From Glutamicibacter soli (lineage in GTDB: Bacteria > Actinomycetota > Actinomycetes > Actinomycetales > Micrococcaceae), in assembly GCF_003309065.1 (NCBI RefSeq), contig NZ_POAF01000001.1:372001-436000 (forward strand): a stretch of 64,000 nt of DNA, in the 5' to 3' direction. Positions 1 to 64,000 of this stretch are shown here, piece by piece. Positions within the stretch are counted from its first letter, which is position 1. The number at the start of each line of letters is the position of its first letter. Below the pieces are notes generated by a model. The model saw only the letters and a list, made by a program, of their open reading frames with translations. It was not told the origin of the DNA and did not search any database. The position numbers and the translations under genes are program-made.

Positions 1-1871
1 ATGGTTTGCGCCAGCTTCGGGCCCACACCCGGCACTTCGAGCAGCTCCTCCACGCTGGCGGCGCGGATCTTCTTCATGGAGCCGAAATGCTTGCGCAGCG
101 CTTCCTGCTTGGCCTTGCCCAGCCCCGGCACGGCATCCAGCTCGGATGCGAGCATCGACTTGCCGCGCTTGGCCCGGTGGAAGGTGATCGCGAAGCGGTG
201 CGCCTCGTCGCGCAGCCGCTGCACCAGGTACAGGGCGGCGGAGGCACGCGGCAGGATCAGCGGGAACGGGTCATCCGGCAGCCACAGCTCTTCCAGGCGC
301 TTGGCCAGGCCGACGACGGGGATGTCGTCGATGCCCAGGTCGTCCAGGGCCTTCTGGGCGGCGGCGACCTGGGGCGGGCCGCCGTCGACGATCACCAGCG
401 AGGGCGGGTAGGCGAACTTCTTCACCTCGGCGGTGCCGGGCTCCACCTCGCCGCCGGCGAGCACCAGCGGGTCCACCTTTTCCTTCAGGTAGCGGCTGAA
501 ACGGCGGTGGATCACGTCGTACATGCTGGCGGTATCGTCGCGCGCGGCTTCCCCGGTGATGGAGAACTTGCGGTATTCGCTCTTCTTGGGCAGTCCGTCC
601 TCGAACACGACCATCGAGGCGACCACGTTGGTGCCCTGGGTGTGCGAGGCGTCGTAGCATTCGATGCGCAGCAGCGCCTGCTCGGCGCCCAGCGCGTCCT
701 GCAGCTCCTGCATGGCCAGCGAACGCGTGGTGATGTCGCCGGCGCGCTTGGACTTGTGCAGGCGCAGCGCCTGCTCGGCGTTTTCCACCACGGTGCCGGC
801 CAGCGCGGCCTTGTCCCCGCGCTGGGCCACGCGCAGCGAGACCCGCGAGCCGCGCAGCTCGGAGAGCCACTGCGTGACGTCGTCCACGTCCTCGGGCAGC
901 GTCGGCACCAGGATCTCGCGCGGGATGCGGTCGGCGTGGTCCGCGTAGACCTGGGTGAGCAGCTGCTCGACGAATTCCCCGTCGGTGGTGTCGGTGACCT
1001 TCTCCACGACCCAGCCGCGCTGGGAGCGGATGCGCCCGTCGCGCACGTGGAACACCTGCACCGCGGCTTCCAGCTCGTCCCCGTGGATGCCGAAGATGTC
1101 CGCGTCGGTGTTGTCCGCCAGCACCACCGCATTGCGCTCGAAGACTTTGTTCAGCGCCGCGATGTCGTCGCGGTAGCGGGCCGCCTGCTCGTATTCGAGC
1201 TGGGCTACGGCTTCCTGCATCTTGGCGGTCAGCGCCTTGGTGAAGCGGGTGGCCTCCCCGCCCATGAAGGTGCACAGGTCATCGGCCAGCGCCCGGTGGT
1301 CTTCCTCGCTGATGCGCCCTACGCAGGGCGCGGCGCACTTGTCGATGTATCCCAGCAGGCACGGGCGGCCCGAGGCCTGCGCGCGCTTGAACACCCCGGG
1401 GGCGCAGCTGCGCACCGGGAAGACGCGCAGCAGCGTGTCAAGGGTTTCGCGGATGGCCTTGGCCGGGTAGAACGGGCCGAAGTACTTCACGCCCTTGCGC
1501 TTGTCCCCGCGCATCACCAAGGCGCGCGGGAACTTCTCGTCCATGGTCACGGCCAGGTAGGGGTAGGACTTGTCGTCGCGGAAGACGATGTTGAAGCGCG
1601 GGTTGTACTCCTTGATCCAGGTGTACTCCAGCTGCAGCGCCTCCAGCTCCGAGCCCACCACGGTCCACTCGACGCTCGCGGCGGTGAACACCATGGTGCG
1701 GGTCTTGGGCGTGAGCCGCTCGGGCTTGGCGAAGTAGGACAGCAGCCGGCTGCGCAGGATCTTGGCCTTGCCCACGTAGATGACCCGGCCGTGCTCGTCG
1801 CGGAAGCGGTACACGCCCGGCCTGGTGGGGATGTCCGAGGTTTTCGGACGGTAGCTGGCGGGATCGGCCAT
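1..1871 (-). CDS. uvrC: UvrABC excinuclease subunit C (3' end cut by window edge)
   Basis: UvrC makes the two incisions that flank a DNA lesion after UvrA and UvrB have located it. The ATG is at 1871 and 623 complete codons are visible before the left edge, so only the extreme C-terminus is missing. The N-terminal GIY-YIG nuclease domain is clear (GVY at residues 19-21, YVG at 32-34, then GKAKILRSRL). A UVR helix that binds UvrB follows (VAQLEYEQAARYRDDI), then the RNase H-like C-terminal nuclease region (ECYDASHTQGT, VIVDGGPPQ) and tandem helix-hairpin-helix motifs near the edge (VPGLGKAKQ, VPGVGPK). The acyltransferase gene ends three bases upstream, so they may be co-transcribed. The large open frame on the opposite strand is a shadow of its GC-rich codons. 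Confidence 0.96.
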   Translation of the reverse strand, partial: MADPASYRPKTSDIPTRPGVYRFRDEHGRVIYVGKAKILRSRLLSYFAKPERLTPKTRTMVFTAASVEWTVVGSELEALQLEYTWIKEYNPRFNIVFRDDKSYPYLAVTMDEKFPRALVMRGDKRKGVKYFGPFYPAKAIRETLDTLLRVFPVRSCAPGVFKRAQASGRPCLLGYIDKCAAPCVGRISEEDHRALADDLCTFMGGEATRFTKALTAKMQEAVAQLEYEQAARYRDDIAALNKVFERNAVVLADNTDADIFGIHGDELEAAVQVFHVRDGRIRSQRGWVVEKVTDTTDGEFVEQLLTQVYADHADRIPREILVPTLPEDVDDVTQWLSELRGSRVSLRVAQRGDKAALAGTVVENAEQALRLHKSKRAGDITTRSLAMQELQDALGAEQALLRIECYDASHTQGTNVVASMVVFEDGLPKKSEYRKFSITGEAARDDTASMYDVIHRRFSRYLKEKVDPLVLAGGEVEPGTAEVKKFAYPPSLVIVDGGPPQVAAAQKALDDLGIDDIPVVGLAKRLEELWLPDDPFPLILPRASAALYLVQRLRDEAHRFAITFHRAKRGKSMLASELDAVPGLGKAKQEALRKHFGSMKKIRAASVEELLEVPGVGPKLAQT

Positions 1872-1874
1872 GGC

Positions 1875-2546
1875 TTACTTGGCGTCCGGGGGCAGCTGGT
1901 TGTAGGAGTCCACGCGGTCCTGGCCGGAAAGCTCGGCAATCGCGTCGACGATCCTATCGGTGGCCAGGCGGCGCTGCGGCAGCGGGTGCTTGCGTCCGAG
2001 CTTGTCGAAGTACAGCGGCTCGCCGTAGTGGATGTGGAACTTGGCCGGGCGGAAGCCCTTGCTGCCCGCGGGCTGCAGCTTCTCGGTGCCGATCAGCCCG
2101 ACCGGGACCACCGGCACGCCGGTGGTCAGCGCCAGCCAACCCACCCCGGTGCGGCCGCGGTACAGCCTGCCGTCGCGCGAACGGGTGCCCTCCGGGTAGA
2201 TGCCGATGCCGGAACCGCCCTCGATGATCTCCACCAGCGAATCCAGGGCCGCCACGGAGGCGGCCTGCTCGCCGCGCTGGACCGGGATGGATCCCACCGA
2301 CTCGAAGAAGGACTTCATCAGCTTGCCCTTCACTCCGGGCGTGGTGAAGTATTCGGCCTTCGCGAAGAATGCGACATCGCGTGGCGTCAGCGCCTGGATG
2401 ATCAGCGAGTCGAAGAAGGACAAGTGGTTGGAGGCGACGATGAAGCCGCCCTCCTTGGGCACGTTCTCCAGGCCGGTGACCTCGGCGCGGCAGATGCCGT
2501 GGATGATGCCGCGGATCGAGGATCGCGTCATGGTGTAGATGCTCAT
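1875..2546 (-). CDS. 1-acyl-glycerol-3-phosphate acyltransferase-like (PlsC family)
   Basis: 223-residue lysophospholipid acyltransferase-type protein, expected to transfer an acyl group to lysophosphatidate or a related acceptor at the membrane. The family signature is intact: the NH(x4)D catalytic pair is NHLSFFD at residues 40-46 and the acceptor-binding motif PEGTRS is at 118-123, with a VPVGLIG strand later. Length fits the actinobacterial PlsC-like group. The start at 2546 lies immediately after the stop of the HAD gene (TAG then ATG), so the two are almost certainly translated from one mRNA. A second in-frame ATG at 2531 is possible. The acceptor specificity cannot be read from sequence. 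A related role in acylating other membrane lipids is equally possible. Confidence 0.88.
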   Translation of the reverse strand: MSIYTMTRSSIRGIIHGICRAEVTGLENVPKEGGFIVASNHLSFFDSLIIQALTPRDVAFFAKAEYFTTPGVKGKLMKSFFESVGSIPVQRGEQAASVAALDSLVEIIEGGSGIGIYPEGTRSRDGRLYRGRTGVGWLALTTGVPVVPVGLIGTEKLQPAGSKGFRPAKFHIHYGEPLYFDKLGRKHPLPQRRLATDRIVDAIAELSGQDRVDSYNQLPPDAK

Positions 2547-3248
2547 CTACCGTGCACCTTCCTGCATCAGTTCTTCAAAGTTCAATTCGGCCGCGCCGTC
2601 CCTGCCCAGCAGCAGCTGCGCCAGTTCGACCGCGGAGGAGACCCGGTAGTCGGCGGCGTCCAGCTCGTCGCCCTGGGCGAAGCCCCAGCGCACGCCGATG
2701 GACTTCACGCCGTTCGCGCGCGCGGCGTCCAGGTCGTAGTGCCGGTCCCCCACCACCACGCTACGCGACGGATCCAGATCCGCGTGCTTCAACGCGGCGG
2801 CCACGATGTGCGCCTTGCTCGATCCGTGGGATCCGCCTTCGCCGGTGTTCCCGTGCACCGCATCCAGGCTGCCGGCCAGGGACTGCGCCTCGATCAGCTC
2901 ACGGGCGATCGGGAGCGGCTTGGCGGTGGTGACAGCGGTGTGGATGCCGGCGGCGCGAAGCCCGTCCAGCAGCGTACGCATGCCCGGATAGACCACCGAC
3001 TGCCGCATGCCGACCTCCGAGTATCGGGCCCGGTAGGCGGCGATCACCGAGTCGATATTCGCGTCGGTGACACCGTCCAGGGTGCGCAGCCCGATCTGCA
3101 GCGGCGGGCCGACCAACGCTTCGATTTTTTCCTCGCCGGGATCCGGGAGCCCATGGGCCACCAAGGCATGGCGGATTCCTGAGGTTATGGACCCTGCAGG
3201 GTCCACGAGGGTCCCGTCCAGATCAAAGAGCACGCTGGTTACCGACAT
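2547..3248 (-). CDS. HAD-family hydrolase, phosphoglycolate phosphatase-like
   Basis: 233-residue haloacid dehalogenase-superfamily phosphatase. Motif I is FDLDGTL with the nucleophile Asp9 and general acid Asp11. A Thr-Lys pair (VTTAKPLP) supplies motifs II/III, and VVVGDRHYDLDAA near residue 170 supplies the Mg-binding motif IV. The helical cap between about residues 17 and 85 is of the Gph/PGMB subclass. I take ATG 3248 because the catalytic motif then begins a few residues in, as is usual. The frame stays open further upstream (to 3503) but that extension is low-complexity and runs over the end region of uvrA. It is directly followed by the PlsC-like gene with no gap. Substrate could be 2-phosphoglycolate, a sugar phosphate or pyrophosphate. 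Confidence 0.88.
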   Translation of the reverse strand: MSVTSVLFDLDGTLVDPAGSITSGIRHALVAHGLPDPGEEKIEALVGPPLQIGLRTLDGVTDANIDSVIAAYRARYSEVGMRQSVVYPGMRTLLDGLRAAGIHTAVTTAKPLPIARELIEAQSLAGSLDAVHGNTGEGGSHGSSKAHIVAAALKHADLDPSRSVVVGDRHYDLDAARANGVKSIGVRWGFAQGDELDAADYRVSSAVELAQLLLGRDGAAELNFEELMQEGAR

Positions 3249-3357
3249 ATTCACTAGGACATCATCCCATGAAGCGGACGCGGGTAAATAATCCATAACT
3301 GAAATCGAATATACCCGCGCCCGTTCCCCCGGGTTCGCCGCTCGCGGCGCCCCCGGG

Positions 3358-6228
<2,871 letters not shown>

Positions 6229-6241
6229 GAAGCAATACTAA

Positions 6242-6257
6242 TCGAAAATTGCTTCGA
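6242..6257 (-). promoter_or_regulatory. Candidate SOS (LexA) box upstream of uvrA
   Basis: The 16-mer TCGAAAATTGCTTCGA is an inverted repeat with outer half-sites TCGAA/TTCGA around a six-base centre. Actinobacterial LexA boxes are TCGAAC-N4-GTTCGA; this site differs at the two inner positions (A for C, C for G). It lies 14-29 bp before the uvrA GTG, a sensible position for repression. DNA damage induction of uvrA is known in many actinobacteria. Assignment is by pattern only. Confidence 0.45.
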
Positions 6258-6350
6258 ATGAGTGTGAACTCTGACGCAACTCACATGCAAATCGCCAAAG
6301 GCCGCACCGTCGACCGGCGAGCGCCGTGCGATCCCCCGCACCGGGCGGGC

Positions 6351-7013
6351 TCAGTGCCCGCCGGCCTGCTGGGCGATCCGCGCGGTTCCGGGCAGGCGAC
6401 GGACAAGTCGCGGGAGAAAATTGAACACAACGAGGACCACCAGCATGCCCAGGCCAAGACCGAACAGCACGTCGTGCGGGTAGTGCGCGCCGACTCCCAC
6501 CCGCGCCACGGCGATGAGCAGGGCCGTGGCGGCCAGGTACCAGCGCAGCCGCACGATGGCCAAGGCGCAGGCGGTCGCGAAGGCGGCGGCGAGCACCGAG
6601 TGGTTCGAAGGCCAGGACCAGTCCCCGTGCGGCGGGCAGGTTTCCGCAATGGCCACGTGAATGCTCTGGCAGGGCCGCGCCTCGGTCAGGATCAGCTTGA
6701 GCGTGCTGCTTGCGGCGTAGGCGAGGATCACTCCCAGGCCTCCCAGCACCAGCCTCGCGAACGCCGCCCGGTCCCTGAACCATGACCATACGGCCAGCCC
6801 GGCGGTGAACAAGACCAGCAGCAGCAACGCCGCGTCGGCGAAGAACACCGCCAGCAGGGTGAGTGCCGGGGAGGAACCGGCCGCCGCGGTGACCGCTGTG
6901 TACAGCTGTTCGCGGACTATAAATGCCGGCAGTGACAGCGCCATGAGGCCCAGGGCGATGAGCACTGGGATGGCAGGCCGCGTTGACGTGACCCGAGCGG
7001 ATTCTGTAGTCAT
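6351..7013 (-). CDS. PAP2-superfamily membrane phosphatase
   Basis: 220-residue integral membrane protein of the type 2 phosphatidic acid phosphatase family. The three catalytic motifs are complete: K(x6)RP at residues 106-114, PSNH at 135-138, and R(x5)H(x3)D at 171-181 (Arg171, His177, Asp181). About six hydrophobic helices surround them, with the active site expected on the outer face. Likely substrates are lipid pyrophosphates such as undecaprenyl pyrophosphate, or phosphatidic acid; the sequence does not decide. A cysteine pair between motifs I and II (Cys115 and Cys126) could form a disulfide in an exported loop. It lies alone between uvrA and the lipoprotein gene, all on the minus strand. 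Confidence 0.88.
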   Translation of the reverse strand: MTTESARVTSTRPAIPVLIALGLMALSLPAFIVREQLYTAVTAAAGSSPALTLLAVFFADAALLLLVLFTAGLAVWSWFRDRAAFARLVLGGLGVILAYAASSTLKLILTEARPCQSIHVAIAETCPPHGDWSWPSNHSVLAAAFATACALAIVRLRWYLAATALLIAVARVGVGAHYPHDVLFGLGLGMLVVLVVFNFLPRLVRRLPGTARIAQQAGGH

Positions 7014-7109
7014 GAGACGTGATTGTAGGCCTGGTTTCTGGGAGGGTATTCCAGCAAGTTTCAGGCCTGTTCCCAGAGAAGCTTCCCGCAGGGTTTGCCG
7101 CCTGGGGCA

Positions 7110-8618
7110 CTATTCATCGGGCATGCGGTACGCGACCATGCCCGCGCGGTCCGGGAGCACCGCGATCCGCTGCTGGTCCTTGCCTGTGCGCTGGAACTCC
7201 GCATACAGCGGAAGGTCCTTCGTGGCCTTCTGCGTGTCACGGGTGCATGGTTGCACGGTCTGCGGCACCCTCAGGTAGGCCGTCTGTTCGTATCCGTCGA
7301 TGTGCCTGACTTCCACCGAATCGCGGTCGCTGGTGCACAAGACGGTGTCACCAAGGACGTGGGAGAGTTCGAGCTTTTCCCCGGTCGAGCTGTCCACGGC
7401 GGCGAATCCCGAGGCCATGGGGACGATCACGTATTTCTGGTCGCCGAGGATTCTGTTGTTGGCCTTGGCCAGTTCCACAGCTTTCTCGTATCCGGGCATG
7501 TCATACGCCCAGCGTTCCTTGCCGGTGGCCGCGTCGATGCCTGCAACGTCCCATTCGAGGCCCGTGAGCGCCCCGCGCTTGCCGGTGGACGGCTGCACCG
7601 TAGCCAACGCCTGGTGGAATCTGCAGGTGACGAAGGTGCTGCGCGTCTGGGCTTGGCGGGTCTCAACGATTCCGGAGCAGTCCTGGTCCGCGCCGGGCAC
7701 CGCCCACCGGCGTTTTCCGGTGTCTGGGTCGATCCCGACCATCATGGCGTCCTTGTTCCAGTCCTGCACGTAGGCATCGCCTTCGGGGTGGTACTGGTAG
7801 TCAATCCGGGAACCATGGCCGACGAAGATCTGCTGCGGTTCCTCGAACGTAGTCCACTCCCACCCGTTGTCCGTGGAGTAGTACGAGTCGAAGACCTGTT
7901 CGTAGGGCACGCTCCACAGGATCTTGCCGTCCCGCGCGTAGCTGAGCAGTTCCTCCCCGGGCCCGCGCTGCGACGACGACGAGAGACCTTCGCCGACGAA
8001 TCGGTCGTCCGGATTCTTTTTCGGGGTGGGAAGGTCCTCTCCGGCGAGCTGCTTCCAGCGGCCCTTCTCCATGTCGTAGCGCATGTTCACCGGTTCTCCG
8101 GATTTCCTGTCACCCTCAACGCACCAGGTCTCTTCGCATTCAACGGGACGGTTGGTCATGAAGTCAACCTCAATACTCGCCGAGGTGTTCTTCCCGGTAG
8201 CGAGGTCAATGACCACCAGCCGTTCGGATTTCCCCTTCACCGATTCAACAAATGCCGCCATCCGGCTTCCGTTGTGCTCGAACACCGGCAGCCTCATCCT
8301 CATGCCCCCGGGGTTGTGCCCCACCGATGCCTCGCGCTTCCAGCGCAGCGAACCGTCGGCGAGCTCGCGGGCCACCAGCGTCAGCTTGCGCTGGCGTTCA
8401 ACATAGGCGATGGCCAAACCAAGCTGCTCTTCGACCTGGATTTCCGAGACGACGTTCTCCTTGCTGCTCCAGGCAAGCGAGACCGGTTGCGCACTGCGGT
8501 CAACCGCAGGGGGCTCGGGCTGCGCAGGCGGTGCCGTACAACCTGCCAGCAGGCCGACCATCAGGCAGGCCGCGACAGCGGTTGGCAGTTTCAACCGGTT
8601 TTCAGCAGTGTGGTTCAT
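7110..8618 (-). CDS. PQQ-like beta-propeller repeat lipoprotein
   Basis: 502-residue predicted lipoprotein. The N-terminus has a charged start, a hydrophobic stretch and the lipobox LLAGC ending at Cys27, so it should be lipid-anchored outside the membrane. The body contains blade-type repeats with the Trp signature of PQQ-like propellers: DGSLRWKRE, DGKILWSVP, TGKRRWAVPG and TGKERWAYD. No catalytic dehydrogenase motif is visible, so it is probably a scaffold or binding propeller, not an enzyme. ATG 8618 is chosen because GGAG lies 8 bp upstream and the signal peptide starts there. It is transcribed away from the DUF692 operon, with 217 bp between the two starts. Ligand unknown. Confidence 0.8.
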   Translation of the reverse strand: MNHTAENRLKLPTAVAACLMVGLLAGCTAPPAQPEPPAVDRSAQPVSLAWSSKENVVSEIQVEEQLGLAIAYVERQRKLTLVARELADGSLRWKREASVGHNPGGMRMRLPVFEHNGSRMAAFVESVKGKSERLVVIDLATGKNTSASIEVDFMTNRPVECEETWCVEGDRKSGEPVNMRYDMEKGRWKQLAGEDLPTPKKNPDDRFVGEGLSSSSQRGPGEELLSYARDGKILWSVPYEQVFDSYYSTDNGWEWTTFEEPQQIFVGHGSRIDYQYHPEGDAYVQDWNKDAMMVGIDPDTGKRRWAVPGADQDCSGIVETRQAQTRSTFVTCRFHQALATVQPSTGKRGALTGLEWDVAGIDAATGKERWAYDMPGYEKAVELAKANNRILGDQKYVIVPMASGFAAVDSSTGEKLELSHVLGDTVLCTSDRDSVEVRHIDGYEQTAYLRVPQTVQPCTRDTQKATKDLPLYAEFQRTGKDQQRIAVLPDRAGMVAYRMPDE

Positions 8619-8724
8619 GGTGTGCTCCCGAATCTTCCGTTGGGTCGATTGGCACAGCCTATGAGCTACTGAAAAATTCGTGGAAGGTTTTCCACAGCCG
8701 GAAAACATTGGTGAGAGGTACCCA

Positions 8725-8757
8725 GTAATACGTGGGTAATGGACTGCCCCGCATCAT
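8725..8757 (+). promoter_or_regulatory. Candidate SARP-type promoter E (GTAAT direct repeats)
   Basis: Two GTAAT repeats start at 8725 and 8736, exactly 11 bp apart. The second heptamer (GTAATGG) is followed by nine bases and then CATCAT (8752-8757), a -10-like hexamer, 78 bp before the first gene of the DUF692 operon. The same layout occurs at 15935, 17096, 21351 (minus) and 31555. A partly overlapping inverted repeat TACCCA-N8-TGGGTA (8719-8738) gives an alternative reading as a dimeric operator. Confidence 0.55.
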
Positions 8758-8835
8758 GTGTTCCAGGAGTGCCGCAGCAACTCCCGCGGATAGCGCTTTG
8801 CGCAGCCCGCCCACGTCGAGAACCAGGAGACTGCG

Positions 8836-9063
8836 ATGGAACGACTGAACCGATCGGTATTGCTGGAAGACAAAACCATCAGGGTGACGGTTCCCGCCAC
8901 GGCGATGTACGACTTGGACCAGATGCAGAAAATTCAGCGCGAGGTGCTGGGACGGCTCGGCTGCCCCGCCTGTTGCTCGGGCTTCGACATCCGTTTCGAT
9001 CTGGCCCGGAGGTTCATGGTCGATGAGGATCTTGTTGTCCGCCCGATGGACGAGCTGGCTTGA
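8836..9063 (+). CDS. Small CPACC-motif protein, candidate precursor or partner of the DUF692 protein
   Basis: 75-residue protein with a strong ribosome site (AGGAGA, 5 bp before the ATG). The first 40 residues are a plain beta/helix leader-like stretch (DKTIRVTVPATAMYDLDQM). They lead to GCPACCSGFDIRFD with three cysteines at 43, 46 and 47, then a charged tail. There is no signal peptide or membrane segment. Its stop TGA overlaps the TTG start of the DUF692 gene (TTGA), so the pair is translationally coupled. DUF692/MNIO enzymes act on cysteines or C-terminal residues of small ribosomal peptides brought by a partner protein. The conserved-looking Cys cluster beside such an enzyme makes this the obvious candidate substrate. 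It could instead be a recruitment or metal-delivery subunit. Function is inference. Confidence 0.75.
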   Translation: MERLNRSVLLEDKTIRVTVPATAMYDLDQMQKIQREVLGRLGCPACCSGFDIRFDLARRFMVDEDLVVRPMDELA

Positions 9064-10520
9064 TTCCGCTCACCGCTCTGCCCGAGCTCGGCGTCGGAGT
9101 GATCTACTGGCCTGCCCTCGACGGGGTGCTCTCCCGGACGGACAACGGCGTGGACGTGCTCGAACTGGAACCGCAGGCCTTCTGGTTCCAGCCCGGGCCC
9201 GACACACACGGGTACATGCTGGATGAAGCGGTGTTCAGCCACCTCGCCGAGGCTCCGCAGACCTGCCTGGCCCACGGTGTCGGCTTCCCCGTCGGAGGAA
9301 CCTGCCCACCGGACCCTGAACAGGTTGATGCATTCGTGCGCAGCATTATCCGATTGGGCGCCCCGTGGGCCAGCGAGCACCTGAGTTTCAATCGGCTGCG
9401 GCAAGCCGGCGGCGAGATCGACATGGGTTTCCTGCTTCCCCCGATCCAGTCCCCCGAGTCGGTGGCTTGCGCGGTGGACAACATCCGCTTCCTGAAACGC
9501 CACCTGCCGGTGCCGCTCGCCGTCGAAACCGGGGTCAACTATCTCAAGCCCTTGCCCGGCGAAATGCCGGACGGAGAGTTCTTCCGCTCCGTCGCCGAAC
9601 AGGCCGATTGCGGGATCCTCCTGGACCTGCACAATCTCTGGGCCAACGAACGCAATGGCCGCCAGCCCATCTGCGAGGTGGTCAACCAGCTGCCGCTGGA
9701 GCGGGTCATCGAAATGCACCTGGCAGGCGGACAGGAATACGGCGGGTACTGGGTCGACGCGCATAGCGGGCTCGCCGACCCGGAACTGATGGACATTGCC
9801 CGGCAGGTGGTGCCCCGGCTGCCGAATCTGAAGGCCATCACCTTCGAGATCATGCCCCAGTTCCTGCTGGCCTACGGCATCACCGATGATGCGCTGATCG
9901 ACCAGTTCGCGCAATTGCGGAAACTGTGGCAGTTGCGCGGCACGGCGGTTTCCGAGGCACCGGTTCCGGGTCCGCGCCGAGCGGGAGCCCGTCCGGGCCC
10001 GGTGCTGCCTGCGCCTGGCCAATGGGAGGAAGCGCTGGCTTCGGTCCTGCTGCCGCACCAACACACCGCTCCGGGTTTCGCCGAATCACTGGCCGGGGAT
10101 GACGGCGCCGGGGTCATCCGCAAGTTGATTTCCGCCGCCAGGGCCGGAAAGGTCGCCGACGCACTGCCCCTGACCACGCGCCTGCTGCTGCTCACGCTCG
10201 GCGCCGCCCGCGTGGATCAGGTGCTGGATGACTTCTGGGCATGCACCCCGTCGGAGCAGATGGCTTCGAATGAGGCGCGCAAATTCATCGAATGGGCGCT
10301 GTCCGGTTCGCTCGGGTCCGAGGTACCGCATCTTGCCCAGGTCTCGGCATTCGAGCTGGCCGCCAACCAGGCGATCATGACCGGCCGCGAGCAACTGGTC
10401 GACTTCACCATGGACCCCGTCGAGCTGCTCGGCGCGCTGCGTGCGGGACGGATGCCGTCGAAGCTTCCCGCAGGCAGATATTCGTTGACGGTGACTCCAC
10501 CCGCAGCGCCATCCGCCTGA
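9060..10520 (+). CDS. DUF692 / multinuclear non-heme iron oxidase (MNIO) with C-terminal partner-like domain
   Basis: 486-residue protein. Residues 1-290 form a DUF692 TIM barrel, the family of MbnB, BufB and TglH, which use two or three irons to modify peptides. The ligand-type residues are all present: His72 (AHGVG), Glu106-His107 (SEHLSF), Glu156 and Asn160 (ETGVNYL), Asp189, His191 and Asn192 (LLDLHNLW), His220 (EMHLAGG), Asp233 and His235 (VDAHSG), and Glu263 (FEIMPQF). A Pro/Arg-rich linker (about 298-320) joins a 165-residue C-terminal domain (WEEALASVLLP ... FIEWALSG ... VSAFELAANQAI). That segment resembles the DUF2063/BufC-type partner normally encoded separately. The TTG start at 9060 overlaps the preceding stop, so translation is coupled to the CPACC protein. 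Iron content, substrate and product are unknown. Confidence 0.85.
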   Translation: MIPLTALPELGVGVIYWPALDGVLSRTDNGVDVLELEPQAFWFQPGPDTHGYMLDEAVFSHLAEAPQTCLAHGVGFPVGGTCPPDPEQVDAFVRSIIRLGAPWASEHLSFNRLRQAGGEIDMGFLLPPIQSPESVACAVDNIRFLKRHLPVPLAVETGVNYLKPLPGEMPDGEFFRSVAEQADCGILLDLHNLWANERNGRQPICEVVNQLPLERVIEMHLAGGQEYGGYWVDAHSGLADPELMDIARQVVPRLPNLKAITFEIMPQFLLAYGITDDALIDQFAQLRKLWQLRGTAVSEAPVPGPRRAGARPGPVLPAPGQWEEALASVLLPHQHTAPGFAESLAGDDGAGVIRKLISAARAGKVADALPLTTRLLLLTLGAARVDQVLDDFWACTPSEQMASNEARKFIEWALSGSLGSEVPHLAQVSAFELAANQAIMTGREQLVDFTMDPVELLGALRAGRMPSKLPAGRYSLTVTPPAAPSA

Positions 10521-10562
10521 AGGGACCGGGCCGAGAATTCCGCGGCACTTCGCGGGTGCGGA

Positions 10563-10940
10563 TTATTTGGGCAGCGAGCTGAAGGCGGCGCGCAGGTACT
10601 TCACCGCGGTCTCCTCGTCCACGTTCCACATCTGCGAGATCCGCGCCAGGTCGGCGGCGGCGTCGCTGACTTCCTGGTCCCCGCGGTCCTCCGCGGCCTG
10701 GACTACCGTCCCGTGCCTGCCGCGGGTGGCGACCGCACCCTGCAGCTCCAGCTCCTTGTAGACCTTGGCGACAGTGTTCACTGCAAGGCCCAGCGATCCG
10801 GCGAGCGCGCGCACCGAGGGAAGCTTGGTTCCCGGGGCGAGCCTGCCATCGGAGATGGCCGTCAGAATCTGCTCGCGCACCTGCTGATATGGAGCTACCG
10901 TTGATTTCTGGTCGAGGCTGACAAAATCCAGGTCGGTCAT
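10563..10940 (-). CDS. GntR-family transcriptional regulator (YtrA-like, short)
   Basis: 125-residue regulator: an N-terminal winged helix (PYQQVREQILTAISDG, LPSVRALAGSLGLAVNTVAK, then the wing GAVATRGRHGT) and a short helical tail of about 45 residues instead of a full FadR or UTRA effector domain. This size is typical of the YtrA subfamily. Start ATG 10940 has GGAG 6 bp upstream. Such regulators usually repress a neighbouring ABC transporter, but none lies here, so its target is not apparent. It is divergent from the metallo-hydrolase gene with 79 bp between starts, which makes that gene a possible target. It converges with the DUF692 operon. Confidence 0.87.
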   Translation of the reverse strand: MTDLDFVSLDQKSTVAPYQQVREQILTAISDGRLAPGTKLPSVRALAGSLGLAVNTVAKVYKELELQGAVATRGRHGTVVQAAEDRGDQEVSDAAADLARISQMWNVDEETAVKYLRAAFSSLPK

Positions 10941-11019
10941 GCAACGCTCCGTTTCATAGATTGGATGTCGTATTCCGAGCCTATCGTGTACGCACCTGGT
11001 TTCCCCGTAGTCTGGGGAC

Positions 11020-11673
11020 ATGAATGAACTTCTTCTGGACGATGTAAGCATCCGCTGGATCTCCGTATCCGAGATGAGCAACAACGTGTACCTGATCACC
11101 GAGAGGGCCAGCGGCAAGCAGCTGCTGGTTGATGCGGCCGATGATTTCCCCGCCATTGAAGAGTTGATCTCCGCCGCGTCCGAGGACGGACCGGACACCG
11201 AGATCGTTGCCATCGCGACAACCCACCAGCATTGGGACCATGTGCGCGCGCTGGCCGCGGCGGTCGAGAAGTACCCGGTCACCACCTATGCGGGGGCCGA
11301 CGACAGGCAGGGCATCGCCGACGAGTCGGGTGTGAAGATCAGCCATCCGCTCTCCCATGGAGAGAAGATCCAGCTGGGCGACGTGGTCATCGAGGCGATC
11401 CACCTGCGCGGCCACACCCCGGGATCCATCGCCTACGCGCTGGTGGATTCCTCGGGCCAGCCGGTGATCCTCAGCGGCGACAGCCTGTTCCCGGGCGGGG
11501 TGGGCAACACCTGGAAGGATCCGCAGCGCTTCAGCTCGCTGATCGCCGACGTCACCGAACGCATCTTCGACCGCTTCCCCGACGAGACCAAGGTCCTCCC
11601 CGGCCATGGCGGTACCACGGATCTGGGCACCGAGCGTCCGCACCTGGATGAATGGCGCGAACGCGGCTGGTAG
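11020..11673 (+). CDS. Metallo-beta-lactamase-fold hydrolase (glyoxalase II-like)
   Basis: 217-residue MBL-fold enzyme. The zinc motif HxHxDH is HQHWDH at residues 69-74. A later His in RGHTPGS, Asp in SGDSLF and His in LPGHGG complete the binuclear site. The length and the PGSIAY and PGHG segments match glyoxalase II-type thioester hydrolases, but true GloB C-terminal glutathione-binding residues are not seen, and actinobacteria use mycothiol. It is probably a general or mycothiol-linked hydrolase. It is cytoplasmic, with no signal peptide. It starts 79 bp from the divergent GntR gene and converges on an acetyltransferase gene. Confidence 0.87.
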   Translation: MNELLLDDVSIRWISVSEMSNNVYLITERASGKQLLVDAADDFPAIEELISAASEDGPDTEIVAIATTHQHWDHVRALAAAVEKYPVTTYAGADDRQGIADESGVKISHPLSHGEKIQLGDVVIEAIHLRGHTPGSIAYALVDSSGQPVILSGDSLFPGGVGNTWKDPQRFSSLIADVTERIFDRFPDETKVLPGHGGTTDLGTERPHLDEWRERGW

Positions 11674-11697
11674 GAACCCTCAGGCGGCTGCCGCAGG

Positions 11698-12183
11698 TTA
11701 TCCGGCTGGCGGCAGCTCCTGGAAGTACAGCAGCATGCGCCACTCGCTGCCCGGCTCGCGATTGGCGAAGCCGTGGCGCTCATAAAAGCGCCGCGTTCCG
11801 GTGTCGTCCTCGTCCACGTTGATATGCAGCTCCAGGCTGCCGCGCCGCTTCAGTTCCTGGAGCAGGCAGCTGACCAGGGCTGACCCGATGCCCCGGCCGC
11901 GCAGGGCGGGTTGCACGTAGAGTTCGTCGAGCACCGCCAGCGGCCCGTCGAAATAGATGGTGGGCCGCAGGGTGAGCAGCGCGTGCCCCACGAGGCCGTG
12001 CCCATTTTGGGCGGCGACGGCGAAACACTGCGCGCTGGCCAGCATGGACTCCAGACGCCGCGCGAGCACCTCAACCGGCGGACACGGCGAATCGAACTCT
12101 CGATTGAAGTCGGCTTGCAGCCGGGCCAGATTCAGGCAGTGCTCCGGTGCCGCAAGAAAGGCATCGTACGCGTCCATGCACAC
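11698..12183 (-). CDS. GNAT-family N-acetyltransferase
   Basis: 161-residue acetyl-CoA-dependent acyltransferase. The acetyl-CoA pyrophosphate loop is RGRGIGSALVSCLL, preceded by the beta4 strand AVLDELYVQPAL and followed by LHINVDEDDTGTRRFYERHGF, the usual motif B with the catalytic-loop Tyr. I take the GTG at 12183 because GGAG sits 6 bp upstream; an ATG two codons later (12177) is the alternative. Substrate cannot be predicted. It runs opposite to the hydrolase on its left and has a separate gene for a methyltransferase on its right, both minus or convergent, with no clear operon. Confidence 0.85.
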   Translation of the reverse strand: MCMDAYDAFLAAPEHCLNLARLQADFNREFDSPCPPVEVLARRLESMLASAQCFAVAAQNGHGLVGHALLTLRPTIYFDGPLAVLDELYVQPALRGRGIGSALVSCLLQELKRRGSLELHINVDEDDTGTRRFYERHGFANREPGSEWRMLLYFQELPPAG

Positions 12184-12248
12184 AGTATGCTCCGCTTGGC
12201 CCGGTCGCGCCAGAGCCGGTGGCCTGCCGGGTGGCAGGACGCGCGTCG

Positions 12249-13040
12249 TCAGCCGAGCTTGCGGCCGATCATGAAGATGCGGCGGAACGGGAAGTTCGTG
12301 ACTTTCGTTCCGTCAGGTCCGGCGAACGAGGGATAGTGTGCCGAGATCTGCACCCGGTAGTCATCCTCGAAGCGCTGGTAGTCCTCGGCGCTCAGCGCGG
12401 CCTTGATCGGCAGCAGCGCGGTGCCCCGCACCCAGTCGAGGATCGGGTCCTCGCCGATCATCACCTGCTGGTAGGTGGTCTCCCAGACGTTCGCCTGGAA
12501 CCCAGCCTGCAGCAAGATGCGCTGGTACTCGTCAGGTTCCCCCACCACGTCGTCGTGGCGCAGCACCCCGACCAGCTTGTCCGCCCAGGCGGCGCTGTCG
12601 GCGACCTGGCGCATCACCGCATGGGACGGGGAGCCGAAGTTCCCCGGCACCTGGATGGCCACATAGGCTCCGGGTTTCAGCTCATCGAGCCACACCCTGA
12701 GCAGCTCGCGGTGCCCCGGCAGCCACTGCAGCATGGCGTTGGAGAACAACAGGTCAGTGTCCGGGTCCGGATGCCAGTGCATGGCGTCGGCCAGCGCGAA
12801 TCCCAGATTCGGCTCGTGCTCGCTGCCAGAGGCGCGCTGGATCATTTCCCGCGAGGAGTCCAGACCCGTGACCTGCGCCTGTGGCCAGCGCTGGGCCAGC
12901 AGCCGGGTCATGTTTCCCGGCCCGCAGCCCAGGTCGACAACCTTCGCTGGGTCCAGCTCGCCCAGCTGGCCGAGCAGGTCCTTGTAGGGGCGGCCGCGGT
13001 AGTCGGCGAATTCGGTGTACTTTGTCGGGTCCCACTTCAT
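12249..13040 (-). CDS. Trans-aconitate 2-methyltransferase-like SAM methyltransferase
   Basis: 263-residue class I methyltransferase. The N-terminus (MKWDPTKYTEFADYRGRP) and overall length match the Tam family, which methylates trans-aconitate, a spontaneous by-product that inhibits aconitase. The SAM-binding glycine motif is VVDLGCGPGNMT, followed by the acidic strand end (GLDSSREM) and LLFSNAMLQWLPGH. ATG 13040 aligns with the usual start of the family; in-frame ATGs at 13052 and 13070 would add 4 or 10 residues. It is divergent from the helicase gene. Other small-molecule carboxyl methyltransferases share this fold, so the substrate is inferred. Confidence 0.85.
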   Translation of the reverse strand: MKWDPTKYTEFADYRGRPYKDLLGQLGELDPAKVVDLGCGPGNMTRLLAQRWPQAQVTGLDSSREMIQRASGSEHEPNLGFALADAMHWHPDPDTDLLFSNAMLQWLPGHRELLRVWLDELKPGAYVAIQVPGNFGSPSHAVMRQVADSAAWADKLVGVLRHDDVVGEPDEYQRILLQAGFQANVWETTYQQVMIGEDPILDWVRGTALLPIKAALSAEDYQRFEDDYRVQISAHYPSFAGPDGTKVTNFPFRRIFMIGRKLG

Positions 13041-13116
13041 ATTCCAGAGCATATTCGCGCGGCGCGTCATCGCCTAGCCCGTGGTCACAGTTCGCAAAGG
13101 ATAGGCTTGGAGCATC

Positions 13117-15651
13117 ATGTTGCTCACCGATTACCTGCCTGCAGACGCGAAAAACGTATCCGACGACGAAATCTACGAGGCCTTCGGCCGCTGGGTGTCC
13201 ACCCGCGGCATCGAGTTGTACCCGGCCCAGGACGAAGCGTCGATGGCCCTGGCCGGCGGCAGCAATGTCATCCTGGCCACGCCGACCGGCTCCGGGAAGT
13301 CGATGGTCGCGATCGCCGCGCACTTCTACGCCATGGCCCGCGACCAGATCAGCTTCTACACCGCGCCGATCAAGGCGCTGGTCTCGGAGAAGTTCTTCGA
13401 TTTGTGCAAGATCTTCGGCGCGGAGAACGTCGGCATGGTCACCGGCGACTCGTCGGTGAATGCGGATGCCCCGATCATCTGCTGCACCGCGGAGATCCTG
13501 GCGAACATCGCGTTGCGCGAAGGCTCGCGGGCCGACGTGGGCTGCGTGATCATGGACGAATTCCACTTCTACGCCGACCCGCAGCGCGGCTGGGCCTGGC
13601 AGGTGCCGCTGATCGAGCTGCCGCAGGCGCAGTTCCTGCTGTTGAGCGCGACCCTGGGCGACGTGTCCCGCTTCGAGAAGGAGCTTGAGGAGCGCACCGG
13701 CAAGACCACCGTCACCGTCGCGCACACCCAGCGTCCGATTCCGCTGCACTTCTACTACTCCATGGACCCGGTGCAGGAAGCCGTGGAGGAGCTGATCAAG
13801 ACCCGCCAGGTGCCGATCTACATCGTGCACTTCTCCCAGCTGGACGCGATCGACCGCGCCACCGGGCTGATGAGCATCAACGTGGCCACCCGCGAGGAAA
13901 AGGACCGCATCGCGGAGCTGATCGCCGGGTTCCGCTTCGCCGCGGGCTTCGGCAAGACGCTGAACCGCCTGGTCCGCCACGGCATCGGCGTGCACCACGC
14001 AGGCATGCTGCCCAAGTACCGCCGCCTGGTCGAGCAGCTGGCGCAGGCAGGGCTGCTGAAGGTCATCTGCGGCACCGACACCCTTGGTGTGGGCATCAAC
14101 GTGCCGATCCGCACCGTGGTGATCACCGCGCTGTCCAAGTTCGACGGCACCCGCACCCGCATCCTGAACGCCCGCGAATTCCACCAGATCGCCGGACGCG
14201 CCGGACGCGCAGGCTTCGACACCGCTGGCACCGTGCTGGTGCAGGCCCCGGAGCACGCGATCGAGAATCATAAGGCCATGGAAAAGGCCCTGAAGAAGCA
14301 CGGCGAGGGCTCGACCAAGCTCAAGCAGATCCCCAAGAAGAAGCCGCCGCAGGGATTCGTGACCTGGGGTGAGAAGACCTTCGAGAAGATCGTGGACGCC
14401 GCCCCCGAGACGCTGAAGTCCTCCTTCCAGGTCTCGCACTCGATGTTGCTGAACCTCCTGGAGCGCGAGGACAACGCGTTCGAGGCCGCGGTGCGCCTGC
14501 TCACCGAGAACCACGAGACCCCCTCCACGCAGCGCAAGCTGAAGCTGCGCGCCATCGGCATCCTGCGCGAGCTGATCGCCACCGGCGTGGTGGTGCGCCG
14601 CGAGCAGCCAGACCAGTACGGCAACTACTACGAGCTGACGGTGCACCTGCAGCAGAACTTCGCGCTGAACCAGCCGCTGTCCCCGTTCGCGCTGGCGGCC
14701 CTGGAGCTGCTTGACCCCGACTCTGCCAGCTACGCGCTGGATGTGGTCTCCACCATCGAGGCGACCCTTGAAAAGCCGCGCCAGGTGCTCTCCGGGCAGG
14801 AGAAGAAGGCGCGCGGCGAGGCGATCGCCGCGATGAAGGCCGAGGGGATGGACTACGACGCGCGCATGACCGCGCTGGAAGAGGTCACCTACCCGATGCC
14901 GCTGGCCGAGAAGCTGGAGGCGGCGTTCGAGCAGTACCGCGCCGGCGCCCCGTGGCTGGCTGACTTCGAGCTGCAGCCCAAGTCCGTGGTGCGCGATATG
15001 TACGAACGCGCCATGGGCTTCTCCGACTTCGTGCAGTACTACCAGCTGGCTCGCTCCGAGGGTGTGCTGCTGCGCTACCTGACCGACGCCTACAAGGCGC
15101 TGCGCCAGTCCGTTCCGCAGGACGCGCTGCGCGAGGACCTGGAAGACTTGATCGAGTGGCTGGGCGAGATGATCCGCCAGATCGACTCCTCGCTGCTTGA
15201 CGAGTGGGAGGAGCTCTCCCGCGGCGAACTGCACGACGAGTCCGAGGAAATCACCCCGCCGGCCCCGGAGAAGCTCACCAGCAACGTGCGCGCCTTCCGC
15301 GTGATGGTCCGCAACGAGATGTTCCGCCGCGTCAAGCTCTTCGCCGACGAGCAGGACAAGGCGCTGGGTGAGCTGGACGAGCACAACGGCTTCGACGCGG
15401 ACACCTGGGCCGACGCCATGGACGACTACTTCGACGAGCACGAGGACATCGACGACGGCCCGACCGGGCGCAGCTCCAAGCTGTTCATCGTCACCGAGAA
15501 GCCCGGCCGGATCTGGGAGGTCCGGCAGATCTTCGCCGACCCGGAGGAAAACCACGACTGGGGCATCAACGCCACCATCTCGCTGGACGACTCCGACGCG
15601 GTGGGCGAGCCGGTGGTCACGGTCACCGCCGTGGGACGCCTGGACTCCTGA
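13117..15651 (+). CDS. DEAD/DEAH-box RNA helicase-like protein with DUF3516-type C-terminus
   Basis: 844-residue superfamily 2 helicase. Walker A is ATPTGSGKSM (near residue 62), the DExH-type motif II is MDEFHFY, motif III LLSATLG, and motif VI QIAGRAGRAGFD. The N-terminal ATPase lobes belong to the Ski2-like class and the remainder (from about residue 390) to the helical C-terminal region found in actinobacterial helicases annotated DUF3516. An acidic patch lies near the end (DEHNGFDAD, DDYFDEHEDIDDG). It probably unwinds structured RNA in turnover or ribosome maturation. It is the sole gene of its unit; the large minus-strand frame opposite is a shadow. Confidence 0.93.
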   Translation: MLLTDYLPADAKNVSDDEIYEAFGRWVSTRGIELYPAQDEASMALAGGSNVILATPTGSGKSMVAIAAHFYAMARDQISFYTAPIKALVSEKFFDLCKIFGAENVGMVTGDSSVNADAPIICCTAEILANIALREGSRADVGCVIMDEFHFYADPQRGWAWQVPLIELPQAQFLLLSATLGDVSRFEKELEERTGKTTVTVAHTQRPIPLHFYYSMDPVQEAVEELIKTRQVPIYIVHFSQLDAIDRATGLMSINVATREEKDRIAELIAGFRFAAGFGKTLNRLVRHGIGVHHAGMLPKYRRLVEQLAQAGLLKVICGTDTLGVGINVPIRTVVITALSKFDGTRTRILNAREFHQIAGRAGRAGFDTAGTVLVQAPEHAIENHKAMEKALKKHGEGSTKLKQIPKKKPPQGFVTWGEKTFEKIVDAAPETLKSSFQVSHSMLLNLLEREDNAFEAAVRLLTENHETPSTQRKLKLRAIGILRELIATGVVVRREQPDQYGNYYELTVHLQQNFALNQPLSPFALAALELLDPDSASYALDVVSTIEATLEKPRQVLSGQEKKARGEAIAAMKAEGMDYDARMTALEEVTYPMPLAEKLEAAFEQYRAGAPWLADFELQPKSVVRDMYERAMGFSDFVQYYQLARSEGVLLRYLTDAYKALRQSVPQDALREDLEDLIEWLGEMIRQIDSSLLDEWEELSRGELHDESEEITPPAPEKLTSNVRAFRVMVRNEMFRRVKLFADEQDKALGELDEHNGFDADTWADAMDDYFDEHEDIDDGPTGRSSKLFIVTEKPGRIWEVRQIFADPEENHDWGINATISLDDSDAVGEPVVTVTAVGRLDS

Positions 15652-15746
15652 GTCCCTCCCACTCCCCCGCACCTGCGTGCTTTCTACGGCCCGCGGCAGC
15701 GCCAGCAGCTCTGGCCTTGCCGCGGGCCGTGTCGTAGGATTTGGCC

Positions 15747-15938
15747 ATGAACGGTCCGCGGCTGCGCCTGTGCGGCGCACTGATCCTCCTGCCGACCCTA
15801 GTGCTGCTGCTCAGCGGCTGGTCGGTGCTGTTCTCCGCCGAAGGCGCGGTGCCCACCATCGTGCAGTTCGCCCTGCTCGCCGCAGGCCTGGCCATGGTGT
15901 ACCGGGGCGAGAATCCCCCGGCCCAAGCCGGCGGGTAA
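15747..15938 (+). CDS. Small two-helix membrane protein, unknown
   Basis: 63-residue protein with two hydrophobic segments (GALILLPTLVLLLSGWSVL and TIVQFALLAAGLAMVY) joined by a short polar turn, and a proline-rich tail. AGGA lies 7 bp before the ATG. No family is recognised. Its TAA stop (15936-15938) overlaps the first GTAAT repeat of the promoter for the next gene, so it is not obviously part of that unit. It may be a small orphan membrane protein; a chance open frame cannot be excluded. Confidence 0.5.
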   Translation: MNGPRLRLCGALILLPTLVLLLSGWSVLFSAEGAVPTIVQFALLAAGLAMVYRGENPPAQAGG

Positions 15939-15967
15939 TGCTCCGGTAACGCTACAGCGCCCATCCT
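15935..15967 (+). promoter_or_regulatory. Candidate SARP-type promoter A (GTAAT/GTAAC direct repeats)
   Basis: GTAAT at 15935 and GTAAC at 15946 are 11 bp apart. The second heptamer (GTAACGC) is followed by nine bases and CATCCT (15962-15967), a -10-like hexamer nearly identical to that of site E. The start codon of the GHSAG-protein gene is 42 bp further on. The core GTAATGCTC is also present in site D. Confidence 0.6.
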
Positions 15968-16009
15968 TTGTGCCAACACCGCGTTCGCGGCACCGCAAAG
16001 GAGCACCCC

Positions 16010-17086
16010 ATGACACTGCTGAGCCTGCAGCCAGCCGAACCGGCGACGCTGCATTCGCTGCCTCCCACCCTTGACCTGGAGGCCCTGCGCCCGCACCTGG
16101 TCAACCTCTCCAACGGGCAGTTCTCCGACGACGGCGCCCTGGTCACCAGCGCCGAGGACGTGGACGCGATCTTCGCCGAGCACCTGCCCCGCTACATGGA
16201 GCAGCACGAGGGCCCGCTGCGGCTGCTCTTCTGGGCGCACGGCGGGCTGGTCAGCGAGGCGCGCGGCATCATCGGCGCTTCCCGCCTGCTGCCGCACTGG
16301 CTGGAACACGGCATCTACCCTATCTTCTTCATCTGGGAGACCGGGCTGCTCGACGCCCTGTGCTCGCTGCTGCCGCGCAGCGGCGCCCGCGAGCTGCAGG
16401 AACAGGGCCGGGCCCGCAACCTCGTCGAGGACCTGTGGAGCGCCGGGGTGGAACGGGCAGTGCGCCCGCTGGGCCAGAAGGTCTGGGCGCAAATGAAGGT
16501 CGGCGCGGACCAGGCCGTGGCCGCGGACGGCGGCGCCGCCTACGTGGCGCAGCGGCTAGCCGAATTCACCGCCCGGAATCCCGGCGCCGTCCAGGTGCAC
16601 GCGGCAGGGCATTCGGCCGGCGCGATCTTCCACTCACGCTTCCTGCCGCTGTACCTGCAGCACGGCTCGGGCACCGGCGTCAGTTCGCTGAACCTGCTGG
16701 CAGCGGCCCTTTCCATCGCCGACTTCAACCGGCTGCTGCGCCCGCTCGTCGGCTCGCCGCAGGGCATCGAACAGCTGCACCTGTTCGGCCTGCACCGGCA
16801 GCTGGAAGAAGACGACAGCGTGCTGTGGCTTTACCCGCGCTCGCTGCTCTGCCTGATCAGCTCCGCGCTGGAAGCCGAACGCGGCGTCGGCCTGCTCGGC
16901 CTGGAACGCTCGGTCGCCGCGGATGCGGACCTGACCGGCTTCCTGGGCACCGCCGCGGCGGACGCGACCTGGTCCAAGACCCAAGTCGGCGCCCCGGGCC
17001 GGCGCTGCCTGGCCTCCGCGCATGGCACCTTCGACGAGGACCCGGCCACCTTGAACAGCGTCGCCTACCGGGTGTCCACCGGATGA
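16010..17086 (+). CDS. Alpha/beta-hydrolase-like protein with GHSAG nucleophile elbow
   Basis: 358-residue protein with no signal peptide. AAAGGAG lies 6 bp before ATG 16010, which fixes the start; the frame is open further upstream. FWAHGGLVSEA (around His77-Gly79) looks like the oxyanion strand of an esterase/lipase, and HAAGHSAGAIF provides the GHSAG elbow with Ser202. A late catalytic His may be in AHGTFDEDP near the C-terminus. No named family is recognised. It is preceded by the repeat promoter A, so I group it with the DUF692 and protease operons. It may be a serine hydrolase acting on a peptide or ester inside the cell. A non-enzymatic role is possible because the acid residue is not evident. 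Confidence 0.72.
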   Translation: MTLLSLQPAEPATLHSLPPTLDLEALRPHLVNLSNGQFSDDGALVTSAEDVDAIFAEHLPRYMEQHEGPLRLLFWAHGGLVSEARGIIGASRLLPHWLEHGIYPIFFIWETGLLDALCSLLPRSGARELQEQGRARNLVEDLWSAGVERAVRPLGQKVWAQMKVGADQAVAADGGAAYVAQRLAEFTARNPGAVQVHAAGHSAGAIFHSRFLPLYLQHGSGTGVSSLNLLAAALSIADFNRLLRPLVGSPQGIEQLHLFGLHRQLEEDDSVLWLYPRSLLCLISSALEAERGVGLLGLERSVAADADLTGFLGTAAADATWSKTQVGAPGRRCLASAHGTFDEDPATLNSVAYRVSTG

Positions 17087-17095
17087 TCCCGGCGC

Positions 17096-17139
17096 GTAAC
17101 GCCGGGGTAATAACCGGGTAACGACGCTCCGGCTACGCT
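17096..17139 (+). promoter_or_regulatory. Candidate SARP-type promoter B (three 11-bp direct repeats)
   Basis: GTAAC (17096), GTAAT (17107) and GTAAC (17118) lie at an exact 11-bp period. The last heptamer (GTAACGA) is followed by nine bases and TACGCT (17134-17139), which fits the -10 pattern TAnnnT. The downstream gene begins 98 bp later. AT-containing GTAAY words are rare in this GC-rich sequence, so three in phase are unlikely by chance. Confidence 0.62.
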
Positions 17140-17237
17140 GGAGCCTCCACGCGGCCGACGCGCCCGAACCCGGGCGGCCGACCCGGTATCCACCGGCTAC
17201 GGCACGGGCGTTGGCCTCAGCATGAGGGGGAAAAATC

Positions 17238-18110
17238 ATGGCGGATATCAATGAGGGGACCGATCTGGTCTTCGACCGGCTGCTAGCGGCCCGGCGCGAA
17301 GAGGTCGTCGCCCTGCAGAAGGCGCAGGCCGACCGGCTGGCCGACGTCGAGACGCGCGGGCAGCGCAGCCTGGCCGCGCTGCAGGACTCGCTGCCGGAAT
17401 CCCTGGCCTCGTACCTGGGCAGCGATTCCTCCGCAGAGGAAGCAGCGGCGAAGGACATGAAGTCCTGCGCGGCAACGCTGGCCGAGCAGGCGCCGCGCGA
17501 ATCTACGGCGCTCTCCGCGGTCATGGGCAACGGGCCTTCCGCGGCGGCGGTGGGCTGGCTGACCCCGTACTACGGCACGCTACACGGTTCCAACGGGGCC
17601 ATCGCCTGGCAGGGCTACAACCCCGGCAACATCGACGCGTCCTGCTGGGCCAGCGGCGCCGGCTCGGGGCTCTTCGGCACCGGCGCCGGCTCGTTCACCC
17701 TGTACATGGACTGGTGGTTCACCTTCCGCGCCCCGGAGAACCGCAACTACGCCCAGACCATCTACGTCCCGTTCAACGGCTTCTACATCGTGCGGGCGGA
17801 CGACGGATGGTTCGACTCCAAGGAGGCGAAGGTCAACATCTCGATGACCGCCCGCGGCTACCAGTACAACTACAAGCCGGCCGGCAGCGTGAACGTGCTG
17901 TCGACCGGGGATGACAACATCAACGTCAACGACCGCTTCGACGGCTGGCGCACGATGTACTATTCGGATCTGCTCGGTGCCGACCAGGCCTACCTGCTGC
18001 TGTCCGTCGCGCTCTACGTCTACGCGCGCGGCGGAGGCTCCAACGCCCAGCTGAACTTCGCCGACGGCAATGCCAACTACCTTGGCGTTCCGCTCGTCTA
18101 CGTCAGCTAG
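17238..18110 (+). CDS. Unknown protein with helical N-terminus and beta-rich C-terminal domain
   Basis: 290-residue protein without a signal peptide. Residues 1-95 are helical, heptad-like and charged (LLAARREEVVALQKAQADRL), suggesting coiled coil. After a Ser/Ala linker, residues 110-290 are rich in Gly, Asn, Tyr and Trp (WLTPYYGTLHG, SFTLYMDWWFTF, IYVPFNGFYIVRADDGWF), typical of a beta-sandwich or lectin-like fold. No catalytic motif is seen. A GAGGGGG ribosome site precedes the ATG. It is the first gene behind promoter B and is followed by the metzincin-type protease gene, separated by a strong hairpin. It may be a substrate, an inhibitor or a structural partner of that protease. I cannot name the family. 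Confidence 0.7.
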   Translation: MADINEGTDLVFDRLLAARREEVVALQKAQADRLADVETRGQRSLAALQDSLPESLASYLGSDSSAEEAAAKDMKSCAATLAEQAPRESTALSAVMGNGPSAAAVGWLTPYYGTLHGSNGAIAWQGYNPGNIDASCWASGAGSGLFGTGAGSFTLYMDWWFTFRAPENRNYAQTIYVPFNGFYIVRADDGWFDSKEAKVNISMTARGYQYNYKPAGSVNVLSTGDDNINVNDRFDGWRTMYYSDLLGADQAYLLLSVALYVYARGGGSNAQLNFADGNANYLGVPLVYVS

Positions 18111-18117
18111 GCAGACC

Positions 18118-18147
18118 GCGCGCCGCACCGCACCCGGTGCGGCGCGC
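18118..18147 (+). terminator. 13-bp hairpin between the beta-rich protein and metzincin genes
   Basis: A perfect 13-bp stem (GCGCGCCGCACCG / CGGTGCGGCGCGC) with the loop CACC sits in the 78-bp gap. There is no T-run after it, so it may be a partial terminator, an mRNA stabiliser, or a processing site that sets the ratio of the two products. Confidence 0.5.
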
Positions 18148-18188
18148 ACCCTCGAAACTCCGTGAAACCTGAATCCAGGGAGCAGGAT

Positions 18189-19214
18189 ATGAGCAATGAA
18201 AACCGGCCGCTGTGCCTGACCAAGCCGATCGTCCAACGCGAGCTTCCGGCCGGTCTGCCGGACCTGCGGATGCGCCTCATACGGGTGCTGTCCAAGGTCT
18301 GGGTCAATGAGACCGAGCTGCACTACTTCTTCATCGACGGGCCCGAAGCGCAGCGCGAAGCCGTGCGCCAGGCCTTCGCCGAGTGGAAGGCCCTGCCGCT
18401 GGGCCTGAAGTTCACCGAGACCACCGACCGCGGATCCTCTGAAATCCGCATCGCCTTCGACCAGGCTGACGGATCCTGGTCCTATGTGGGACGCGACCTG
18501 CTGGGCATACCCGCCACCGAAACCACCATGAATTTCGGCTGGGACCTGACCGACGACTACGGGCACACCACCGCCTTGCATGAGATCGGGCACAGCCTGG
18601 GCCTGCCGCACGAGCACCAGAACCCGTTCTCCGGCATCGTGTGGGACGAGGACGCGGTCTACAAGTTCTTCACCGGGTCCCCGAACTTCTGGACGCGGGC
18701 GCAGACCGAGCAGAACGTGCTGCACAAGTTCAGCGCGCAGGAGGTGGACGGCTCCCCGTGGGATCCGAACTCTGTCATGGAGTACTGGTTCCCCGCAGGC
18801 CTGATCGTGCAGCCCGCCCAGTATTCCGGCGGCCTGGAACCTGCCGGAGGGCTCTCGGACCAGGACAAGGAGTGGGCCAAGAAGTTCTACCCGGCCACCA
18901 CCGCCGCCGTCACCGAGCTGAAAGCCTTTGAATCCAAGGTGCTGCAGCTGTCCGCCGGGCAGCAGGCGGACTTCACCATCGTCCCGGACGCCTCGCAGGA
19001 CTACACGATCGCCACGTTCGGCCAATCCGACATGGTGCTGGTGCTCTTCGAGGACGATAACGGCTCGCTGCGCTACCTGGGCGGCGACGACGACAGCGGC
19101 ACCGGGCTGAACGCCCAGCTGAAGACCCGCCTGCTGGCCGGGCGCCGCTACGTGGTGCGGCTGCGCCTGTACTGGGCAGGCGGCAGCGGCAAGTCAAGCA
19201 TCATGTACTGGTAG
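18189..19214 (+). CDS. Metzincin-type zinc metalloprotease, no signal peptide
   Basis: 341-residue metalloprotease. The extended zinc motif HExxHxxGxxH is HEIGHSLGLPH at residues 131-141 (His131, Glu132, His135, His141), with the Met-turn SVMEY about 60 residues later; together these mark the metzincin clan. The catalytic domain covers about 1-235. The last 100 residues (LKAFESKVLQLSAGQQADF ... YVVRLRLYWAGG) look like a PPC/lectin-type beta domain. ATG 18189 is selected by GGAG 6 bp upstream. Unlike most metzincins it has no Sec or Tat signal and no Cys-switch propeptide, so it either acts in the cytoplasm or leaves by another route. It follows the beta-rich gene behind promoter B. Confidence 0.86.
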   Translation: MSNENRPLCLTKPIVQRELPAGLPDLRMRLIRVLSKVWVNETELHYFFIDGPEAQREAVRQAFAEWKALPLGLKFTETTDRGSSEIRIAFDQADGSWSYVGRDLLGIPATETTMNFGWDLTDDYGHTTALHEIGHSLGLPHEHQNPFSGIVWDEDAVYKFFTGSPNFWTRAQTEQNVLHKFSAQEVDGSPWDPNSVMEYWFPAGLIVQPAQYSGGLEPAGGLSDQDKEWAKKFYPATTAAVTELKAFESKVLQLSAGQQADFTIVPDASQDYTIATFGQSDMVLVLFEDDNGSLRYLGGDDDSGTGLNAQLKTRLLAGRRYVVRLRLYWAGGSGKSSIMYW

Positions 19215-19228
19215 CCGCGCGCGGCATC

Positions 19229-19266
19229 GCGCCCCGGACCGTCGGATCCCGGACGGTCCGGGGCGC
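19229..19266. terminator. Bidirectional hairpin between metzincin and DUF2278 genes
   Basis: A perfect 15-bp stem (19229-19243 with 19252-19266) encloses an 8-base loop in the gap between two converging genes. It has no strong T-run on either side but is well placed to end both transcripts. Confidence 0.55.
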
Positions 19267-19288
19267 CCTTGCGCCCTGGGCTGTACAC

Positions 19289-19948
19289 CTAGGCCGGACG
19301 GCCCGTCTGATCGGTCTTGAACGACTGGGTCTGGAACTTGTTCAGGAATCCCAGCAGACTCCCGTCTGGCTTGAGCACGATGGTGCCGCCATCCTGCCAG
19401 ATCCAGTTCTCCGCATCGTGCCCGCCGCCCACCGGGTCGCCCTGGTTCTGGTGCACGTTGTGCACTCCCAGCCCGCTGGAGAACGGCTCGCCGAACACGA
19501 AGAACCGGGTGCCCGCATAAATCACGCTTTCCAGCTCGGTCAGCGCCTGGAACCCGGTACCGCTCTTCCACGGCGGGTTCCAGCGCAGCCAGGCCAGCAG
19601 CCGGTTCAGGCAGCTTGAAAAGCGCAGCAGGTGGACGATGACCGGCGGGTGCAGCACCGCGGCGCGGATGTAGTCCAGCGCCCCGGAGGACGGATCGGAG
19701 GCCAGCGGGTGCCAGCCGTCGGCTAGGGAAGACAGCGCCGCGAAGTCCAGCGCGCGCAGCCGCACGGTGCGCCACTGCACGCCGTCGGGCATGTTCTTCG
19801 GATCCACGTCGATGGCGCACTTGTAGTTGCCGGCCGGCGCGTGGATCACCAGGTTGCCGTGGTAGTAGCGCCCGAAGTCATCCGGCGGGTCCCGGTAGTA
19901 GTCGTGCAGGGTCCCGATCAGCACCCCGTACCCGTTGGCCAGCGGCAT
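19289..19948 (-). CDS. DUF2278 (YukJ-like) family protein
   Basis: 219-residue soluble protein. The N-terminus LANGYGVLIGTLHDYYRD, the internal strand NYKCAIDVDPKN, and the C-terminal VHNVHQNQGDP ... WIWQDGGTIV ... FLNKFQTQSF match the DUF2278/YukJ group, whose biochemical role is not known. YukJ-type proteins are often found near secretion, effector or peptidase genes. The gene starts 27 bp after the stop of a membrane-protein gene, so both should be on one mRNA from promoter D. A phosphodiesterase-like or ligand-binding role has been suggested for relatives by fold only; no catalytic residue is claimed here. Confidence 0.8.
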   Translation of the reverse strand: MPLANGYGVLIGTLHDYYRDPPDDFGRYYHGNLVIHAPAGNYKCAIDVDPKNMPDGVQWRTVRLRALDFAALSSLADGWHPLASDPSSGALDYIRAAVLHPPVIVHLLRFSSCLNRLLAWLRWNPPWKSGTGFQALTELESVIYAGTRFFVFGEPFSSGLGVHNVHQNQGDPVGGGHDAENWIWQDGGTIVLKPDGSLLGFLNKFQTQSFKTDQTGRPA

Positions 19949-19975
19949 TCGGATATTCCTTCCTCGTCTCGAAGA

Positions 19976-21154
19976 TCAGGCCCTTGCAGGTTCGTCGATC
20001 TCCCCGACCTGGTCTTGCACCCGCTTGGCCTGCTTCTCCACCATGGAGGTGAACAGCTGCTGCGCGGCACCGAAAATGACCGCCCACGCGATGATCTGCG
20101 GGGCGCTGTCGAGGTCTGAGAGGCCGGGGAAGAATCCTCCGCGGATCAGCAAGAGTCCGAATACGGCGGTCAGCCCGCCCAATGGCAGCTTCAGGAAAGC
20201 CAACGCGATCGCAAGGTTGAAGGGCGTCGCCGTGCCGCCGACCTTCCTGAAGGAACTGGCTGCCGTGATGGCAGCGCCAACCATGCCAACGAAAATCAGC
20301 AGGAATATATCCGCCTTGCCGGCCGTCTGCGCGATCACCGCATCCCGGTCGAAAACTGCCCTGTTCTCGGCGGCGACGGATTCGCTGCTCTTGCCATCTG
20401 CTTCGGATGTCGTTCCGCCGGCGCCATCCCCGGTGGCAGCAAGGGTTGCCGGGAGCGGACTTTCGTTGCTCGGGCACACCACGACGTTTTTCCCTTCCGG
20501 GTTGAAGCAGATCGCCAGATCGGTCGGCCTGGCCACTCCCCAGAGCCCCAACCCGATGCCCAGAATGAGCAATACGACGCTCCAGACGCTCAAGCCCCGA
20601 TGGAAACTGAGCATTCGCGCATACTCCCGGCGGTAGGCCATATTGGCTGCGATGCTCGCGCTGATGATTTCCTCGCGGATATGCGGTTGCTGCAGATAAG
20701 CCCGTTTCTTGTCAGCGGTGGTGTGGATCTCCTCCAGGTCCTTGACCAGCTGTTCGAACGAAATTCGCTGCGGATCCATCGTTGCGAGGTGGTTCCTGAT
20801 ATCGGTCCGGATCTTGGGCAGCTTCCCCATGAGATAGTCGGTGTCTCCGCGCCGCAACATCATGGACTCCGCCGCGTGCAGGTGGGCCAGGACGCTGCCG
20901 ATGAGCGTGGTGCCCAGCATCATCTTGAACCGCGGATTGGTCAGCCGCGCCTGCGCGGTCTTCAGGTGCTGCTTGATCGCCTCGTCCAGCTTGGCGACAT
21001 CCTGCACCGCGCTGTTTTGATGGACCGCCGGCGGCGGCAATTGGGATAGATAGCGCGCTTCATCCTGCAAGGCGGTGAGATCCGAAACGACTATCGGAAA
21101 ACGCTGCTGGGCCATGTTTGCGGTGAATTGCGGAAGGGGGCCGGTGTTCGGCAT
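19976..21154 (-). CDS. Membrane protein with long cytoplasmic helical N-terminal domain, unknown
   Basis: 392-residue protein. Residues 1-200 are soluble and mainly alpha-helical (LDEAIKQHLKTAQARL, FEQLVKDLEEIHTTADKKRAYL). A first transmembrane segment (VWSVVLLILGIGLGLWGV) is followed by an external Ser/Gly/Thr-rich loop. Two or three more helices then appear (IFLLIFVGMVGAAITAAS, PFNLAIALAFLKLPLGGLTAVFGLLL, IIAWAVIFGAAQQLF). ATG 21154 has GAGGT 7 bp upstream; an in-frame upstream extension lacks support. It leads a two-gene unit with the DUF2278 gene under promoter D. No family is recognised; it could anchor or export something for the soluble partners. Confidence 0.72.
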   Translation of the reverse strand: MPNTGPLPQFTANMAQQRFPIVVSDLTALQDEARYLSQLPPPAVHQNSAVQDVAKLDEAIKQHLKTAQARLTNPRFKMMLGTTLIGSVLAHLHAAESMMLRRGDTDYLMGKLPKIRTDIRNHLATMDPQRISFEQLVKDLEEIHTTADKKRAYLQQPHIREEIISASIAANMAYRREYARMLSFHRGLSVWSVVLLILGIGLGLWGVARPTDLAICFNPEGKNVVVCPSNESPLPATLAATGDGAGGTTSEADGKSSESVAAENRAVFDRDAVIAQTAGKADIFLLIFVGMVGAAITAASSFRKVGGTATPFNLAIALAFLKLPLGGLTAVFGLLLIRGGFFPGLSDLDSAPQIIAWAVIFGAAQQLFTSMVEKQAKRVQDQVGEIDEPARA

Positions 21155-21318
21155 GGTCAGTACCTCGATGATCTCCCACGGCTCAGGGAAATGCATAGCA
21201 TTTCAACCCGCCGGCGCAGCTCTGCGCGTCGCCGGCAGGATACAAGGAACCAGCAACACCACCCCGGTGCAGGACCGCGAGGCCCGCCTGGGAGATACGC
21301 CGGTACACGGATAAGCCC

Positions 21319-21351
21319 AGTGTCCGCCGGCGCCCGTTACACGAGCATTAC
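21319..21351 (-). promoter_or_regulatory. Candidate SARP-type promoter D (GTAAT/GTAAC direct repeats, minus strand)
   Basis: Read on the minus strand, GTAAT begins at 21351 and GTAAC at 21340, 11 bp apart. GTAACGG is followed by nine bases and GACACT (21324-21319), a -10-like hexamer. The core GTAATGCTC is identical to site A. The membrane-protein gene begins 164 bp downstream. Confidence 0.55.
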
Positions 21352-21386
21352 CAGGATCTGCCGCATCCCCGGTCCTGCCGGCGCGG

Positions 21387-22139
21387 TCATGCGACGATCA
21401 GTGCGACCCCCACGTACACGGTGAGCAGTGAGGCCAGAGTCCATTCGGCGGCGGACCCGGTTGCAGCCAGAACCGGCACGGCAACCCGTCCGTTGGCCTT
21501 CCACACCGAGCCGATGACCGGCAGGCGCCGGAACCAGCGCGGGGAGCGGATCTTGATCGGCCAGATCAGGTTGCAGCCACCGATCGTGAGCATGTCCCCC
21601 AGCACGTGCGCCGCCACGCCGACGGCGACCGCCAGCAGGAACCACTGGTTCTCCTCGGGCGTATTCATGCCGACAAACGCCCCGGCCGCCAGCGCGATGA
21701 CCCAGCACAGGGCCGGGGGCATGAACTTCACCGACTTCACGGCGAAGGAGATCAGCAACACCGCGAACAGCGCGGCGGCCGGATACACGATGCCCAGCGC
21801 CGCGGTCTGCACCGCCCAGCCGTTGGCCAGCCAGGCCAGCAGGATGAAAAACGCCATGCCTAGGATGGAATGGGTGCCATTGCGGTGTCCGCCGGAGACC
21901 TTGCCAATGATGCGGGTGAAGATGCTTGAAATGGGCGGCAGCGACCTGGCGATAGTGGCGCCGTGGTGGTCCGCGTCGGGCAGCAGCGCGGCGCCCGCGC
22001 ACACGATCGCCCCAGCCAGCGTTTCCCACCGATCCATCTGCAGCGCGCCGAAGCCGAGGTCTACGGAGCCAATGCTCACCGGAGTCGTAATTGCTAGCCA
22101 TGCGGCAGCGCCGCTCATGGCGTGGTGTCCACCCATCAT
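21387..22139 (-). CDS. YdjM-like metal-dependent membrane hydrolase
   Basis: 250-residue integral membrane protein of the YdjM/LexA-regulated membrane hydrolase family (DUF457). The metal-ligand-like motifs are at the start (MMGGHHAMSGAAAW), in ALLPDADHHG, and in GGHRNGTHSILG; a fourth His is in AAHVLGDMLT. About six hydrophobic helices separate them. Family members are predicted phospholipid or membrane hydrolases; substrate unknown. ATG 22139 places the conserved GHH near the N-terminus, as in relatives. It is divergent from the SSAT-like gene with 62 bp between starts. Confidence 0.82.
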   Translation of the reverse strand: MMGGHHAMSGAAAWLAITTPVSIGSVDLGFGALQMDRWETLAGAIVCAGAALLPDADHHGATIARSLPPISSIFTRIIGKVSGGHRNGTHSILGMAFFILLAWLANGWAVQTAALGIVYPAAALFAVLLISFAVKSVKFMPPALCWVIALAAGAFVGMNTPEENQWFLLAVAVGVAAHVLGDMLTIGGCNLIWPIKIRSPRWFRRLPVIGSVWKANGRVAVPVLAATGSAAEWTLASLLTVYVGVALIVA

Positions 22140-22201
22140 GGATTCAACCTTAAGACTGGTCACCGACGAATTGGCGGCGCGGCGGCGGTAAGCTTGAGCA
22201 C

Positions 22202-22693
22202 ATGAGTAATGTGCGCGAAGCAACACCGGCCGACTGCCCGCAGATTCTGGAGCTGATCCACGAACTTGCAGTGTACGAGAAGGAGCCGGACGCGGTGCGC
22301 AACACCGTGCAGGACCTGCAGAGCCACCTTTTCGGCGCGGACCCCAAGGTCTTCGCCCACGTGGCCGAGGACGAGTCCGGCACCGTGATCGGCGTGGCGA
22401 TCTGGTTCCTGACCTACTCCACCTGGGAGGGCCGCCACGGCATCCACCTGGAAGACCTGTATGTGCGCTCCGCCCGGCGCGGATCGGGCACCGGCACCGC
22501 GCTGCTGCAAACGCTTGCGCAGATCTGCGTCGAGCGCGGCTACAAGCGCCTGGAATGGGCGGTGCTGGACTGGAACGAGCCGGCCATCAAGTTCTACGAT
22601 TCGATCGGTTCGTCCTCCATGGACGGCTGGACCACCCGCCGCCTGGACGGCGACGCATTGACCGCCCTGGGCACCAAAGGAGCAGCACGATGA
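22202..22693 (+). CDS. GNAT acetyltransferase, spermidine/spermine N-acetyltransferase-like
   Basis: 163-residue acetyltransferase close to the diamine/SSAT group. HLEDLYVRSARRGSGTGTALL supplies strand beta4 and the acetyl-CoA loop, and LEWAVLDWNEPAIKFYDSIG is a hallmark of SSAT relatives, with the conserved Trp-Asn and Tyr. It could acetylate a polyamine or another small amine such as an aminoglycoside or thialysine. The stop codon overlaps the start of the next gene (ATGA at 22690-22693), so it is translationally coupled to an aminopeptidase-like enzyme. Confidence 0.87.
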   Translation: MSNVREATPADCPQILELIHELAVYEKEPDAVRNTVQDLQSHLFGADPKVFAHVAEDESGTVIGVAIWFLTYSTWEGRHGIHLEDLYVRSARRGSGTGTALLQTLAQICVERGYKRLEWAVLDWNEPAIKFYDSIGSSSMDGWTTRRLDGDALTALGTKGAAR

Positions 22694-23985
22694 ACCACTA
22701 CCGCGGCATGGACGTCACCGAGCACCGCATCGAGGTCCCGCTGGACTACACGCGCCCGGCCGGCGAGAAGATCAGCGTGTTCGCCCGCGAGATCAGCACC
22801 GATGCGACCCTGCCCTGGCTGCTGTTCCTGCAGGGCGGACCGGGCGGGAAGTCCCCGCGTCCCGGATCCCTGTCCGGTTGGCTGGCCGAGGCGGTCAAGC
22901 ACTTCCGCGTGCTGCTGCTGGACCAGCGCGGCACCGGGTTGTCCACCCCTGCCACCCGGAAGTCCCTGCCGCTGCGCGGCGACTTCGCCGCCCAGGCCCG
23001 CTACCTGGAGCACTTCCGCGCGGACTCGATCGTGCGCGATGCCGAGGCGCTGCGCGAGCACCTGGGCATCGACATGTGGAGCACCCTGGGCCAGAGCTAC
23101 GGCGGGTTCTGCACGCTCACCTACCTGTCGCTGTTCCCGCAGTCCCTCGAACGCTGCCTGGTCACCGGCGGCCTGGCCTCCCTGGATGCCGATCCGCGGG
23201 ATGTCTACCGGGCGACCTACCAGCGCATGGCCGAACGCAATACCGAGTACTTCTCCTGGTATCCGCAGGACTTCGAGGTCCTGGGCCGGATCTACGAGCA
23301 CGTGCGCCACGGCGGCGACGAGGTGCTGCCCAACGGGCAGCGCGTCACCGTGCCGCTGGTGCAGATGCTGGGCATGTACCTAGGCGGCAACAGCCGGGTG
23401 CACCTGCTGCACCATGTGTTCGAGGAAGCGTTCATCGACACCCCCGGCGGCCCGCGCCTGTCGGACACCTTCCTGGAGGCGCTCTACGCGCAGTCATCCT
23501 TCGCCGCCAACCCGCTGTATGCGCTGATGCACGAGAGCATCTACGCCCAGGGCTCGGCGACGAACTTCGCGGCCGAGGCGGTGCTGCCGGAGTTCCCGCA
23601 GTTCACCTCGCATGCGAAGACCCCGTTGCTGACCGGGGAGATGATCTTCCGCTGGCACTTCGCCGAGGACCCGGTCCTGCGCCCGCTGGAGGACGTGGCC
23701 CGGATCCTGGCCGAGCACGAGCACTTCGGCCCGCTGTACGACCTGGGTGTGCTGGCCGAGAACACCGTGCCGGTGGCCGCGGCGGTCTACCACGACGACG
23801 TCTACGTGGACCGCGAACTGTCGCTGGAAACCGCCTCGCGAGTCAAGGGCCTGCAGGCCTGGGTGACCGAGGACTTCCACCACGACGGGCTGGGCGACGA
23901 GGGTCCGGCGATCTTCCGCCGACTGCTGGCCATGACAAATGGCGAGGACCCGGAAGCCGCCGCGAAGGGCCTTTCCGGGTCCTAG
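22690..23985 (+). CDS. Alpha/beta-hydrolase, proline iminopeptidase-like (S33 family)
   Basis: 431-residue serine peptidase-type hydrolase. FLQGGPGGKSPRP is the oxyanion HGGPG-type motif, LDQRGTGLSTP the adjacent conserved loop, and GQSYGGFCTLTYL gives the nucleophile Ser in GxSxG. Late EDFHHDGLGDEG fits the catalytic His region. The length and order match actinobacterial proline iminopeptidase-like enzymes that remove N-terminal proline or act on small peptides. ATG 22690 overlaps the previous stop and has AAAGGAG upstream. It is cytoplasmic. The exact peptide preference is unknown. Confidence 0.88.
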   Translation: MNHYRGMDVTEHRIEVPLDYTRPAGEKISVFAREISTDATLPWLLFLQGGPGGKSPRPGSLSGWLAEAVKHFRVLLLDQRGTGLSTPATRKSLPLRGDFAAQARYLEHFRADSIVRDAEALREHLGIDMWSTLGQSYGGFCTLTYLSLFPQSLERCLVTGGLASLDADPRDVYRATYQRMAERNTEYFSWYPQDFEVLGRIYEHVRHGGDEVLPNGQRVTVPLVQMLGMYLGGNSRVHLLHHVFEEAFIDTPGGPRLSDTFLEALYAQSSFAANPLYALMHESIYAQGSATNFAAEAVLPEFPQFTSHAKTPLLTGEMIFRWHFAEDPVLRPLEDVARILAEHEHFGPLYDLGVLAENTVPVAAAVYHDDVYVDRELSLETASRVKGLQAWVTEDFHHDGLGDEGPAIFRRLLAMTNGEDPEAAAKGLSGS

Positions 23986-24009
23986 GCCTGGCTGGCGCGT
24001 TCAGGCCGT

Positions 24010-24462
24010 TCAGCCGTCCAGCTGGGCGGCCAGTTCATCGCACAGCTTCTGCAGCAACGGCGCGGCGGTGCCCAGAATCTGCTGGTCGGCTTCGGGCAGC
24101 GTCTGGATGCCGCCGGCCAGCGCCGTGTAGGCGCGCAACCGGTAGGCTTCGACCTCGTTCCTGCCCTGCCCGGTCAATTCGACCAGGCTGGCGCGGCCGT
24201 CGTGGGGATCGGGACGGCGGGCGACCAGGCCGTCCTGTTCCAGCCTGATGACCAGTCCGGTCATGGTCGGCTGCGCGACGCGCTGCTGGAGTGCAAGATC
24301 CCCCACGCGCTGCGCCCCGTCCCGGTCCAGCCCGGAGAGCACGCGCCAGGCGGTGACGGATCGCCCCTGCCCGGCGGCATGCCCCAGCAGTCGGGAGAGG
24401 GTGCCGGAGGCCACCGCAATTCCTGCGGCGGTTTCGGTGACGGCGGACGGTGTGGTGCTCAT
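24010..24462 (-). CDS. MarR-family transcriptional regulator
   Basis: 150-residue winged-helix regulator. The DNA-binding core is VGDLALQQRVAQPTMTGLVIRLEQDGLVARRPDPHDGRAS, where the final D-R motif is the MarR wing. Flanking helices supply dimerisation. ATG 24462 is chosen because AGGG lies 8 bp upstream and the conserved helix begins soon after. It converges with the aminopeptidase-like gene and is followed upstream on the same strand by terC, but with its own gap. MarR proteins respond to phenolics or oxidants; its ligand and target are not evident here. Confidence 0.88.
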   Translation of the reverse strand: MSTTPSAVTETAAGIAVASGTLSRLLGHAAGQGRSVTAWRVLSGLDRDGAQRVGDLALQQRVAQPTMTGLVIRLEQDGLVARRPDPHDGRASLVELTGQGRNEVEAYRLRAYTALAGGIQTLPEADQQILGTAAPLLQKLCDELAAQLDG

Positions 24463-24565
24463 GATGTGTACCCTAGCAGAATGCGTTAATGGTGGATTCC
24501 GGACAGCGAAAAGCCCGCCTGACCGGCCCTGGTCGGGCAGGCGGCGGGCAGTTCGCCTGACGTTG

Positions 24566-25618
24566 CTACTTGCCGTCGTTGGCCTCGGCCGCGGCCTTGG
24601 CTGCCGCGGAAATCGCCTCGGCTTCCTCGGCTTTTTCGGCGGCTCGGCGGCCCATCGGGGTCCACAGCGACAGCACGGTGGCGACGACAATCGCGCCGAG
24701 GATCACCAGCAGGGAGATGCCCACCGGAATGTCCAGCCAGGCGAACTGGTGCAGCGGCTCGCCGCCGTTGATGAATGGCACCTGGTTCTCATACAGGGCG
24801 TGGAAGACCAGCTTGACGCCGATGAACGCAAGGATGAAGCTCAGTGCGTGCTTCAGGAACACCAGTCGGTTCATCAGGCCGCCGAGCAGGAAGTACAGCT
24901 GGCGCAGGCCCATTAGGGCGAAGATGTTCGCGGTGAACACGATGAACGCCGACTGGGTCAGCCCGAAGATCGCGGGGATCGAGTCGAAGGCGAACAGCAG
25001 GTCGGTCATGCCGATGGTGATGAACACCATCACCATCGGGGTGAACAGCTTCTTGCCGTCGACCACGGTGCGCAGCCTGTTTCCGTCGAAGCTGTCGGAG
25101 ATCGGCAGCTTGCTGGTCAGCTTCTTGACCAGGCCGCTTTCCTCGTCTTCGTCGCCCTCGTCCTTCAGCTGGTTCCATGCGGTCCACAGCAAGAAGGCTC
25201 CGAAGATGTAGAAGACCCACGACCACTGCTCGATGATGGCTGCGCCGGCCACGATGAAGATCGCGCGCAGGATCAGCGCGATGATGATGCCGAACATCAG
25301 CACTTCCTGCTGGTACTTTCGCGGTACCGAGAAGCGGGCCATGATGATGATGAACACGAACAGGTTGTCCACGGACAGTGCGTATTCGGTAACCCAGCCG
25401 GCGTAGAATTCCTGGCCGAGCTGCGGGCCTGCCTGCCACCAGAGCACGCCGCCGAAGGCCAGCGCCAGGCCGATGTAGATGACGACGAAGATGCCAGCTT
25501 CCTTCATGGAAGGAATGTGCGGACGCTTGGTCACATAAAGTAGATCGGCGACGAGCACCGCGCACAGCACGATCAGTGCGATGGTTTCAAATTGAAGTGT
25601 TAACCCGGAAATGCCCAC
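24566..25618 (-). CDS. TerC/Alx-family membrane protein, likely Mn2+ exporter
   Basis: About 350-residue protein with eight or nine membrane helices and the TerC signature acidic residues: ALSVDNLFVFIIIM and AFDSIPAIFGLTQ. A charged cytoplasmic loop (DEGDEDEESGLVKKL) splits the two halves, and the C-terminus is Glu/Ala-rich. TerC/Alx/YceF proteins export Mn2+ or load it on exported enzymes. The riboswitch directly upstream supports a manganese role. I prefer GTG 25618, which has AAAGG 10 bp upstream; ATG 25636 would add six residues but lacks a ribosome site. An older label is tellurium resistance. Confidence 0.9.
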   Translation of the reverse strand: MGISGLTLQFETIALIVLCAVLVADLLYVTKRPHIPSMKEAGIFVVIYIGLALAFGGVLWWQAGPQLGQEFYAGWVTEYALSVDNLFVFIIIMARFSVPRKYQQEVLMFGIIIALILRAIFIVAGAAIIEQWSWVFYIFGAFLLWTAWNQLKDEGDEDEESGLVKKLTSKLPISDSFDGNRLRTVVDGKKLFTPMVMVFITIGMTDLLFAFDSIPAIFGLTQSAFIVFTANIFALMGLRQLYFLLGGLMNRLVFLKHALSFILAFIGVKLVFHALYENQVPFINGGEPLHQFAWLDIPVGISLLVILGAIVVATVLSLWTPMGRRAAEKAEEAEAISAAAKAAAEANDGK

Positions 25619-25644
25619 GGAAGAGCGACCTTTCATTGCAGGGT

Positions 25645-25790
25645 ATGGCTGATATTCGCAAGTCTCTCCGCCGGCCGCACCGCGATCCGGCGGTGCGAAA
25701 TTCGGCTGCTGCGCCCGGCGAATCGCCGTTGATTCGCGTGCTGACGTTCACAGCATTTGGGATACTCCCCTACGTCCAATCAACCATTGT
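25645..25790 (-). ncRNA. yybP-ykoY-type manganese riboswitch upstream of terC
   Basis: On the minus strand the leader contains GTAGGGGAGTATCCC (25773-25759) and, about 90 bases later, CGGCGGAGAGACTTGCG (centred at 25665), with the segment ACGTCAGCACGCG between. These are the two conserved internal-loop strands of the yybP-ykoY family, which binds Mn2+, and they occur in the correct order just before a terC/alx gene, its commonest partner. The ends of the element are approximate. No long T-run is seen before the gene, so control of translation is more likely than termination. Confidence 0.8.
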
Positions 25791-25857
25791 ATCCCACAGC
25801 GAAATCACAGCCCCGGGTGGGGCGTCCTACGCCAAGTCAGACATCCGGGCGCGCGAA

Positions 25858-25880
25858 ACCCCGTCCCGGCGGGGATTTTT
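25858..25880 (-). terminator. Candidate terminator downstream of uvrB
   Basis: A short GC stem (CCCCG ... CGGGG) with flanking GACGGGG/CCCCGTC complement lies 40 bp after the uvrB stop, read leftward, with TTT after it. The plus strand shows a run of five T after the same stem, so polarity is not certain. Confidence 0.4.
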
Positions 25881-25919
25881 GTCCGGACGGGGTTGACGTT
25901 TTGCCGAAGGCAGTGCCGC

Positions 25920-28007
25920 TCAGGCGTGGCCGGCGGCCTTCATCTGCCGCAGCTCCTTCTTCAGCTCCGCCACCTCGTCACGCAGCCGGGCCGCCAGCTC
26001 GAACTGCAGCTCGGCCGCCGCCGCGTGCATCTGTCCGGTCATCTCTTCGATCTGGCCCAGCAGGTCTTCGGCCGGCGCGGCGGCCAGGCCGTCCTTGCGC
26101 ACTGTCGACGACGCCGAGGTGCGCTTGGCGCCCTTGGCCAACCGGTTGTTGTTCAGCAGCTCCTGGGTGTCGGCGTCCTCCCTGGCCAGCTGGTCGGTGA
26201 TGTCCGCGATCTTCTTGCGCAGCGGCATCGGGTCGATGCCGTGCTTCTCGTTGTGCGCCCGCTGGATCTGCCGGCGGCGGTTGGTCTCCTCGATCGCCTG
26301 GCTCATGGCGTCGGTGATCTTGTCCGCGTACATGACCACCTGGCCGGACACGTTGCGGGCTGCGCGGCCGATGGTCTGGATCAGCGAAGTCGCCGAGCGC
26401 AGGAAGCCTTGCTTGTCGGCATCCAGGATCGCCACAAGCGACACCTCGGGCAGGTCAAGGCCCTCGCGCAGCAGGTTGATTCCCACCAGCACATCGAAGG
26501 AGCCCATGCGCAGTTCGCGCAGCAACTCCACGCGCCGGATCGTGTCCACGTCCGAGTGCAGGTACTGCACGCGCACCTGGTGCTCGGTCAGGTAGTCGGT
26601 CAGGTCTTCCGCCATGCGCTTGGTCAGGGTGGTGACCAGCACGCGTTCGTCGCGATCCACGCGGGTGCGGATCTCGTCCAGCAGGTCGTCGATCTGGCCC
26701 TTGGTCGGCTTGACGATGATTTCCGGGTCGATCAAGCCGGTAGGGCGGATGATCTGCTCCACGAAGCCGTCGGACTTGCCCAGCTCGTACTTTCCCGGGG
26801 TAGCCGACAGGTACACCGTCTGCCCGATGCGCTCCAGGAACTCATCCCATTTCAGCGGACGGTTGTCCATCGCGCTGGGCAGGCGGAACCCGTGCTCCAC
26901 CAGCGTGCGCTTGCGCGACATGTCGCCCTCGTACATGGCTCCGATCTGCGGTACGGTCACGTGGGATTCGTCGATGACCAGCAGGAAGTCGTCTGGGAAG
27001 TAATCCAGCAGGCAGTGCGGGGCGGAACCCGGCGCACGACCGTCGATGTGCCGCGAATAGTTCTCGATGCCGTTGCAGAAGCCCATCTGCTCCATCATTT
27101 CCAGGTCGTAGGTGGTGCGCATGCGCAGCCGCTGGGCCTCGACGAGCTTGTTCTGCGACTCCAGTTCCTTCAGCCGCGTTGCCAGCTCGTCCTCGATGGA
27201 CTTGATCGCCTTGTGCATGCGCTCGGCTCCCGCCACGTAATGGCTGGCCGGGAAGATGTACATCTCGGTTTCCTCGCGGATCACCTCGCCGGTGACCGGA
27301 TGCAGCGTGTAGATCGCTTCCACCTCGTCGCCGAAGAACTCGATGCGCACCGCCTGCTCCTCGTACATCGGGATGATCTCCACGGTGTCCCCGCGCACCC
27401 GGAAGGTGCCGCGGTGGAAGTCCATGTCGTTGCGGGTGTACTGCATGGCCACGAACTGGCGCAGCATCGCGTCGCGGTTCAGCTCCTCGCCTTGGCGCAC
27501 CGTCACCATCCCGGCGACATACTCCTCCGGGGTGCCCAGGCCGTAGATGCAGGAGACCGTAGCGACCACGATGGTGTCGCGGCGGGTCAGCAGCGAGTTG
27601 GTGGCCGAGTGGCGCAGCCTTTCGACCTCCTCGTTGATCGAGGAGTCCTTCTCAATGAAGGTATCGGTCTGCGGCACGTAGGCCTCGGGCTGGTAGTAGT
27701 CGTAGTAGGACACGAAGTACTCGACCGCGTTGTTCGGCATCAGCTCGCGGAACTCGTTGGCCAACTGGGCGGCCAGGGTCTTGTTCTGCACCAGTACCAG
27801 GGTGGGGCGCTGCACCTGCTCGACCAGCCAGGCGGTGGTCGCGGATTTGCCGGTACCGGTCGCGCCGAGCAGCACGATGTCCTTCTCACCGGCCTGGATC
27901 CGCTGCGTCAGCTCCGCGATGGCCTGCGGCTGGTCGCCGGCCGGCTCGTATTCGCTGATGACCTCGAAGGGGGCGACAACTCGTTTGATGGGCTGTGCAA
28001 GACTCAT
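25920..28007 (-). CDS. uvrB: UvrABC excinuclease subunit B
   Basis: 695-residue helicase-like core of nucleotide excision repair; it accepts damaged DNA from UvrA and recruits UvrC. Walker A is [16 protein letters not shown] near residue 47, followed by the beta-hairpin region [21 protein letters not shown] that clamps the [15 protein letters not shown] is motif II, and [10 protein letters not shown] motif VI. The C-terminal UVR domain ([20 protein letters not shown]) binds UvrC. Start ATG 28007 gives the normal N-terminus ([17 protein letters not shown]). No clear SOS box is seen upstream, unlike uvrA. The coupling of terC-riboswitch and uvrB as neighbours is only positional. Confidence 0.98.
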
Positions 28008-28016
28008 ACATCTAGG

Positions 28017-28525
28017 CTACGCCCTGGGTCCCGACTCTTTGCGCGCTGCTGGCGATTGGCTGAAAGAATCCAGCAATCGGTTAATCGCCTCGATGCGCTC
28101 GGGGGTCTCGGGATGGGGTCGGCGCGCCATGGCATCGGCCCAGTCGAAGTAGCGCTTTGCCCCATCAAGCACGGCGGGGATGAGAACCGGCGGCCCGATG
28201 CGATCCGGTACCCCGCCCAGCGAAAACCCGCGGCGTGCAGGTTCCCCGCAAGAGAGATTTCCGCGCAGAATGAGCCGCGGCCGGTGCCCATCGACATGGA
28301 TCCTTCCAGCGCTTCAAACAGCGCAGGCCAGGTCGCCCCCGTGTTGTTCCACAGTCCGGGTGGCATAAGTTGTCTGCCGAAATAGCGTTTCTGCACGATC
28401 CCGTCACCACCGTAGGGGTTTTTCGCCGCCCGCTTGAACCAGAGGTCCGCGGCCCAGCCAAGTTCTTCCTCGACCGATGCCAGGGACTGGCAGCGGAATG
28501 CGGCGAATACCGCGAGGTCGGTGAT
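28017..28525 (-). pseudogene. Broken conserved-type gene, N-terminally truncated and frameshifted
   Basis: On the minus strand a protein-like frame opens right after a TAA at 28526-28528 (ITDLAVFAAFRCQSLASVEE, later PYGGDGIVQKRYFGRQ and WPALFEALEGSMSMGTGRG) but has no start codon at the beginning. Near 28200 the sensible reading jumps one frame and continues as AKRYFDWADAMARRPHPETP ... AINRLLDSF to a TAG at 28017-28019. Both halves have coherent protein composition, so I read this as one gene that lost its 5' end and gained an indel. A shorter in-frame ORF starting at GTG 28396 would ignore the frameshift. The family is not recognised. Confidence 0.6.
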
Positions 28526-28589
28526 TTATGCAGTCCCAGCAGAAAGGACTCAGCTCAACACATGAATGCATGCTCAGCGTCACGCCCGT

Positions 28590-29069
28590 TCATGCCAGGT
28601 CACCGGCGCGGCGTGTGACAGCGCGCGCCACACCCGCCGGGTAGCCTGCGTTCACCAAGGCCACGAGCTCGGTGGTGCCACCGAGAATTCAGCCGATAGG
28701 TCCGTCGTTTTCAACGGCGCCGCGGACCGTGCTGACGGCGACGTCGGCCAATGCATTACTGCCGGTGATCGTCATGGTTACCTCGGCGGCCCGGGATGAT
28801 TCGAGCACATGGTTCGAGGCCCGCCAGATCCCCGGCACATCGCCGATCACCTCAACGTGCGTCAGTCGCAGCAAGCGGTGGCGCAGCCGGAGGCATTCCA
28901 GTGTGCCCGGCTGCAACGCCGCGCGATTGCAGCCTCGTTGCTCACCTGCGCCGACCTTCGATATGTGGAAAATGTAGGCTCCGGCCGCCGGGGAGCTGTT
29001 CACCAACAACTTCAGTTTGCGGTGTTGCTTCGCATGGGCATCGCGTTCAGCTATGAAGCCCCGGGGGCT
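28590..29069 (-). pseudogene. Broken gene of unknown function with an in-frame TGA
   Basis: A minus-strand frame is open from 29069 and reads FIAERDAHAKQHRKLKLLVN ... LTHVEVIGDVPGIWRASNHV ... AVSTVRGAVENDGPIG. It then meets TGA (at 28689-28691), and continues in the same frame as ILGGTTELVALVNAGYPAGV to TGA at 28590. A glycine codon GGA changed to TGA would explain the break. A truncated product starting at TTG 29009 is conceivable. No family is recognised. It belongs to the decayed stretch 28.0-31.6 kb. Confidence 0.5.
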
Positions 29070-29499
29070 TCAATGCCCTAACTTTTTCTGCATCCACTAT
29101 CTTTATCCTTCACACGGGTTGCCAATGTCTTCCCATCGGTTAAATAATCGAATCCGCAGATCCATTCAGCAAATACCCGCATTACCGAATCGTTATTCGG
29201 GACCAACATCGGAGGCCAAGGAAAATACCGGCGAATTACCGAAAAAGCCTTGGTGTCGGGGATCGGGTCGAGTTGTTTCGGGGCCTATGCACGTGCGCGC
29301 GGGGAAGCCGGGCGAGTGCAGATATTATCGCGTACGATGTCATGCGTTTTCAGCCGGAGCTTTTCAACGAGGGTACGCTCCCGCGTTTCCCAATGTTCCC
29401 GCGGGCAGCAGGTGACCCAGACGACGCCCTGGATATGGGGTGAATCATGGGCCATTGTTGAGGTGGCGAAGTGTCGGAGTACTCACCTATGATCAAGCT
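29070..29499. other. Intergenic stretch with a possible gene fragment
   Basis: No complete gene is supported here. On the minus strand 29285-29449 reads as a protein-like fragment (HIQGVVWVTCCPREHWETR, LVEKLRLKTHDIV) without start, closed by TAG. The AT content rises around 29080-29200. I see no promoter, terminator or repeat that I would defend. Confidence 0.4.
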
Positions 29500-30138
29500 A
29501 TGCACAGGAAAATCCCAGCTTTCGCAACTATCATTACCGGCTTGTGGCTGGCCGGATGCAGCGCCCCAGGCGCGGAGGTGATCTCCCCCGAAGCCACTGA
29601 ATCCAGCGTCTACGAACCACTCACTGTGGAATCTGCAACGCCAGCGCCCATGCCAACGCCATCACCCACCGAGACCCGAAGCGATCGGGGGAATCTCGTG
29701 TTCCGAGTCGGGGACGACGTGAGCCTGAGCGACTACAGCGGGGCCGACTGGGCAACCCTGCGCCTTGAGAAGGTCTCCGCCAAGGTTAAGTGCACCGAGC
29801 CGTACCAAGAGCCGGTCGCCAAGGGAAACAAGCTCGTTGCTATGACTTTCTCGGCCAAGACGGAGGCGAGCCCTTCGGGTGACGCCGACTCGCTGTGGAT
29901 GGGCGCGTTTGCCTGGAAGTTCTACGACGACAATGGCGTTACCTACAACGGCGAACTGTCGAGCGACGCCACCTACTACTGCCTCCCAGAGAAGAAGATG
30001 CTGCCGAGCGAGATGGGTCCGGGCGAGAAGGCCACTGGTGTTGTGCTGGTTGAGGTGCCGGACTTGAAAGGCACCGTGGCCCACGAAGATTTCGGTATCG
30101 AGTTCGACCTAGCAACCGCCCTCAAGGAGAGTGACTGA
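29500..30138 (+). CDS. Secreted lipoprotein, DUF4352-like
   Basis: 212-residue predicted lipoprotein. The start MHRKIPAFATIITGLWLAGC has a lipobox LAGC, with Cys20 as the lipidation site. A Pro/Thr/Ser linker (ESATPAPMPTPSPTETRSD) then leads to a domain of about 140 residues with immunoglobulin-like strands (DVSLSDYSGADWATLRLEKV, KLVAMTFSAKTEA, EKATGVVLVEVPDL), resembling DUF4352/MPT63-type extracellular domains. Two cysteines (in KVKCTEP and YYCLPEK) may form a disulfide. It stands alone in the decayed region but its frame is intact. Function is unknown; a binding role at the envelope is the usual guess. Confidence 0.75.
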   Translation: MHRKIPAFATIITGLWLAGCSAPGAEVISPEATESSVYEPLTVESATPAPMPTPSPTETRSDRGNLVFRVGDDVSLSDYSGADWATLRLEKVSAKVKCTEPYQEPVAKGNKLVAMTFSAKTEASPSGDADSLWMGAFAWKFYDDNGVTYNGELSSDATYYCLPEKKMLPSEMGPGEKATGVVLVEVPDLKGTVAHEDFGIEFDLATALKESD

Positions 30139-30882
30139 GCCCATAGGGTGAATGTTTCCGAATCCTCGCAAGAGGACAGTCTTTATCTATGGAGGAGATA
30201 CAGGAGGTGGCTACTAGTTACCGTTTGATTTTTAGCTCACTGTTGAACTATCCCCCGCCAATAACCACGACGAGACGTTGGAAGCACCGGCAATACTTAT
30301 TGCTGGTGCCCTCGTTGTTTAAGGGATGCCGGGCGGGAGCCAGGCATCCCAAGCAAAGACCCGGTATCTAATTCAGGCAACGGCCAATGTCTTATGTGTG
30401 TAGGCAATTGCATGCACTAATTGAGCTGGCCCTTCTCGCTGCCTTCGCCTTCCGGAACAGGCAACGTGCTTTCAGTGCCAGCTGCGCGCGGAGCTCATTG
30501 GCAGAACTCCGGTTTCCGAAGCCAAAGGCAATGGTTGTATGCCTCTCTCGCGCGCAATCGTTCAGCTCCGGTCCGTCAGGCCCCAGGGCTGGATTTCTTT
30601 TCCCTTCGGGTCGGACGCAAGCGCCGGCGGGCTCGTTTTATGAAGGAGCAACAATTTCAGTCATTCTCTACTCAGAGCCGGCTGCCAGCCTTGCAGCGTG
30701 ATCCGCAACAAGTTCCGTTCGCGGAGGGTTCCTCTTGAAGTCATTGACATCTCCATGCAGGAGACCGAGGTGCTTCTGAATAACTACCGAGGGCAACAGT
30801 ATTGAGTTCGCCGGCTTCCACCTGACAAGGTGAATTCCGTCACCGAGAAGTACCAAGTAATGGCTTGGGTGGTGTCCACCGG
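30139..30882. other. Gene-poor stretch after the lipoprotein gene
   Basis: No frame on either strand has convincing protein character. Apart from the two hairpins at 30283-30350, I see no RNA gene or repeat. It lies within the decayed block, between the lipoprotein and the HNH fragment, and is probably eroded sequence. Confidence 0.5.
30283..30350 (+). terminator. Two successive hairpins downstream of the lipoprotein gene
   Basis: Hairpin 1 (30283-30308) pairs GCACCGGCAATA with TATTGCTGGTGC, 12 bp with one G-T, followed by a weakly T-rich stretch CTCGTTGTTT. Hairpin 2 (30323-30350) pairs GGGATGCC with GGCATCCC around a 12-base loop. The first could terminate the lipoprotein transcript, 145 bp after its stop. 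The second has no T-run. Confidence 0.45.
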
Positions 30883-30887
30883 ATTGA

Positions 30888-31106
30888 CCGGCGAGAGACG
30901 CTCCCCCAGACTGGCCTTCACAGTGGGCCTCCCCATTCGTACGCAATGCCTTTCAGTGCGTTCATGTCAGCGAGGAAAACGAGCAGCGATGCACCGAAAG
31001 CATCAAACTAGAATACGATCACATCGGAGATCGCGGCGACTACTGACTGGACAGCCTGCGCACCTTGTGCCGCTATGACCACGCAAAGCGTTCTGGCGGG
31101 CAGAGA
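30888..31106 (+). pseudogene. HNH endonuclease fragment with an in-frame stop
   Basis: The plus-strand frame reads WPSQWASPFVRNAFQCVHVS, ENEQRCTESIKLEYDHIGDR and GDY, then TGA (31044-31046), then LDSLRTLCRYDHAKRSGGQ. This is the layout of small HNH nucleases often found in phages: a Cys pair (QCVHV ... RCTE), the LEYDHI strand and the LRTLC..DHAKRSG helix. There is no start codon: an in-frame TGA lies at 30885-30887. It is a dead fragment, possibly from a prophage or mobile element. It abuts the IS110 remnant. Confidence 0.65.
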
Positions 31107-31129
31107 GGCACCCCATGTATTTTATCAAT

Positions 31130-31540
31130 CAACCTCTGTCAGGAGCATCGTCAAACGACCCGTCCCAGATCATCGCGAACAATACCGTCAGCCATCAGTG
31201 GAACAATGCGATGAGCGCTTGGTTGCGGCGTTTCCCTGGGCTCGTTTCCCGTTGTAACAGTCTCTGCTGGCTGGGTCGAAACAGGTAGACGCGAACGCCG
31301 AAAGGAACAACGCCCGTTTCAGGCGTTTGTTGCCTGAATGGTTGCCGCATTCGGACTTTGCCGATGGTGCCCGACTGCCGGATGACTGGAGCCAAGCCAG
31401 CATAGGCTGCGAACACGGCAGGACAGTCGAAGTTCTTGCCGGCGGGCTGAAGCTATGAAGATCGCGGTAATCCTGACCGCTGCCCCGTCATGAAGGTCAG
31501 AATCAGGTGAAGAGGGTATGCCTGACCTATGACTTCCACT
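31130..31540 (-). mobile_element. IS110-family transposase remnant (C-terminal part, multiple frameshifts)
   Basis: Read on the minus strand, the transposase C-terminal domain of IS110/IS116/IS902 elements can be traced across changing frames. The order is PLHLILTFMTGQ (near 31500), GKNFDCPAVFAAYAGLAPVI and RQSG (near 31400), GNKRLKRALFLSAFASTCF then DPASRDCYNGKRAQG in another frame, KRRNQALIALF back in the first, and LTVLFAMIWDGSFDDA after a stop. The catalytic N-terminal DEDD domain is missing. No terminal repeats are expected for IS110. The remnant ends about 15 bp before the repeat promoter C. Confidence 0.75.
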
Positions 31541-31554
31541 GGGTTACCAGCACA

Positions 31555-31597
31555 GTAATGCCGGGGTAACACCGCAGTAATTTCGCCGCGCGATAGT
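31555..31597 (+). promoter_or_regulatory. Candidate SARP-type promoter C (three 11-bp direct repeats)
   Basis: GTAAT (31555), GTAAC (31566) and GTAAT (31577) have an exact 11-bp period. The last heptamer (GTAATTT) is followed by eight bases and GATAGT (31592-31597), a -10-like hexamer; the offset is one base shorter than at the other four sites. The M6 protease start codon is 227 bp further, leaving a long leader. It lies just beyond the IS110 remnant. Confidence 0.6.
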
Positions 31598-31824
31598 AGG
31601 GGCAGCACGTTCGCCGCCGGATCATCCGGGGACGGGCGAGTCCTGGGGCGAACCGGTGCATGTATTGCCGCCCGGTCCCCTTGGCCGTTGACACGCACAC
31701 CCGGGGGCCGGCTTTCTCGAACCTCCCCTCGCTGTGCCCTTGCGGGTCCCGTCTGCCGCCGCTTCGCCGCGGCCGGCGCGGGATCCATTCCAATCCACGC
31801 CACCCAAGGGAGGAAGGCACCCGA

Positions 31825-33546
31825 ATGCCAGTCCCATTCCAAGGCGAATTATTCACCTTTCAGAACCCCGACGGATCCGAGTTGACGCTCAAGGGCTGGG
31901 GCAACCAGTTCCACGCGGTCTTCGAAACCCTGGACGGCTACACCGTCGTCAAGGGCGAGGACGGCTTCTACCAGTACGCGGCGCTCGCCGAGAACGGCGA
32001 ATCGCTGCAGCCCACCGGCGAGCGCGTAGACACCGCCGATCCGCAAACACTTAACCTGCCGCAGCATCTGCGCATCACCCGCGAATCCAGCGCCATGCAG
32101 GCCCGCGAGACGCGCGAATCCCTGGGGCCGGTGCCGCGCTGGATGCAGCGCCGCACCGGAGCCCAGGCGCAGCTGAAGGCGCAGTCGGCCTCCCCTGATG
32201 CGGCGCCGCCGGCGAACCCGACCACCGGAAATTTCCGGGGGCTGGTGCTGCTCATTGATTTCAGCGACTTCCCGGCCACGATCAGCCGGCAGGAGGTCGA
32301 CGACTTCTGCAACTTGGCGGGCTACACCGGCTTCGGCAACAACGGATCGGCGTTCGACTACTTCCGCGACGTCTCGGACGGCAAGCTGTCCTACAAGAAC
32401 CTCGTGGCCGCCTACTACCGGGCGGCGCATCCGCGCACCTATTACACGGACCCCGCCATCAGCTACGGCACCCGGGCCCAGGAGCTGATCCGCGAGGCGC
32501 TGGACAGCCTGGTCGCGGCCGGTTTCGACTTCTCCTCGCTGACGGCCGACGCGGGCGGCTACATCAAGGCGCTGAGCGTCTTCTACGCCGGGGTGCGCTC
32601 GAACGCGTGGAGCGAAGGGTTGTGGCCGCACAGCTGGGCGCTGGCCTCGCCCTATGTGCTCAGCGCGACGCGCCGCTTCTCCGACTACCAGATCACGGAT
32701 TTGGGCAACCAGCTCACGCTGCGCACGTTCTGCCACGAGAACGGGCACATGGTGTGCGACTTCCCGGACCTGTACGACTACGACAGCGTCGGGGTCGGCC
32801 TGGGCGTCGGGCACTATTCGCTGATGTGCTACGGCGGCAACGACAAGAACCCGACCCAGGTCGACGCCTACCTGAAGCATGCGGCGGGCTGGTCCTCGGC
32901 GGCCACCACCATGGCTTCCGGGCAGAGCTACACCATCGCGGCCGGGCGCAACGAGTTCCTGCTGCATCCGCGCAGCGCCACGGAGTACTTCATCGTGGAG
33001 AACCGCGAGCAGGCCGGCAGGGACGCCTCGCTGCCTGATTCGGGTGTGGCGATCTGGCATGTGGACACCACCGGCAACAACAGCAACCAGGAGATGACCC
33101 CGGCAAAGCACTACGAACTGTCATTGGAGCAGGCGGACAACCGCTTCGATCTGGAGCGGCGGGTGAACTACGGCGACGCCACCGACCTCTACGGAGGGTC
33201 GGGCTCCAGCTTCGGCCCTTCCTCGGCGCCGAACAGCAACTGGTGGGACGGCAGCGGCTCGGGACTGGACATCGAGTCCGTCTCCGCCGTCGCCCATTCG
33301 ATGACGGTGGCCACCCGGAACACCGGTCCGGCCACCTACTACAACATCTCGGTCAACCAGGTCTTCGCAACCGTCAATGCGCAGAACGCATGGGCGCACG
33401 TGGGAACCCTGGGATGGCGCAAGATCACCACCGGCGCCCCGGACGGCATCACCAACATGCTGGCCATGCTCGCGCTGGCGCAGGCCAAGGGCCTGAAGGT
33501 CACCGTCGTCGCCGACGCGTCAAACATCTCGCAGTGCTACCTGTGA
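31825..33546 (+). CDS. M6-family (immune inhibitor A-like) metalloprotease, no signal peptide
   Basis: 573-residue protease. GEYFTFQ-like N-terminal propeptide region (ELFTFQNPDGSELTLKGWGN) resembles the M6 propeptide. The catalytic zinc motif HExxH is HENGH at residues 304-308, followed by the third-ligand region FPDLYDYDSVG and VGHYSLMCYGG. After the protease domain comes a beta domain, and then a 70-residue C-terminal module (ISVNQVFATVNAQNAWAHVG ... VVADASNISQCYL) that is also encoded separately by the next gene. AAGGGAGGAAGG precedes ATG 31825. There is no Sec or Tat signal, although M6 proteases are normally secreted. It is the first gene behind promoter C, with the IS110 remnant just upstream. 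Confidence 0.87.
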   Translation: MPVPFQGELFTFQNPDGSELTLKGWGNQFHAVFETLDGYTVVKGEDGFYQYAALAENGESLQPTGERVDTADPQTLNLPQHLRITRESSAMQARETRESLGPVPRWMQRRTGAQAQLKAQSASPDAAPPANPTTGNFRGLVLLIDFSDFPATISRQEVDDFCNLAGYTGFGNNGSAFDYFRDVSDGKLSYKNLVAAYYRAAHPRTYYTDPAISYGTRAQELIREALDSLVAAGFDFSSLTADAGGYIKALSVFYAGVRSNAWSEGLWPHSWALASPYVLSATRRFSDYQITDLGNQLTLRTFCHENGHMVCDFPDLYDYDSVGVGLGVGHYSLMCYGGNDKNPTQVDAYLKHAAGWSSAATTMASGQSYTIAAGRNEFLLHPRSATEYFIVENREQAGRDASLPDSGVAIWHVDTTGNNSNQEMTPAKHYELSLEQADNRFDLERRVNYGDATDLYGGSGSSFGPSSAPNSNWWDGSGSGLDIESVSAVAHSMTVATRNTGPATYYNISVNQVFATVNAQNAWAHVGTLGWRKITTGAPDGITNMLAMLALAQAKGLKVTVVADASNISQCYL

Positions 33547-33581
33547 AACCGTGCACCAGCAACGTGAAAGAAGGATCAACC

Positions 33582-33794
33582 ATGTGGACCACCATCAACC
33601 AGATCTTCACCTCGAACCATTCGCAGAACGCCTGGGCCCATCTGGCCTCGGACAACGCCTGGCACAAGGTGCTGACCGGAGCGACCGACGGGGTGACCAA
33701 CGTCCACCTGGTGCTCTCGGTGGCCAAGGCCACCGGCAAGCAGGTGTACATCGTGCTGGATGCGGCGAAGAACATCACCCAGGTCTACCTCTAG
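33582..33794 (+). CDS. Stand-alone copy of the M6 protease C-terminal module
   Basis: 70-residue protein that aligns end to end with the last 70 residues of the preceding protease. Shared features are I-NQ-F, SQNAWAH versus AQNAWAH, TDGVTN versus PDGITN, a VAKATGK versus AQAKGLK helix, and the terminal D-A-I-Q-YL. AAGGA lies a few bases before the ATG, and the gap to the protease stop is 35 bp, so it is in the same operon. The fold looks like a small beta/alpha binding domain; there is no signal peptide. It may compete for the same ligand as the protease module, cap it, or be its target. Likely born by duplication. Confidence 0.8.
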   Translation: MWTTINQIFTSNHSQNAWAHLASDNAWHKVLTGATDGVTNVHLVLSVAKATGKQVYIVLDAAKNITQVYL

Positions 33795-33826
33795 CCCGAC
33801 GGTCCAAGAAAGGGGTGCAAACGCAC

Positions 33827-34072
33827 ATGAGCAAGGACTACGAGATCAAGATCAGTGTTGCCGGCACCGGCGGGGACGGTTCCCGAGGCGGAGCGGATTC
33901 CTCGGCCCCGTCTCCGATGCCGCTGGAACAGCTGGCGGCTTCCGCAGCCGGACAGGACGCAACGGGGTCGGCGCCCACGCCGATGGCGCTGGGCCAGATG
34001 GCCGCCGGAGGGCCGGACGCTGCGCCAGAACCCATGGTGCTGGACCGACTGCCCGATCCGGGCGGTTCCTGA
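33827..34072 (+). CDS. Small protein with three PxPMxLxxL repeats, unknown
   Basis: 81-residue protein. It begins with a strand (MSKDYEIKISVAGTGGDG), then is Ala/Gly/Pro-rich and contains three related units: PSPMPLEQL, PTPMALGQM and PEPMVLDRL, about 20 residues apart, separated by Ala/Gly spacers. It has no cysteine, no signal peptide and no membrane segment. AAAGGGG lies about 11 bp upstream. It is the third gene of the M6 protease unit. The periodic units look like processing or docking sites; a peptide precursor cut by the adjacent protease, or an adaptor with three binding motifs, would both fit. No family is recognised. Confidence 0.65.
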   Translation: MSKDYEIKISVAGTGGDGSRGGADSSAPSPMPLEQLAASAAGQDATGSAPTPMALGQMAAGGPDAAPEPMVLDRLPDPGGS

Positions 34073-34108
34073 TCCGGTGCCCGGTTCCGCACCGGGATAG
34101 TGCATGAT

Positions 34109-34136
34109 GCGCGGCGGGCCACGTGGCCTGCCGCGC
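34109..34136. terminator. Hairpin terminator between converging genes
   Basis: A 12-bp stem with one G-T pair (GCGCGGCGGGCC / GGCCTGCCGCGC) around ACGT lies 37 bp after the repeat-protein gene and 20 bp beyond the stop of the small minus-strand membrane protein. It is almost symmetric, so it can serve both directions. Confidence 0.5.
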
Positions 34137-34156
34137 CTCGCTGCGTCTCAGGCTTC

Positions 34157-34408
34157 CTAGCGTCCACGCTTCATGCCGTAGCGGATGGAATTGCGCGCCA
34201 CGGTGCGGCGGATGGCCCCTCCGAAAAACCCGACCGTCAGCCAGGTCGCGGCCACCAGCCCGAGAAGGGCCAGCCAGCCGCTGATATATACCACCGGCGA
34301 GTAGGGCCCGTCGGAGGCGACGAATTCGCTGCGCCCACCGAATCCCAGCCAGAGCACCAGCGCGGCGGCGAAGCTGGCGAGCATGATCCACTTGGCGGTT
34401 TTCAGCAT
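34157..34408 (-). CDS. Small two-helix membrane protein downstream of coaE
   Basis: 83-residue protein with two hydrophobic helices (AKWIMLASFAAALVLWLGF and VVYISGWLALLGLVAATWLTVGFFGG), a short external loop, and a basic C-terminus (RRTVARNSIRYGMKRGR) that should stay inside. Its ATG at 34408 shares a base with the coaE stop (TGATG), so it is translationally coupled to dephospho-CoA kinase. No family is recognised; the coupling may be only operon convenience. Confidence 0.7.
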   Translation of the reverse strand: MLKTAKWIMLASFAAALVLWLGFGGRSEFVASDGPYSPVVYISGWLALLGLVAATWLTVGFFGGAIRRTVARNSIRYGMKRGR

Positions 34409-34998
34409 CAGCGCACCAGCTCCTGCCGGTAGAGCTCCTCGACCCGGGCCAGCAGCTGTTCCCGGGTGCCGTCGTTGACCAGCAGGTAGTCGGCGATCTC
34501 GGCGCGCTGCTCGTCGGTGGCCTGCGCGGCCATGCGCGCCTCGGCGTCCTGCCGGGTCCAGCCGCGGTCCTCGACCATGCGGCGGATGCGCTCCTCGCGC
34601 GGGGCCTGCACGACGATGACCACGTCGTAGGCTCCGGCCTGCCCGGATTCGGCCAGCAGCGGCACGTCCTCGACCACCAGCGCCCCGGGGGCCGCGGCCT
34701 GGCGCAGGCGGGCGGCTTCCTCGCGGATCAGCGGGTGCACGATCGCGTTGAGTTTTTCGCGGGCGCCGTCGTCGGAGAACACCAGAGCGCCCAGCGCCGC
34801 GCGGTCCAGCGTCCCGTCGGCCTGCAGCATGTGCTCGCCGAAGGTTTCGCGGATCGCCGCCAGCCCGGGGGTGCCCGGCTCGACGACCACCCGCGCGAGC
34901 GCGTCGGCGTCGATCACCACCGCCCCGAGCTGTGCCAATTTCGCCGCCACTACTGATTTACCGGATGCCACCCCACCGGTCAGGCCCACATGCATCAT
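34408..34998 (-). CDS. coaE: Dephospho-CoA kinase
   Basis: 196-residue kinase for the last step of coenzyme A synthesis: phosphorylation of the 3'-hydroxyl of dephospho-CoA. The P-loop is GLTGGVASGKSVVA at the N-terminus. VIDADALARVVVEPGTPG carries the conserved Asp, and VEDVPLLAESG and the lid Arg residues (REERIRRMVEDRGWTRQDA) follow. ATG 34998 gives the usual beginning one residue before MHVGLTGG; the upstream extension of the frame lacks support. It sits between a small membrane protein gene (coupled) and the SARP gene, all minus strand. In many actinobacteria coaE is next to rpsA; here they are 7 kb apart. Confidence 0.96.
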   Translation of the reverse strand: MMHVGLTGGVASGKSVVAAKLAQLGAVVIDADALARVVVEPGTPGLAAIRETFGEHMLQADGTLDRAALGALVFSDDGAREKLNAIVHPLIREEAARLRQAAAPGALVVEDVPLLAESGQAGAYDVVIVVQAPREERIRRMVEDRGWTRQDAEARMAAQATDEQRAEIADYLLVNDGTREQLLARVEELYRQELVR

Positions 34999-35094
34999 GG
35001 GTTCCAGCCTAGTACGGGGCCGGCCTGCACCGGGTTTACGGCGCACCGCGGCCTGGCGCACCGTCCGTGCCGCGGCGGCCGGGCGGCTAGGCGG

Positions 35095-35793
35095 CTACGC
35101 GCCGCGCAGCTGGGTGAGTGTGTGCAGCAGCTCGGGACCCGGTTCCACCCCGAGTTCGGTCTTCAGCCGCCCGATGAATTGCAGCAGCCCCGCGGTGGCC
35201 GAGGCGTTGTTGCCCTGCCCGGATTCCGCGCGGGCGCATAGGGTCGCAGCCGATTCGCGCATCGGATCCAGCCGCAGCGCGCTCTGCGCCAGCTGCCAGG
35301 CCCGATCCTGCAGCCCCAGGTTCAGCAGCTGCGCCGACGCGGTCTCCAGCGCGCGCAGCTGCAGCTGGCGCAGCGCCTCCTGCTCCTCGAACAGCCACGG
35401 CTCGTCCCAGTCGGGCAGCAGCGCGCGGGTGTTCAGGAAAATGTCCTCCTGCAGGCTGTCGGCGTCCGGGGCCAGCAACAAGTGCTGCAGCCGGTGGCGT
35501 AGGGTGTGCAGGTCTACGGATACCGCAGGGTCGATTTCCACCCACCCGTCGTCGCAGCGGATCGCCCCGGGGCACTGCTGGTGGATGTGGCACAGGCTTA
35601 CGCGCAGGCTGTCGGCCGCGCGCATTTCGGTGGTTTCAGGCCAGAGCATTCCGGCCATCCGGCGCCGCGAGACCGGTCCATGGACCGCCAGCAGGGTCAG
35701 CACCCGCTGTTCACGCAAACGCAGTTTAACCGGCTGGCAGTCAGCAATCAGACGCCATCGGTCAAGCAGCTCAATTTCATACGATGCAGCCAT
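35095..35793 (-). CDS. SARP-type transcriptional activator (winged helix plus BTAD)
   Basis: 232-residue regulator. The first 95 residues form an OmpR-type winged helix (LRLREQRVLTLLAVHGPVSR, RMAGMLWPE, ADSLRVSLCHIHQQCPG, then the hairpin WVEIDPAVSVDL). Residues 100-232 form the all-helical bacterial transcriptional activation domain (RALLPDWDEPWLFEEQEALR ... RLKTELGVEPGPELLHTL). This is the small SARP architecture. ATG 35793 has GGAG 6 bp upstream. A candidate promoter TTGACG-N18-AATATT lies in the 200-bp upstream gap, but no GTAAY repeats are seen there. SARPs bind 11-bp-spaced direct repeats next to -10, which is exactly the layout of promoters A to E in this window. I infer it is their regulator; unlinked regulators are not excluded. 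Confidence 0.85.
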   Translation of the reverse strand: MAASYEIELLDRWRLIADCQPVKLRLREQRVLTLLAVHGPVSRRRMAGMLWPETTEMRAADSLRVSLCHIHQQCPGAIRCDDGWVEIDPAVSVDLHTLRHRLQHLLLAPDADSLQEDIFLNTRALLPDWDEPWLFEEQEALRQLQLRALETASAQLLNLGLQDRAWQLAQSALRLDPMRESAATLCARAESGQGNNASATAGLLQFIGRLKTELGVEPGPELLHTLTQLRGA

Positions 35794-36023
35794 TGGCAAC
35801 TCCCCCAGCAATGCAAAACCAGCCCCAGTAGATGCCCCATGTGGAGAATATTTTCCCACCCCCAAGGCCTAGCGTCAATGCTGAAACCACGTATAAATCA
35901 ACCTGAAAAACCGTTGCGAGGTGCACACATCGTGTTAAATCGTGCAGCGCGGACTATTGCCGCGGCCCGGCTTCCGGACCGGCTTCCGGACCGCTTGGCG
36001 CGCCGCGCGATAAACTGGTGATA

Positions 36024-36698
36024 ATGAACTCCACCGATTCTCGCGCGTCGGCCTACACCACCCTGAGCCGCGACAGCGTCCACGAGGTCGAGATCAAGCG
36101 CTCCCGCTTCATCACCTACCTCTTCCGGGTCGAATCCGAGGCGCAGGCCCGCGAGCACATCGCCGCGCTGCGCAAAACGCACTTCGACGCCCGCCACCAC
36201 TGCAGCGCCTTCATCCTAGGCCCGGACCGGATGATCCAGCGCTCAAACGACGACGGCGAGCCCTCGGGCACCGCCGGCATCCCGATGCTCGAAGCCCTCG
36301 CCAAGCGCGACACCGGGCACGGCACCGACCTGTCCGACGTGCTGGCAGTGTGCGTGCGCTACTTCGGCGGCATCAAGCTCGGCGCCGGCGGCCTGGTCCG
36401 CGCCTACTCCGATTCGGTCTCACAGGCCCTGGAGCATTCGACCCTGCATGTGCGCCAGCGCCTGCGCATCTTCACGCTGCCCGCCCCGCACGCGCTGGCC
36501 GCGCGCTGGGAGAACGAGCTGCGTGCCGCCGGCTACCAGCTCGAACCCAGCGTCTGGGAAGCGGCGCACGCCGTGCTGCACATCGGGATCGACGACACCG
36601 AGCACGACGCCGGCCAACTGGCAGCCTTCACCGCCGCGCTGACTTCCGGCGCGGGCCGGCTGCAGCCATTCGACACCAAATGGGTGGACCTTCCATGA
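36024..36698 (+). CDS. yigZ: YigZ/IMPACT-family protein
   Basis: 224-residue protein of the YigZ (UPF0029/IMPACT) family. EIKRSRFITYLFRVES, HHCSAFILG, NDDGEPSGTAGIPML and VRYFGGIKLGAGGLVRAYSD are the conserved segments of the N-terminal domain; the C-terminal ferredoxin-like domain (about residues 140-224) follows. Bacterial YigZ may act on ribosomes or nucleic acid; the activity is unsettled. ATG 36024 is chosen; GTG 36018 would add two residues. The stop overlaps the start of the next gene (ATGA), so they are translationally coupled, and an RNA-related pairing fits with the methyltransferase. Confidence 0.9.
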   Translation: MNSTDSRASAYTTLSRDSVHEVEIKRSRFITYLFRVESEAQAREHIAALRKTHFDARHHCSAFILGPDRMIQRSNDDGEPSGTAGIPMLEALAKRDTGHGTDLSDVLAVCVRYFGGIKLGAGGLVRAYSDSVSQALEHSTLHVRQRLRIFTLPAPHALAARWENELRAAGYQLEPSVWEAAHAVLHIGIDDTEHDAGQLAAFTAALTSGAGRLQPFDTKWVDLP

Positions 36699-37897
36699 GC
36701 ACCGAGCATGACCCGGCCGGCATCCCGGCCCCCGCGCAGACCCCCGCCGACCCTGCCCAGGCCCTGCTCGCGCAGCTGAGCCGCTGGCCCGACGTGCAGG
36801 CGGAAAACCTGTTCGCGGTCGACGCCGCCGACCGGCTGGTGCTTGACACCTGCGCCGCAGCGCTGGCGCAGCTCGGCGCCCCCTGGCCCGGCACGCTCGC
36901 CGTGATCGGCGACCACTACGGGGCGCTCACCCTCGGGGCGCTGGCCCGCGGGGCCGGAACGGTGCGTGTATTCACCGACGCGCTGACCTCCCGCCGCGCC
37001 ATCGAGAACAACCTCGAATCCCTGACCCCGCTGTGGGCCGAGCGGGTCGCGTTCACCTCGCTGGACGAGGCGGCCCGCGGCGCGCACCTCGTGCTGATGA
37101 ACCTGCCGCGCGGGCTGGACGTGCTGGCCGAGCAGGCCGACGCCATCGCCGCAACGGCGGACCCGGCGGTGCAGGTGTTCGCCGGCGGGCGCATCAAGCA
37201 CATGAACCGCTCGATGAACCAGGTGCTCGACGAGCGCTTCTCGCGCGTCGACGTCTCGCTGGCCAGGCAGAAGTCCCGGGTGCTCACCGCCTGCGGGGTG
37301 CGCGAAACCCGCCCCGCCAGCCGTTTCCCGCAGCTTGCCGAGCACCAGGTCAACGGCACCGCCTTCACGCTGGCCGCGGGCGCCGCGACCTTCGGGGCAG
37401 CCCGGCTGGACCCGGGCACCCGGCTGCTGCTGGAGCACCTGCCCGACCTCTCCGCGCACCGGACGCTGGTGGACCTGGCCTGCGGCAACGGTTCCATCGG
37501 CATCTATGCGGCGCTCACCCACCCGCAGCTGCGCATCGCCGCCTGTGACCACTCGGCCTCCGCCGTCGCCTCCACGCTGGCCGCCGCTCGCGCCAACCAG
37601 CTGGCGGAGCGGATCGACGCGGTGCAGGACGACGCCCTGTCCCGGCTGCCGGAGGCCAGCGCCACGCTGATCACGCTGAACCCGCCGTTCCACATCGGCA
37701 ATGCGGTCACCGCGGACATCGCCTTCAAGCTGATCGACGACGCCGCCCGCGTGCTGGCCGACGGCGGCGAGCTGCTCTGCGTGTTCAATTCGCACCTGCG
37801 CTACCGCGGCGAGCTGGCCCGGCGCATCGGCCCCACCCGCCAGCTCGCGCGCGACAAGACCTTCACCGTCACCGCCTCCACCCGCCGCCGGGGCTGA
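36695..37897 (+). CDS. RsmC/RlmG-type rRNA guanine methyltransferase-like
   Basis: 400-residue SAM methyltransferase with the two-domain plan of RsmC/RlmG. The N-terminal half (about 1-190) is a degenerate methyltransferase domain (VIGDHYGALTLGALARG), and the C-terminal half is the active one. There the SAM motif is LVDLACGNGSIGIYAAL and the catalytic motif is LNPPFHIG; NPPFH is typical of small-subunit G1207 and large-subunit G1835 N2-methyltransferases. It begins at ATG 36695 inside the yigZ stop, so they are coupled. The exact rRNA position cannot be told from sequence. Confidence 0.88.
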   Translation: MSTEHDPAGIPAPAQTPADPAQALLAQLSRWPDVQAENLFAVDAADRLVLDTCAAALAQLGAPWPGTLAVIGDHYGALTLGALARGAGTVRVFTDALTSRRAIENNLESLTPLWAERVAFTSLDEAARGAHLVLMNLPRGLDVLAEQADAIAATADPAVQVFAGGRIKHMNRSMNQVLDERFSRVDVSLARQKSRVLTACGVRETRPASRFPQLAEHQVNGTAFTLAAGAATFGAARLDPGTRLLLEHLPDLSAHRTLVDLACGNGSIGIYAALTHPQLRIAACDHSASAVASTLAAARANQLAERIDAVQDDALSRLPEASATLITLNPPFHIGNAVTADIAFKLIDDAARVLADGGELLCVFNSHLRYRGELARRIGPTRQLARDKTFTVTASTRRRG

Positions 37898-37982
37898 CCC
37901 CGCAGGGCATCCCTCAAAAATAGTTATCCACATTTTCGCCGGCCCCTCACCGAGGCCGGCGGCGCGGGGGCATGCTGGGTCC

Positions 37983-39623
37983 ATGAGCACACCACTGACG
38001 CAGGTCCTCGAGGACCTGTCCCGCAGGCTGGAGCAGCCGGATCTGGGCGCCGGAGACGCGTTGGCCCTCGCCGTGCTCATCCCCGCGCTCCTGCGCCGAG
38101 TGCGCTCCGCCGGCGGCCCGTCGTCGTCCGCCGATCCGCGTTTCGCGCTGGCCCTGGCCGCCGCGGCGGAGGAAACCGCCGACGAATCCGTGCGCGTCCA
38201 GATCCACGCCGCGCACCTGATCGAGGCAAGCGCCGCCCATAGCCTGTCGGTGCTTGAGCTCGACGCGCTGCGCGAGACCGAACCCGACCTGGCGCTGCCG
38301 CCGCAGCTGTGCGAGGGCCGCCCCAGCTTCACCTCCCCCGAGGAACTGGCCGCCGCCTGGCTGGATGTGGACTTCTTCGAGGCGCGGCGCCGGATGGCCG
38401 ACGCCCACCACGTCATCGCCCAGTTCGACTACCAGCACCAGCAGCACCCGCCGCAGTTCACCCGGCTGGCCGCCAGGTTCGCGGATCCCGGCCAGCACCC
38501 GCGCGAAATCCTCTCCGCCGCCCGACGGCTGGAGAAGTTTGAGGAACCTGCCGCCGAATTCGCGGCCCCCCGCACCGCTTCCGCGCAGGATGCCTCCGGC
38601 GCGCTGCTGGAGCAGCTTATCGACGACGCCCTGGACGAACCGCAGTCGACCTCGCGGCAGCGGCGGGTGAACAAGATCTTCAAGCAGGCCCGCACCCAGG
38701 CCGAAGAGGAGGATCCCGCCGCGTTGGCGGGCCTGTTCCGTCGCGGCACCCGCCACGGGTTGACCTGCATCGAGCTGCTGCTGGACCCGCTGGGCGCGGA
38801 GCTGTTCGACTCCATTGTCGCGCAGGCGGACAATCCGCGCACCCAAGCCGGCCAGCAGGCGCGCGAAGGTCAGTCAAACGTCGTTTTCGGCGCGTTCGGG
38901 CGTCAGGAATCCGCCGCCCCCATCCCCGAACACCCTGATTTCGTGACCGACGAGGAAGCCGCCGCCCACACCGAGCCCGATCCTGCCCCGGAGCCCTCCG
39001 TGGCGCTGCGCCGGCTGAACGCCCTGCTCGGCTTCCTGCGCATCAATTCGCAGCGGCTGCGCAAGCTGGTGGAACCCGGCGGGCAGGACCCGCTGCCCGG
39101 GACCGGGGATACCGACGGGGCGCAGGGCGTGGCCACGGTGGCGCCGCAGGTCGTCGTCACCCTCACGCTGGCCGAGCTTGAGGAGCGTGCCGCCACCCAC
39201 GGCATCACCCTGCACGGGCATCAGCTGTCCGCCGCGCAGCTGCGCCGCACACTGGCCGAGGCGAAAATCATCCCGCTGGTGCTCGGCGGCAAGAGCCAGG
39301 TCCTGGACATGGGCCGGGCCGCGCGGTACCACACCGAGCCGATGCGCCTGGCGATCACGGTGCGCGACGGAGGCTGCATCGTGCCCGGGTGCACCCGCGA
39401 TCCGGAGTCCTGCAACATCCACCACATCTGGCTTTGGTCCGAAGGTGGCGTGACCTCCGTATACTGGGGCGCAATGCTGTGCGAGAAGCACCACCACGAT
39501 GTGCACGCGGGGTTGATCAAGGTCATTGCGAACGGCGGGGTGCCACAGGTGATCATGCCCCGCTTCATGGACCCGGACCAGCGTCCGGTGCGCAACACCG
39601 TCAACCAGCACCGCGCCGCCTAG
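37983..39623 (+). CDS. DUF222-HNH endonuclease-type protein
   Basis: 546-residue protein with the common actinobacterial DUF222 plus C-terminal HNH architecture. DUF222 fills most of the length (helical, with FARFADPGQHPREI-like and RLRKLVEPG segments). The HNH domain is at the end: GGCIVPGCTRDPESCNIHH, then WSEGGVTSV and MLCEKHHHDVHAG, with a zinc Cys pair and the HNH histidines complete. These genes are multi-copy in Arthrobacter and relatives and their role is not established; they may be mobile nucleases. The linker around residues 300-340 is acidic and Pro-rich. It runs opposite to the PIG-L gene. Confidence 0.85.
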   Translation: MSTPLTQVLEDLSRRLEQPDLGAGDALALAVLIPALLRRVRSAGGPSSSADPRFALALAAAAEETADESVRVQIHAAHLIEASAAHSLSVLELDALRETEPDLALPPQLCEGRPSFTSPEELAAAWLDVDFFEARRRMADAHHVIAQFDYQHQQHPPQFTRLAARFADPGQHPREILSAARRLEKFEEPAAEFAAPRTASAQDASGALLEQLIDDALDEPQSTSRQRRVNKIFKQARTQAEEEDPAALAGLFRRGTRHGLTCIELLLDPLGAELFDSIVAQADNPRTQAGQQAREGQSNVVFGAFGRQESAAPIPEHPDFVTDEEAAAHTEPDPAPEPSVALRRLNALLGFLRINSQRLRKLVEPGGQDPLPGTGDTDGAQGVATVAPQVVVTLTLAELEERAATHGITLHGHQLSAAQLRRTLAEAKIIPLVLGGKSQVLDMGRAARYHTEPMRLAITVRDGGCIVPGCTRDPESCNIHHIWLWSEGGVTSVYWGAMLCEKHHHDVHAGLIKVIANGGVPQVIMPRFMDPDQRPVRNTVNQHRAA

Positions 39624-39655
39624 CCTCGGCCCCGGTGCCGGAGTCGGTGCCGGGC

Positions 39656-40444
39656 TTACAGCCCTTCGAACAGGTCGGTCAACAACGGTGCGCCGGGTGG
39701 GCGCGGCGGCCAGGCGAGCACCGCTGGTTCCCGCCCCACGATGCGCTCCCACCCGGCTTCGGCGCCCGGGTAGGTCAGCACCGGGCGCTGGCTGCGGTGT
39801 TCATGCAGCCCGGCGAGGATCCGTCCGGCGACTTGCGTGGTGTCCACCTCAATGTCGATCAGGCTGTCTGGCACCGGCCGCAGCTGGTATTCGACCGCCG
39901 GGTCGAAGGGCGGCAGCCCGCGACGTTCGCGCGAGGCGTTCCAGCGCTGGAAGGTCGATTCCCGCACCGCCCCGTGGACCAGCCGGCGCAGCCCCGGCCC
40001 GGGGACCTCCCTGGCCTGGTGGAAGGCGGCGTCGGCAGCCCGCCCGATGGCGATGTGGTCCCGGTGCCCGGTGATCCCGTCGGGGCCGAAGGTCGCCACG
40101 ACCTGCGGCCGTTCTTCCAGCAGGATCCGGCGCACCCGGTCCTCCAGCTCACCGGGTTCTACCAGGTGCAGCCCGCCATCGGCGTAGTCGAGCCACACAT
40201 GGCGGTCGGGCACCCGCCCGTGGGCCTGCCAGGCGCGCACACTTTCGCCGCGCCGCCAGGCGCCCAAGGTTTCCGGGGTCGCCGGGATGCCGTCGGCGAT
40301 CAGTCCCGCCCCGCCATCGGTCGCGATCACCAGGATGAACTTGAAGCCGGGGTCGGTTTCGTGCAGGGCGATCGATCCCGCACACCCATAGGCATCGTCG
40401 TCCGGGTGGGCGACGATCACGGCGATCGAATGCGGTTCGCTCAT
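39656..40444 (-). CDS. PIG-L-family deacetylase
   Basis: 262-residue zinc-dependent deacetylase of the LmbE/PIG-L family, the group of MshB and Mca that act on GlcNAc-inositol or mycothiol conjugates. The AHPDD motif is VIVAHPDDDAYGCAGS near residue 12, with Asp in place of the more usual Glu after DD. The later GITGHRDHIAIG gives the third metal ligand His. No signal peptide is seen, so it is cytoplasmic. It may be a mycothiol S-conjugate amidase-like enzyme or act on another N-acetyl sugar; the sequence does not decide. Confidence 0.85.
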   Translation of the reverse strand: MSEPHSIAVIVAHPDDDAYGCAGSIALHETDPGFKFILVIATDGGAGLIADGIPATPETLGAWRRGESVRAWQAHGRVPDRHVWLDYADGGLHLVEPGELEDRVRRILLEERPQVVATFGPDGITGHRDHIAIGRAADAAFHQAREVPGPGLRRLVHGAVRESTFQRWNASRERRGLPPFDPAVEYQLRPVPDSLIDIEVDTTQVAGRILAGLHEHRSQRPVLTYPGAEAGWERIVGREPAVLAWPPRPPGAPLLTDLFEGL

Positions 40445-40477
40445 GCAAGCATGATAAATCCGCGCGGGATCACGATG

Positions 40478-41818
40478 CTAGGATCTCGCGGCGTCCCGTT
40501 CAGCCGGTATCCGCGCATCGGCCGCCTCGAAGCGGACCCGTTGGCCTGCTACGCGCACGGCATGCCCGCGCAGGCCCACCGGCGCCAGATTGATCCGGTC
40601 GATGACCTGTTCCGAAGCGGCATCGATCGCTTCCGGGGCCAGGGCGTTGCCCCTCGGATCCACCCACCTGATGCTGCGCGTGGCGCGGCGCAGCGGTTCG
40701 CGCGCCGTGCCGGGCAGCAGATGCGCCCCGGTCTGGAGGCCGCCGCTGAAGAAGCTGCGAACGCCCAGCCGGACCGGCTTCGAGCCCCAGCCGTACAACC
40801 CGGAGATGACCATACGCCCGGTGCCCGCGCACGGCAGTGCCTCCACATTCGCTCCGTACACCCACGGCTCCTGCGCGATCTCCAGGAATTGCCCTGCGGA
40901 AACCTCGTTGACGGCGCGGATGCCGTGGACCGCGCACTGGTCGGACACCAGAAACCAGCCGGGATGCTTGAAGTCCTCGGCCTTGTTGTTGGCCTCATCC
41001 TGGGCGCAGGTGCACTGCGCGGACTGTACCTGGGACGCCGGCAGCCCATTGCCCACGCCGATGAAACCCAGCGGCCCGGTTTCGGGTACCCCCGGGATCT
41101 CAAGCGCCATCAGCGGAACACTACGGGATTCGAACCACTTGAAGAGGCCGACCAACTGGACCAGGGCCATCACCCCGAGCCCCACACCTAGTTCGTAGTA
41201 CAGCTCAGCGTCAACCGCGGCGAAGTCCATGTCGGCGACGGTGAAGAATTTCCAGCCTGCCTTGAGTAGCGGCCAAACTACGATGGCACTGGTCAGGCCC
41301 CACATCCAAGTGGGGATCAGCTGGCTGTAGCGCAGCGGCTTGAATGCGTTCGAGGGTACCTGCACGCTTCCCTGCGCTTGCCGGTGCCAGGTCGTCAGCA
41401 ATGCCGCAAATCTCAGCTGGCCGATCAGTCCCGCGATCGCCAGCAGGCCGAAGTAGCCCATGGCGGCATACAGCACCTGCTGCTCGGTTCCTGTCGGATC
41501 CAGCAGCGCATCGAACCAGATGGCGGCCGCCAGCCCGATCCACGCCGCGTGCCGGCCGGCCCCGCCGAGCAGCACGATGACCCCGATGAAAAACGAGTAA
41601 CTCAGCAGGATTGGCGCCCAGCTGCCCAAAACCAGGGGCTGCGGCGCGAAGCGGATGAGGTAGAGCAGCAGGGCCCCCAGCGGGACCCAGACGCCGACGC
41701 CCAGCCACAGGTCCGGGATGGTACGCGGTACCTGCGCCCACTCGTCCTCGCGCAGCGAACAGAACGGGATGTTCTTGTGCGACGTGGACCCGGACGCGGC
41801 CTGGTTCGCCATCTGCAT
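40478..41818 (-). CDS. Membrane protein with large Cys-containing C-terminal domain, unknown
   Basis: 446-residue protein. Residues 1-60 are polar, then four or five membrane helices follow (LWLGVGVWVPLGALLLYLI, APILLSYSFFIGVIVLLGG, MGYFGLLAIAGLIGQLRF, VVWPLLKAGW, GVMALVQLVGLF). The rest, about 200 residues from 240, is soluble with cysteines (QSAQCTCAQDE, SDQCAVHG, VEALPCAG). It resembles no family I recognise. ATG 41818 has AAGGAG 8 bp upstream; the longer open frame to 42292 covers the rpsA terminator and is rejected. It lies alone between the PIG-L gene and rpsA. It could be a membrane-linked thiol or metal protein, but this is a guess. Confidence 0.72.
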   Translation of the reverse strand: MQMANQAASGSTSHKNIPFCSLREDEWAQVPRTIPDLWLGVGVWVPLGALLLYLIRFAPQPLVLGSWAPILLSYSFFIGVIVLLGGAGRHAAWIGLAAAIWFDALLDPTGTEQQVLYAAMGYFGLLAIAGLIGQLRFAALLTTWHRQAQGSVQVPSNAFKPLRYSQLIPTWMWGLTSAIVVWPLLKAGWKFFTVADMDFAAVDAELYYELGVGLGVMALVQLVGLFKWFESRSVPLMALEIPGVPETGPLGFIGVGNGLPASQVQSAQCTCAQDEANNKAEDFKHPGWFLVSDQCAVHGIRAVNEVSAGQFLEIAQEPWVYGANVEALPCAGTGRMVISGLYGWGSKPVRLGVRSFFSGGLQTGAHLLPGTAREPLRRATRSIRWVDPRGNALAPEAIDAASEQVIDRINLAPVGLRGHAVRVAGQRVRFEAADARIPAERDAARS

Positions 41819-42000
41819 TTTGCGCACTCCTTCGGACCGGCGATCCGGTCGTTGCCGGAGTCGGGAAACCGCTCTTGGGTTTAGACTACCGAACGGATCT
41901 ATTATCGGGAGTCCACCGCGGGAGCGATCTGGAATTGCGCGGATCAGCACTAATGATGACGCGGTCTGGGCCGGCCGGGCGGAGCCGGCGGTTAAATGGG

Positions 42001-42033
42001 GCAAGGCCCAACCCGAAACGGGTTGGGCCTTGC
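42001..42033 (-). terminator. rpsA terminator hairpin
   Basis: A perfect 15-bp stem (GCAAGGCCCAACCCG / CGGGTTGGGCCTTGC) with an AAA loop, 46 bp after the rpsA stop. The tail is only weakly T-rich, but the position and stability make it a strong terminator candidate. Confidence 0.7.
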
Positions 42034-42078
42034 ACAGCAAACGCTTTCGTTCACCCCGCCGCAGCGGGAGAAGCGAAA

Positions 42079-43548
42079 TTAGTTGCCGGTCAGCTTCTCG
42101 CGCAGAGCAGCCAGTGCTTCGTCGGAAGCCAGGGTGCCGGCGTCGGTGGCTGGAGCCTCCGACGAGTACGATGCTGGGGCAGCCTCGCCGGCAGCAGCAG
42201 GCTCTGCTTCTGCATCGGCGGTGATTGCGGCAGCAACCTGCTTCTTGTGGGCTTCCCAACGCTCCTGGGCAGCAGCGTACTGTGCTTCCCATGCAGCGCG
42301 CTGGGTCTCGAAGCCTTCAAGCCATTCGTTCGACTCTGGGTCGAAGCCCTCTGGGTACTTGTAGTTGCCGGCCTCGTCGTACTCTGCAGCCATGCCGTAG
42401 AGTGCTGGGTCGAACTCGGTGCCCTCTGGGTCCACGCCTTCATTGGCCTGCTTGAGCGACAGCGAGATGCGGCGGCGCTCCAGGTCGATGTCGATGACCT
42501 TGACGAACAGCTCGTCGCCCACGGAGACAACCTGCTCGGCCAGCTCAACGTGGCGAACTGCCAGCTCGGAGATGTGAACCAGGCCTTCGATGCCGTCTTC
42601 GACGCGAACGAACGCACCGAATGGAACCAGCTTGGTGACCTTGCCCGGTACAACCTGACCCAGTGCGTGGGTGCGGGCGAAGGTCTGCCATGGATCTTCC
42701 TGGGTAGCCTTCAGCGACAGGGAAACGCGCTCGCGGTCCAGATCGACTTCCAGAACCTCGACGGTGACTTCCTGGCCAACCTCGACAACCTCGGATGGGT
42801 GGTCGATGTGCTTCCAGGACAGCTCGGAAACGTGTACCAAGCCGTCTACGCCGCCCAGGTCCACGAATGCACCGAAGTTGACGATGGAGGAAACAACGCC
42901 CGGACGAACCTGGCCCTTTTCCAACTTGTTGAGGAAGGTCGAGCGGACCTCGGACTGGGTCTGCTCGAGCCATGCACGACGGGACAGCACAACGTTGTTG
43001 CGGTTCTTGTCCAGCTCGATGATCTTGGCTTCGATTTCCTGGCCGATGTATGGGGCCAGGTCGCGAACGCGACGCATCTCGACCAGCGACGCAGGCAGGA
43101 AGCCGCGCAGGCCGATGTCCAGGATGAGGCCACCCTTGACAACCTCGATGACGGTACCGGTAACGACGCCGTCCTCTTCCTTGATCTTTTCGATGTCGCC
43201 CCAAGCGCGCTCGTACTGTGCACGCTTCTTGGACAGGATCAGGCGGCCTTCCTTGTCTTCCTTGGTCAGGACCAAGGCCTCGACGTTGTCGCCAACGGTG
43301 ACAACGTCACCCGGGTCAACGTCGTGCTTGATGGAAAGCTCGCGGGAAGGGATGACACCTTCGGTCTTGTAACCGATGTCGAGCAGAACTTCGTCGTGGT
43401 CAACCTTGACGACGGTGCCTTCGACGAGGTCACCATCGTTGAAGTACTTGATGGTGGCATCGACTGCGGCCAAGAAGTCCTCAGCGGATCCAATGTCGTT
43501 GATTGCGACAACTGGTGCGCTGTTGTTCTCGTTCGAGGTGATGGTCAT
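42079..43548 (-). CDS. rpsA: 30S ribosomal protein S1
   Basis: 489-residue S1. Four S1 (OB-fold) repeats can be seen: GDLVEGTVVKVDHDEVLLDIG, GLILDIGLRGFLPASLVEMR, VNFGAFVDLGGVDGLVHVSE and LVPFGAFVRVEDGIEGLVHI. After about residue 360 the chain becomes Glu/Ala-rich with a tail of low complexity, as in actinobacterial S1. It helps the ribosome bind mRNA leaders. ATG 43548 places the first repeat after 35 residues. A 222-bp leader separates it from the polysaccharide deacetylase gene, and includes the -35-like TTGAAC region. Confidence 0.97.
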   Translation of the reverse strand: MTITSNENNSAPVVAINDIGSAEDFLAAVDATIKYFNDGDLVEGTVVKVDHDEVLLDIGYKTEGVIPSRELSIKHDVDPGDVVTVGDNVEALVLTKEDKEGRLILSKKRAQYERAWGDIEKIKEEDGVVTGTVIEVVKGGLILDIGLRGFLPASLVEMRRVRDLAPYIGQEIEAKIIELDKNRNNVVLSRRAWLEQTQSEVRSTFLNKLEKGQVRPGVVSSIVNFGAFVDLGGVDGLVHVSELSWKHIDHPSEVVEVGQEVTVEVLEVDLDRERVSLSLKATQEDPWQTFARTHALGQVVPGKVTKLVPFGAFVRVEDGIEGLVHISELAVRHVELAEQVVSVGDELFVKVIDIDLERRRISLSLKQANEGVDPEGTEFDPALYGMAAEYDEAGNYKYPEGFDPESNEWLEGFETQRAAWEAQYAAAQERWEAHKKQVAAAITADAEAEPAAAGEAAPASYSSEAPATDAGTLASDEALAALREKLTGN

Positions 43549-43770
43549 GTAGTAGGGACTCCGATGTGGATAGATTTGATCAGTCGAAACCCCGGAAGTC
43601 CCGGAATTTCGAGCGGGTAAAACAATTTGCGGACATGGCATGGCCACGGCACGCTGTTCAAGTCTACGCGCTGGGCTTTGCCGAGGCAAAGCAGATCACC
43701 CCAACATCCGCAGCTCTGCTTTGTGAGGTTCGCTACATTTGGGTTCCTCGGGCGGGGCCCGGGCAGCCGT

Positions 43771-44703
43771 TCACCAGCCCTGGGAAAGCCGTACGAGCTC
43801 GACTCCGGCATCCTGCAAGGTTTTGAGCCCTTGGCGAACCCCAGCGGCCGTGCCGGAATCCGGGCGGTTGAAATGGCCGATCCCGACGTCGCCGGCGCGC
43901 AGGCCGCCGACCTGCGCCGCGACGGTGGAGGCCGGGAAGGTCGCCCCGGCATCCAGATTGACCGTGAAGTTCATCGGCACGAGCCCCAGGTCGCGGCACA
44001 GCGCGGCGCCGACCTGGTCCATGTGGGCGGTGCCGGATCGGAAGAACTTCGCGGTGAGGCCGAATTCCTCCTGCAGGTAGCGCTGGTTGCCCATGATCTC
44101 GTCGTAGGCCTGTCCCACCGACGCGGTGCCCGGGATGCCATAGGCCATTTGCCCGGCGGTGCCCAGCGGCGCATGGCTGGTTCCGTGATTGGCAATCTCG
44201 AACAAAGGATCGGCGGCAAGCTCCGCGGCCAGGGACCGGTTGGCCCGCGCCCAGCGCTGGTTGACGAACAGCGTGGCCGGCGCCTCGGCGTCGCGCAGCG
44301 CCGTGATCAGCGCCGGGTCGAATAACGCTCCGCCCGGTCCCCCGCAGGCATCGAAGGTCAGCGCCGCGGTTTTGTTCCCGCGGGGCAGCCCGAGCTGGAT
44401 CCCCGGGACGTCCAGTCCGAACGTGCCGGGCTTCCGGCCGTGGTACTTCGCGACCGCCTCGGCGCGCGACATGACCGCCGCGGCTCTTGGCTGCGGCGTC
44501 GCGGATGGACCGGCGGAGGCGCTTCGCGAGGGTTCGGGCGCGGGTGGGGCGTCCGTCCCGCTGGGACCGCCGCGGGTCGGGGCCGGTGCTTCGGGGTTGG
44601 GTGCGCACCCGGTGAGTGCGGCGATTGACAGTGTTCCCAGACCCAGCGCACCGCGCAGGACCCCGCGCCGGGTGGGAGCGGGTGATCGTTCGAAGGTCGG
44701 CAT
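43771..44703 (-). CDS. NodB-type polysaccharide deacetylase, lipoprotein
   Basis: 310-residue predicted exported deacetylase. The N-terminus is twin-Arg-like (PTRRGVLRGALGLGTLSIAAL) and ends in the lipobox LTGC. A Pro/Ala/Ser linker then leads to the NodB domain: motif 1 ALTFDACGG (Asp), motif 2 HGTSHA (two His ligands), motif 3 FRSGTAHMD. It should remove N-acetyl groups from chitin-type or cell-wall sugars outside the membrane. The Tat-type lipoprotein signal is an inference. It starts 5 bp after the stop of the Eis-like gene and is thus in its operon. Confidence 0.86.
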   Translation of the reverse strand: MPTFERSPAPTRRGVLRGALGLGTLSIAALTGCAPNPEAPAPTRGGPSGTDAPPAPEPSRSASAGPSATPQPRAAAVMSRAEAVAKYHGRKPGTFGLDVPGIQLGLPRGNKTAALTFDACGGPGGALFDPALITALRDAEAPATLFVNQRWARANRSLAAELAADPLFEIANHGTSHAPLGTAGQMAYGIPGTASVGQAYDEIMGNQRYLQEEFGLTAKFFRSGTAHMDQVGAALCRDLGLVPMNFTVNLDAGATFPASTVAAQVGGLRAGDVGIGHFNRPDSGTAAGVRQGLKTLQDAGVELVRLSQGW

Positions 44704-44708
44704 CGGGT

Positions 44709-46007
44709 CTAGAAGTCCGCCTGGCAGTACGGGGTGCGCGGACAGGTGAACAGCGCATCCAGGTCATCGAGGGCGCCGGCCCGGTGCTCGGCGAGCAGCC
44801 CGGCGCCAGCCAGATGGGTGGCGCTGCGCGTGCCCAGGTAGAGCGTGGCCAGATCCCGGGCGTCCAGCCGGGCGTCGGCGGCGGCCTCGTCCGCGTGCTG
44901 CACCGACATCACTCCCGCGGTAGTTTCCAGCACCCAGGTGCCCGCGGCGTAGCCCAGATCGTCGTCGACCTGCAGGACCACGCGCGCATCACGCCGGTAG
45001 CTCCGCGCGCCCAGCGCTGCGGGCACGTCAAGGATGCGCACCCACAGGTGGTCCCCGCGCGCGGTGGTTTTGTAGTCGCGGGTATTGCGCAGCGCGGTGG
45101 GCAGCACGTCGTCCACCGGGCCGCGCCCGGTGACGCGTTCGATCAGGTCGTGGTCGCACAGGTAGGCGACAAGTTCGCAGCGCGCGGTCTCGTTCACCGT
45201 GCACAGGGTGCCGATGGACATCGCCGGCTCCTCTTGCTTCCACCCCTCGAAGGTGTAGGTGATGAACCCGTCCAGGGTGCCATTCGCGTCGTAGTGCAGG
45301 GCGCCGCGCAGTTTCGCGGCCGGCTTGAGGTTGTCGTAGCTTTCCCAACGGCCGGTGGCCCTGCCCAGGTCGAAGGAGTTGTTACTCACCGAGCCGAGCG
45401 TGGCCAGGTGGTGCTCGCGGTAGAGCTGCGCCACCTGCTCGGCCATCGCCGAGGGGGCCACGGCCTGCACGGTGCCGGAGGCCGGGGCGCGGAACTGCGC
45501 GCCCTGCCCGGACTTCAGCTCGAAGCGGCAGCGTTCGGCGGCCACCCCGAATCCGAAGCGGCCATAGATGGTGGCTTCCGAGGCGGTCAGCACCGCCACC
45601 GGGACGCCATCGGCCGCGGCGCGGTCCAGGTGGGTGGTGATCATCGAGCGCAGGATGCCGCGGCGGCGGTGGGTCGGGCTGACGGTGACCGAGGTGATCT
45701 CGTGCACCTCCAGCAGCTGCGGCCCGCCGACGTTCAGCGTGCCGGCAAAATACGAATAGGTGCCTACGGGATCGGCGGCATGCAGGCTGGGCGCGGCCGC
45801 CGTGCGGTCAAAGGCGAGGATGGACTGCACTTCGTCCTGCTCGTCAAGCTCCGCCAGGATCTTGCGGCCATCGGCGTCCGCGCTGGATTCATGGAAGCCG
45901 CGGGCGATGGCGCGTTCGAGCAGCAGCCAGGACGCGGAGGGCTGGCCGTCGACGAGGCCGGACCCGATGAATTCCAGTTCGATCCCTTCGGGGGTTGCAG
46001 GGTTCAT
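44709..46007 (-). CDS. Eis-type GNAT N-acetyltransferase
   Basis: 432-residue acetyltransferase with the Eis architecture: an N-terminal GNAT domain, a central degenerate GNAT domain, and a C-terminal SCP-like domain. EITSVTVSPTHRRRGILRSM is the acetyl-CoA-binding motif, ASEATIYGRFGFGVA the characteristic Tyr-containing segment, and the C-terminal Phe carboxylate (CPRTPYCQADF) is kept, which serves as general base in Eis. Members acetylate aminoglycosides or other amines at several positions. It is likely co-transcribed with the polysaccharide deacetylase. It need not confer resistance. Confidence 0.87.
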   Translation of the reverse strand: MNPATPEGIELEFIGSGLVDGQPSASWLLLERAIARGFHESSADADGRKILAELDEQDEVQSILAFDRTAAAPSLHAADPVGTYSYFAGTLNVGGPQLLEVHEITSVTVSPTHRRRGILRSMITTHLDRAAADGVPVAVLTASEATIYGRFGFGVAAERCRFELKSGQGAQFRAPASGTVQAVAPSAMAEQVAQLYREHHLATLGSVSNNSFDLGRATGRWESYDNLKPAAKLRGALHYDANGTLDGFITYTFEGWKQEEPAMSIGTLCTVNETARCELVAYLCDHDLIERVTGRGPVDDVLPTALRNTRDYKTTARGDHLWVRILDVPAALGARSYRRDARVVLQVDDDLGYAAGTWVLETTAGVMSVQHADEAAADARLDARDLATLYLGTRSATHLAGAGLLAEHRAGALDDLDALFTCPRTPYCQADF

Positions 46008-46116
46008 GGTGTCGGGCCTTTCGCTGGTGGATGTTTTGTGGGCTGGTGCCGAAACCGCCGGGCCGCACCGGTGGAAGGAGCGGCCCGGCGGACCGGAATC
46101 GGGTGGCGGCCGGGGG

Positions 46117-48795
46117 CTAGTGCGCCGCCTCGTGCCAGGTGGCGCCGACGCCGGGCTGGACGTCCAGCGGGACCAGCAGGTCCGCGGCGCGGCCCATTTC
46201 CAGGGTCACCAATTCGCGTACCGCATCCAGCTCGCCCGGGGCGATTTCCAGCACGAGTTCATCGTGCACCTGCAGCAGCATGCGCGAGGCGTAGCCGCCG
46301 GAGGCCAGGCCGTCGGCGATCTTGAGCATCGCGACCTTCACCAGGTCGGCGGCCGAACCCTGGATCGGGGCGTTGAGCGCGGCGCGTTCGGCGATGTCGC
46401 GCAGGCGGCGGTCGGAGCTGTTCAGCTCAGGCAGGTAGCGGCGGCGCCCGAAGATGGTCTCGGTGTAGCCGTCCTTGCGCGCCTGCTCGACGACCGAACG
46501 CAGGTAGGTGCGCACGGCGCCGAAGCGGTCGAAGTAGTCCTTCATGAGCTTGCGGGCCTCGTCGACGCCGATCTTCAGCTGCTTGGACAGCCCGAAGCTG
46601 CTCAGCCCGTAGGCCAGGCCGTAGCTCATCGCCTTCACCTTGGAGCGCATCTCGGAAGTGACCTCGGCCGGTTCGACGTTGAACACGCGTGAGCCGACGT
46701 AGCGGTGCAGGTCCTCACCGTTGCGGTAGGCCTCGATCAGGCCCTCGTCCTCGGAGAGGTGCGCCATGATGCGCATTTCGATCTGCGAGTAGTCAACGGT
46801 CAGCAGGGTGTCGTAGCCCTCCCCGACGGTGAAAACGTCGCGGATGCGCCGCCCCTCCTCCGAACGCACCGGGATGTTCTGCAGGTTCGGGTTCAGGCTG
46901 GACAGGCGGCCGGTGGCGGCGACGGTCTGCGCGTAGGTGGTGTGGATGCGGCCGTCCGGCTGCACGGACTTCAGCAGCCCGTCCACGGTCTGGCGCAGCT
47001 TGATCGCGTCGCGGTAGGCCATCAGCGCGATGAGGAACGGGTGCCCGGTCTTGACCAGCAGGTCCTGCAGCGACTCGGCATCGGTGGTGTAGCCGGTCTT
47101 GATCTTCTTCGTCCGCGGAAGGTCCAGCTCCTCGAAGAGCACCACCTGCAGCTGCTTGGGGCTGGAGAGGTTGACCTCATGGCCGATCGCGGCGAACGCC
47201 TCATTGGTCGCCTGGTCCACCTGGGTGGTGAAGTGGGCGCGCAGCTCATCGAGGCGGGCGCGGTTCACCGCCACGCCGGCGCGCTCCATCGCGAAGAGCA
47301 CCGGGATCAGCGGCAGCTCCATGTCGCGGGCGAGCTTGTCCGCATGCTTCTCCACCAGCTTGGTGTCCAGGTAGGCCGACAGGTCGAAGATCGCCTGCGC
47401 CTGGGCCAGGGTCGGTTCGGCCAGTTCTCCGGCCAGCCCCAGATCCAGTTCGCCCTTCTTCGCCTGGTACACCGGCACCTGGTACTTCATGTGGTACTGC
47501 ACCAGGTCGACCAGTTCGTGGCTGCGCCGGTCCGGCTGGATCAGGTAGGCGCTGATCAGGGTGTCATCGGCGATCCCGTCCACGCCCAGCCCGCGCTCGG
47601 CCAGCAGGTGCATGGCGACCTTCGCGTCGTGGAAGATCTTCGGGGCGTCGGCATCCTTCAGGAAGTCCGCTAGCACGGTTTCGGTGGCCTCGTCCAGGGA
47701 GGAGAGCTCCACCCAGGCGGCTTCGTTGCCGCGGAACAGGCCCAGGCCCACGGCTTCGCCGTTGGCGACGCCGGGCTGCACTGCGACCGGCGCACCTTCT
47801 CCGGCGGCCAGGAATGCTGCCAGCGATTCGGCGTTGTCGGTGATCACGCGCGCGAACTCGGCGACCTCCGGAGCGGTGTCCTCCTCCTGCGCGGCGAACA
47901 GGTCGAACAGGCGCTTGCGCAGCGTGTTGAATTCCAGCGCGTCGAAGAGGTTCTCGATCTCCTCGCGGTTCGGAGCCACCAGCTCCATCTCGTCCAGGGT
48001 CACCGGCAGGTCCAGGTCGTGGCGCAGCTGGTTCAGGCGGCGGTTGCGGGTCACGTTGTCCACGTGGGCGCGCAGCGATTCGCCGACCTTGCCCTTGATC
48101 TCGTCGACGTGCTCCAGGATGCCGGCCAGGTCGCCGTACTGGTTGATCCATTTGGCCGCGGTCTTGGGGCCGACCCCGGGCACGCCGGGCAGGTTGTCGG
48201 CGGATTCGCCGACCAGTGCGGCCAAATCCGAGTAGCGCTCGGGGCGCACGAAGTACTTGGCTTCCACCGCGTCGGCGTCCATCGGCGGGATGTCACTGAT
48301 GCCCTTTTTCGGGTACAAAACCAGGGTCTTGTCGGTGATCAGCTGGAAGGCGTCGCGGTCGCCGGAAACAACCAGGACCTTGAAGCCGGCTTCCTCGCCC
48401 CGCGTGGACAGGGTGGCCAGGACATCGTCGGCTTCGAACGGGTCGAGGCTCACCGTGGGGATGTTCATCCCGTGCATGACCTGCTGGATCAGCTCGATCT
48501 GCCCGTAGAACTCTTCGGGGGTCTTGTTGCGTCCGCCCTTGTATTCGCTGTATTCCTGCACGCGGAAGGTCGGGGTGTCCAAGTCGAAGGCCACCGCGAC
48601 ATGGGTGGGCTTCTGCTGGCGGATCATCGTCAGCAGCATCGAGACGAAGCCGTGCACGGCGTTGGTGTGCTGACCGGTGCTCGTGGCGAAGTTCTCCGCG
48701 GGCAGCGCGTAGAACGCGCGGAAGGCCATGGAGTGTCCGTCGATGATCAGCAGGGTCTTGTCCGACGTGGGCGTCGGTTTGGTAGTTTCGCTCAC
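46117..48795 (-). CDS. polA: DNA polymerase I
   Basis: 892-residue polymerase for gap filling and Okazaki-fragment maturation. The N-terminal 5'-3' exonuclease (flap) domain has LLIIDGHSMAFRAFYALP, VSGDRDAFQLI and the helix-hairpin-helix VPGVGPKTAAKW. The middle region lacks the D-x-E proofreading motif (VAVQPGVANGE at that place), so 3'-5' exonuclease is probably inactive, as in mycobacteria. The polymerase motifs are A: DYSQIEMRIMAHLSEDE, B: RSKVKAMSYGLAYGLSSFG and C: LQVHDELVLE. I take GTG 48795; ATG 48816 would add seven residues but overlap the divergent thioesterase start. Confidence 0.96.
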   Translation of the reverse strand: MSETTKPTPTSDKTLLIIDGHSMAFRAFYALPAENFATSTGQHTNAVHGFVSMLLTMIRQQKPTHVAVAFDLDTPTFRVQEYSEYKGGRNKTPEEFYGQIELIQQVMHGMNIPTVSLDPFEADDVLATLSTRGEEAGFKVLVVSGDRDAFQLITDKTLVLYPKKGISDIPPMDADAVEAKYFVRPERYSDLAALVGESADNLPGVPGVGPKTAAKWINQYGDLAGILEHVDEIKGKVGESLRAHVDNVTRNRRLNQLRHDLDLPVTLDEMELVAPNREEIENLFDALEFNTLRKRLFDLFAAQEEDTAPEVAEFARVITDNAESLAAFLAAGEGAPVAVQPGVANGEAVGLGLFRGNEAAWVELSSLDEATETVLADFLKDADAPKIFHDAKVAMHLLAERGLGVDGIADDTLISAYLIQPDRRSHELVDLVQYHMKYQVPVYQAKKGELDLGLAGELAEPTLAQAQAIFDLSAYLDTKLVEKHADKLARDMELPLIPVLFAMERAGVAVNRARLDELRAHFTTQVDQATNEAFAAIGHEVNLSSPKQLQVVLFEELDLPRTKKIKTGYTTDAESLQDLLVKTGHPFLIALMAYRDAIKLRQTVDGLLKSVQPDGRIHTTYAQTVAATGRLSSLNPNLQNIPVRSEEGRRIRDVFTVGEGYDTLLTVDYSQIEMRIMAHLSEDEGLIEAYRNGEDLHRYVGSRVFNVEPAEVTSEMRSKVKAMSYGLAYGLSSFGLSKQLKIGVDEARKLMKDYFDRFGAVRTYLRSVVEQARKDGYTETIFGRRRYLPELNSSDRRLRDIAERAALNAPIQGSAADLVKVAMLKIADGLASGGYASRMLLQVHDELVLEIAPGELDAVRELVTLEMGRAADLLVPLDVQPGVGATWHEAAH

Positions 48796-48814
48796 ACCTG
48801 AAAGCCTAGTTGGC

Positions 48815-49300
48815 ATGAGCGACAATTTCACTTCCAGAACCGCGCAATCTTCAGCACACCCGTTTGCCCAGCAGCTGGCCGCCCACGGGGTCCCCGAATC
48901 AATGTGGCCTTTCCTGTCCCGCCATGGGGTGGGCACCCTGGTGGAAAAGCTGGGCATCGTATTCACCGAGTTCTCGGTGGACCGGCTCTGCGCCACCATG
49001 CCGGTGGAGGGCAACACCCAGGTGATGGGTATCCTGCACGGCGGCGCGTCGGCGGCGCTGGCCGAAACCCTGGGTTCTTTCGCCGCGGCCCTGCACGGGG
49101 CAGGCAAGGCCAACCCGGTAGGTATGGACCTGAACATCACCCATCACCGCGCCGGGCGCGCCGGGCTGGTCAGCGCCGCCTGCACCCCGCTGCACTTGGG
49201 CCGGCGCAGCACCACGCATGAGATCGTGATCAGCGACGCGGACGGCAAACGGGTGGCCACCGCGCGCATCACCAACATGCTGCTGCCCATCGAGCCCTAA
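48815..49300 (+). CDS. PaaI-family hotdog thioesterase
   Basis: 161-residue acyl-CoA thioesterase of the 4HBT/PaaI group. VMGILHGGASAALAETLGSFAA is the long hotdog helix with the HGG motif and the catalytic-type Glu, followed by GMDLNITHHRAGRAG and the C-terminal sheet THEIVISDADGKRVATARITN. It may hydrolyse hydroxyphenylacetyl-CoA or other aromatic or long-chain acyl-CoA. It is divergent from polA with only 19 bp between the two starts, so the promoter of each gene must lie within or partly inside the other. Confidence 0.88.
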   Translation: MSDNFTSRTAQSSAHPFAQQLAAHGVPESMWPFLSRHGVGTLVEKLGIVFTEFSVDRLCATMPVEGNTQVMGILHGGASAALAETLGSFAAALHGAGKANPVGMDLNITHHRAGRAGLVSAACTPLHLGRRSTTHEIVISDADGKRVATARITNMLLPIEP

Positions 49301-49316
49301 GTCACGTCCCGGTCAG

Positions 49317-49355
49317 AAAAAAGCGCCCGTCCCGGATGGACCCGGGGCGGGCGCT
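49317..49355 (-). terminator. Rho-independent terminator of the DHFR-like gene
   Basis: On the minus strand a 14-bp GC stem (49355-49342 with 49335-49322, one G-T pair) is followed by six T (49322-49317). It lies 36 bp after the stop of the minus-strand reductase gene and is also in position to limit read-through from the plus-strand thioesterase. Confidence 0.85.
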
Positions 49356-49390
49356 GTCATGCCGCAGGAAGTCAGCCTGCCGCGGGCGGA

Positions 49391-49936
49391 TCAGGTGATG
49401 GCGTAGCGCGAGGCGAAGACGTTGCCGCCCAGGTCCTTGAGCTCCAGCCCGTCCAGCTCCATGTTCACGCCGCGGCCGAAGATGTTCGCCCCGCCGCCCA
49501 GCAGCACCGGCACGGTGATCAGCAGCAGCTCGTCAAGCATGCCCGCTTCGACGAAGCCGCCGGCCAGGTCGGCGCCGCCGACCACCCAGACGTCCCCCAC
49601 CGAGGCGCTGCGTGCGATGTCGCGGCTCCAGAAGCCGATTTCTCCGCGGATGAAGGTCAGGTCCGCCCCCGGCACCGTCGGCAGCTCATGGTGCGTGAAC
49701 ACCCACACCGGCTTGTCGCCGTAGACCCATTCCAGCTTGCCCTCGGCCACATCGCGGGCGATGTTCTCATAGGTTTTGCCGCCGATCACGATGGCGCCGA
49801 CGCCGGCGAAGAATTCGTCAAAATGCTCGCGGACTCCGGCCAGCTTGGAGAAGGGCTGGAGCCAAAGCGCATCCCCGGCGCGATCTGCGATGAAACCGTC
49901 GATGGAGGCACCCACGTAGTACTTGAAGCTTGTCAT
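49391..49936 (-). CDS. Dihydrofolate reductase-family (RibD C-terminal-like) protein
   Basis: 181-residue NADPH-dependent reductase-type protein. SFKYYVGASIDGFIADRAGD is the typical first strand and loop; IVIGGKTYENIARDV, DVWVVGGADLAGGFVEAGML and LLITVPVLLGGGANIFG are the nucleotide-binding and C-terminal segments of the DHFR/RibD superfamily. It is not canonical folA, lacking the W-A-D active-site strand, so it is probably a pyrimidine or pterin reductase of unknown substrate. It has its own terminator. Confidence 0.86.
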   Translation of the reverse strand: MTSFKYYVGASIDGFIADRAGDALWLQPFSKLAGVREHFDEFFAGVGAIVIGGKTYENIARDVAEGKLEWVYGDKPVWVFTHHELPTVPGADLTFIRGEIGFWSRDIARSASVGDVWVVGGADLAGGFVEAGMLDELLLITVPVLLGGGANIFGRGVNMELDGLELKDLGGNVFASRYAIT

Positions 49937-50013
49937 GGCTCTAGTCTATGGGTGCCTCCATCGAAGGCAATATTCAGTTGTCCGCCGGGCCCCGGCACGT
50001 CAGGCCGGTGGCC

Positions 50014-50253
50014 CTAGGAGATCCCCAGGATCGCCTCGCTCAGCTGCGGCACGATCAGGACCACGCCGAAGGCGACGATCAGCCCGCACAGCGTGAAGCA
50101 GGCGTAGGCGCCGGACTTGTTCAGTCCCACGTTGGCGCCCTTGTCCTTGGCCACGGCCAGCAATCGCACACCCATCGAGTATGCGGCCACGATCAGCAGG
50201 GCGGCGGCCCAGGTGACGACGGCAACGATCAGAAATGCTGTCCAGTCGATCAT
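50014..50253 (-). CDS. Small membrane protein coupled to the Pit transporter
   Basis: 79-residue protein with two hydrophobic helices (WTAFLIVAVVTWAAALLIVAAYS and YACFTLCGLIVAFGVVLIV) joined by a charged loop (VAKDKGANVGLNKSG). Its ATG at 50253 overlaps the stop of pit by four bases (ATGA), so it is translated with the transporter. Similar small proteins follow pit in related genera. It may be a subunit or stabiliser of Pit. No named family is recognised. Confidence 0.75.
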   Translation of the reverse strand: MIDWTAFLIVAVVTWAAALLIVAAYSMGVRLLAVAKDKGANVGLNKSGAYACFTLCGLIVAFGVVLIVPQLSEAILGIS

Positions 50254-51509
50254 GCTTTGTCAACTTTCTCTTCTTCAGCTTCCTCGCGTTCGGCCTTGGC
50301 GCGCAAGGCAGCCTGCTTCGCCTTGGCTTCGGCCTTGGCCTTCGCGCGGCGTTCCTTCTTGCTCAGGATGTTCACTGCGGCGCCCGAGTTGTCGATGTCG
50401 GACATCGCCGTCTCGTGGGTGTGCGGATTCTTGCGCGACAGCACCCAGATGGCGAGCATCGAAACCAAACCGGCAACTGCGACGATGATGACTCCGACGG
50501 TGCCCGCGTGGGTGATCCACGCGGCCAAGCCGCCGACGATTGCCGCTGCCGGCAGGGTGAACAGCCAGCCCAGGGCGATACGCCCGGCGGTGCCCCAGCG
50601 GACCTCGGCGCCCTTGCGCCCGAGTCCCGAACCGATGACGGAGCCGGAAGCGACCTGGGTGGTCGACAGGGCGAAGCCCAGGTGCGAGGAGGTCAGGATG
50701 GCCGACGCGGTCGACATCTCGGCCGCGAAGCCCTGTGCGGGCTTGACGTCGGTCAGGCCCGAGCCCATGGTCTGGATAATGCGCCAGCCTCCGGTGTAGG
50801 TACCCAGCGCGATCGCGAACGCACAGGCCGCGACAACCCAGAAGTGCACCGGAGTGCCGGCGTCCTGCAGGCCGGAGGCCACCAGGGTCAGGGTGATGAC
50901 GCCCATGGTCTTCTGCGCATCATTGGTACCGTGCGACAGCGCGACCAGCGAGGAGGAGAAGATCTGGCCGTAGCGGAAACCGCCGCGCTTGGGCGAGGTT
51001 CCCGACTGGCGCTTGGTGATCGCATAGGCCAGCTTGGTGCAAAGGTACGCGGAGATACCCGCGATCAACGGGGCCACGATGGCCGGCAGCAGCACCTTGG
51101 ACAGCAATACGCCGTAGTTCACGGCGCCGAATCCGGCGCCGACGATTGCCGCGCCCACCAGGCCGCCGAACAACGCGTGGGAGGAGCTGGATGGCAGGCC
51201 GAGCAGCCAAGTCAGCAGGTTCCAGATCACCGCACCCATCAGACCAGCGAAAATCATGGCCGGGCCGATGGCGACCCCGGTCGTGGGGTCCTCGTTGATG
51301 ATGCCTCCGGAGATCGTTTTGGCGACCTCGGTGGAAAGGAACGCGCCGACGAGGTTCAAAATTGCGGCGAGGGCTACTGCTTTTTTGGGCGAGATTGCCC
51401 CGGTTGCGATTGGGGTGGCCATCGCATTGGCCGTGTCATGGAAACCGTTGGTGAAGTCGAAAAACAACGCCAAGGCAATGACCAGGACGACGATAAGCGT
51501 CAAATCCAT
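50250..51509 (-). CDS. pit: Low-affinity inorganic phosphate transporter, Pit family
   Basis: 419-residue membrane transporter that exchanges metal-phosphate complexes for protons. The inverted repeat signature is in both halves: GFHDTANAMATPIATGA at the N-terminus and VALSHGTNDAQKTMGVITL in the second half, each with the conserved Asp and Asn. There are about ten helices. The cytoplasmic tail is highly charged (KKERRAKAKAEAKAKQAALR). ATG 51509 is preferred; a TTG extension to 51539 is weak. A candidate promoter and PHO box lie 110-176 bp upstream, which suggests induction by phosphate starvation. A small membrane protein is coupled downstream. Confidence 0.94.
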   Translation of the reverse strand: MDLTLIVVLVIALALFFDFTNGFHDTANAMATPIATGAISPKKAVALAAILNLVGAFLSTEVAKTISGGIINEDPTTGVAIGPAMIFAGLMGAVIWNLLTWLLGLPSSSSHALFGGLVGAAIVGAGFGAVNYGVLLSKVLLPAIVAPLIAGISAYLCTKLAYAITKRQSGTSPKRGGFRYGQIFSSSLVALSHGTNDAQKTMGVITLTLVASGLQDAGTPVHFWVVAACAFAIALGTYTGGWRIIQTMGSGLTDVKPAQGFAAEMSTASAILTSSHLGFALSTTQVASGSVIGSGLGRKGAEVRWGTAGRIALGWLFTLPAAAIVGGLAAWITHAGTVGVIIVAVAGLVSMLAIWVLSRKNPHTHETAMSDIDNSGAAVNILSKKERRAKAKAEAKAKQAALRAKAEREEAEEEKVDKA

Positions 51510-51617
51510 TGAATACCAGCCTGAGGGGTCGAACGGCAAGGAAAATTACGTGGACCGCGGACGATCCGTGTTGCAAGTTGGAGGGCGCGCCAAACCAAGG
51601 GTCTGCGCGTAATTTCA

Positions 51618-51685
51618 ATCTTATGCCCATGTAATGGTTCGTCAACATGTCCACCATGGCAACGCAAGGTTAACGGAAGGTGAAC
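51618..51685 (-). promoter_or_regulatory. Candidate pit promoter with PHO box
   Basis: On the minus strand, GTTCACCTTCC then GTTAACCTTGC (51685-51664) are two 11-bp direct repeats that match the actinobacterial PhoP box (GTTCACC repeats). Eighteen bases further lie TTGACG (51645-51640), a 16-bp spacer and TAAGAT (51623-51618), a near-consensus housekeeping promoter. This arrangement fits activation by PhoP. The transporter starts 109 bp downstream. Confidence 0.6.
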
Positions 51686-51743
51686 AACCGGCAACTTCCT
51701 GCGCAAACACCGGAATCGAGAATTGCGCGCTTGACGCGGAAAA

Positions 51744-51782
51744 TAAAAAATGTGCGTCAAACCACAGGTGGTCTGACACACA
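51744..51782 (-). terminator. Rho-independent terminator of pdtaR
   Basis: On the minus strand ATGTGTGTCAGACCAC and GTGGTTTGACGCACAT form a stem of about 16 bp with a two-base gap, followed by T-rich TTTTTTATTT. It begins 28 bp after the pdtaR stop. Confidence 0.8.
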
Positions 51783-51810
51783 TTTCGATGGTTTACGGGC
51801 TTGCCGCCGG

Positions 51811-52428
51811 TTACTTCACCTGATCGATGACGGTTTCGGCGACCTGACGCATGCTCAGGCGGCGGTCCATGGAGGTCTTCTGGATCCAGCGGAAGGCCTC
51901 GGGCTCGCTCAATCCCATCTTGGTGATCAGCAGGCTCTTGGCGCGGTCCACGAGCTTGCGGGTTTCGAACTGCTCGGCCAGGCTGGAAACTTCTTCCTCC
52001 AGCGCGCGCAGCTCGTCGTTGCGGGAGATGGCGATTTCGATCGCGGGGGTCAGATCGGCCGGGGTGAACGGCTTGACCACATAGGCCATAGCACCGGCCT
52101 CGCGGGCGCGCTCCACGAGCTCTTTCTGGCTGAACGCGGTCAGCAGTACCACCGGGGCGATACGCTCCTTCACGATGGCTTCGGCCGCGGTGATGCCATC
52201 CATGACCGGCATCTTGACATCCATCAGCACCAGATCAGGCTTCAGCTCGCGGGCTTTCTCCAACGCGCTCTGGCCGTTGTCCGCCTCGGCGACGACGTCG
52301 TAGCCTTCGGAACGCAGAATTTCGACGATGTCCAGGCGAATCAGGGTCTCGTCTTCGGCCACGATGACGCGGCGCGGCGCGCTGCTCGCCTCGGAGGGGA
52401 TTCTGGTGATTTCTGGTAGCTCGCTCAT
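51811..52428 (-). CDS. pdtaR: ANTAR-domain response regulator (PdtaR-type)
   Basis: 205-residue response regulator that binds RNA. The receiver domain has the acidic pair (VIVAEDETLIRLDI) and the phospho-acceptor Asp in LVLMDVKMPVMDG, with LLTAFSQ and Lys in VVKPFTPAD. The C-terminal ANTAR domain (VDRAKSLLITKMGLSEPEAF, then RLSMRQVAETVIDQV) binds dual hexaloop RNAs and prevents termination. PdtaR is the partner of sensor PdtaS; no sensor kinase is in the window. It has its own terminator and a 190-bp gap upstream before the tRNA-Leu. Confidence 0.93.
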   Translation of the reverse strand: MSELPEITRIPSEASSAPRRVIVAEDETLIRLDIVEILRSEGYDVVAEADNGQSALEKARELKPDLVLMDVKMPVMDGITAAEAIVKERIAPVVLLTAFSQKELVERAREAGAMAYVVKPFTPADLTPAIEIAISRNDELRALEEEVSSLAEQFETRKLVDRAKSLLITKMGLSEPEAFRWIQKTSMDRRLSMRQVAETVIDQVK

Positions 52429-52618
52429 TCGGCGCCGTCCTTCGTATTAAGAATGCCTGCCATCATGATCGGCAGATTTCGGTGGTTTCAGTACGTGAAG
52501 CCCCGTTGCCTCAGTGTCACCTCTAAGCCTACTGGTTTGCGCACGGAACAGGGCTGATATCGACCACGAACTCAATTAGGAATTCCGCGAACGCTCAAGT
52601 AGGATATTCTTTGTGCTC

Positions 52619-52703
52619 GCCCAAGTGGCGGAATCGGTAGACGCGCCGCACTCAAAATGCGGTATCGAAAGATGTGTGGGTTCGAGTCCCACCTTGGGCA
52701 CCA
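52619..52703 (+). tRNA. tRNA-Leu (anticodon CAA)
   Basis: 85-nt class II tRNA. Acceptor GCCCAAG pairs with CTTGGGC, then discriminator A and an encoded CCA. The anticodon stem CCGCA/TGCGG holds the loop CTCAAAA, giving anticodon CAA for UUG. The long variable arm (GGTATCGAAAGATGT region) and the T-loop GTTCGAGTC are present. A terminator follows at once. Confidence 0.95.
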
Positions 52704-52708
52704 AAGCA

Positions 52709-52752
52709 GATCCGCTGGCAGCAGTTTTCCAACTGCCGCCAGCGGATTTTTT
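52709..52752 (+). terminator. tRNA-Leu terminator
   Basis: GATCCGCTGGC-A-GCAGTT and AACTGC-C-GCCAGCGGAT form a long stem with a TTCC loop and a run of six T. It starts 6 bp after the CCA end of the tRNA. Confidence 0.85.
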
Positions 52753-52816
52753 GCGTCACCGGACACCAAGGCAGCTGCGCTCATCTTCGCCGGACGACAC
52801 CCGGCGGAGGAAGGCG

Positions 52817-52864
52817 AAGGACCCATCCGCTCTTCGATGGAGATCGAAGCGCGGACGGGTCCTT
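52817..52864 (-). terminator. Candidate pyk terminator hairpin
   Basis: Read leftward from the pyk stop, AAGGACCC-TCCGC-CTTCGAT pairs with ATCGAAG-GCGGA-GGGTCCTT through about 20 bp with three mismatches. It has no T-run after it. It lies in the gap between pyk (minus) and the tRNA (plus). Confidence 0.5.
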
Positions 52865-52895
52865 GGGTTTCAGCCTGCCAGCCGAGGCCGAAGCG

Positions 52896-54407
52896 CTAGA
52901 GCGACTTGGGCACCGAGACGTTTTCCTCGGCCCACGGCCCGACCTTCTCGCGGGCCGGCATCGGCTTGCCGTTGACCAGCTGGCCGGCGTCGGCGAGGTC
53001 TCCGACCTTGTGCACGCGCAGCGAGTTGGTCGAGCCTGCCTGCCCCGGAGGGGAACCGGCGGCGATGCAAACGATGTCGTTCAGCTCGGCCAACCCCTCG
53101 GAGAGCAGTGCCTCGTCGACTTGGGCGGTCATCTTGTCGGTGTGGTCCGCGTAGGCGACCAGGCGGGCCTGCACGCCCCACATCAGGGTCATGATGTTGT
53201 AGGTCTGCTGCAGCGGGGTGAAAGCCAGCACCGGCTTCTTCGGCCGCAGGCGCGATAAGCGCCGGGCCGAGTCGCCGGACTGGGTGAAGGCCACGATGTA
53301 CTTCGCGTCGAGCTGGTCGGCGATCTCCACCGCGGCACGGGTGATCGCGCCGCCGCGGGTCTTGGGCTTGGAGCCCAGGCGCGGGATGCGGTCCAGGCCG
53401 TGCTGCTCGGTGGAGGCGATGATGCGGGACATGGTCTCCACGGTCTCCACCGGGTAGGCGCCCACCGAGGTCTCCCCCGAGAGCATGACCGCATCGGCGC
53501 CGTCGAGCACCGCGTTGGCGCAGTCCGAGGCCTCGGCGCGGGTCGGGGTCGGCGATTCGATCATGGATTCGAGCACCTGGGTGGCGACGATGACCGGCTT
53601 CGCCCAGCGGCGGGCCAGCTCCACGGCGCGCTTCTGCACCACGGGCACGTCTTCCAGCGGCAGTTCCACACCCAGGTCGCCGCGGGCGACCATGATGGCG
53701 TCGAACGCGTTGATGATTTCCTCCAGCGCGTCCACTGCCTGCGGCTTCTCGATCTTGGCGATGACCGGCACGCGGCGGCCTTCCTCGTCCATGATCTCGT
53801 GCACGCGCTCGATGTCGCTGGCATTGCGCACGAAGGACAGCGCGACCATGTCGATGCCGGCGCGCAGCGCCCACCGCAGGTCGTCTTCGTCCTTGTCGCT
53901 CAGCGCAGGCACGTTCACGGCTACGCCGGGCAGGTTGATGCCCTTGTTATTGGACACCTCGCCACCGACGACGACCTCCGAGCGCACCTCGGTGTCGGTG
54001 ACCTCGACGGCCTTGAGCTTGACCTTGCCGTCGTTGACCAGCAGGAAGTCGCCCACCTGCACATCGGAGGGCAGTCCCTTGAAGGTGGTGCCGCACAGGT
54101 TGCGGGTGCCTTCGACCTCCTCGATGGTGATGGTGAATTCCTCGCCGGCCTCCAGGATGTACTTCGCGTTGTCCTTGAAGCGGCCCAGGCGGATCTTCGG
54201 GCCCTGCAGGTCGGCGAAGACGCCGACCGCGCGGCCGATCTCGGCCGCCGCGTTGCGCACGTTCGCCAGGGACTGCGCGTGCATCGAGTGGTCCCCGTGG
54301 CTCATGTTCAGGCGGGCCACGTCGACGCCCGCCTTCAGTACCGCTACGGTGTTTTCATAGCTCGCCAGGGAGGGGCCCCAGGTAGCAACAATCTTTGCGC
54401 GTCTCAT
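52896..54407 (-). CDS. pyk: Pyruvate kinase
   Basis: 503-residue glycolytic enzyme converting phosphoenolpyruvate and ADP to pyruvate and ATP. MRRAKIVATWGPS and VARLNMSHGDH are the N-terminal conserved strands. NDGKVKLK begins the B domain area, IAKIEKPQAVDALEEI carries the active-site Lys, MVARGDLGVELPLEDVPVVQ is the Mg/ADP motif, and ATQVLESMIESPTPTRAEASD is the PEP region. The C-terminal domain holds the allosteric site. I take ATG 54407, which gives the usual start MRRAKI; ATG 54419 would add four residues. It lies downstream of gltBD but behind a terminator, so it is its own unit. Confidence 0.97.
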   Translation of the reverse strand: MRRAKIVATWGPSLASYENTVAVLKAGVDVARLNMSHGDHSMHAQSLANVRNAAAEIGRAVGVFADLQGPKIRLGRFKDNAKYILEAGEEFTITIEEVEGTRNLCGTTFKGLPSDVQVGDFLLVNDGKVKLKAVEVTDTEVRSEVVVGGEVSNNKGINLPGVAVNVPALSDKDEDDLRWALRAGIDMVALSFVRNASDIERVHEIMDEEGRRVPVIAKIEKPQAVDALEEIINAFDAIMVARGDLGVELPLEDVPVVQKRAVELARRWAKPVIVATQVLESMIESPTPTRAEASDCANAVLDGADAVMLSGETSVGAYPVETVETMSRIIASTEQHGLDRIPRLGSKPKTRGGAITRAAVEIADQLDAKYIVAFTQSGDSARRLSRLRPKKPVLAFTPLQQTYNIMTLMWGVQARLVAYADHTDKMTAQVDEALLSEGLAELNDIVCIAAGSPPGQAGSTNSLRVHKVGDLADAGQLVNGKPMPAREKVGPWAEENVSVPKSL

Positions 54408-54443
54408 TCCGTCAGCCATATGCCTTTCATGTAAACCGTAGGC

Positions 54444-54480
54444 AAAATGCGGCCCACCCCGAGCGGGGTGTGCCGCATTC
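54444..54480 (-). terminator. gltD terminator
   Basis: On the minus strand AATGCGGC-A-CACCCC and GGGGTG-G-GCCGCATT form a 14-bp stem (one mismatch) around GCTC, with TTTT-type tail. It begins about 14 bp after the gltD stop and precedes the pyk leader. Confidence 0.8.
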
Positions 54481-54493
54481 AAGCCTGTGACTC

Positions 54494-55955
54494 TCAAATG
54501 ATGCTGATGGCCCTATCGGTTGGAGCTACGGGCGCGGGAAGCGTGGTCGAGCCCATGAGGAACTTGTCCACCGAGGCTGCGCAGGCACGCCCTTCGGCGA
54601 TTGCCCACACGATCAGCGACTGCCCCCGACCGGAGTCTCCGGCGGCGAACACCCCGTCGGCGTTCGTCATGTAGTAGCCATCTCGGGCGACGTTGCCCCG
54701 GTTGTCGAATTCGGTACTGACCTGTTCGACCAACCCGGAATCTTCCGGACCGGTGAACCCGAGGGCAAGCAAAACCAGATCCGCCTTGATGACGCGTTCG
54801 GTTCCAGGCTTCGGGAGGCGCTTGCCAGCAACAAATTCTGTCTCTGCCACTGTAACACCGATCACGGTGTTCTGCTTACTTCCCTCGCCGCCGACGAAGT
54901 TGACGGTCGATGCCAGGTAGGTGCGTTCGCCGCCCTCCTCGTGGGAGGACTGCACCTCGAAGAGCACCGGCATCATCGGCCACGGGTGGTTCTCGCTGCG
55001 TTCGGTGCCCGGCTGCTTGCCGATGGCCAGCGTGGTGACGCTGGCCGCGCCCTGGCGCAGCGCGGTGCCGATGCAGTCCGAGCCGGTGTCGCCGCCGCCG
55101 AGCACGATCACATGCTTGCCCGCCGCGTCGATGCCGCGCTCGGACTTCAGGCCGGCGACCACGCGGTTGTTCTCCGTGAGGAATTCCATCGCGTGGTGCA
55201 CCCCGCCCAGCTCGCGCCCCGGTACCGGCAGCTCGCGCGGCACGGTGGCGCCGGTGGCGACGATGACCGCGTCGTAGTCGCGGCGCAGCTGGGTCCAGGT
55301 GATGTCCTTGCCGATCTCGATGCCGGTGCGGAAGATCGTGCCCTCGGCGCGCATCTGCTCCAGCCGGCGGTCGATCACGTGCTTTTCGAGCTTGAAGTCG
55401 GGGATGCCGAAGCGCAGCAGCCCGCCGATGGCCTCGTCGCGCTCGTAGACGGCCACGGTGTGCCCGGCGCGGGTCAGCTGCTGGGCGGCGGCCAGGCCGG
55501 CCGGGCCGGAGCCGACGATCGCCACGCGGAACTCGGTGTGGCGCGCCGGCGGGGCGGGGGTGAAGTCCCCGCCGTCCATCAGGTGCTCGGCCAGCTCGGC
55601 CTCCACCTGCTTGATGGTCACCGCCGGCTGGTTGATGCCCAGCACGCAGGAGGCCTCGCAGGGGGCCGGGCACAGCTTCCCGGTGAGCTCCGGGAAGTTG
55701 TTGGTGCTCAGCAGCCGGGCGGCGGCGTCGTCCATCCGGTCCTTGTAGACCAGGTCGTTGAACTCCGGAATGAGGTTGCCCAGCGGGCAGCCGTTGTGGC
55801 AGAACGGCACACCGCAGTCCATGCAGCGCCCGGCCTGCGACTTCAGGGTGCCGGCCGCCTGGCGTTCGGTCACTTCCTTGTAGTCCATGAGCCGGATCGG
55901 CACCGGCCGCTTGGGCTGGGTGACCCGTTCGGTCACCGTCAAGAATCCGCGTGGA

Positions 55956-55963
<8 letters not shown>
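54494..55963 (-). CDS. gltD: Glutamate synthase small (beta) subunit
   Basis: 489-residue subunit that passes electrons from NADPH to the large subunit. The N-terminal cysteine clusters [17 protein letters not shown] and [15 protein letters not shown] bind [4Fe-4S] centres. FAD- and NADPH-type Rossmann motifs are [17 protein letters not shown] and [18 protein letters not shown], and the C-terminal [20 protein letters not shown] contacts FAD. It starts 8 bp inside the 3' end of gltB, so the two are translationally coupled, and ends in the strong terminator. Confidence 0.97.
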
Positions 55964-60578
<4,615 letters not shown>

Positions 60579-61121
60579 GAGCGTGCCTTTCTATGGTTCA
60601 AGCAGGAAAGGCGGTCGGGCTGGCGAGGCTGCGCTGCGCGGCAGCAATGCTCGGTGCAGGGATCCATCGGCTGCCGGCCACCTGTGTTTCATCATCGTTC
60701 CCCAACACATCGAACGGGTAGCGCCGGTGGGCTCTACGGTCGAGGTCATGAGGGACGAACGGTTCCCACCTCGTTGTGGTTCACGCGCCGCCGGGCCTCC
60801 GCGGGGTGGGGAGGCTTGCAGTGCGGTGCGTGGGATCCAGACTACGCACGGTTTGTTTCTTTCGTGCGCACGGTTGTGTTTCCGGAATGTTAAAAGCACC
60901 TATGAACTTTCTGCGCTCCCCTGCCGGCTTCGCCGCCGAGGCTGGGCGCGAACCCCGCCGTTCTGCCCGAAACCGGCAGCCGCGCCATGTTTCGAAAATG
61001 TTGCGCGCGCAACGCCGCCGCGTTCGGCGCGCGGGCGAATGTTTCGCCCGATTGCGGGTTTTTGACGCGGGGTTTCGAGCAGGACGCGCGTTGTCGACGA
61101 TTCGGGTCCTGCTGGCGGGCA
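60579..61121. other. Long gltB upstream region
   Basis: 543 bp between gltB and the lgt terminator. I see no convincing gene; several open frames on both strands are Arg/Ala-rich shadows. It should hold the gltB promoter and nitrogen control. A candidate box is at 60855-60893. The AT-richer patch 60840-60900 is the best place for the promoter. Confidence 0.6.
60855..60893 (-). promoter_or_regulatory. Candidate GlnR-like operator upstream of gltB
   Basis: On the minus strand TTAAC-N6-GAAAC (60893-60878), then a second GAAAC at 60859-60855 and a partial GTGCG between, approximate the GlnR pattern gTnAc-N6-GaAAc repeated. The second half is one base out of register and poorly conserved. Control of GOGAT by nitrogen is expected, but whether this genus uses GlnR or AmtR is not known from the window. 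Confidence 0.3.
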
Positions 61122-61160
61122 TGGCAAAGGGGGCCATCCTTGATGGATGGCCCCCTTGCC
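61122..61160 (-). terminator. lgt operon terminator
   Basis: GGCAAGGGGGCCATCC and GGATGGCCCCCTTTGCC (read on the minus strand) form a stem of about 16 bp with one bulged base and a loop ATCAA. It begins 23 bp after the lgt stop and its tail is only weakly T-rich. Confidence 0.7.
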
Positions 61161-61182
61161 GGAGTTGCTTGATGCGGTGCGC

Positions 61183-62211
61183 TCAGCCCTTGGCCTCGGG
61201 GCCCTCGGGGCCCTCGGGCGAGCCCGAGTCGGCAGGCTTGTCGAAGTCGGCAGGCGTGTTCGAGGCGGAGGCGTCGTCGGCCCTCGCGTCCTGGCCCGCG
61301 TCCACGGCCGCCGGTTCGCGGCCCGGCAGGAAGATCGAGTCCTGGTGCTGCGGGCGCAGCTTGGCCAGCACGTAGATCAGCGCGACGGTGCCCAGCACGA
61401 TCAGGCCGATGGCCAGCCACTGGTGGATGCGCAGGGACAGCGGGCCGATGGTGATGACTTCGGCCGGGTCCAGGCGCAGCGACTCGGTGAAGGTGCGGCC
61501 GATGCCATACCAGATCACGTAGCACCAGAACAGCGCGCCGCGGCGCAGCTGGAACTTGCGGTCCAGCCCGATCAGCACGAAGAAGCCCAGCAGGTTCCAG
61601 ACCGATTCGTACAGGAAGGTCGGGTGGAACAGCGTGTCCGCCGGCAGCCCGGGCGGGAAGTTGTGGTTGCCCGGGTCGATCTCCAGGCCCCAGGGCAGGG
61701 TGGTCGGGGCGCCGAAGAGCTCCTGGTTGAACCAGTTGCCCCAGCGTCCGGCCATCTGCGCGAGCAGCACGCCCGGGGCGGCCGTGTCGGCGAACGCCGA
61801 GAGCCGGATCCCGGTGCGGCGGCAGCCGATCAGCGCGCCGACCGCGCCGAGCGAGATCGCGCCCATGATGCCCAGCCCGCCCAGCCACAGCTGCGGGATC
61901 TCAGCCCAGTGGGACTGCTGCCCGCCCAGGCCGAAGTAGTAGCCGGGGTCGGTGATCAGCACGTGGTAGAGCCGCCCGCCGACGATGCCGAACGGGATCG
62001 CCCAGATGACGATGTCCCAGAGCATGTCCGAATTGCCGCCGCGCCCCGTCAGCCGGCGGTTGGTCACCCACAGGGCGATCAGGATGCCGGCCAGGATGCA
62101 CAGCGCGTAGGCGTGGATGGTCAGCGGGCCGATGGAGAACTTGGAGAACTCCGGCGGCGGGGACGGGATGGAGGCGGGCAGGGCCAGGGCAAGCTGTGCG
62201 GACAGGTTCAT
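61183..62211 (-). CDS. lgt: Prolipoprotein diacylglyceryl transferase
   Basis: 342-residue integral membrane enzyme that adds diacylglycerol to the lipobox Cys of prolipoproteins. About seven helices are visible. The Lgt signature is AGRWGNWFNQELFG, where Trp replaces the more common Ile/Phe, but the Gly, Arg, Asn and Glu are kept; LFHPTFLYES holds the catalytic-type His. The C-terminal 40 residues (ADDASASNTPADFDKPADSG) are a low-complexity cytoplasmic tail found in actinobacteria. It starts one base after trpA stops, so it belongs to the trp unit. It would process the lipoproteins of this window (7.1, 29.5 and 43.8 kb). Confidence 0.95.
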   Translation of the reverse strand: MNLSAQLALALPASIPSPPPEFSKFSIGPLTIHAYALCILAGILIALWVTNRRLTGRGGNSDMLWDIVIWAIPFGIVGGRLYHVLITDPGYYFGLGGQQSHWAEIPQLWLGGLGIMGAISLGAVGALIGCRRTGIRLSAFADTAAPGVLLAQMAGRWGNWFNQELFGAPTTLPWGLEIDPGNHNFPPGLPADTLFHPTFLYESVWNLLGFFVLIGLDRKFQLRRGALFWCYVIWYGIGRTFTESLRLDPAEVITIGPLSLRIHQWLAIGLIVLGTVALIYVLAKLRPQHQDSIFLPGREPAAVDAGQDARADDASASNTPADFDKPADSGSPEGPEGPEAKG

Positions 62212-62212
62212 C

Positions 62213-63010
62213 CTAGGCGTGCTCCTTGGCGGCCGCGCCGCTCAGCTCCGCGGCCAGCGCTGCGACCGCTGCGACTCCCCCGTCGCGCAGCGCGGCAACC
62301 AGGGCGGTGCCCACGATCACCCCGTCCGCGTAGGCGCCGATTTCCTGCACGTGCTCGCGGCGCGAGACGCCCAGGCCCACGCAGGCGTTTTCCGCGCCGG
62401 CGGCATGGGCCGCGTCGACCACTGCCTGCGCCGCGGAGGACACCTCGGCGCGGGCGCCGGTAACGCCCATCAGCGAAACGCAGTAGATGAAGCCGGAGGA
62501 GGCGTCGACAGTGCGCTGCACACGCTGGGCCGTGGAGGACGGCGCGATCAGGAACACGCGCTCCAGCTCGTGCTTTTCGCTGGCCTCGATCCATTCGGCC
62601 GCTTCCTCCGGCACCAGGTCCGGGGTGATCAGCCCGGAGCCTCCGGCTTGCGCGAAGCGGCGGGCGAACTCGTCCACGCCCATGCGCAGCACCGGATTCC
62701 AGTAGGTCATGACCATCACCGCGGCGTCGGTGCGCGAGGTGATGCCGCGCACGATCTCGAACACGTCGGCCACGCGGAAGCCATTGGCCAGCGCCTGCAC
62801 GGTGGCGGCCTGGATGACCTCGCCGTCCATCACGGGGTCCGAATACGGAATACCGATCTCGATGATGTCCACGCCGTTCTCGGCCAGCGCGACGGCAGCC
62901 TCGATGCTGGTGGGCACGTCGGGGAAGCCTGCGGGCAAATAGCCGATCAGGGCAGGGCGCCCCTCGGCGCGGGCCGCGGCGATCTTCTGGGCGCTGGTCA
63001 CGCGGGTCAT
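62213..63010 (-). CDS. trpA: Tryptophan synthase alpha chain
   Basis: 265-residue TIM-barrel subunit that cleaves indole-3-glycerol phosphate to indole. The catalytic residues are Glu51 and Asp62 (IIEIGIPYSDPVMDG), equivalent to Glu49 and Asp60 of Salmonella. GYLPAGFPD and the phosphate-binding VGLGVSRREH and DGVIVGTAL complete the site. It starts right after the trpB stop (no gap) and is followed by lgt after one base, so trpB-trpA-lgt is one tightly packed operon. Confidence 0.97.
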   Translation of the reverse strand: MTRVTSAQKIAAARAEGRPALIGYLPAGFPDVPTSIEAAVALAENGVDIIEIGIPYSDPVMDGEVIQAATVQALANGFRVADVFEIVRGITSRTDAAVMVMTYWNPVLRMGVDEFARRFAQAGGSGLITPDLVPEEAAEWIEASEKHELERVFLIAPSSTAQRVQRTVDASSGFIYCVSLMGVTGARAEVSSAAQAVVDAAHAAGAENACVGLGVSRREHVQEIGAYADGVIVGTALVAALRDGGVAAVAALAAELSGAAAKEHA

Positions 63011-64000
63011 CTACTTCTCCTCGTCATCCGCTGCGGAGCGCTCGGCGGCCGCCGCGGCGCCGCTGATTTCCGCGTCTGCGTCTTTTTCGTCGATCATGTT
63101 GAACCAGGCGGCGGCGGTGCCCACGTCCTTGTCACCGCGGCCGGAGAGGTTCACGATGATGATGGTCTCTTCCGGCGTCGCGCCGTCGGCGACCAGCTTC
63201 TTGGCCAGCCGCATGGTGCCGGCCAGCGCGTGGGAGGACTCGATCGCCGGCAGGATGCCCTCGGTGCGGCACAGCGCCTTGAACGCGTCCATCGCCTCGG
63301 TGTCGGTGACCGGTTCGTAGTTCACGCGGCCGATGTCCGCCAGGAAGGCGTGCTCGGGACCGACCCCCGGGTAGTCCAGGCCGGCGGAGATCGAGTGCGA
63401 CTCGATGGTCTGCCCGTCCTCGTCCTGCATCAGGTAGCTTTTCGCGCCGTGCAGCACCCCCGGGCGGCCCAGGGTGATGGTCGCGGCGTGGCGGTCGGTG
63501 TCCACGCCGTCGCCGCCGGCCTCGAAGCCGTACAACGCCACGTCCTTGTCATCGAGGAAGCCGTGGAAGATGCCGATGGCGTTCGAGCCGCCGCCGATGC
63601 ACGCGGTGACCGCGTCGGGCAGGCGTCCGGCCTGGGCCAGGATCTGCTCGCGGGCCTCCTCGCCGATGACCTCGTGGAAGTAGCGGACCATCGCCGGGAA
63701 GGGTGCGCCGCCGGCGGCGGTGCCCAGCAGGTAGTGGGTGGTCTGAACGTTGGCGACCCAGTCGCGCAGCGCCTCGTTGATCGCGTCCTTCAGCGTCTGG
63801 GAGCCGACGGTCACCGGGATCACGGTGGCGCCCAGCAGGCGCATGCGCGCGACGTTCAGCGCCTGGCGGCGGCAGTCCTCGGCGCCCATGTAGACCACGC
63901 ACTCCAGACCCATCAGGGCCGCGGCGGTGGCCGAGGCGACGCCGTGCTGGCCCGCTCCGGTCTCCGCGATGATGCGGGTCTTGCCCATGCGCTTGGCCAG
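63011..64000 (-). CDS. trpB: Tryptophan synthase beta chain (5' end cut by window edge)
   Basis: The last 329 residues of the PLP subunit that condenses indole with serine. The visible part starts at [20 protein letters not shown], which contains the catalytic Glu. [16 protein letters not shown] is the glycine loop that holds the PLP phosphate, and [15 protein letters not shown] is the C-terminal conserved segment. The PLP lysine lies beyond the right edge. The C-terminus is acidic ([19 protein letters not shown]). It directly precedes trpA. Confidence 0.96.

Follow-up and report, generated by a model that had tools for sequence, protein, structure and literature searches.

The 64,000-nucleotide stretch of the Glutamicibacter soli genome analysed here (hereafter, the window) contains five separate promoters that carry GTAAY words repeated with an 11-bp period, and also encodes a SARP-family activator, which raises the question of whether these promoters form one regulon and which protein reads them. 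According to a sequence-only reading, strongly favoured by the comparisons below, the five sites are very probably SARP-type activator promoters of one regulon that would be run by the SARP encoded at 35095-35793 and would switch on five operons. The sites are as follows.

8725..8740, plus strand: operator 1, GTAAT-N6-GTAAT; -10 CATCAT at 8752-8757
15935..15950, plus strand: operator 2, GTAATGC-N4-GTAACGC; -10 CATCCT at 15962-15967
17096..17122, plus strand: operator 3, three GTAAY words 11 bp apart (pairs 17096+17107); -10 TACGCT at 17134-17139
21336..21351, minus strand: operator 4, GTAATGC-N4-GTAACGG; -10 GACACT at 21324-21319
31555..31581, plus strand: operator 5, three GTAAY words 11 bp apart (pairs 31555+31566); -10 GATAGT at 31592-31597

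An exact scan of the window detects GTAAYN6GTAAY only at the five places that had been claimed (seven pairs), and 100 dinucleotide-preserving shuffles of the window contain no such pair. The gap between the last heptamer and the -10, previously given as 8-9 bp, is 9 bp at four sites and 8 bp at one: counted from the first base of the last GTAAY (offset 16 is 9 bp after the heptamer, offset 15 is 8 bp), CATCAT, CATCCT, TACGCT and GACACT start at offset 16, and GATAGT at offset 15. The sites thus show the two traits by which SARP-type promoters are recognized, direct repeats with an 11-bp period and a 3' repeat about 8 bp ahead of the -10. The -10 hexamers themselves are weak; among offsets 5-39, the named place ranks first at 17096, 21351 and 31555, second at 8725 and third at 15935. 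When the window is scored with a family matrix trained without it, the five sites are the top scorers. A candidate sixth site, at 29185 on the minus strand, is taken to be a chance match because its matrix score of 10.9 falls inside the 4.4-14.2 range of five shuffled windows and no counterpart is seen in G017.

The repeats are also confined genome-wide: no promoter-like exact pair lies outside the five window sites in 3.84 Mb. The genome, of 3,840,670 bases, holds 11 GTAAYN6GTAAY pairs, four of them outside the window. One of these is located in C7, in a sequence that we recognise as 16S rRNA; the others (C2:13479, C22:90931 and C23:52428) have no proper -10 at offset 16, where the hexamers are TGCCGT, GCCGAG and ATTTTG. 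The pattern extended by the A and T of the -10 has five exact matches in the genome, all at four of the window sites (31555 escapes it because of its 8-bp spacing), and four matches elsewhere when one mismatch is allowed.

The regulator and the genes downstream of the operators are the following.

8836..9063, plus strand: 75-aa ORF with GCPACCSGFD, a possible MNIO substrate or partner
9060..10520, plus strand: MNIO enzyme (PF05114, E 4.8e-36, residues 56-257 of 486) with a C-terminal extension of ~200 residues
16010..17086, plus strand: GHSAG hydrolase-like protein, no family match in searches
17238..18110, plus strand: 290-aa protein, no family match in searches
18189..19214, plus strand: metzincin metalloprotease-like protein (Astacin/Matrixin)
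19289..19948, minus strand: DUF2278 protein (PF10042, E 2.8e-42)
19976..21196, minus strand: membrane protein
31825..33546, plus strand: M6-family metalloprotease-like protein (TIGR03296, E 8.5e-48)
33582..33794, plus strand: 70-aa ORF similar to the M6 protein's C-terminal domain (43% identity)
33827..34072, plus strand: 81-aa ORF with three PxPMxLxxL-type repeats, 73% identical in G017
35095..35793, minus strand: SARP activator, 232 aa, OmpR-type DNA-binding domain and BTAD

Family searches gave no convincing match for the 75-aa ORF, and an analogous small ORF (GCAPCLSGLD) precedes the MNIO gene in G154 and G182. Structure models predicted from single sequences are uninformative for both the GHSAG protein (mean pLDDT of 33.5) and the 290-aa protein (37.1). 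The targets do not resemble an antibiotic cluster: they span 25 kb, are interspersed with uvrB, terC and helicase genes, and include a single natural product-like unit, the MNIO pair. The earlier description of the targets as lacking signal peptides holds for the ten window ORFs by a crude hydropathy test (19976-21196 being a membrane protein) and is hardly borne out as an enrichment, given that, by a similarly crude test, an N-terminal hydrophobic core is found in 8 of the 80 target proteins vs 15% of the 433 called genes in the same loci.

The assignment of the regulator as a SARP is backed by several lines of evidence. The BTAD domain (PF03704) scores 44.9 bits (cut-off 22.1) and is the only BTAD match in the whole genome; with Pfam alone, BTAD is the only domain reported for this protein. 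A profile of 13 SARPs aligns with residues 49-275 (227 residues) of AfsR chain 8hvr (E 7.6e-12), and the single sequence used as a query retrieves no PDB chain at E <= 0.001. Among the DNA-contacting residues of AfsR, W74 and R87 are retained as W50 and R63 (numbering without Met), but Q48, T88, S91, R92, R94 and K95 are replaced by E27, V64, C67, H68, H70 and Q71. These replacements count against the SARP as reader of the sites, as does the position of its gene, which is located 3.5-27 kb from the operators and shares no operon with them.

A comparison of genomes was performed over 395 Micrococcaceae genomes, 95 with and 300 without a related SARP, using GTAAYGCN4GTAAY as the operator word and the reversed word as the control. 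The SARP-containing genomes carry 160 operator sites vs 57 control sites, and the SARP-less ones, 60 vs 120 (p=1e-20); the operator word thus exceeds the control only where a related SARP is present, which favours the SARP as the regulator. At least one site is present in 63 of the 93 SARP-containing genomes vs 50 of the 300 SARP-less genomes, with G000 (the window genome) and G017 left out (p=7e-20). Moreover, 40 of the 120 sites listed have a SARP gene no more than 5 kb away (expected, 0.48), or 38 of the 118 listed when two three-word operators are each counted once. Nearly all sites (127/132) fall outside called genes. In an alignment of 123 sites, from which G000 and G017 are excluded, a -10 of the form TAnAYT emerges unselected 9 or 8 bp past the last heptamer; the best -10 offset is 16 in 59 of these sites and 15 in 12, and it is 16 in 28 of the 62 sites of a held-out half. 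The placement persists in 100 flank-distinct sites.

Conservation of orthologous promoters bears out the proposal in Glutamicibacter protophormiae and, in part, in other genera. In Glutamicibacter protophormiae, all four shared operons (4/4) keep the repeats: operators 2, 3, 4 and 5 are retained in G017, with some spacer changes, and the MNIO operon and operator 1 are both missing. Of the 18 Glutamicibacter genomes, two, G000 and G017, have the SARP (E <= 1e-15), and the same two have the M6 protease. For GHSAG orthologs chosen by protein alone, exact upstream repeats are found in 14 of the 22 genomes with a SARP and in 0 of the 8 without (p=0.003), or in 12/20 and 0/8 when G000 and G017 are removed (p=0.008). 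In the stretch examined, even a one-mismatch repeat is absent upstream of the GHSAG ortholog in 6 of these 22 SARP-containing genomes; furthermore, 30 of the 95 SARP-containing genomes of the survey have no GTAAYGCN4GTAAY site, and therefore, not every SARP counted reads the word. The SARP-less G236 has a one-mismatch repeat ahead of its GHSAG gene. Repeats are also carried by two distant MNIO operons, at 35% identity, and the repeat of the DUF2278 ortholog in G046 begins 77 bp upstream.

These patterns bear on the other possible origins of the repeats. Chance or compositional bias is exceedingly improbable: although the family-matrix scores of 8725 and 17096 (13.7 and 14.8) are close to 14.2, the best of five shuffled windows, the exact shuffles, the conservation in G017, the genome-wide confinement and the family survey all speak against it. 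The boxes of PhoP and GlnR have an 11-bp period too, so another regulator with the OmpR fold, a PhoP- or GlnR-like response regulator, could read the repeats next to a SARP that is a mere neighbour. At afsS, PhoP also recognises the AfsR repeats, as stated in a passage of PMC10972967. This alternative is nevertheless improbable, given that the sites follow both the presence and the position of the SARP across genomes and that the 16 Glutamicibacter congeners without a SARP stay at the control level (8 sites vs 7 control), whereas one would expect most of the surveyed genomes to encode PhoP and GlnR.

A GTAAC-like word could also be taken for the -35 element of an ECF-type alternative sigma factor, in which case the promoters would need no activator. 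Such an arrangement is highly unlikely: the words come in twos or threes with a strict 11-bp period, a sigma-70-like -10 (TAnAYT) lies 15-16 bp past the first base of the last word, and the sites are linked to SARP genes.

With the SARP as the preferred reader, the 11-bp period would place neighbouring GTAAYGC words one turn apart on the same side of the helix, where SARP monomers would bind them and pair side by side; the bound protein might then hold the sigma factor over a promoter without a useful -35, allowing RNA polymerase to use the weak -10 placed 8-9 bp downstream. The predicted output would be five operons: the MNIO enzyme with the small Cys ORF; the GHSAG hydrolase; the 290-aa protein with the metzincin; the membrane protein with DUF2278; and the M6 protease with two small ORFs.

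The closest known arrangement is that of AfsR and afsS in Streptomyces coelicolor. The AfsR box at afsS, as described in a passage of PMC10936776, consists of 11-bp repeats at a distance of 8 bp from a poor -10, with no proper -35; the likeness extends to two direct repeats with the 3' one at about 8 bp from the -10 and to a SARP domain alignable over the 227 residues. However, AfsR is extended by NOD and TPR domains, and the words it recognises are CGTT(T/C)ATCG-like (again from partial text), whereas the 232-aa regulator here is a small SARP associated with GTAAYGC words and has different residues at the two base-contacting positions. In the relevant passages of PMC5930380 and PMC10972967, small cluster-situated SARPs and SARP-LALs use heptamers in twos or threes, usually separated by 4 bp. 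ActII-ORF4, DnrI and PimR (a SARP-LAL, CGGCAAG) share this layout but drive antibiotic clusters; the targets here, dispersed among housekeeping genes, are hydrolases, the MNIO pair and DUF2278, with injection machines added in some relatives.

In other Micrococcaceae genera, related SARPs accompany this operator, which there precedes genes for various hydrolases and TIR proteins and, in some genomes, contractile injection systems; in some relatives, GTAAY promoters stand ahead of contractile injection operons and of caspase-like and other hydrolases. The operator precedes sheath, tube, Pvc16 or hub genes in G356, G422 and G418 (the site ahead of the G422 sheath gene has a poor -10), and relatives of the window membrane protein come after the GHSAG gene in G307 and G346, of one other genus. 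A PF04984 sheath search of G000 gave no match, and the same search missed the G356 sheath gene too. From these targets, we infer a role for the regulon in competition or in a stress and cell-death response rather than in a classical antibiotic cluster. On balance, a GTAAYGC-reading branch of Micrococcaceae SARPs seems to command, instead of antibiotics, a shifting effector-like repertoire (metalloproteases, subtilases, GHSAG proteins, some of them caspase-fused, TIR proteins, MNIO-made peptides and contractile injection systems), which the window species seems to have kept without an injection machine.

The presence of the operator before injection genes in relatives recalls the actinobacterial injection systems, CISSc of S. 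coelicolor, SLP of S. lividans and the phage-tail cluster of S. clavuligerus. In the S. clavuligerus passage (PMC13102240), a SARP-family regulator is predicted to interact with phage-tail genes on the basis of gene neighbourhood and co-occurrence, so a SARP near an injection cluster is already in print; the operator word and the targets are new here, and that passage supplies neither an operator nor a target list. The partial text on S. lividans SLP names the regulator SlpR without giving its family, and the part of PMC13170358 considered does not link SARPs and contractile injection systems. Literature searches for SARP with direct repeat and Arthrobacter found no paper; those for SARP with Micrococcaceae returned only papers off the topic by title, and SARP with GTAACGC, none about a SARP regulator by title; PMC10100984, retrieved with SARP and Glutamicibacter, concerns, in its available part, a Streptomyces SARP.

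The SARP papers cited here deal with antibiotic activators of Streptomyces. With an operator word valid over a large part of another family, SARP targets can be read from the sequence in genera on which no study was found, and many proteins without an assigned function become tied to one switch; the operator and target list add to the single earlier hint, from S. clavuligerus, that SARPs accompany contractile injection systems.

Self-activation of the SARP as a general feature was considered and rejected: no exact sense-strand repeat occurs within 350 bp upstream of the gene in 44 SARP matches, a set that includes some genes covered twice by loci and some loci that end short upstream. An opposite-strand repeat lies upstream of the SARP gene in 5 of these 44 matches.

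An exact scan of the whole window for GTAAYN6GTAAY recovers precisely the five repeat sites of the sequence-only reading, with no others, and no such pair arises in 100 dinucleotide-preserving shuffles. The sites and the SARP gene are:

8725: operator of the MNIO pair
15935: operator of the GHSAG gene
17096/17107: operator of the 290-aa protein/metzincin genes
21351 (minus strand): operator of the membrane/DUF2278 genes
31555/31566: operator of the M6 cluster
35095-35793 (minus strand): SARP, a 232-aa predicted activator with an OmpR-type DNA-binding domain and BTAD

A -10-like hexamer lies at offset 16 from the first base of the last GTAAY at four sites and at offset 15 at the fifth, which bears out the spacing originally claimed. 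In the 3,840,670 bases of the G. soli genome, where the window lies inside contig C11, the exact scan yields 11 pairs, 7 of them in the window; one of the outside pairs falls within what we take, from its sequence, to be 16S rRNA, and the remaining three (contigs C2, C22 and C23) have no -10-like hexamer at the expected place. The genome-wide scan that the sequence-only reading had proposed confines promoter-like exact pairs to the window. When the A and T of the -10 are added to the repeat pattern, there are 5 exact matches, all in the window, and 4 matches outside it with one mismatch allowed.

The operator word is strongly associated with the SARP across the family. In a survey of 395 Micrococcaceae genomes for GTAAYGCN4GTAAY, with the reversed pattern as the control, the 95 genomes with a related SARP at E <= 1e-15 (SARP+) contain 160 sites vs 57 control matches, with at least one site in 65 genomes, and the 300 genomes without one (SARP-) contain 60 sites vs 120, with at least one in 50 (Fisher p = 1.2e-20 for site presence; 63/93 vs 50/300, p = 7e-20, when G. 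soli and G. protophormiae are excluded; these values overstate independence because the genomes are related). The pattern is missing from 30 of the 95 SARP+ genomes. Among the matches listed (120 sites in 40 SARP+ genomes, the same two excluded; distances to listed SARP genes), 40 sites have a SARP gene within 5 kb vs 0.48 expected under uniform placement in 4.3 Mb, and these sites are spread over 28 of the 40 genomes; the count becomes 38 of 118 when two three-word operators (three GTAAY words 11 bp apart) are counted once. Upstream of the SARP genes themselves (44 matches), there is no exact sense-strand repeat within 350 bp.

The 123 distinct sites from SARP+ genomes other than G. soli and G. 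protophormiae, anchored on the last word, give the consensus GCAGTAACGC-N-GCAGTAACGC, then TAnAYT 9 bp further; the GTAAYGC and GTAAY letters reflect the search pattern, which did not select for the -10 or for the GCA in the flanks. The best -10 lies at offset 16 in 59 of the 123 sites and at 15 in 12 (28 and 8 of 62 in a held-out half), and T-N4-T occurs in 100 flank-distinct sites 39 times at offset 16, 17 times at 15 and at most 13 times at each other offset from 8 to 39. When 9 sites from the window and G. protophormiae are added and genes are called with a home-made caller, 5 of 132 sites are inside a called gene; a gene starts within 700 bp of 89 (median 117 bp), and none is called for 43. 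With a matrix built from the 123 sites, the seven highest-scoring positions of the window (12.0-22.9) all belong to the five sites, but 8725 (13.7) and 17096 (14.8) score close to the highest value seen in five shuffled windows (14.2). A weak sixth match, ATAACGATTCGGTAATGC, is seen at 29185 (minus strand), with no counterpart in G. protophormiae.

Among 17 other Glutamicibacter genomes, only G. protophormiae has a SARP ortholog (93%), and the M6 protease has the same distribution, being present in G. soli and G. protophormiae alone of the 18 genomes; G004 gives a weak SARP match only, in a 997-aa frame. The conservation in orthologous promoters that had been proposed as a check holds at the operons shared with G. 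protophormiae, where the block is kept with operators before M6 and the 290-aa protein/metzincin (three words each), membrane/DUF2278 and GHSAG, and where the MNIO operon is missing together with its operator; it extends to other genera in part. GHSAG orthologs (E <= 1e-10), a test independent of the sites, occur in 45 of the 395 genomes, and 34 of these 45 are SARP+ vs 61 of the 350 others (p = 6e-15). In the best 30 of the 45, exact repeats precede GHSAG in 14/22 SARP+ and 0/8 SARP- genomes (12/20 vs 0/8, p = 0.008, without G. soli and G. protophormiae); with one mismatch allowed, the counts are 16/22 and 1/8, so that 6 of the 22 SARP+ genomes have no repeat. The single SARP- case, G236, has a one-mismatch operator with CATGCT before GHSAG and possibly a diverged or missed SARP. 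The GHSAG and SARP gene starts are 1.7-6.9 kb apart in 13 further genomes, picked for having both on one contig. MNIO relatives (E <= 1e-15), 35% identical, are found in only two others of the 395 genomes, the SARP+ genomes G154 and G182, which belong to a single genus; their operons have GTAACGGCCGAGTAAT with TTTAAT at offset 16 and, in front, a small Cys-containing ORF (GCxxCxSGxD) resembling that of the window. In the window (8836-10520), the small Cys ORF overlaps the MNIO gene, which encodes a long C-terminal extension; this could be an unstudied RiPP pair. A repeat begins 77 bp upstream of the DUF2278 ortholog of G046.

The SARP is the single BTAD (PF03704) match in the genome at E <= 0.001. 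As a single sequence, it has no PDB match reaching E 0.001; a profile of the SARP and 12 relatives aligns with AfsR of Streptomyces coelicolor over 227 residues. In this alignment (SARP residues counted without Met), W50 and R63 stand opposite AfsR W74 and R87, E27 opposite Q48, and V64 and H68 opposite T88 and R92, which contact bases according to PMC10936776; the changes at the contact positions Q48, T88 and R92 are consistent with the operator word being different. The same paper places the AfsR 3' repeat 8 bp from the -10 and the box centre at -29.5, with 8 of 11 bp contacted, a geometry matching the GTAAY sites to within a base or so. The computation shows the sites, geometry, confinement, conservation and SARP linkage; as in AfsR, SARP monomers would bind the GTAAY words and pair, and the bound SARP would take over the -35 role and recruit RNA polymerase.

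Some operators precede contractile injection systems. In G356 (locus L203), a three-word operator is followed by Pvc16, sheath, two gp19 tube, CIS_tube and hub-like genes, with a SARP adjoining; G422 and G418 each have a site before a sheath gene, the one in G422 with a poor -10. In G307 (L198), one operator is followed by a GHSAG gene, a gene for a relative of the window membrane protein, and a sheath gene, and the first two are also adjacent in G346 (L205), of the same genus; the window operons at 15935 and 21351 thus hold relatives of genes that are together elsewhere, once beside an injection machine. A search of 42 SARP+ genomes for the sheath family PF04984 gives matches in 9, and in 7 of the 9 the match lies, among the matches listed, within 45 kb of a SARP. 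G. soli yields none, an absence that is not firm because the G356 sheath went undetected in this search.

The proteins encoded downstream of the operators number 89, of which 8 come from the window and G. protophormiae; they form 41 clusters, and some are ordinary secreted or metabolic proteins.

Protein types among the 89 downstream proteins
527-aa protein with weak alpha/beta-hydrolase matches: 13
GHSAG proteins: 7, including 2 from the window and G. protophormiae
S8 subtilases: 6
Metzincins: 4
M6: 3, including 2 from the window and G. protophormiae
TIR proteins: 3, plus one TIR-nSTAND-WD40
Nonspecific nuclease: 2
Single ones, e.g. a matrixin

The GHSAG proteins of G034 and G209 contain a caspase domain (Peptidase_C14), and those of G307 and G346 have a borderline Peptidase_C1 (papain) match. 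The company of the targets in relatives, with its hydrolases, injection machines and proteins with caspase or TIR domains, suggests a possible role in competition or in a response to stress and cell death. Both the family of the activator and this kind of promoter are already known; the GTAAYGC word, its occurrence beyond Streptomyces and the set of targets were not found in literature searches, mostly at listing level, and are apparently new. In S. clavuligerus, an interaction of a SARP-family regulator with nearby phage-tail (injection) genes has already been predicted from neighbourhood and co-occurrence (PMC13102240).

The TIR-nSTAND-WD40 protein (904 aa; L219 in G164) has the operator about 160 bp upstream. 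For the window gene at 18189-19214, the top NCBIfam model, 'beta-glucuronidase AbsR1', falls short of its cut-off (402 vs 650 bits) and has a name that may be misleading, and Pfam indicates an astacin/matrixin-like metalloprotease. In the M6 cluster (31825-34072), the C-terminal 70 residues of M6 recur as a separate ORF (33582-33794, about 43% identity), and the next ORF (33827-34072) carries three PxPMxLxxL-type repeats.
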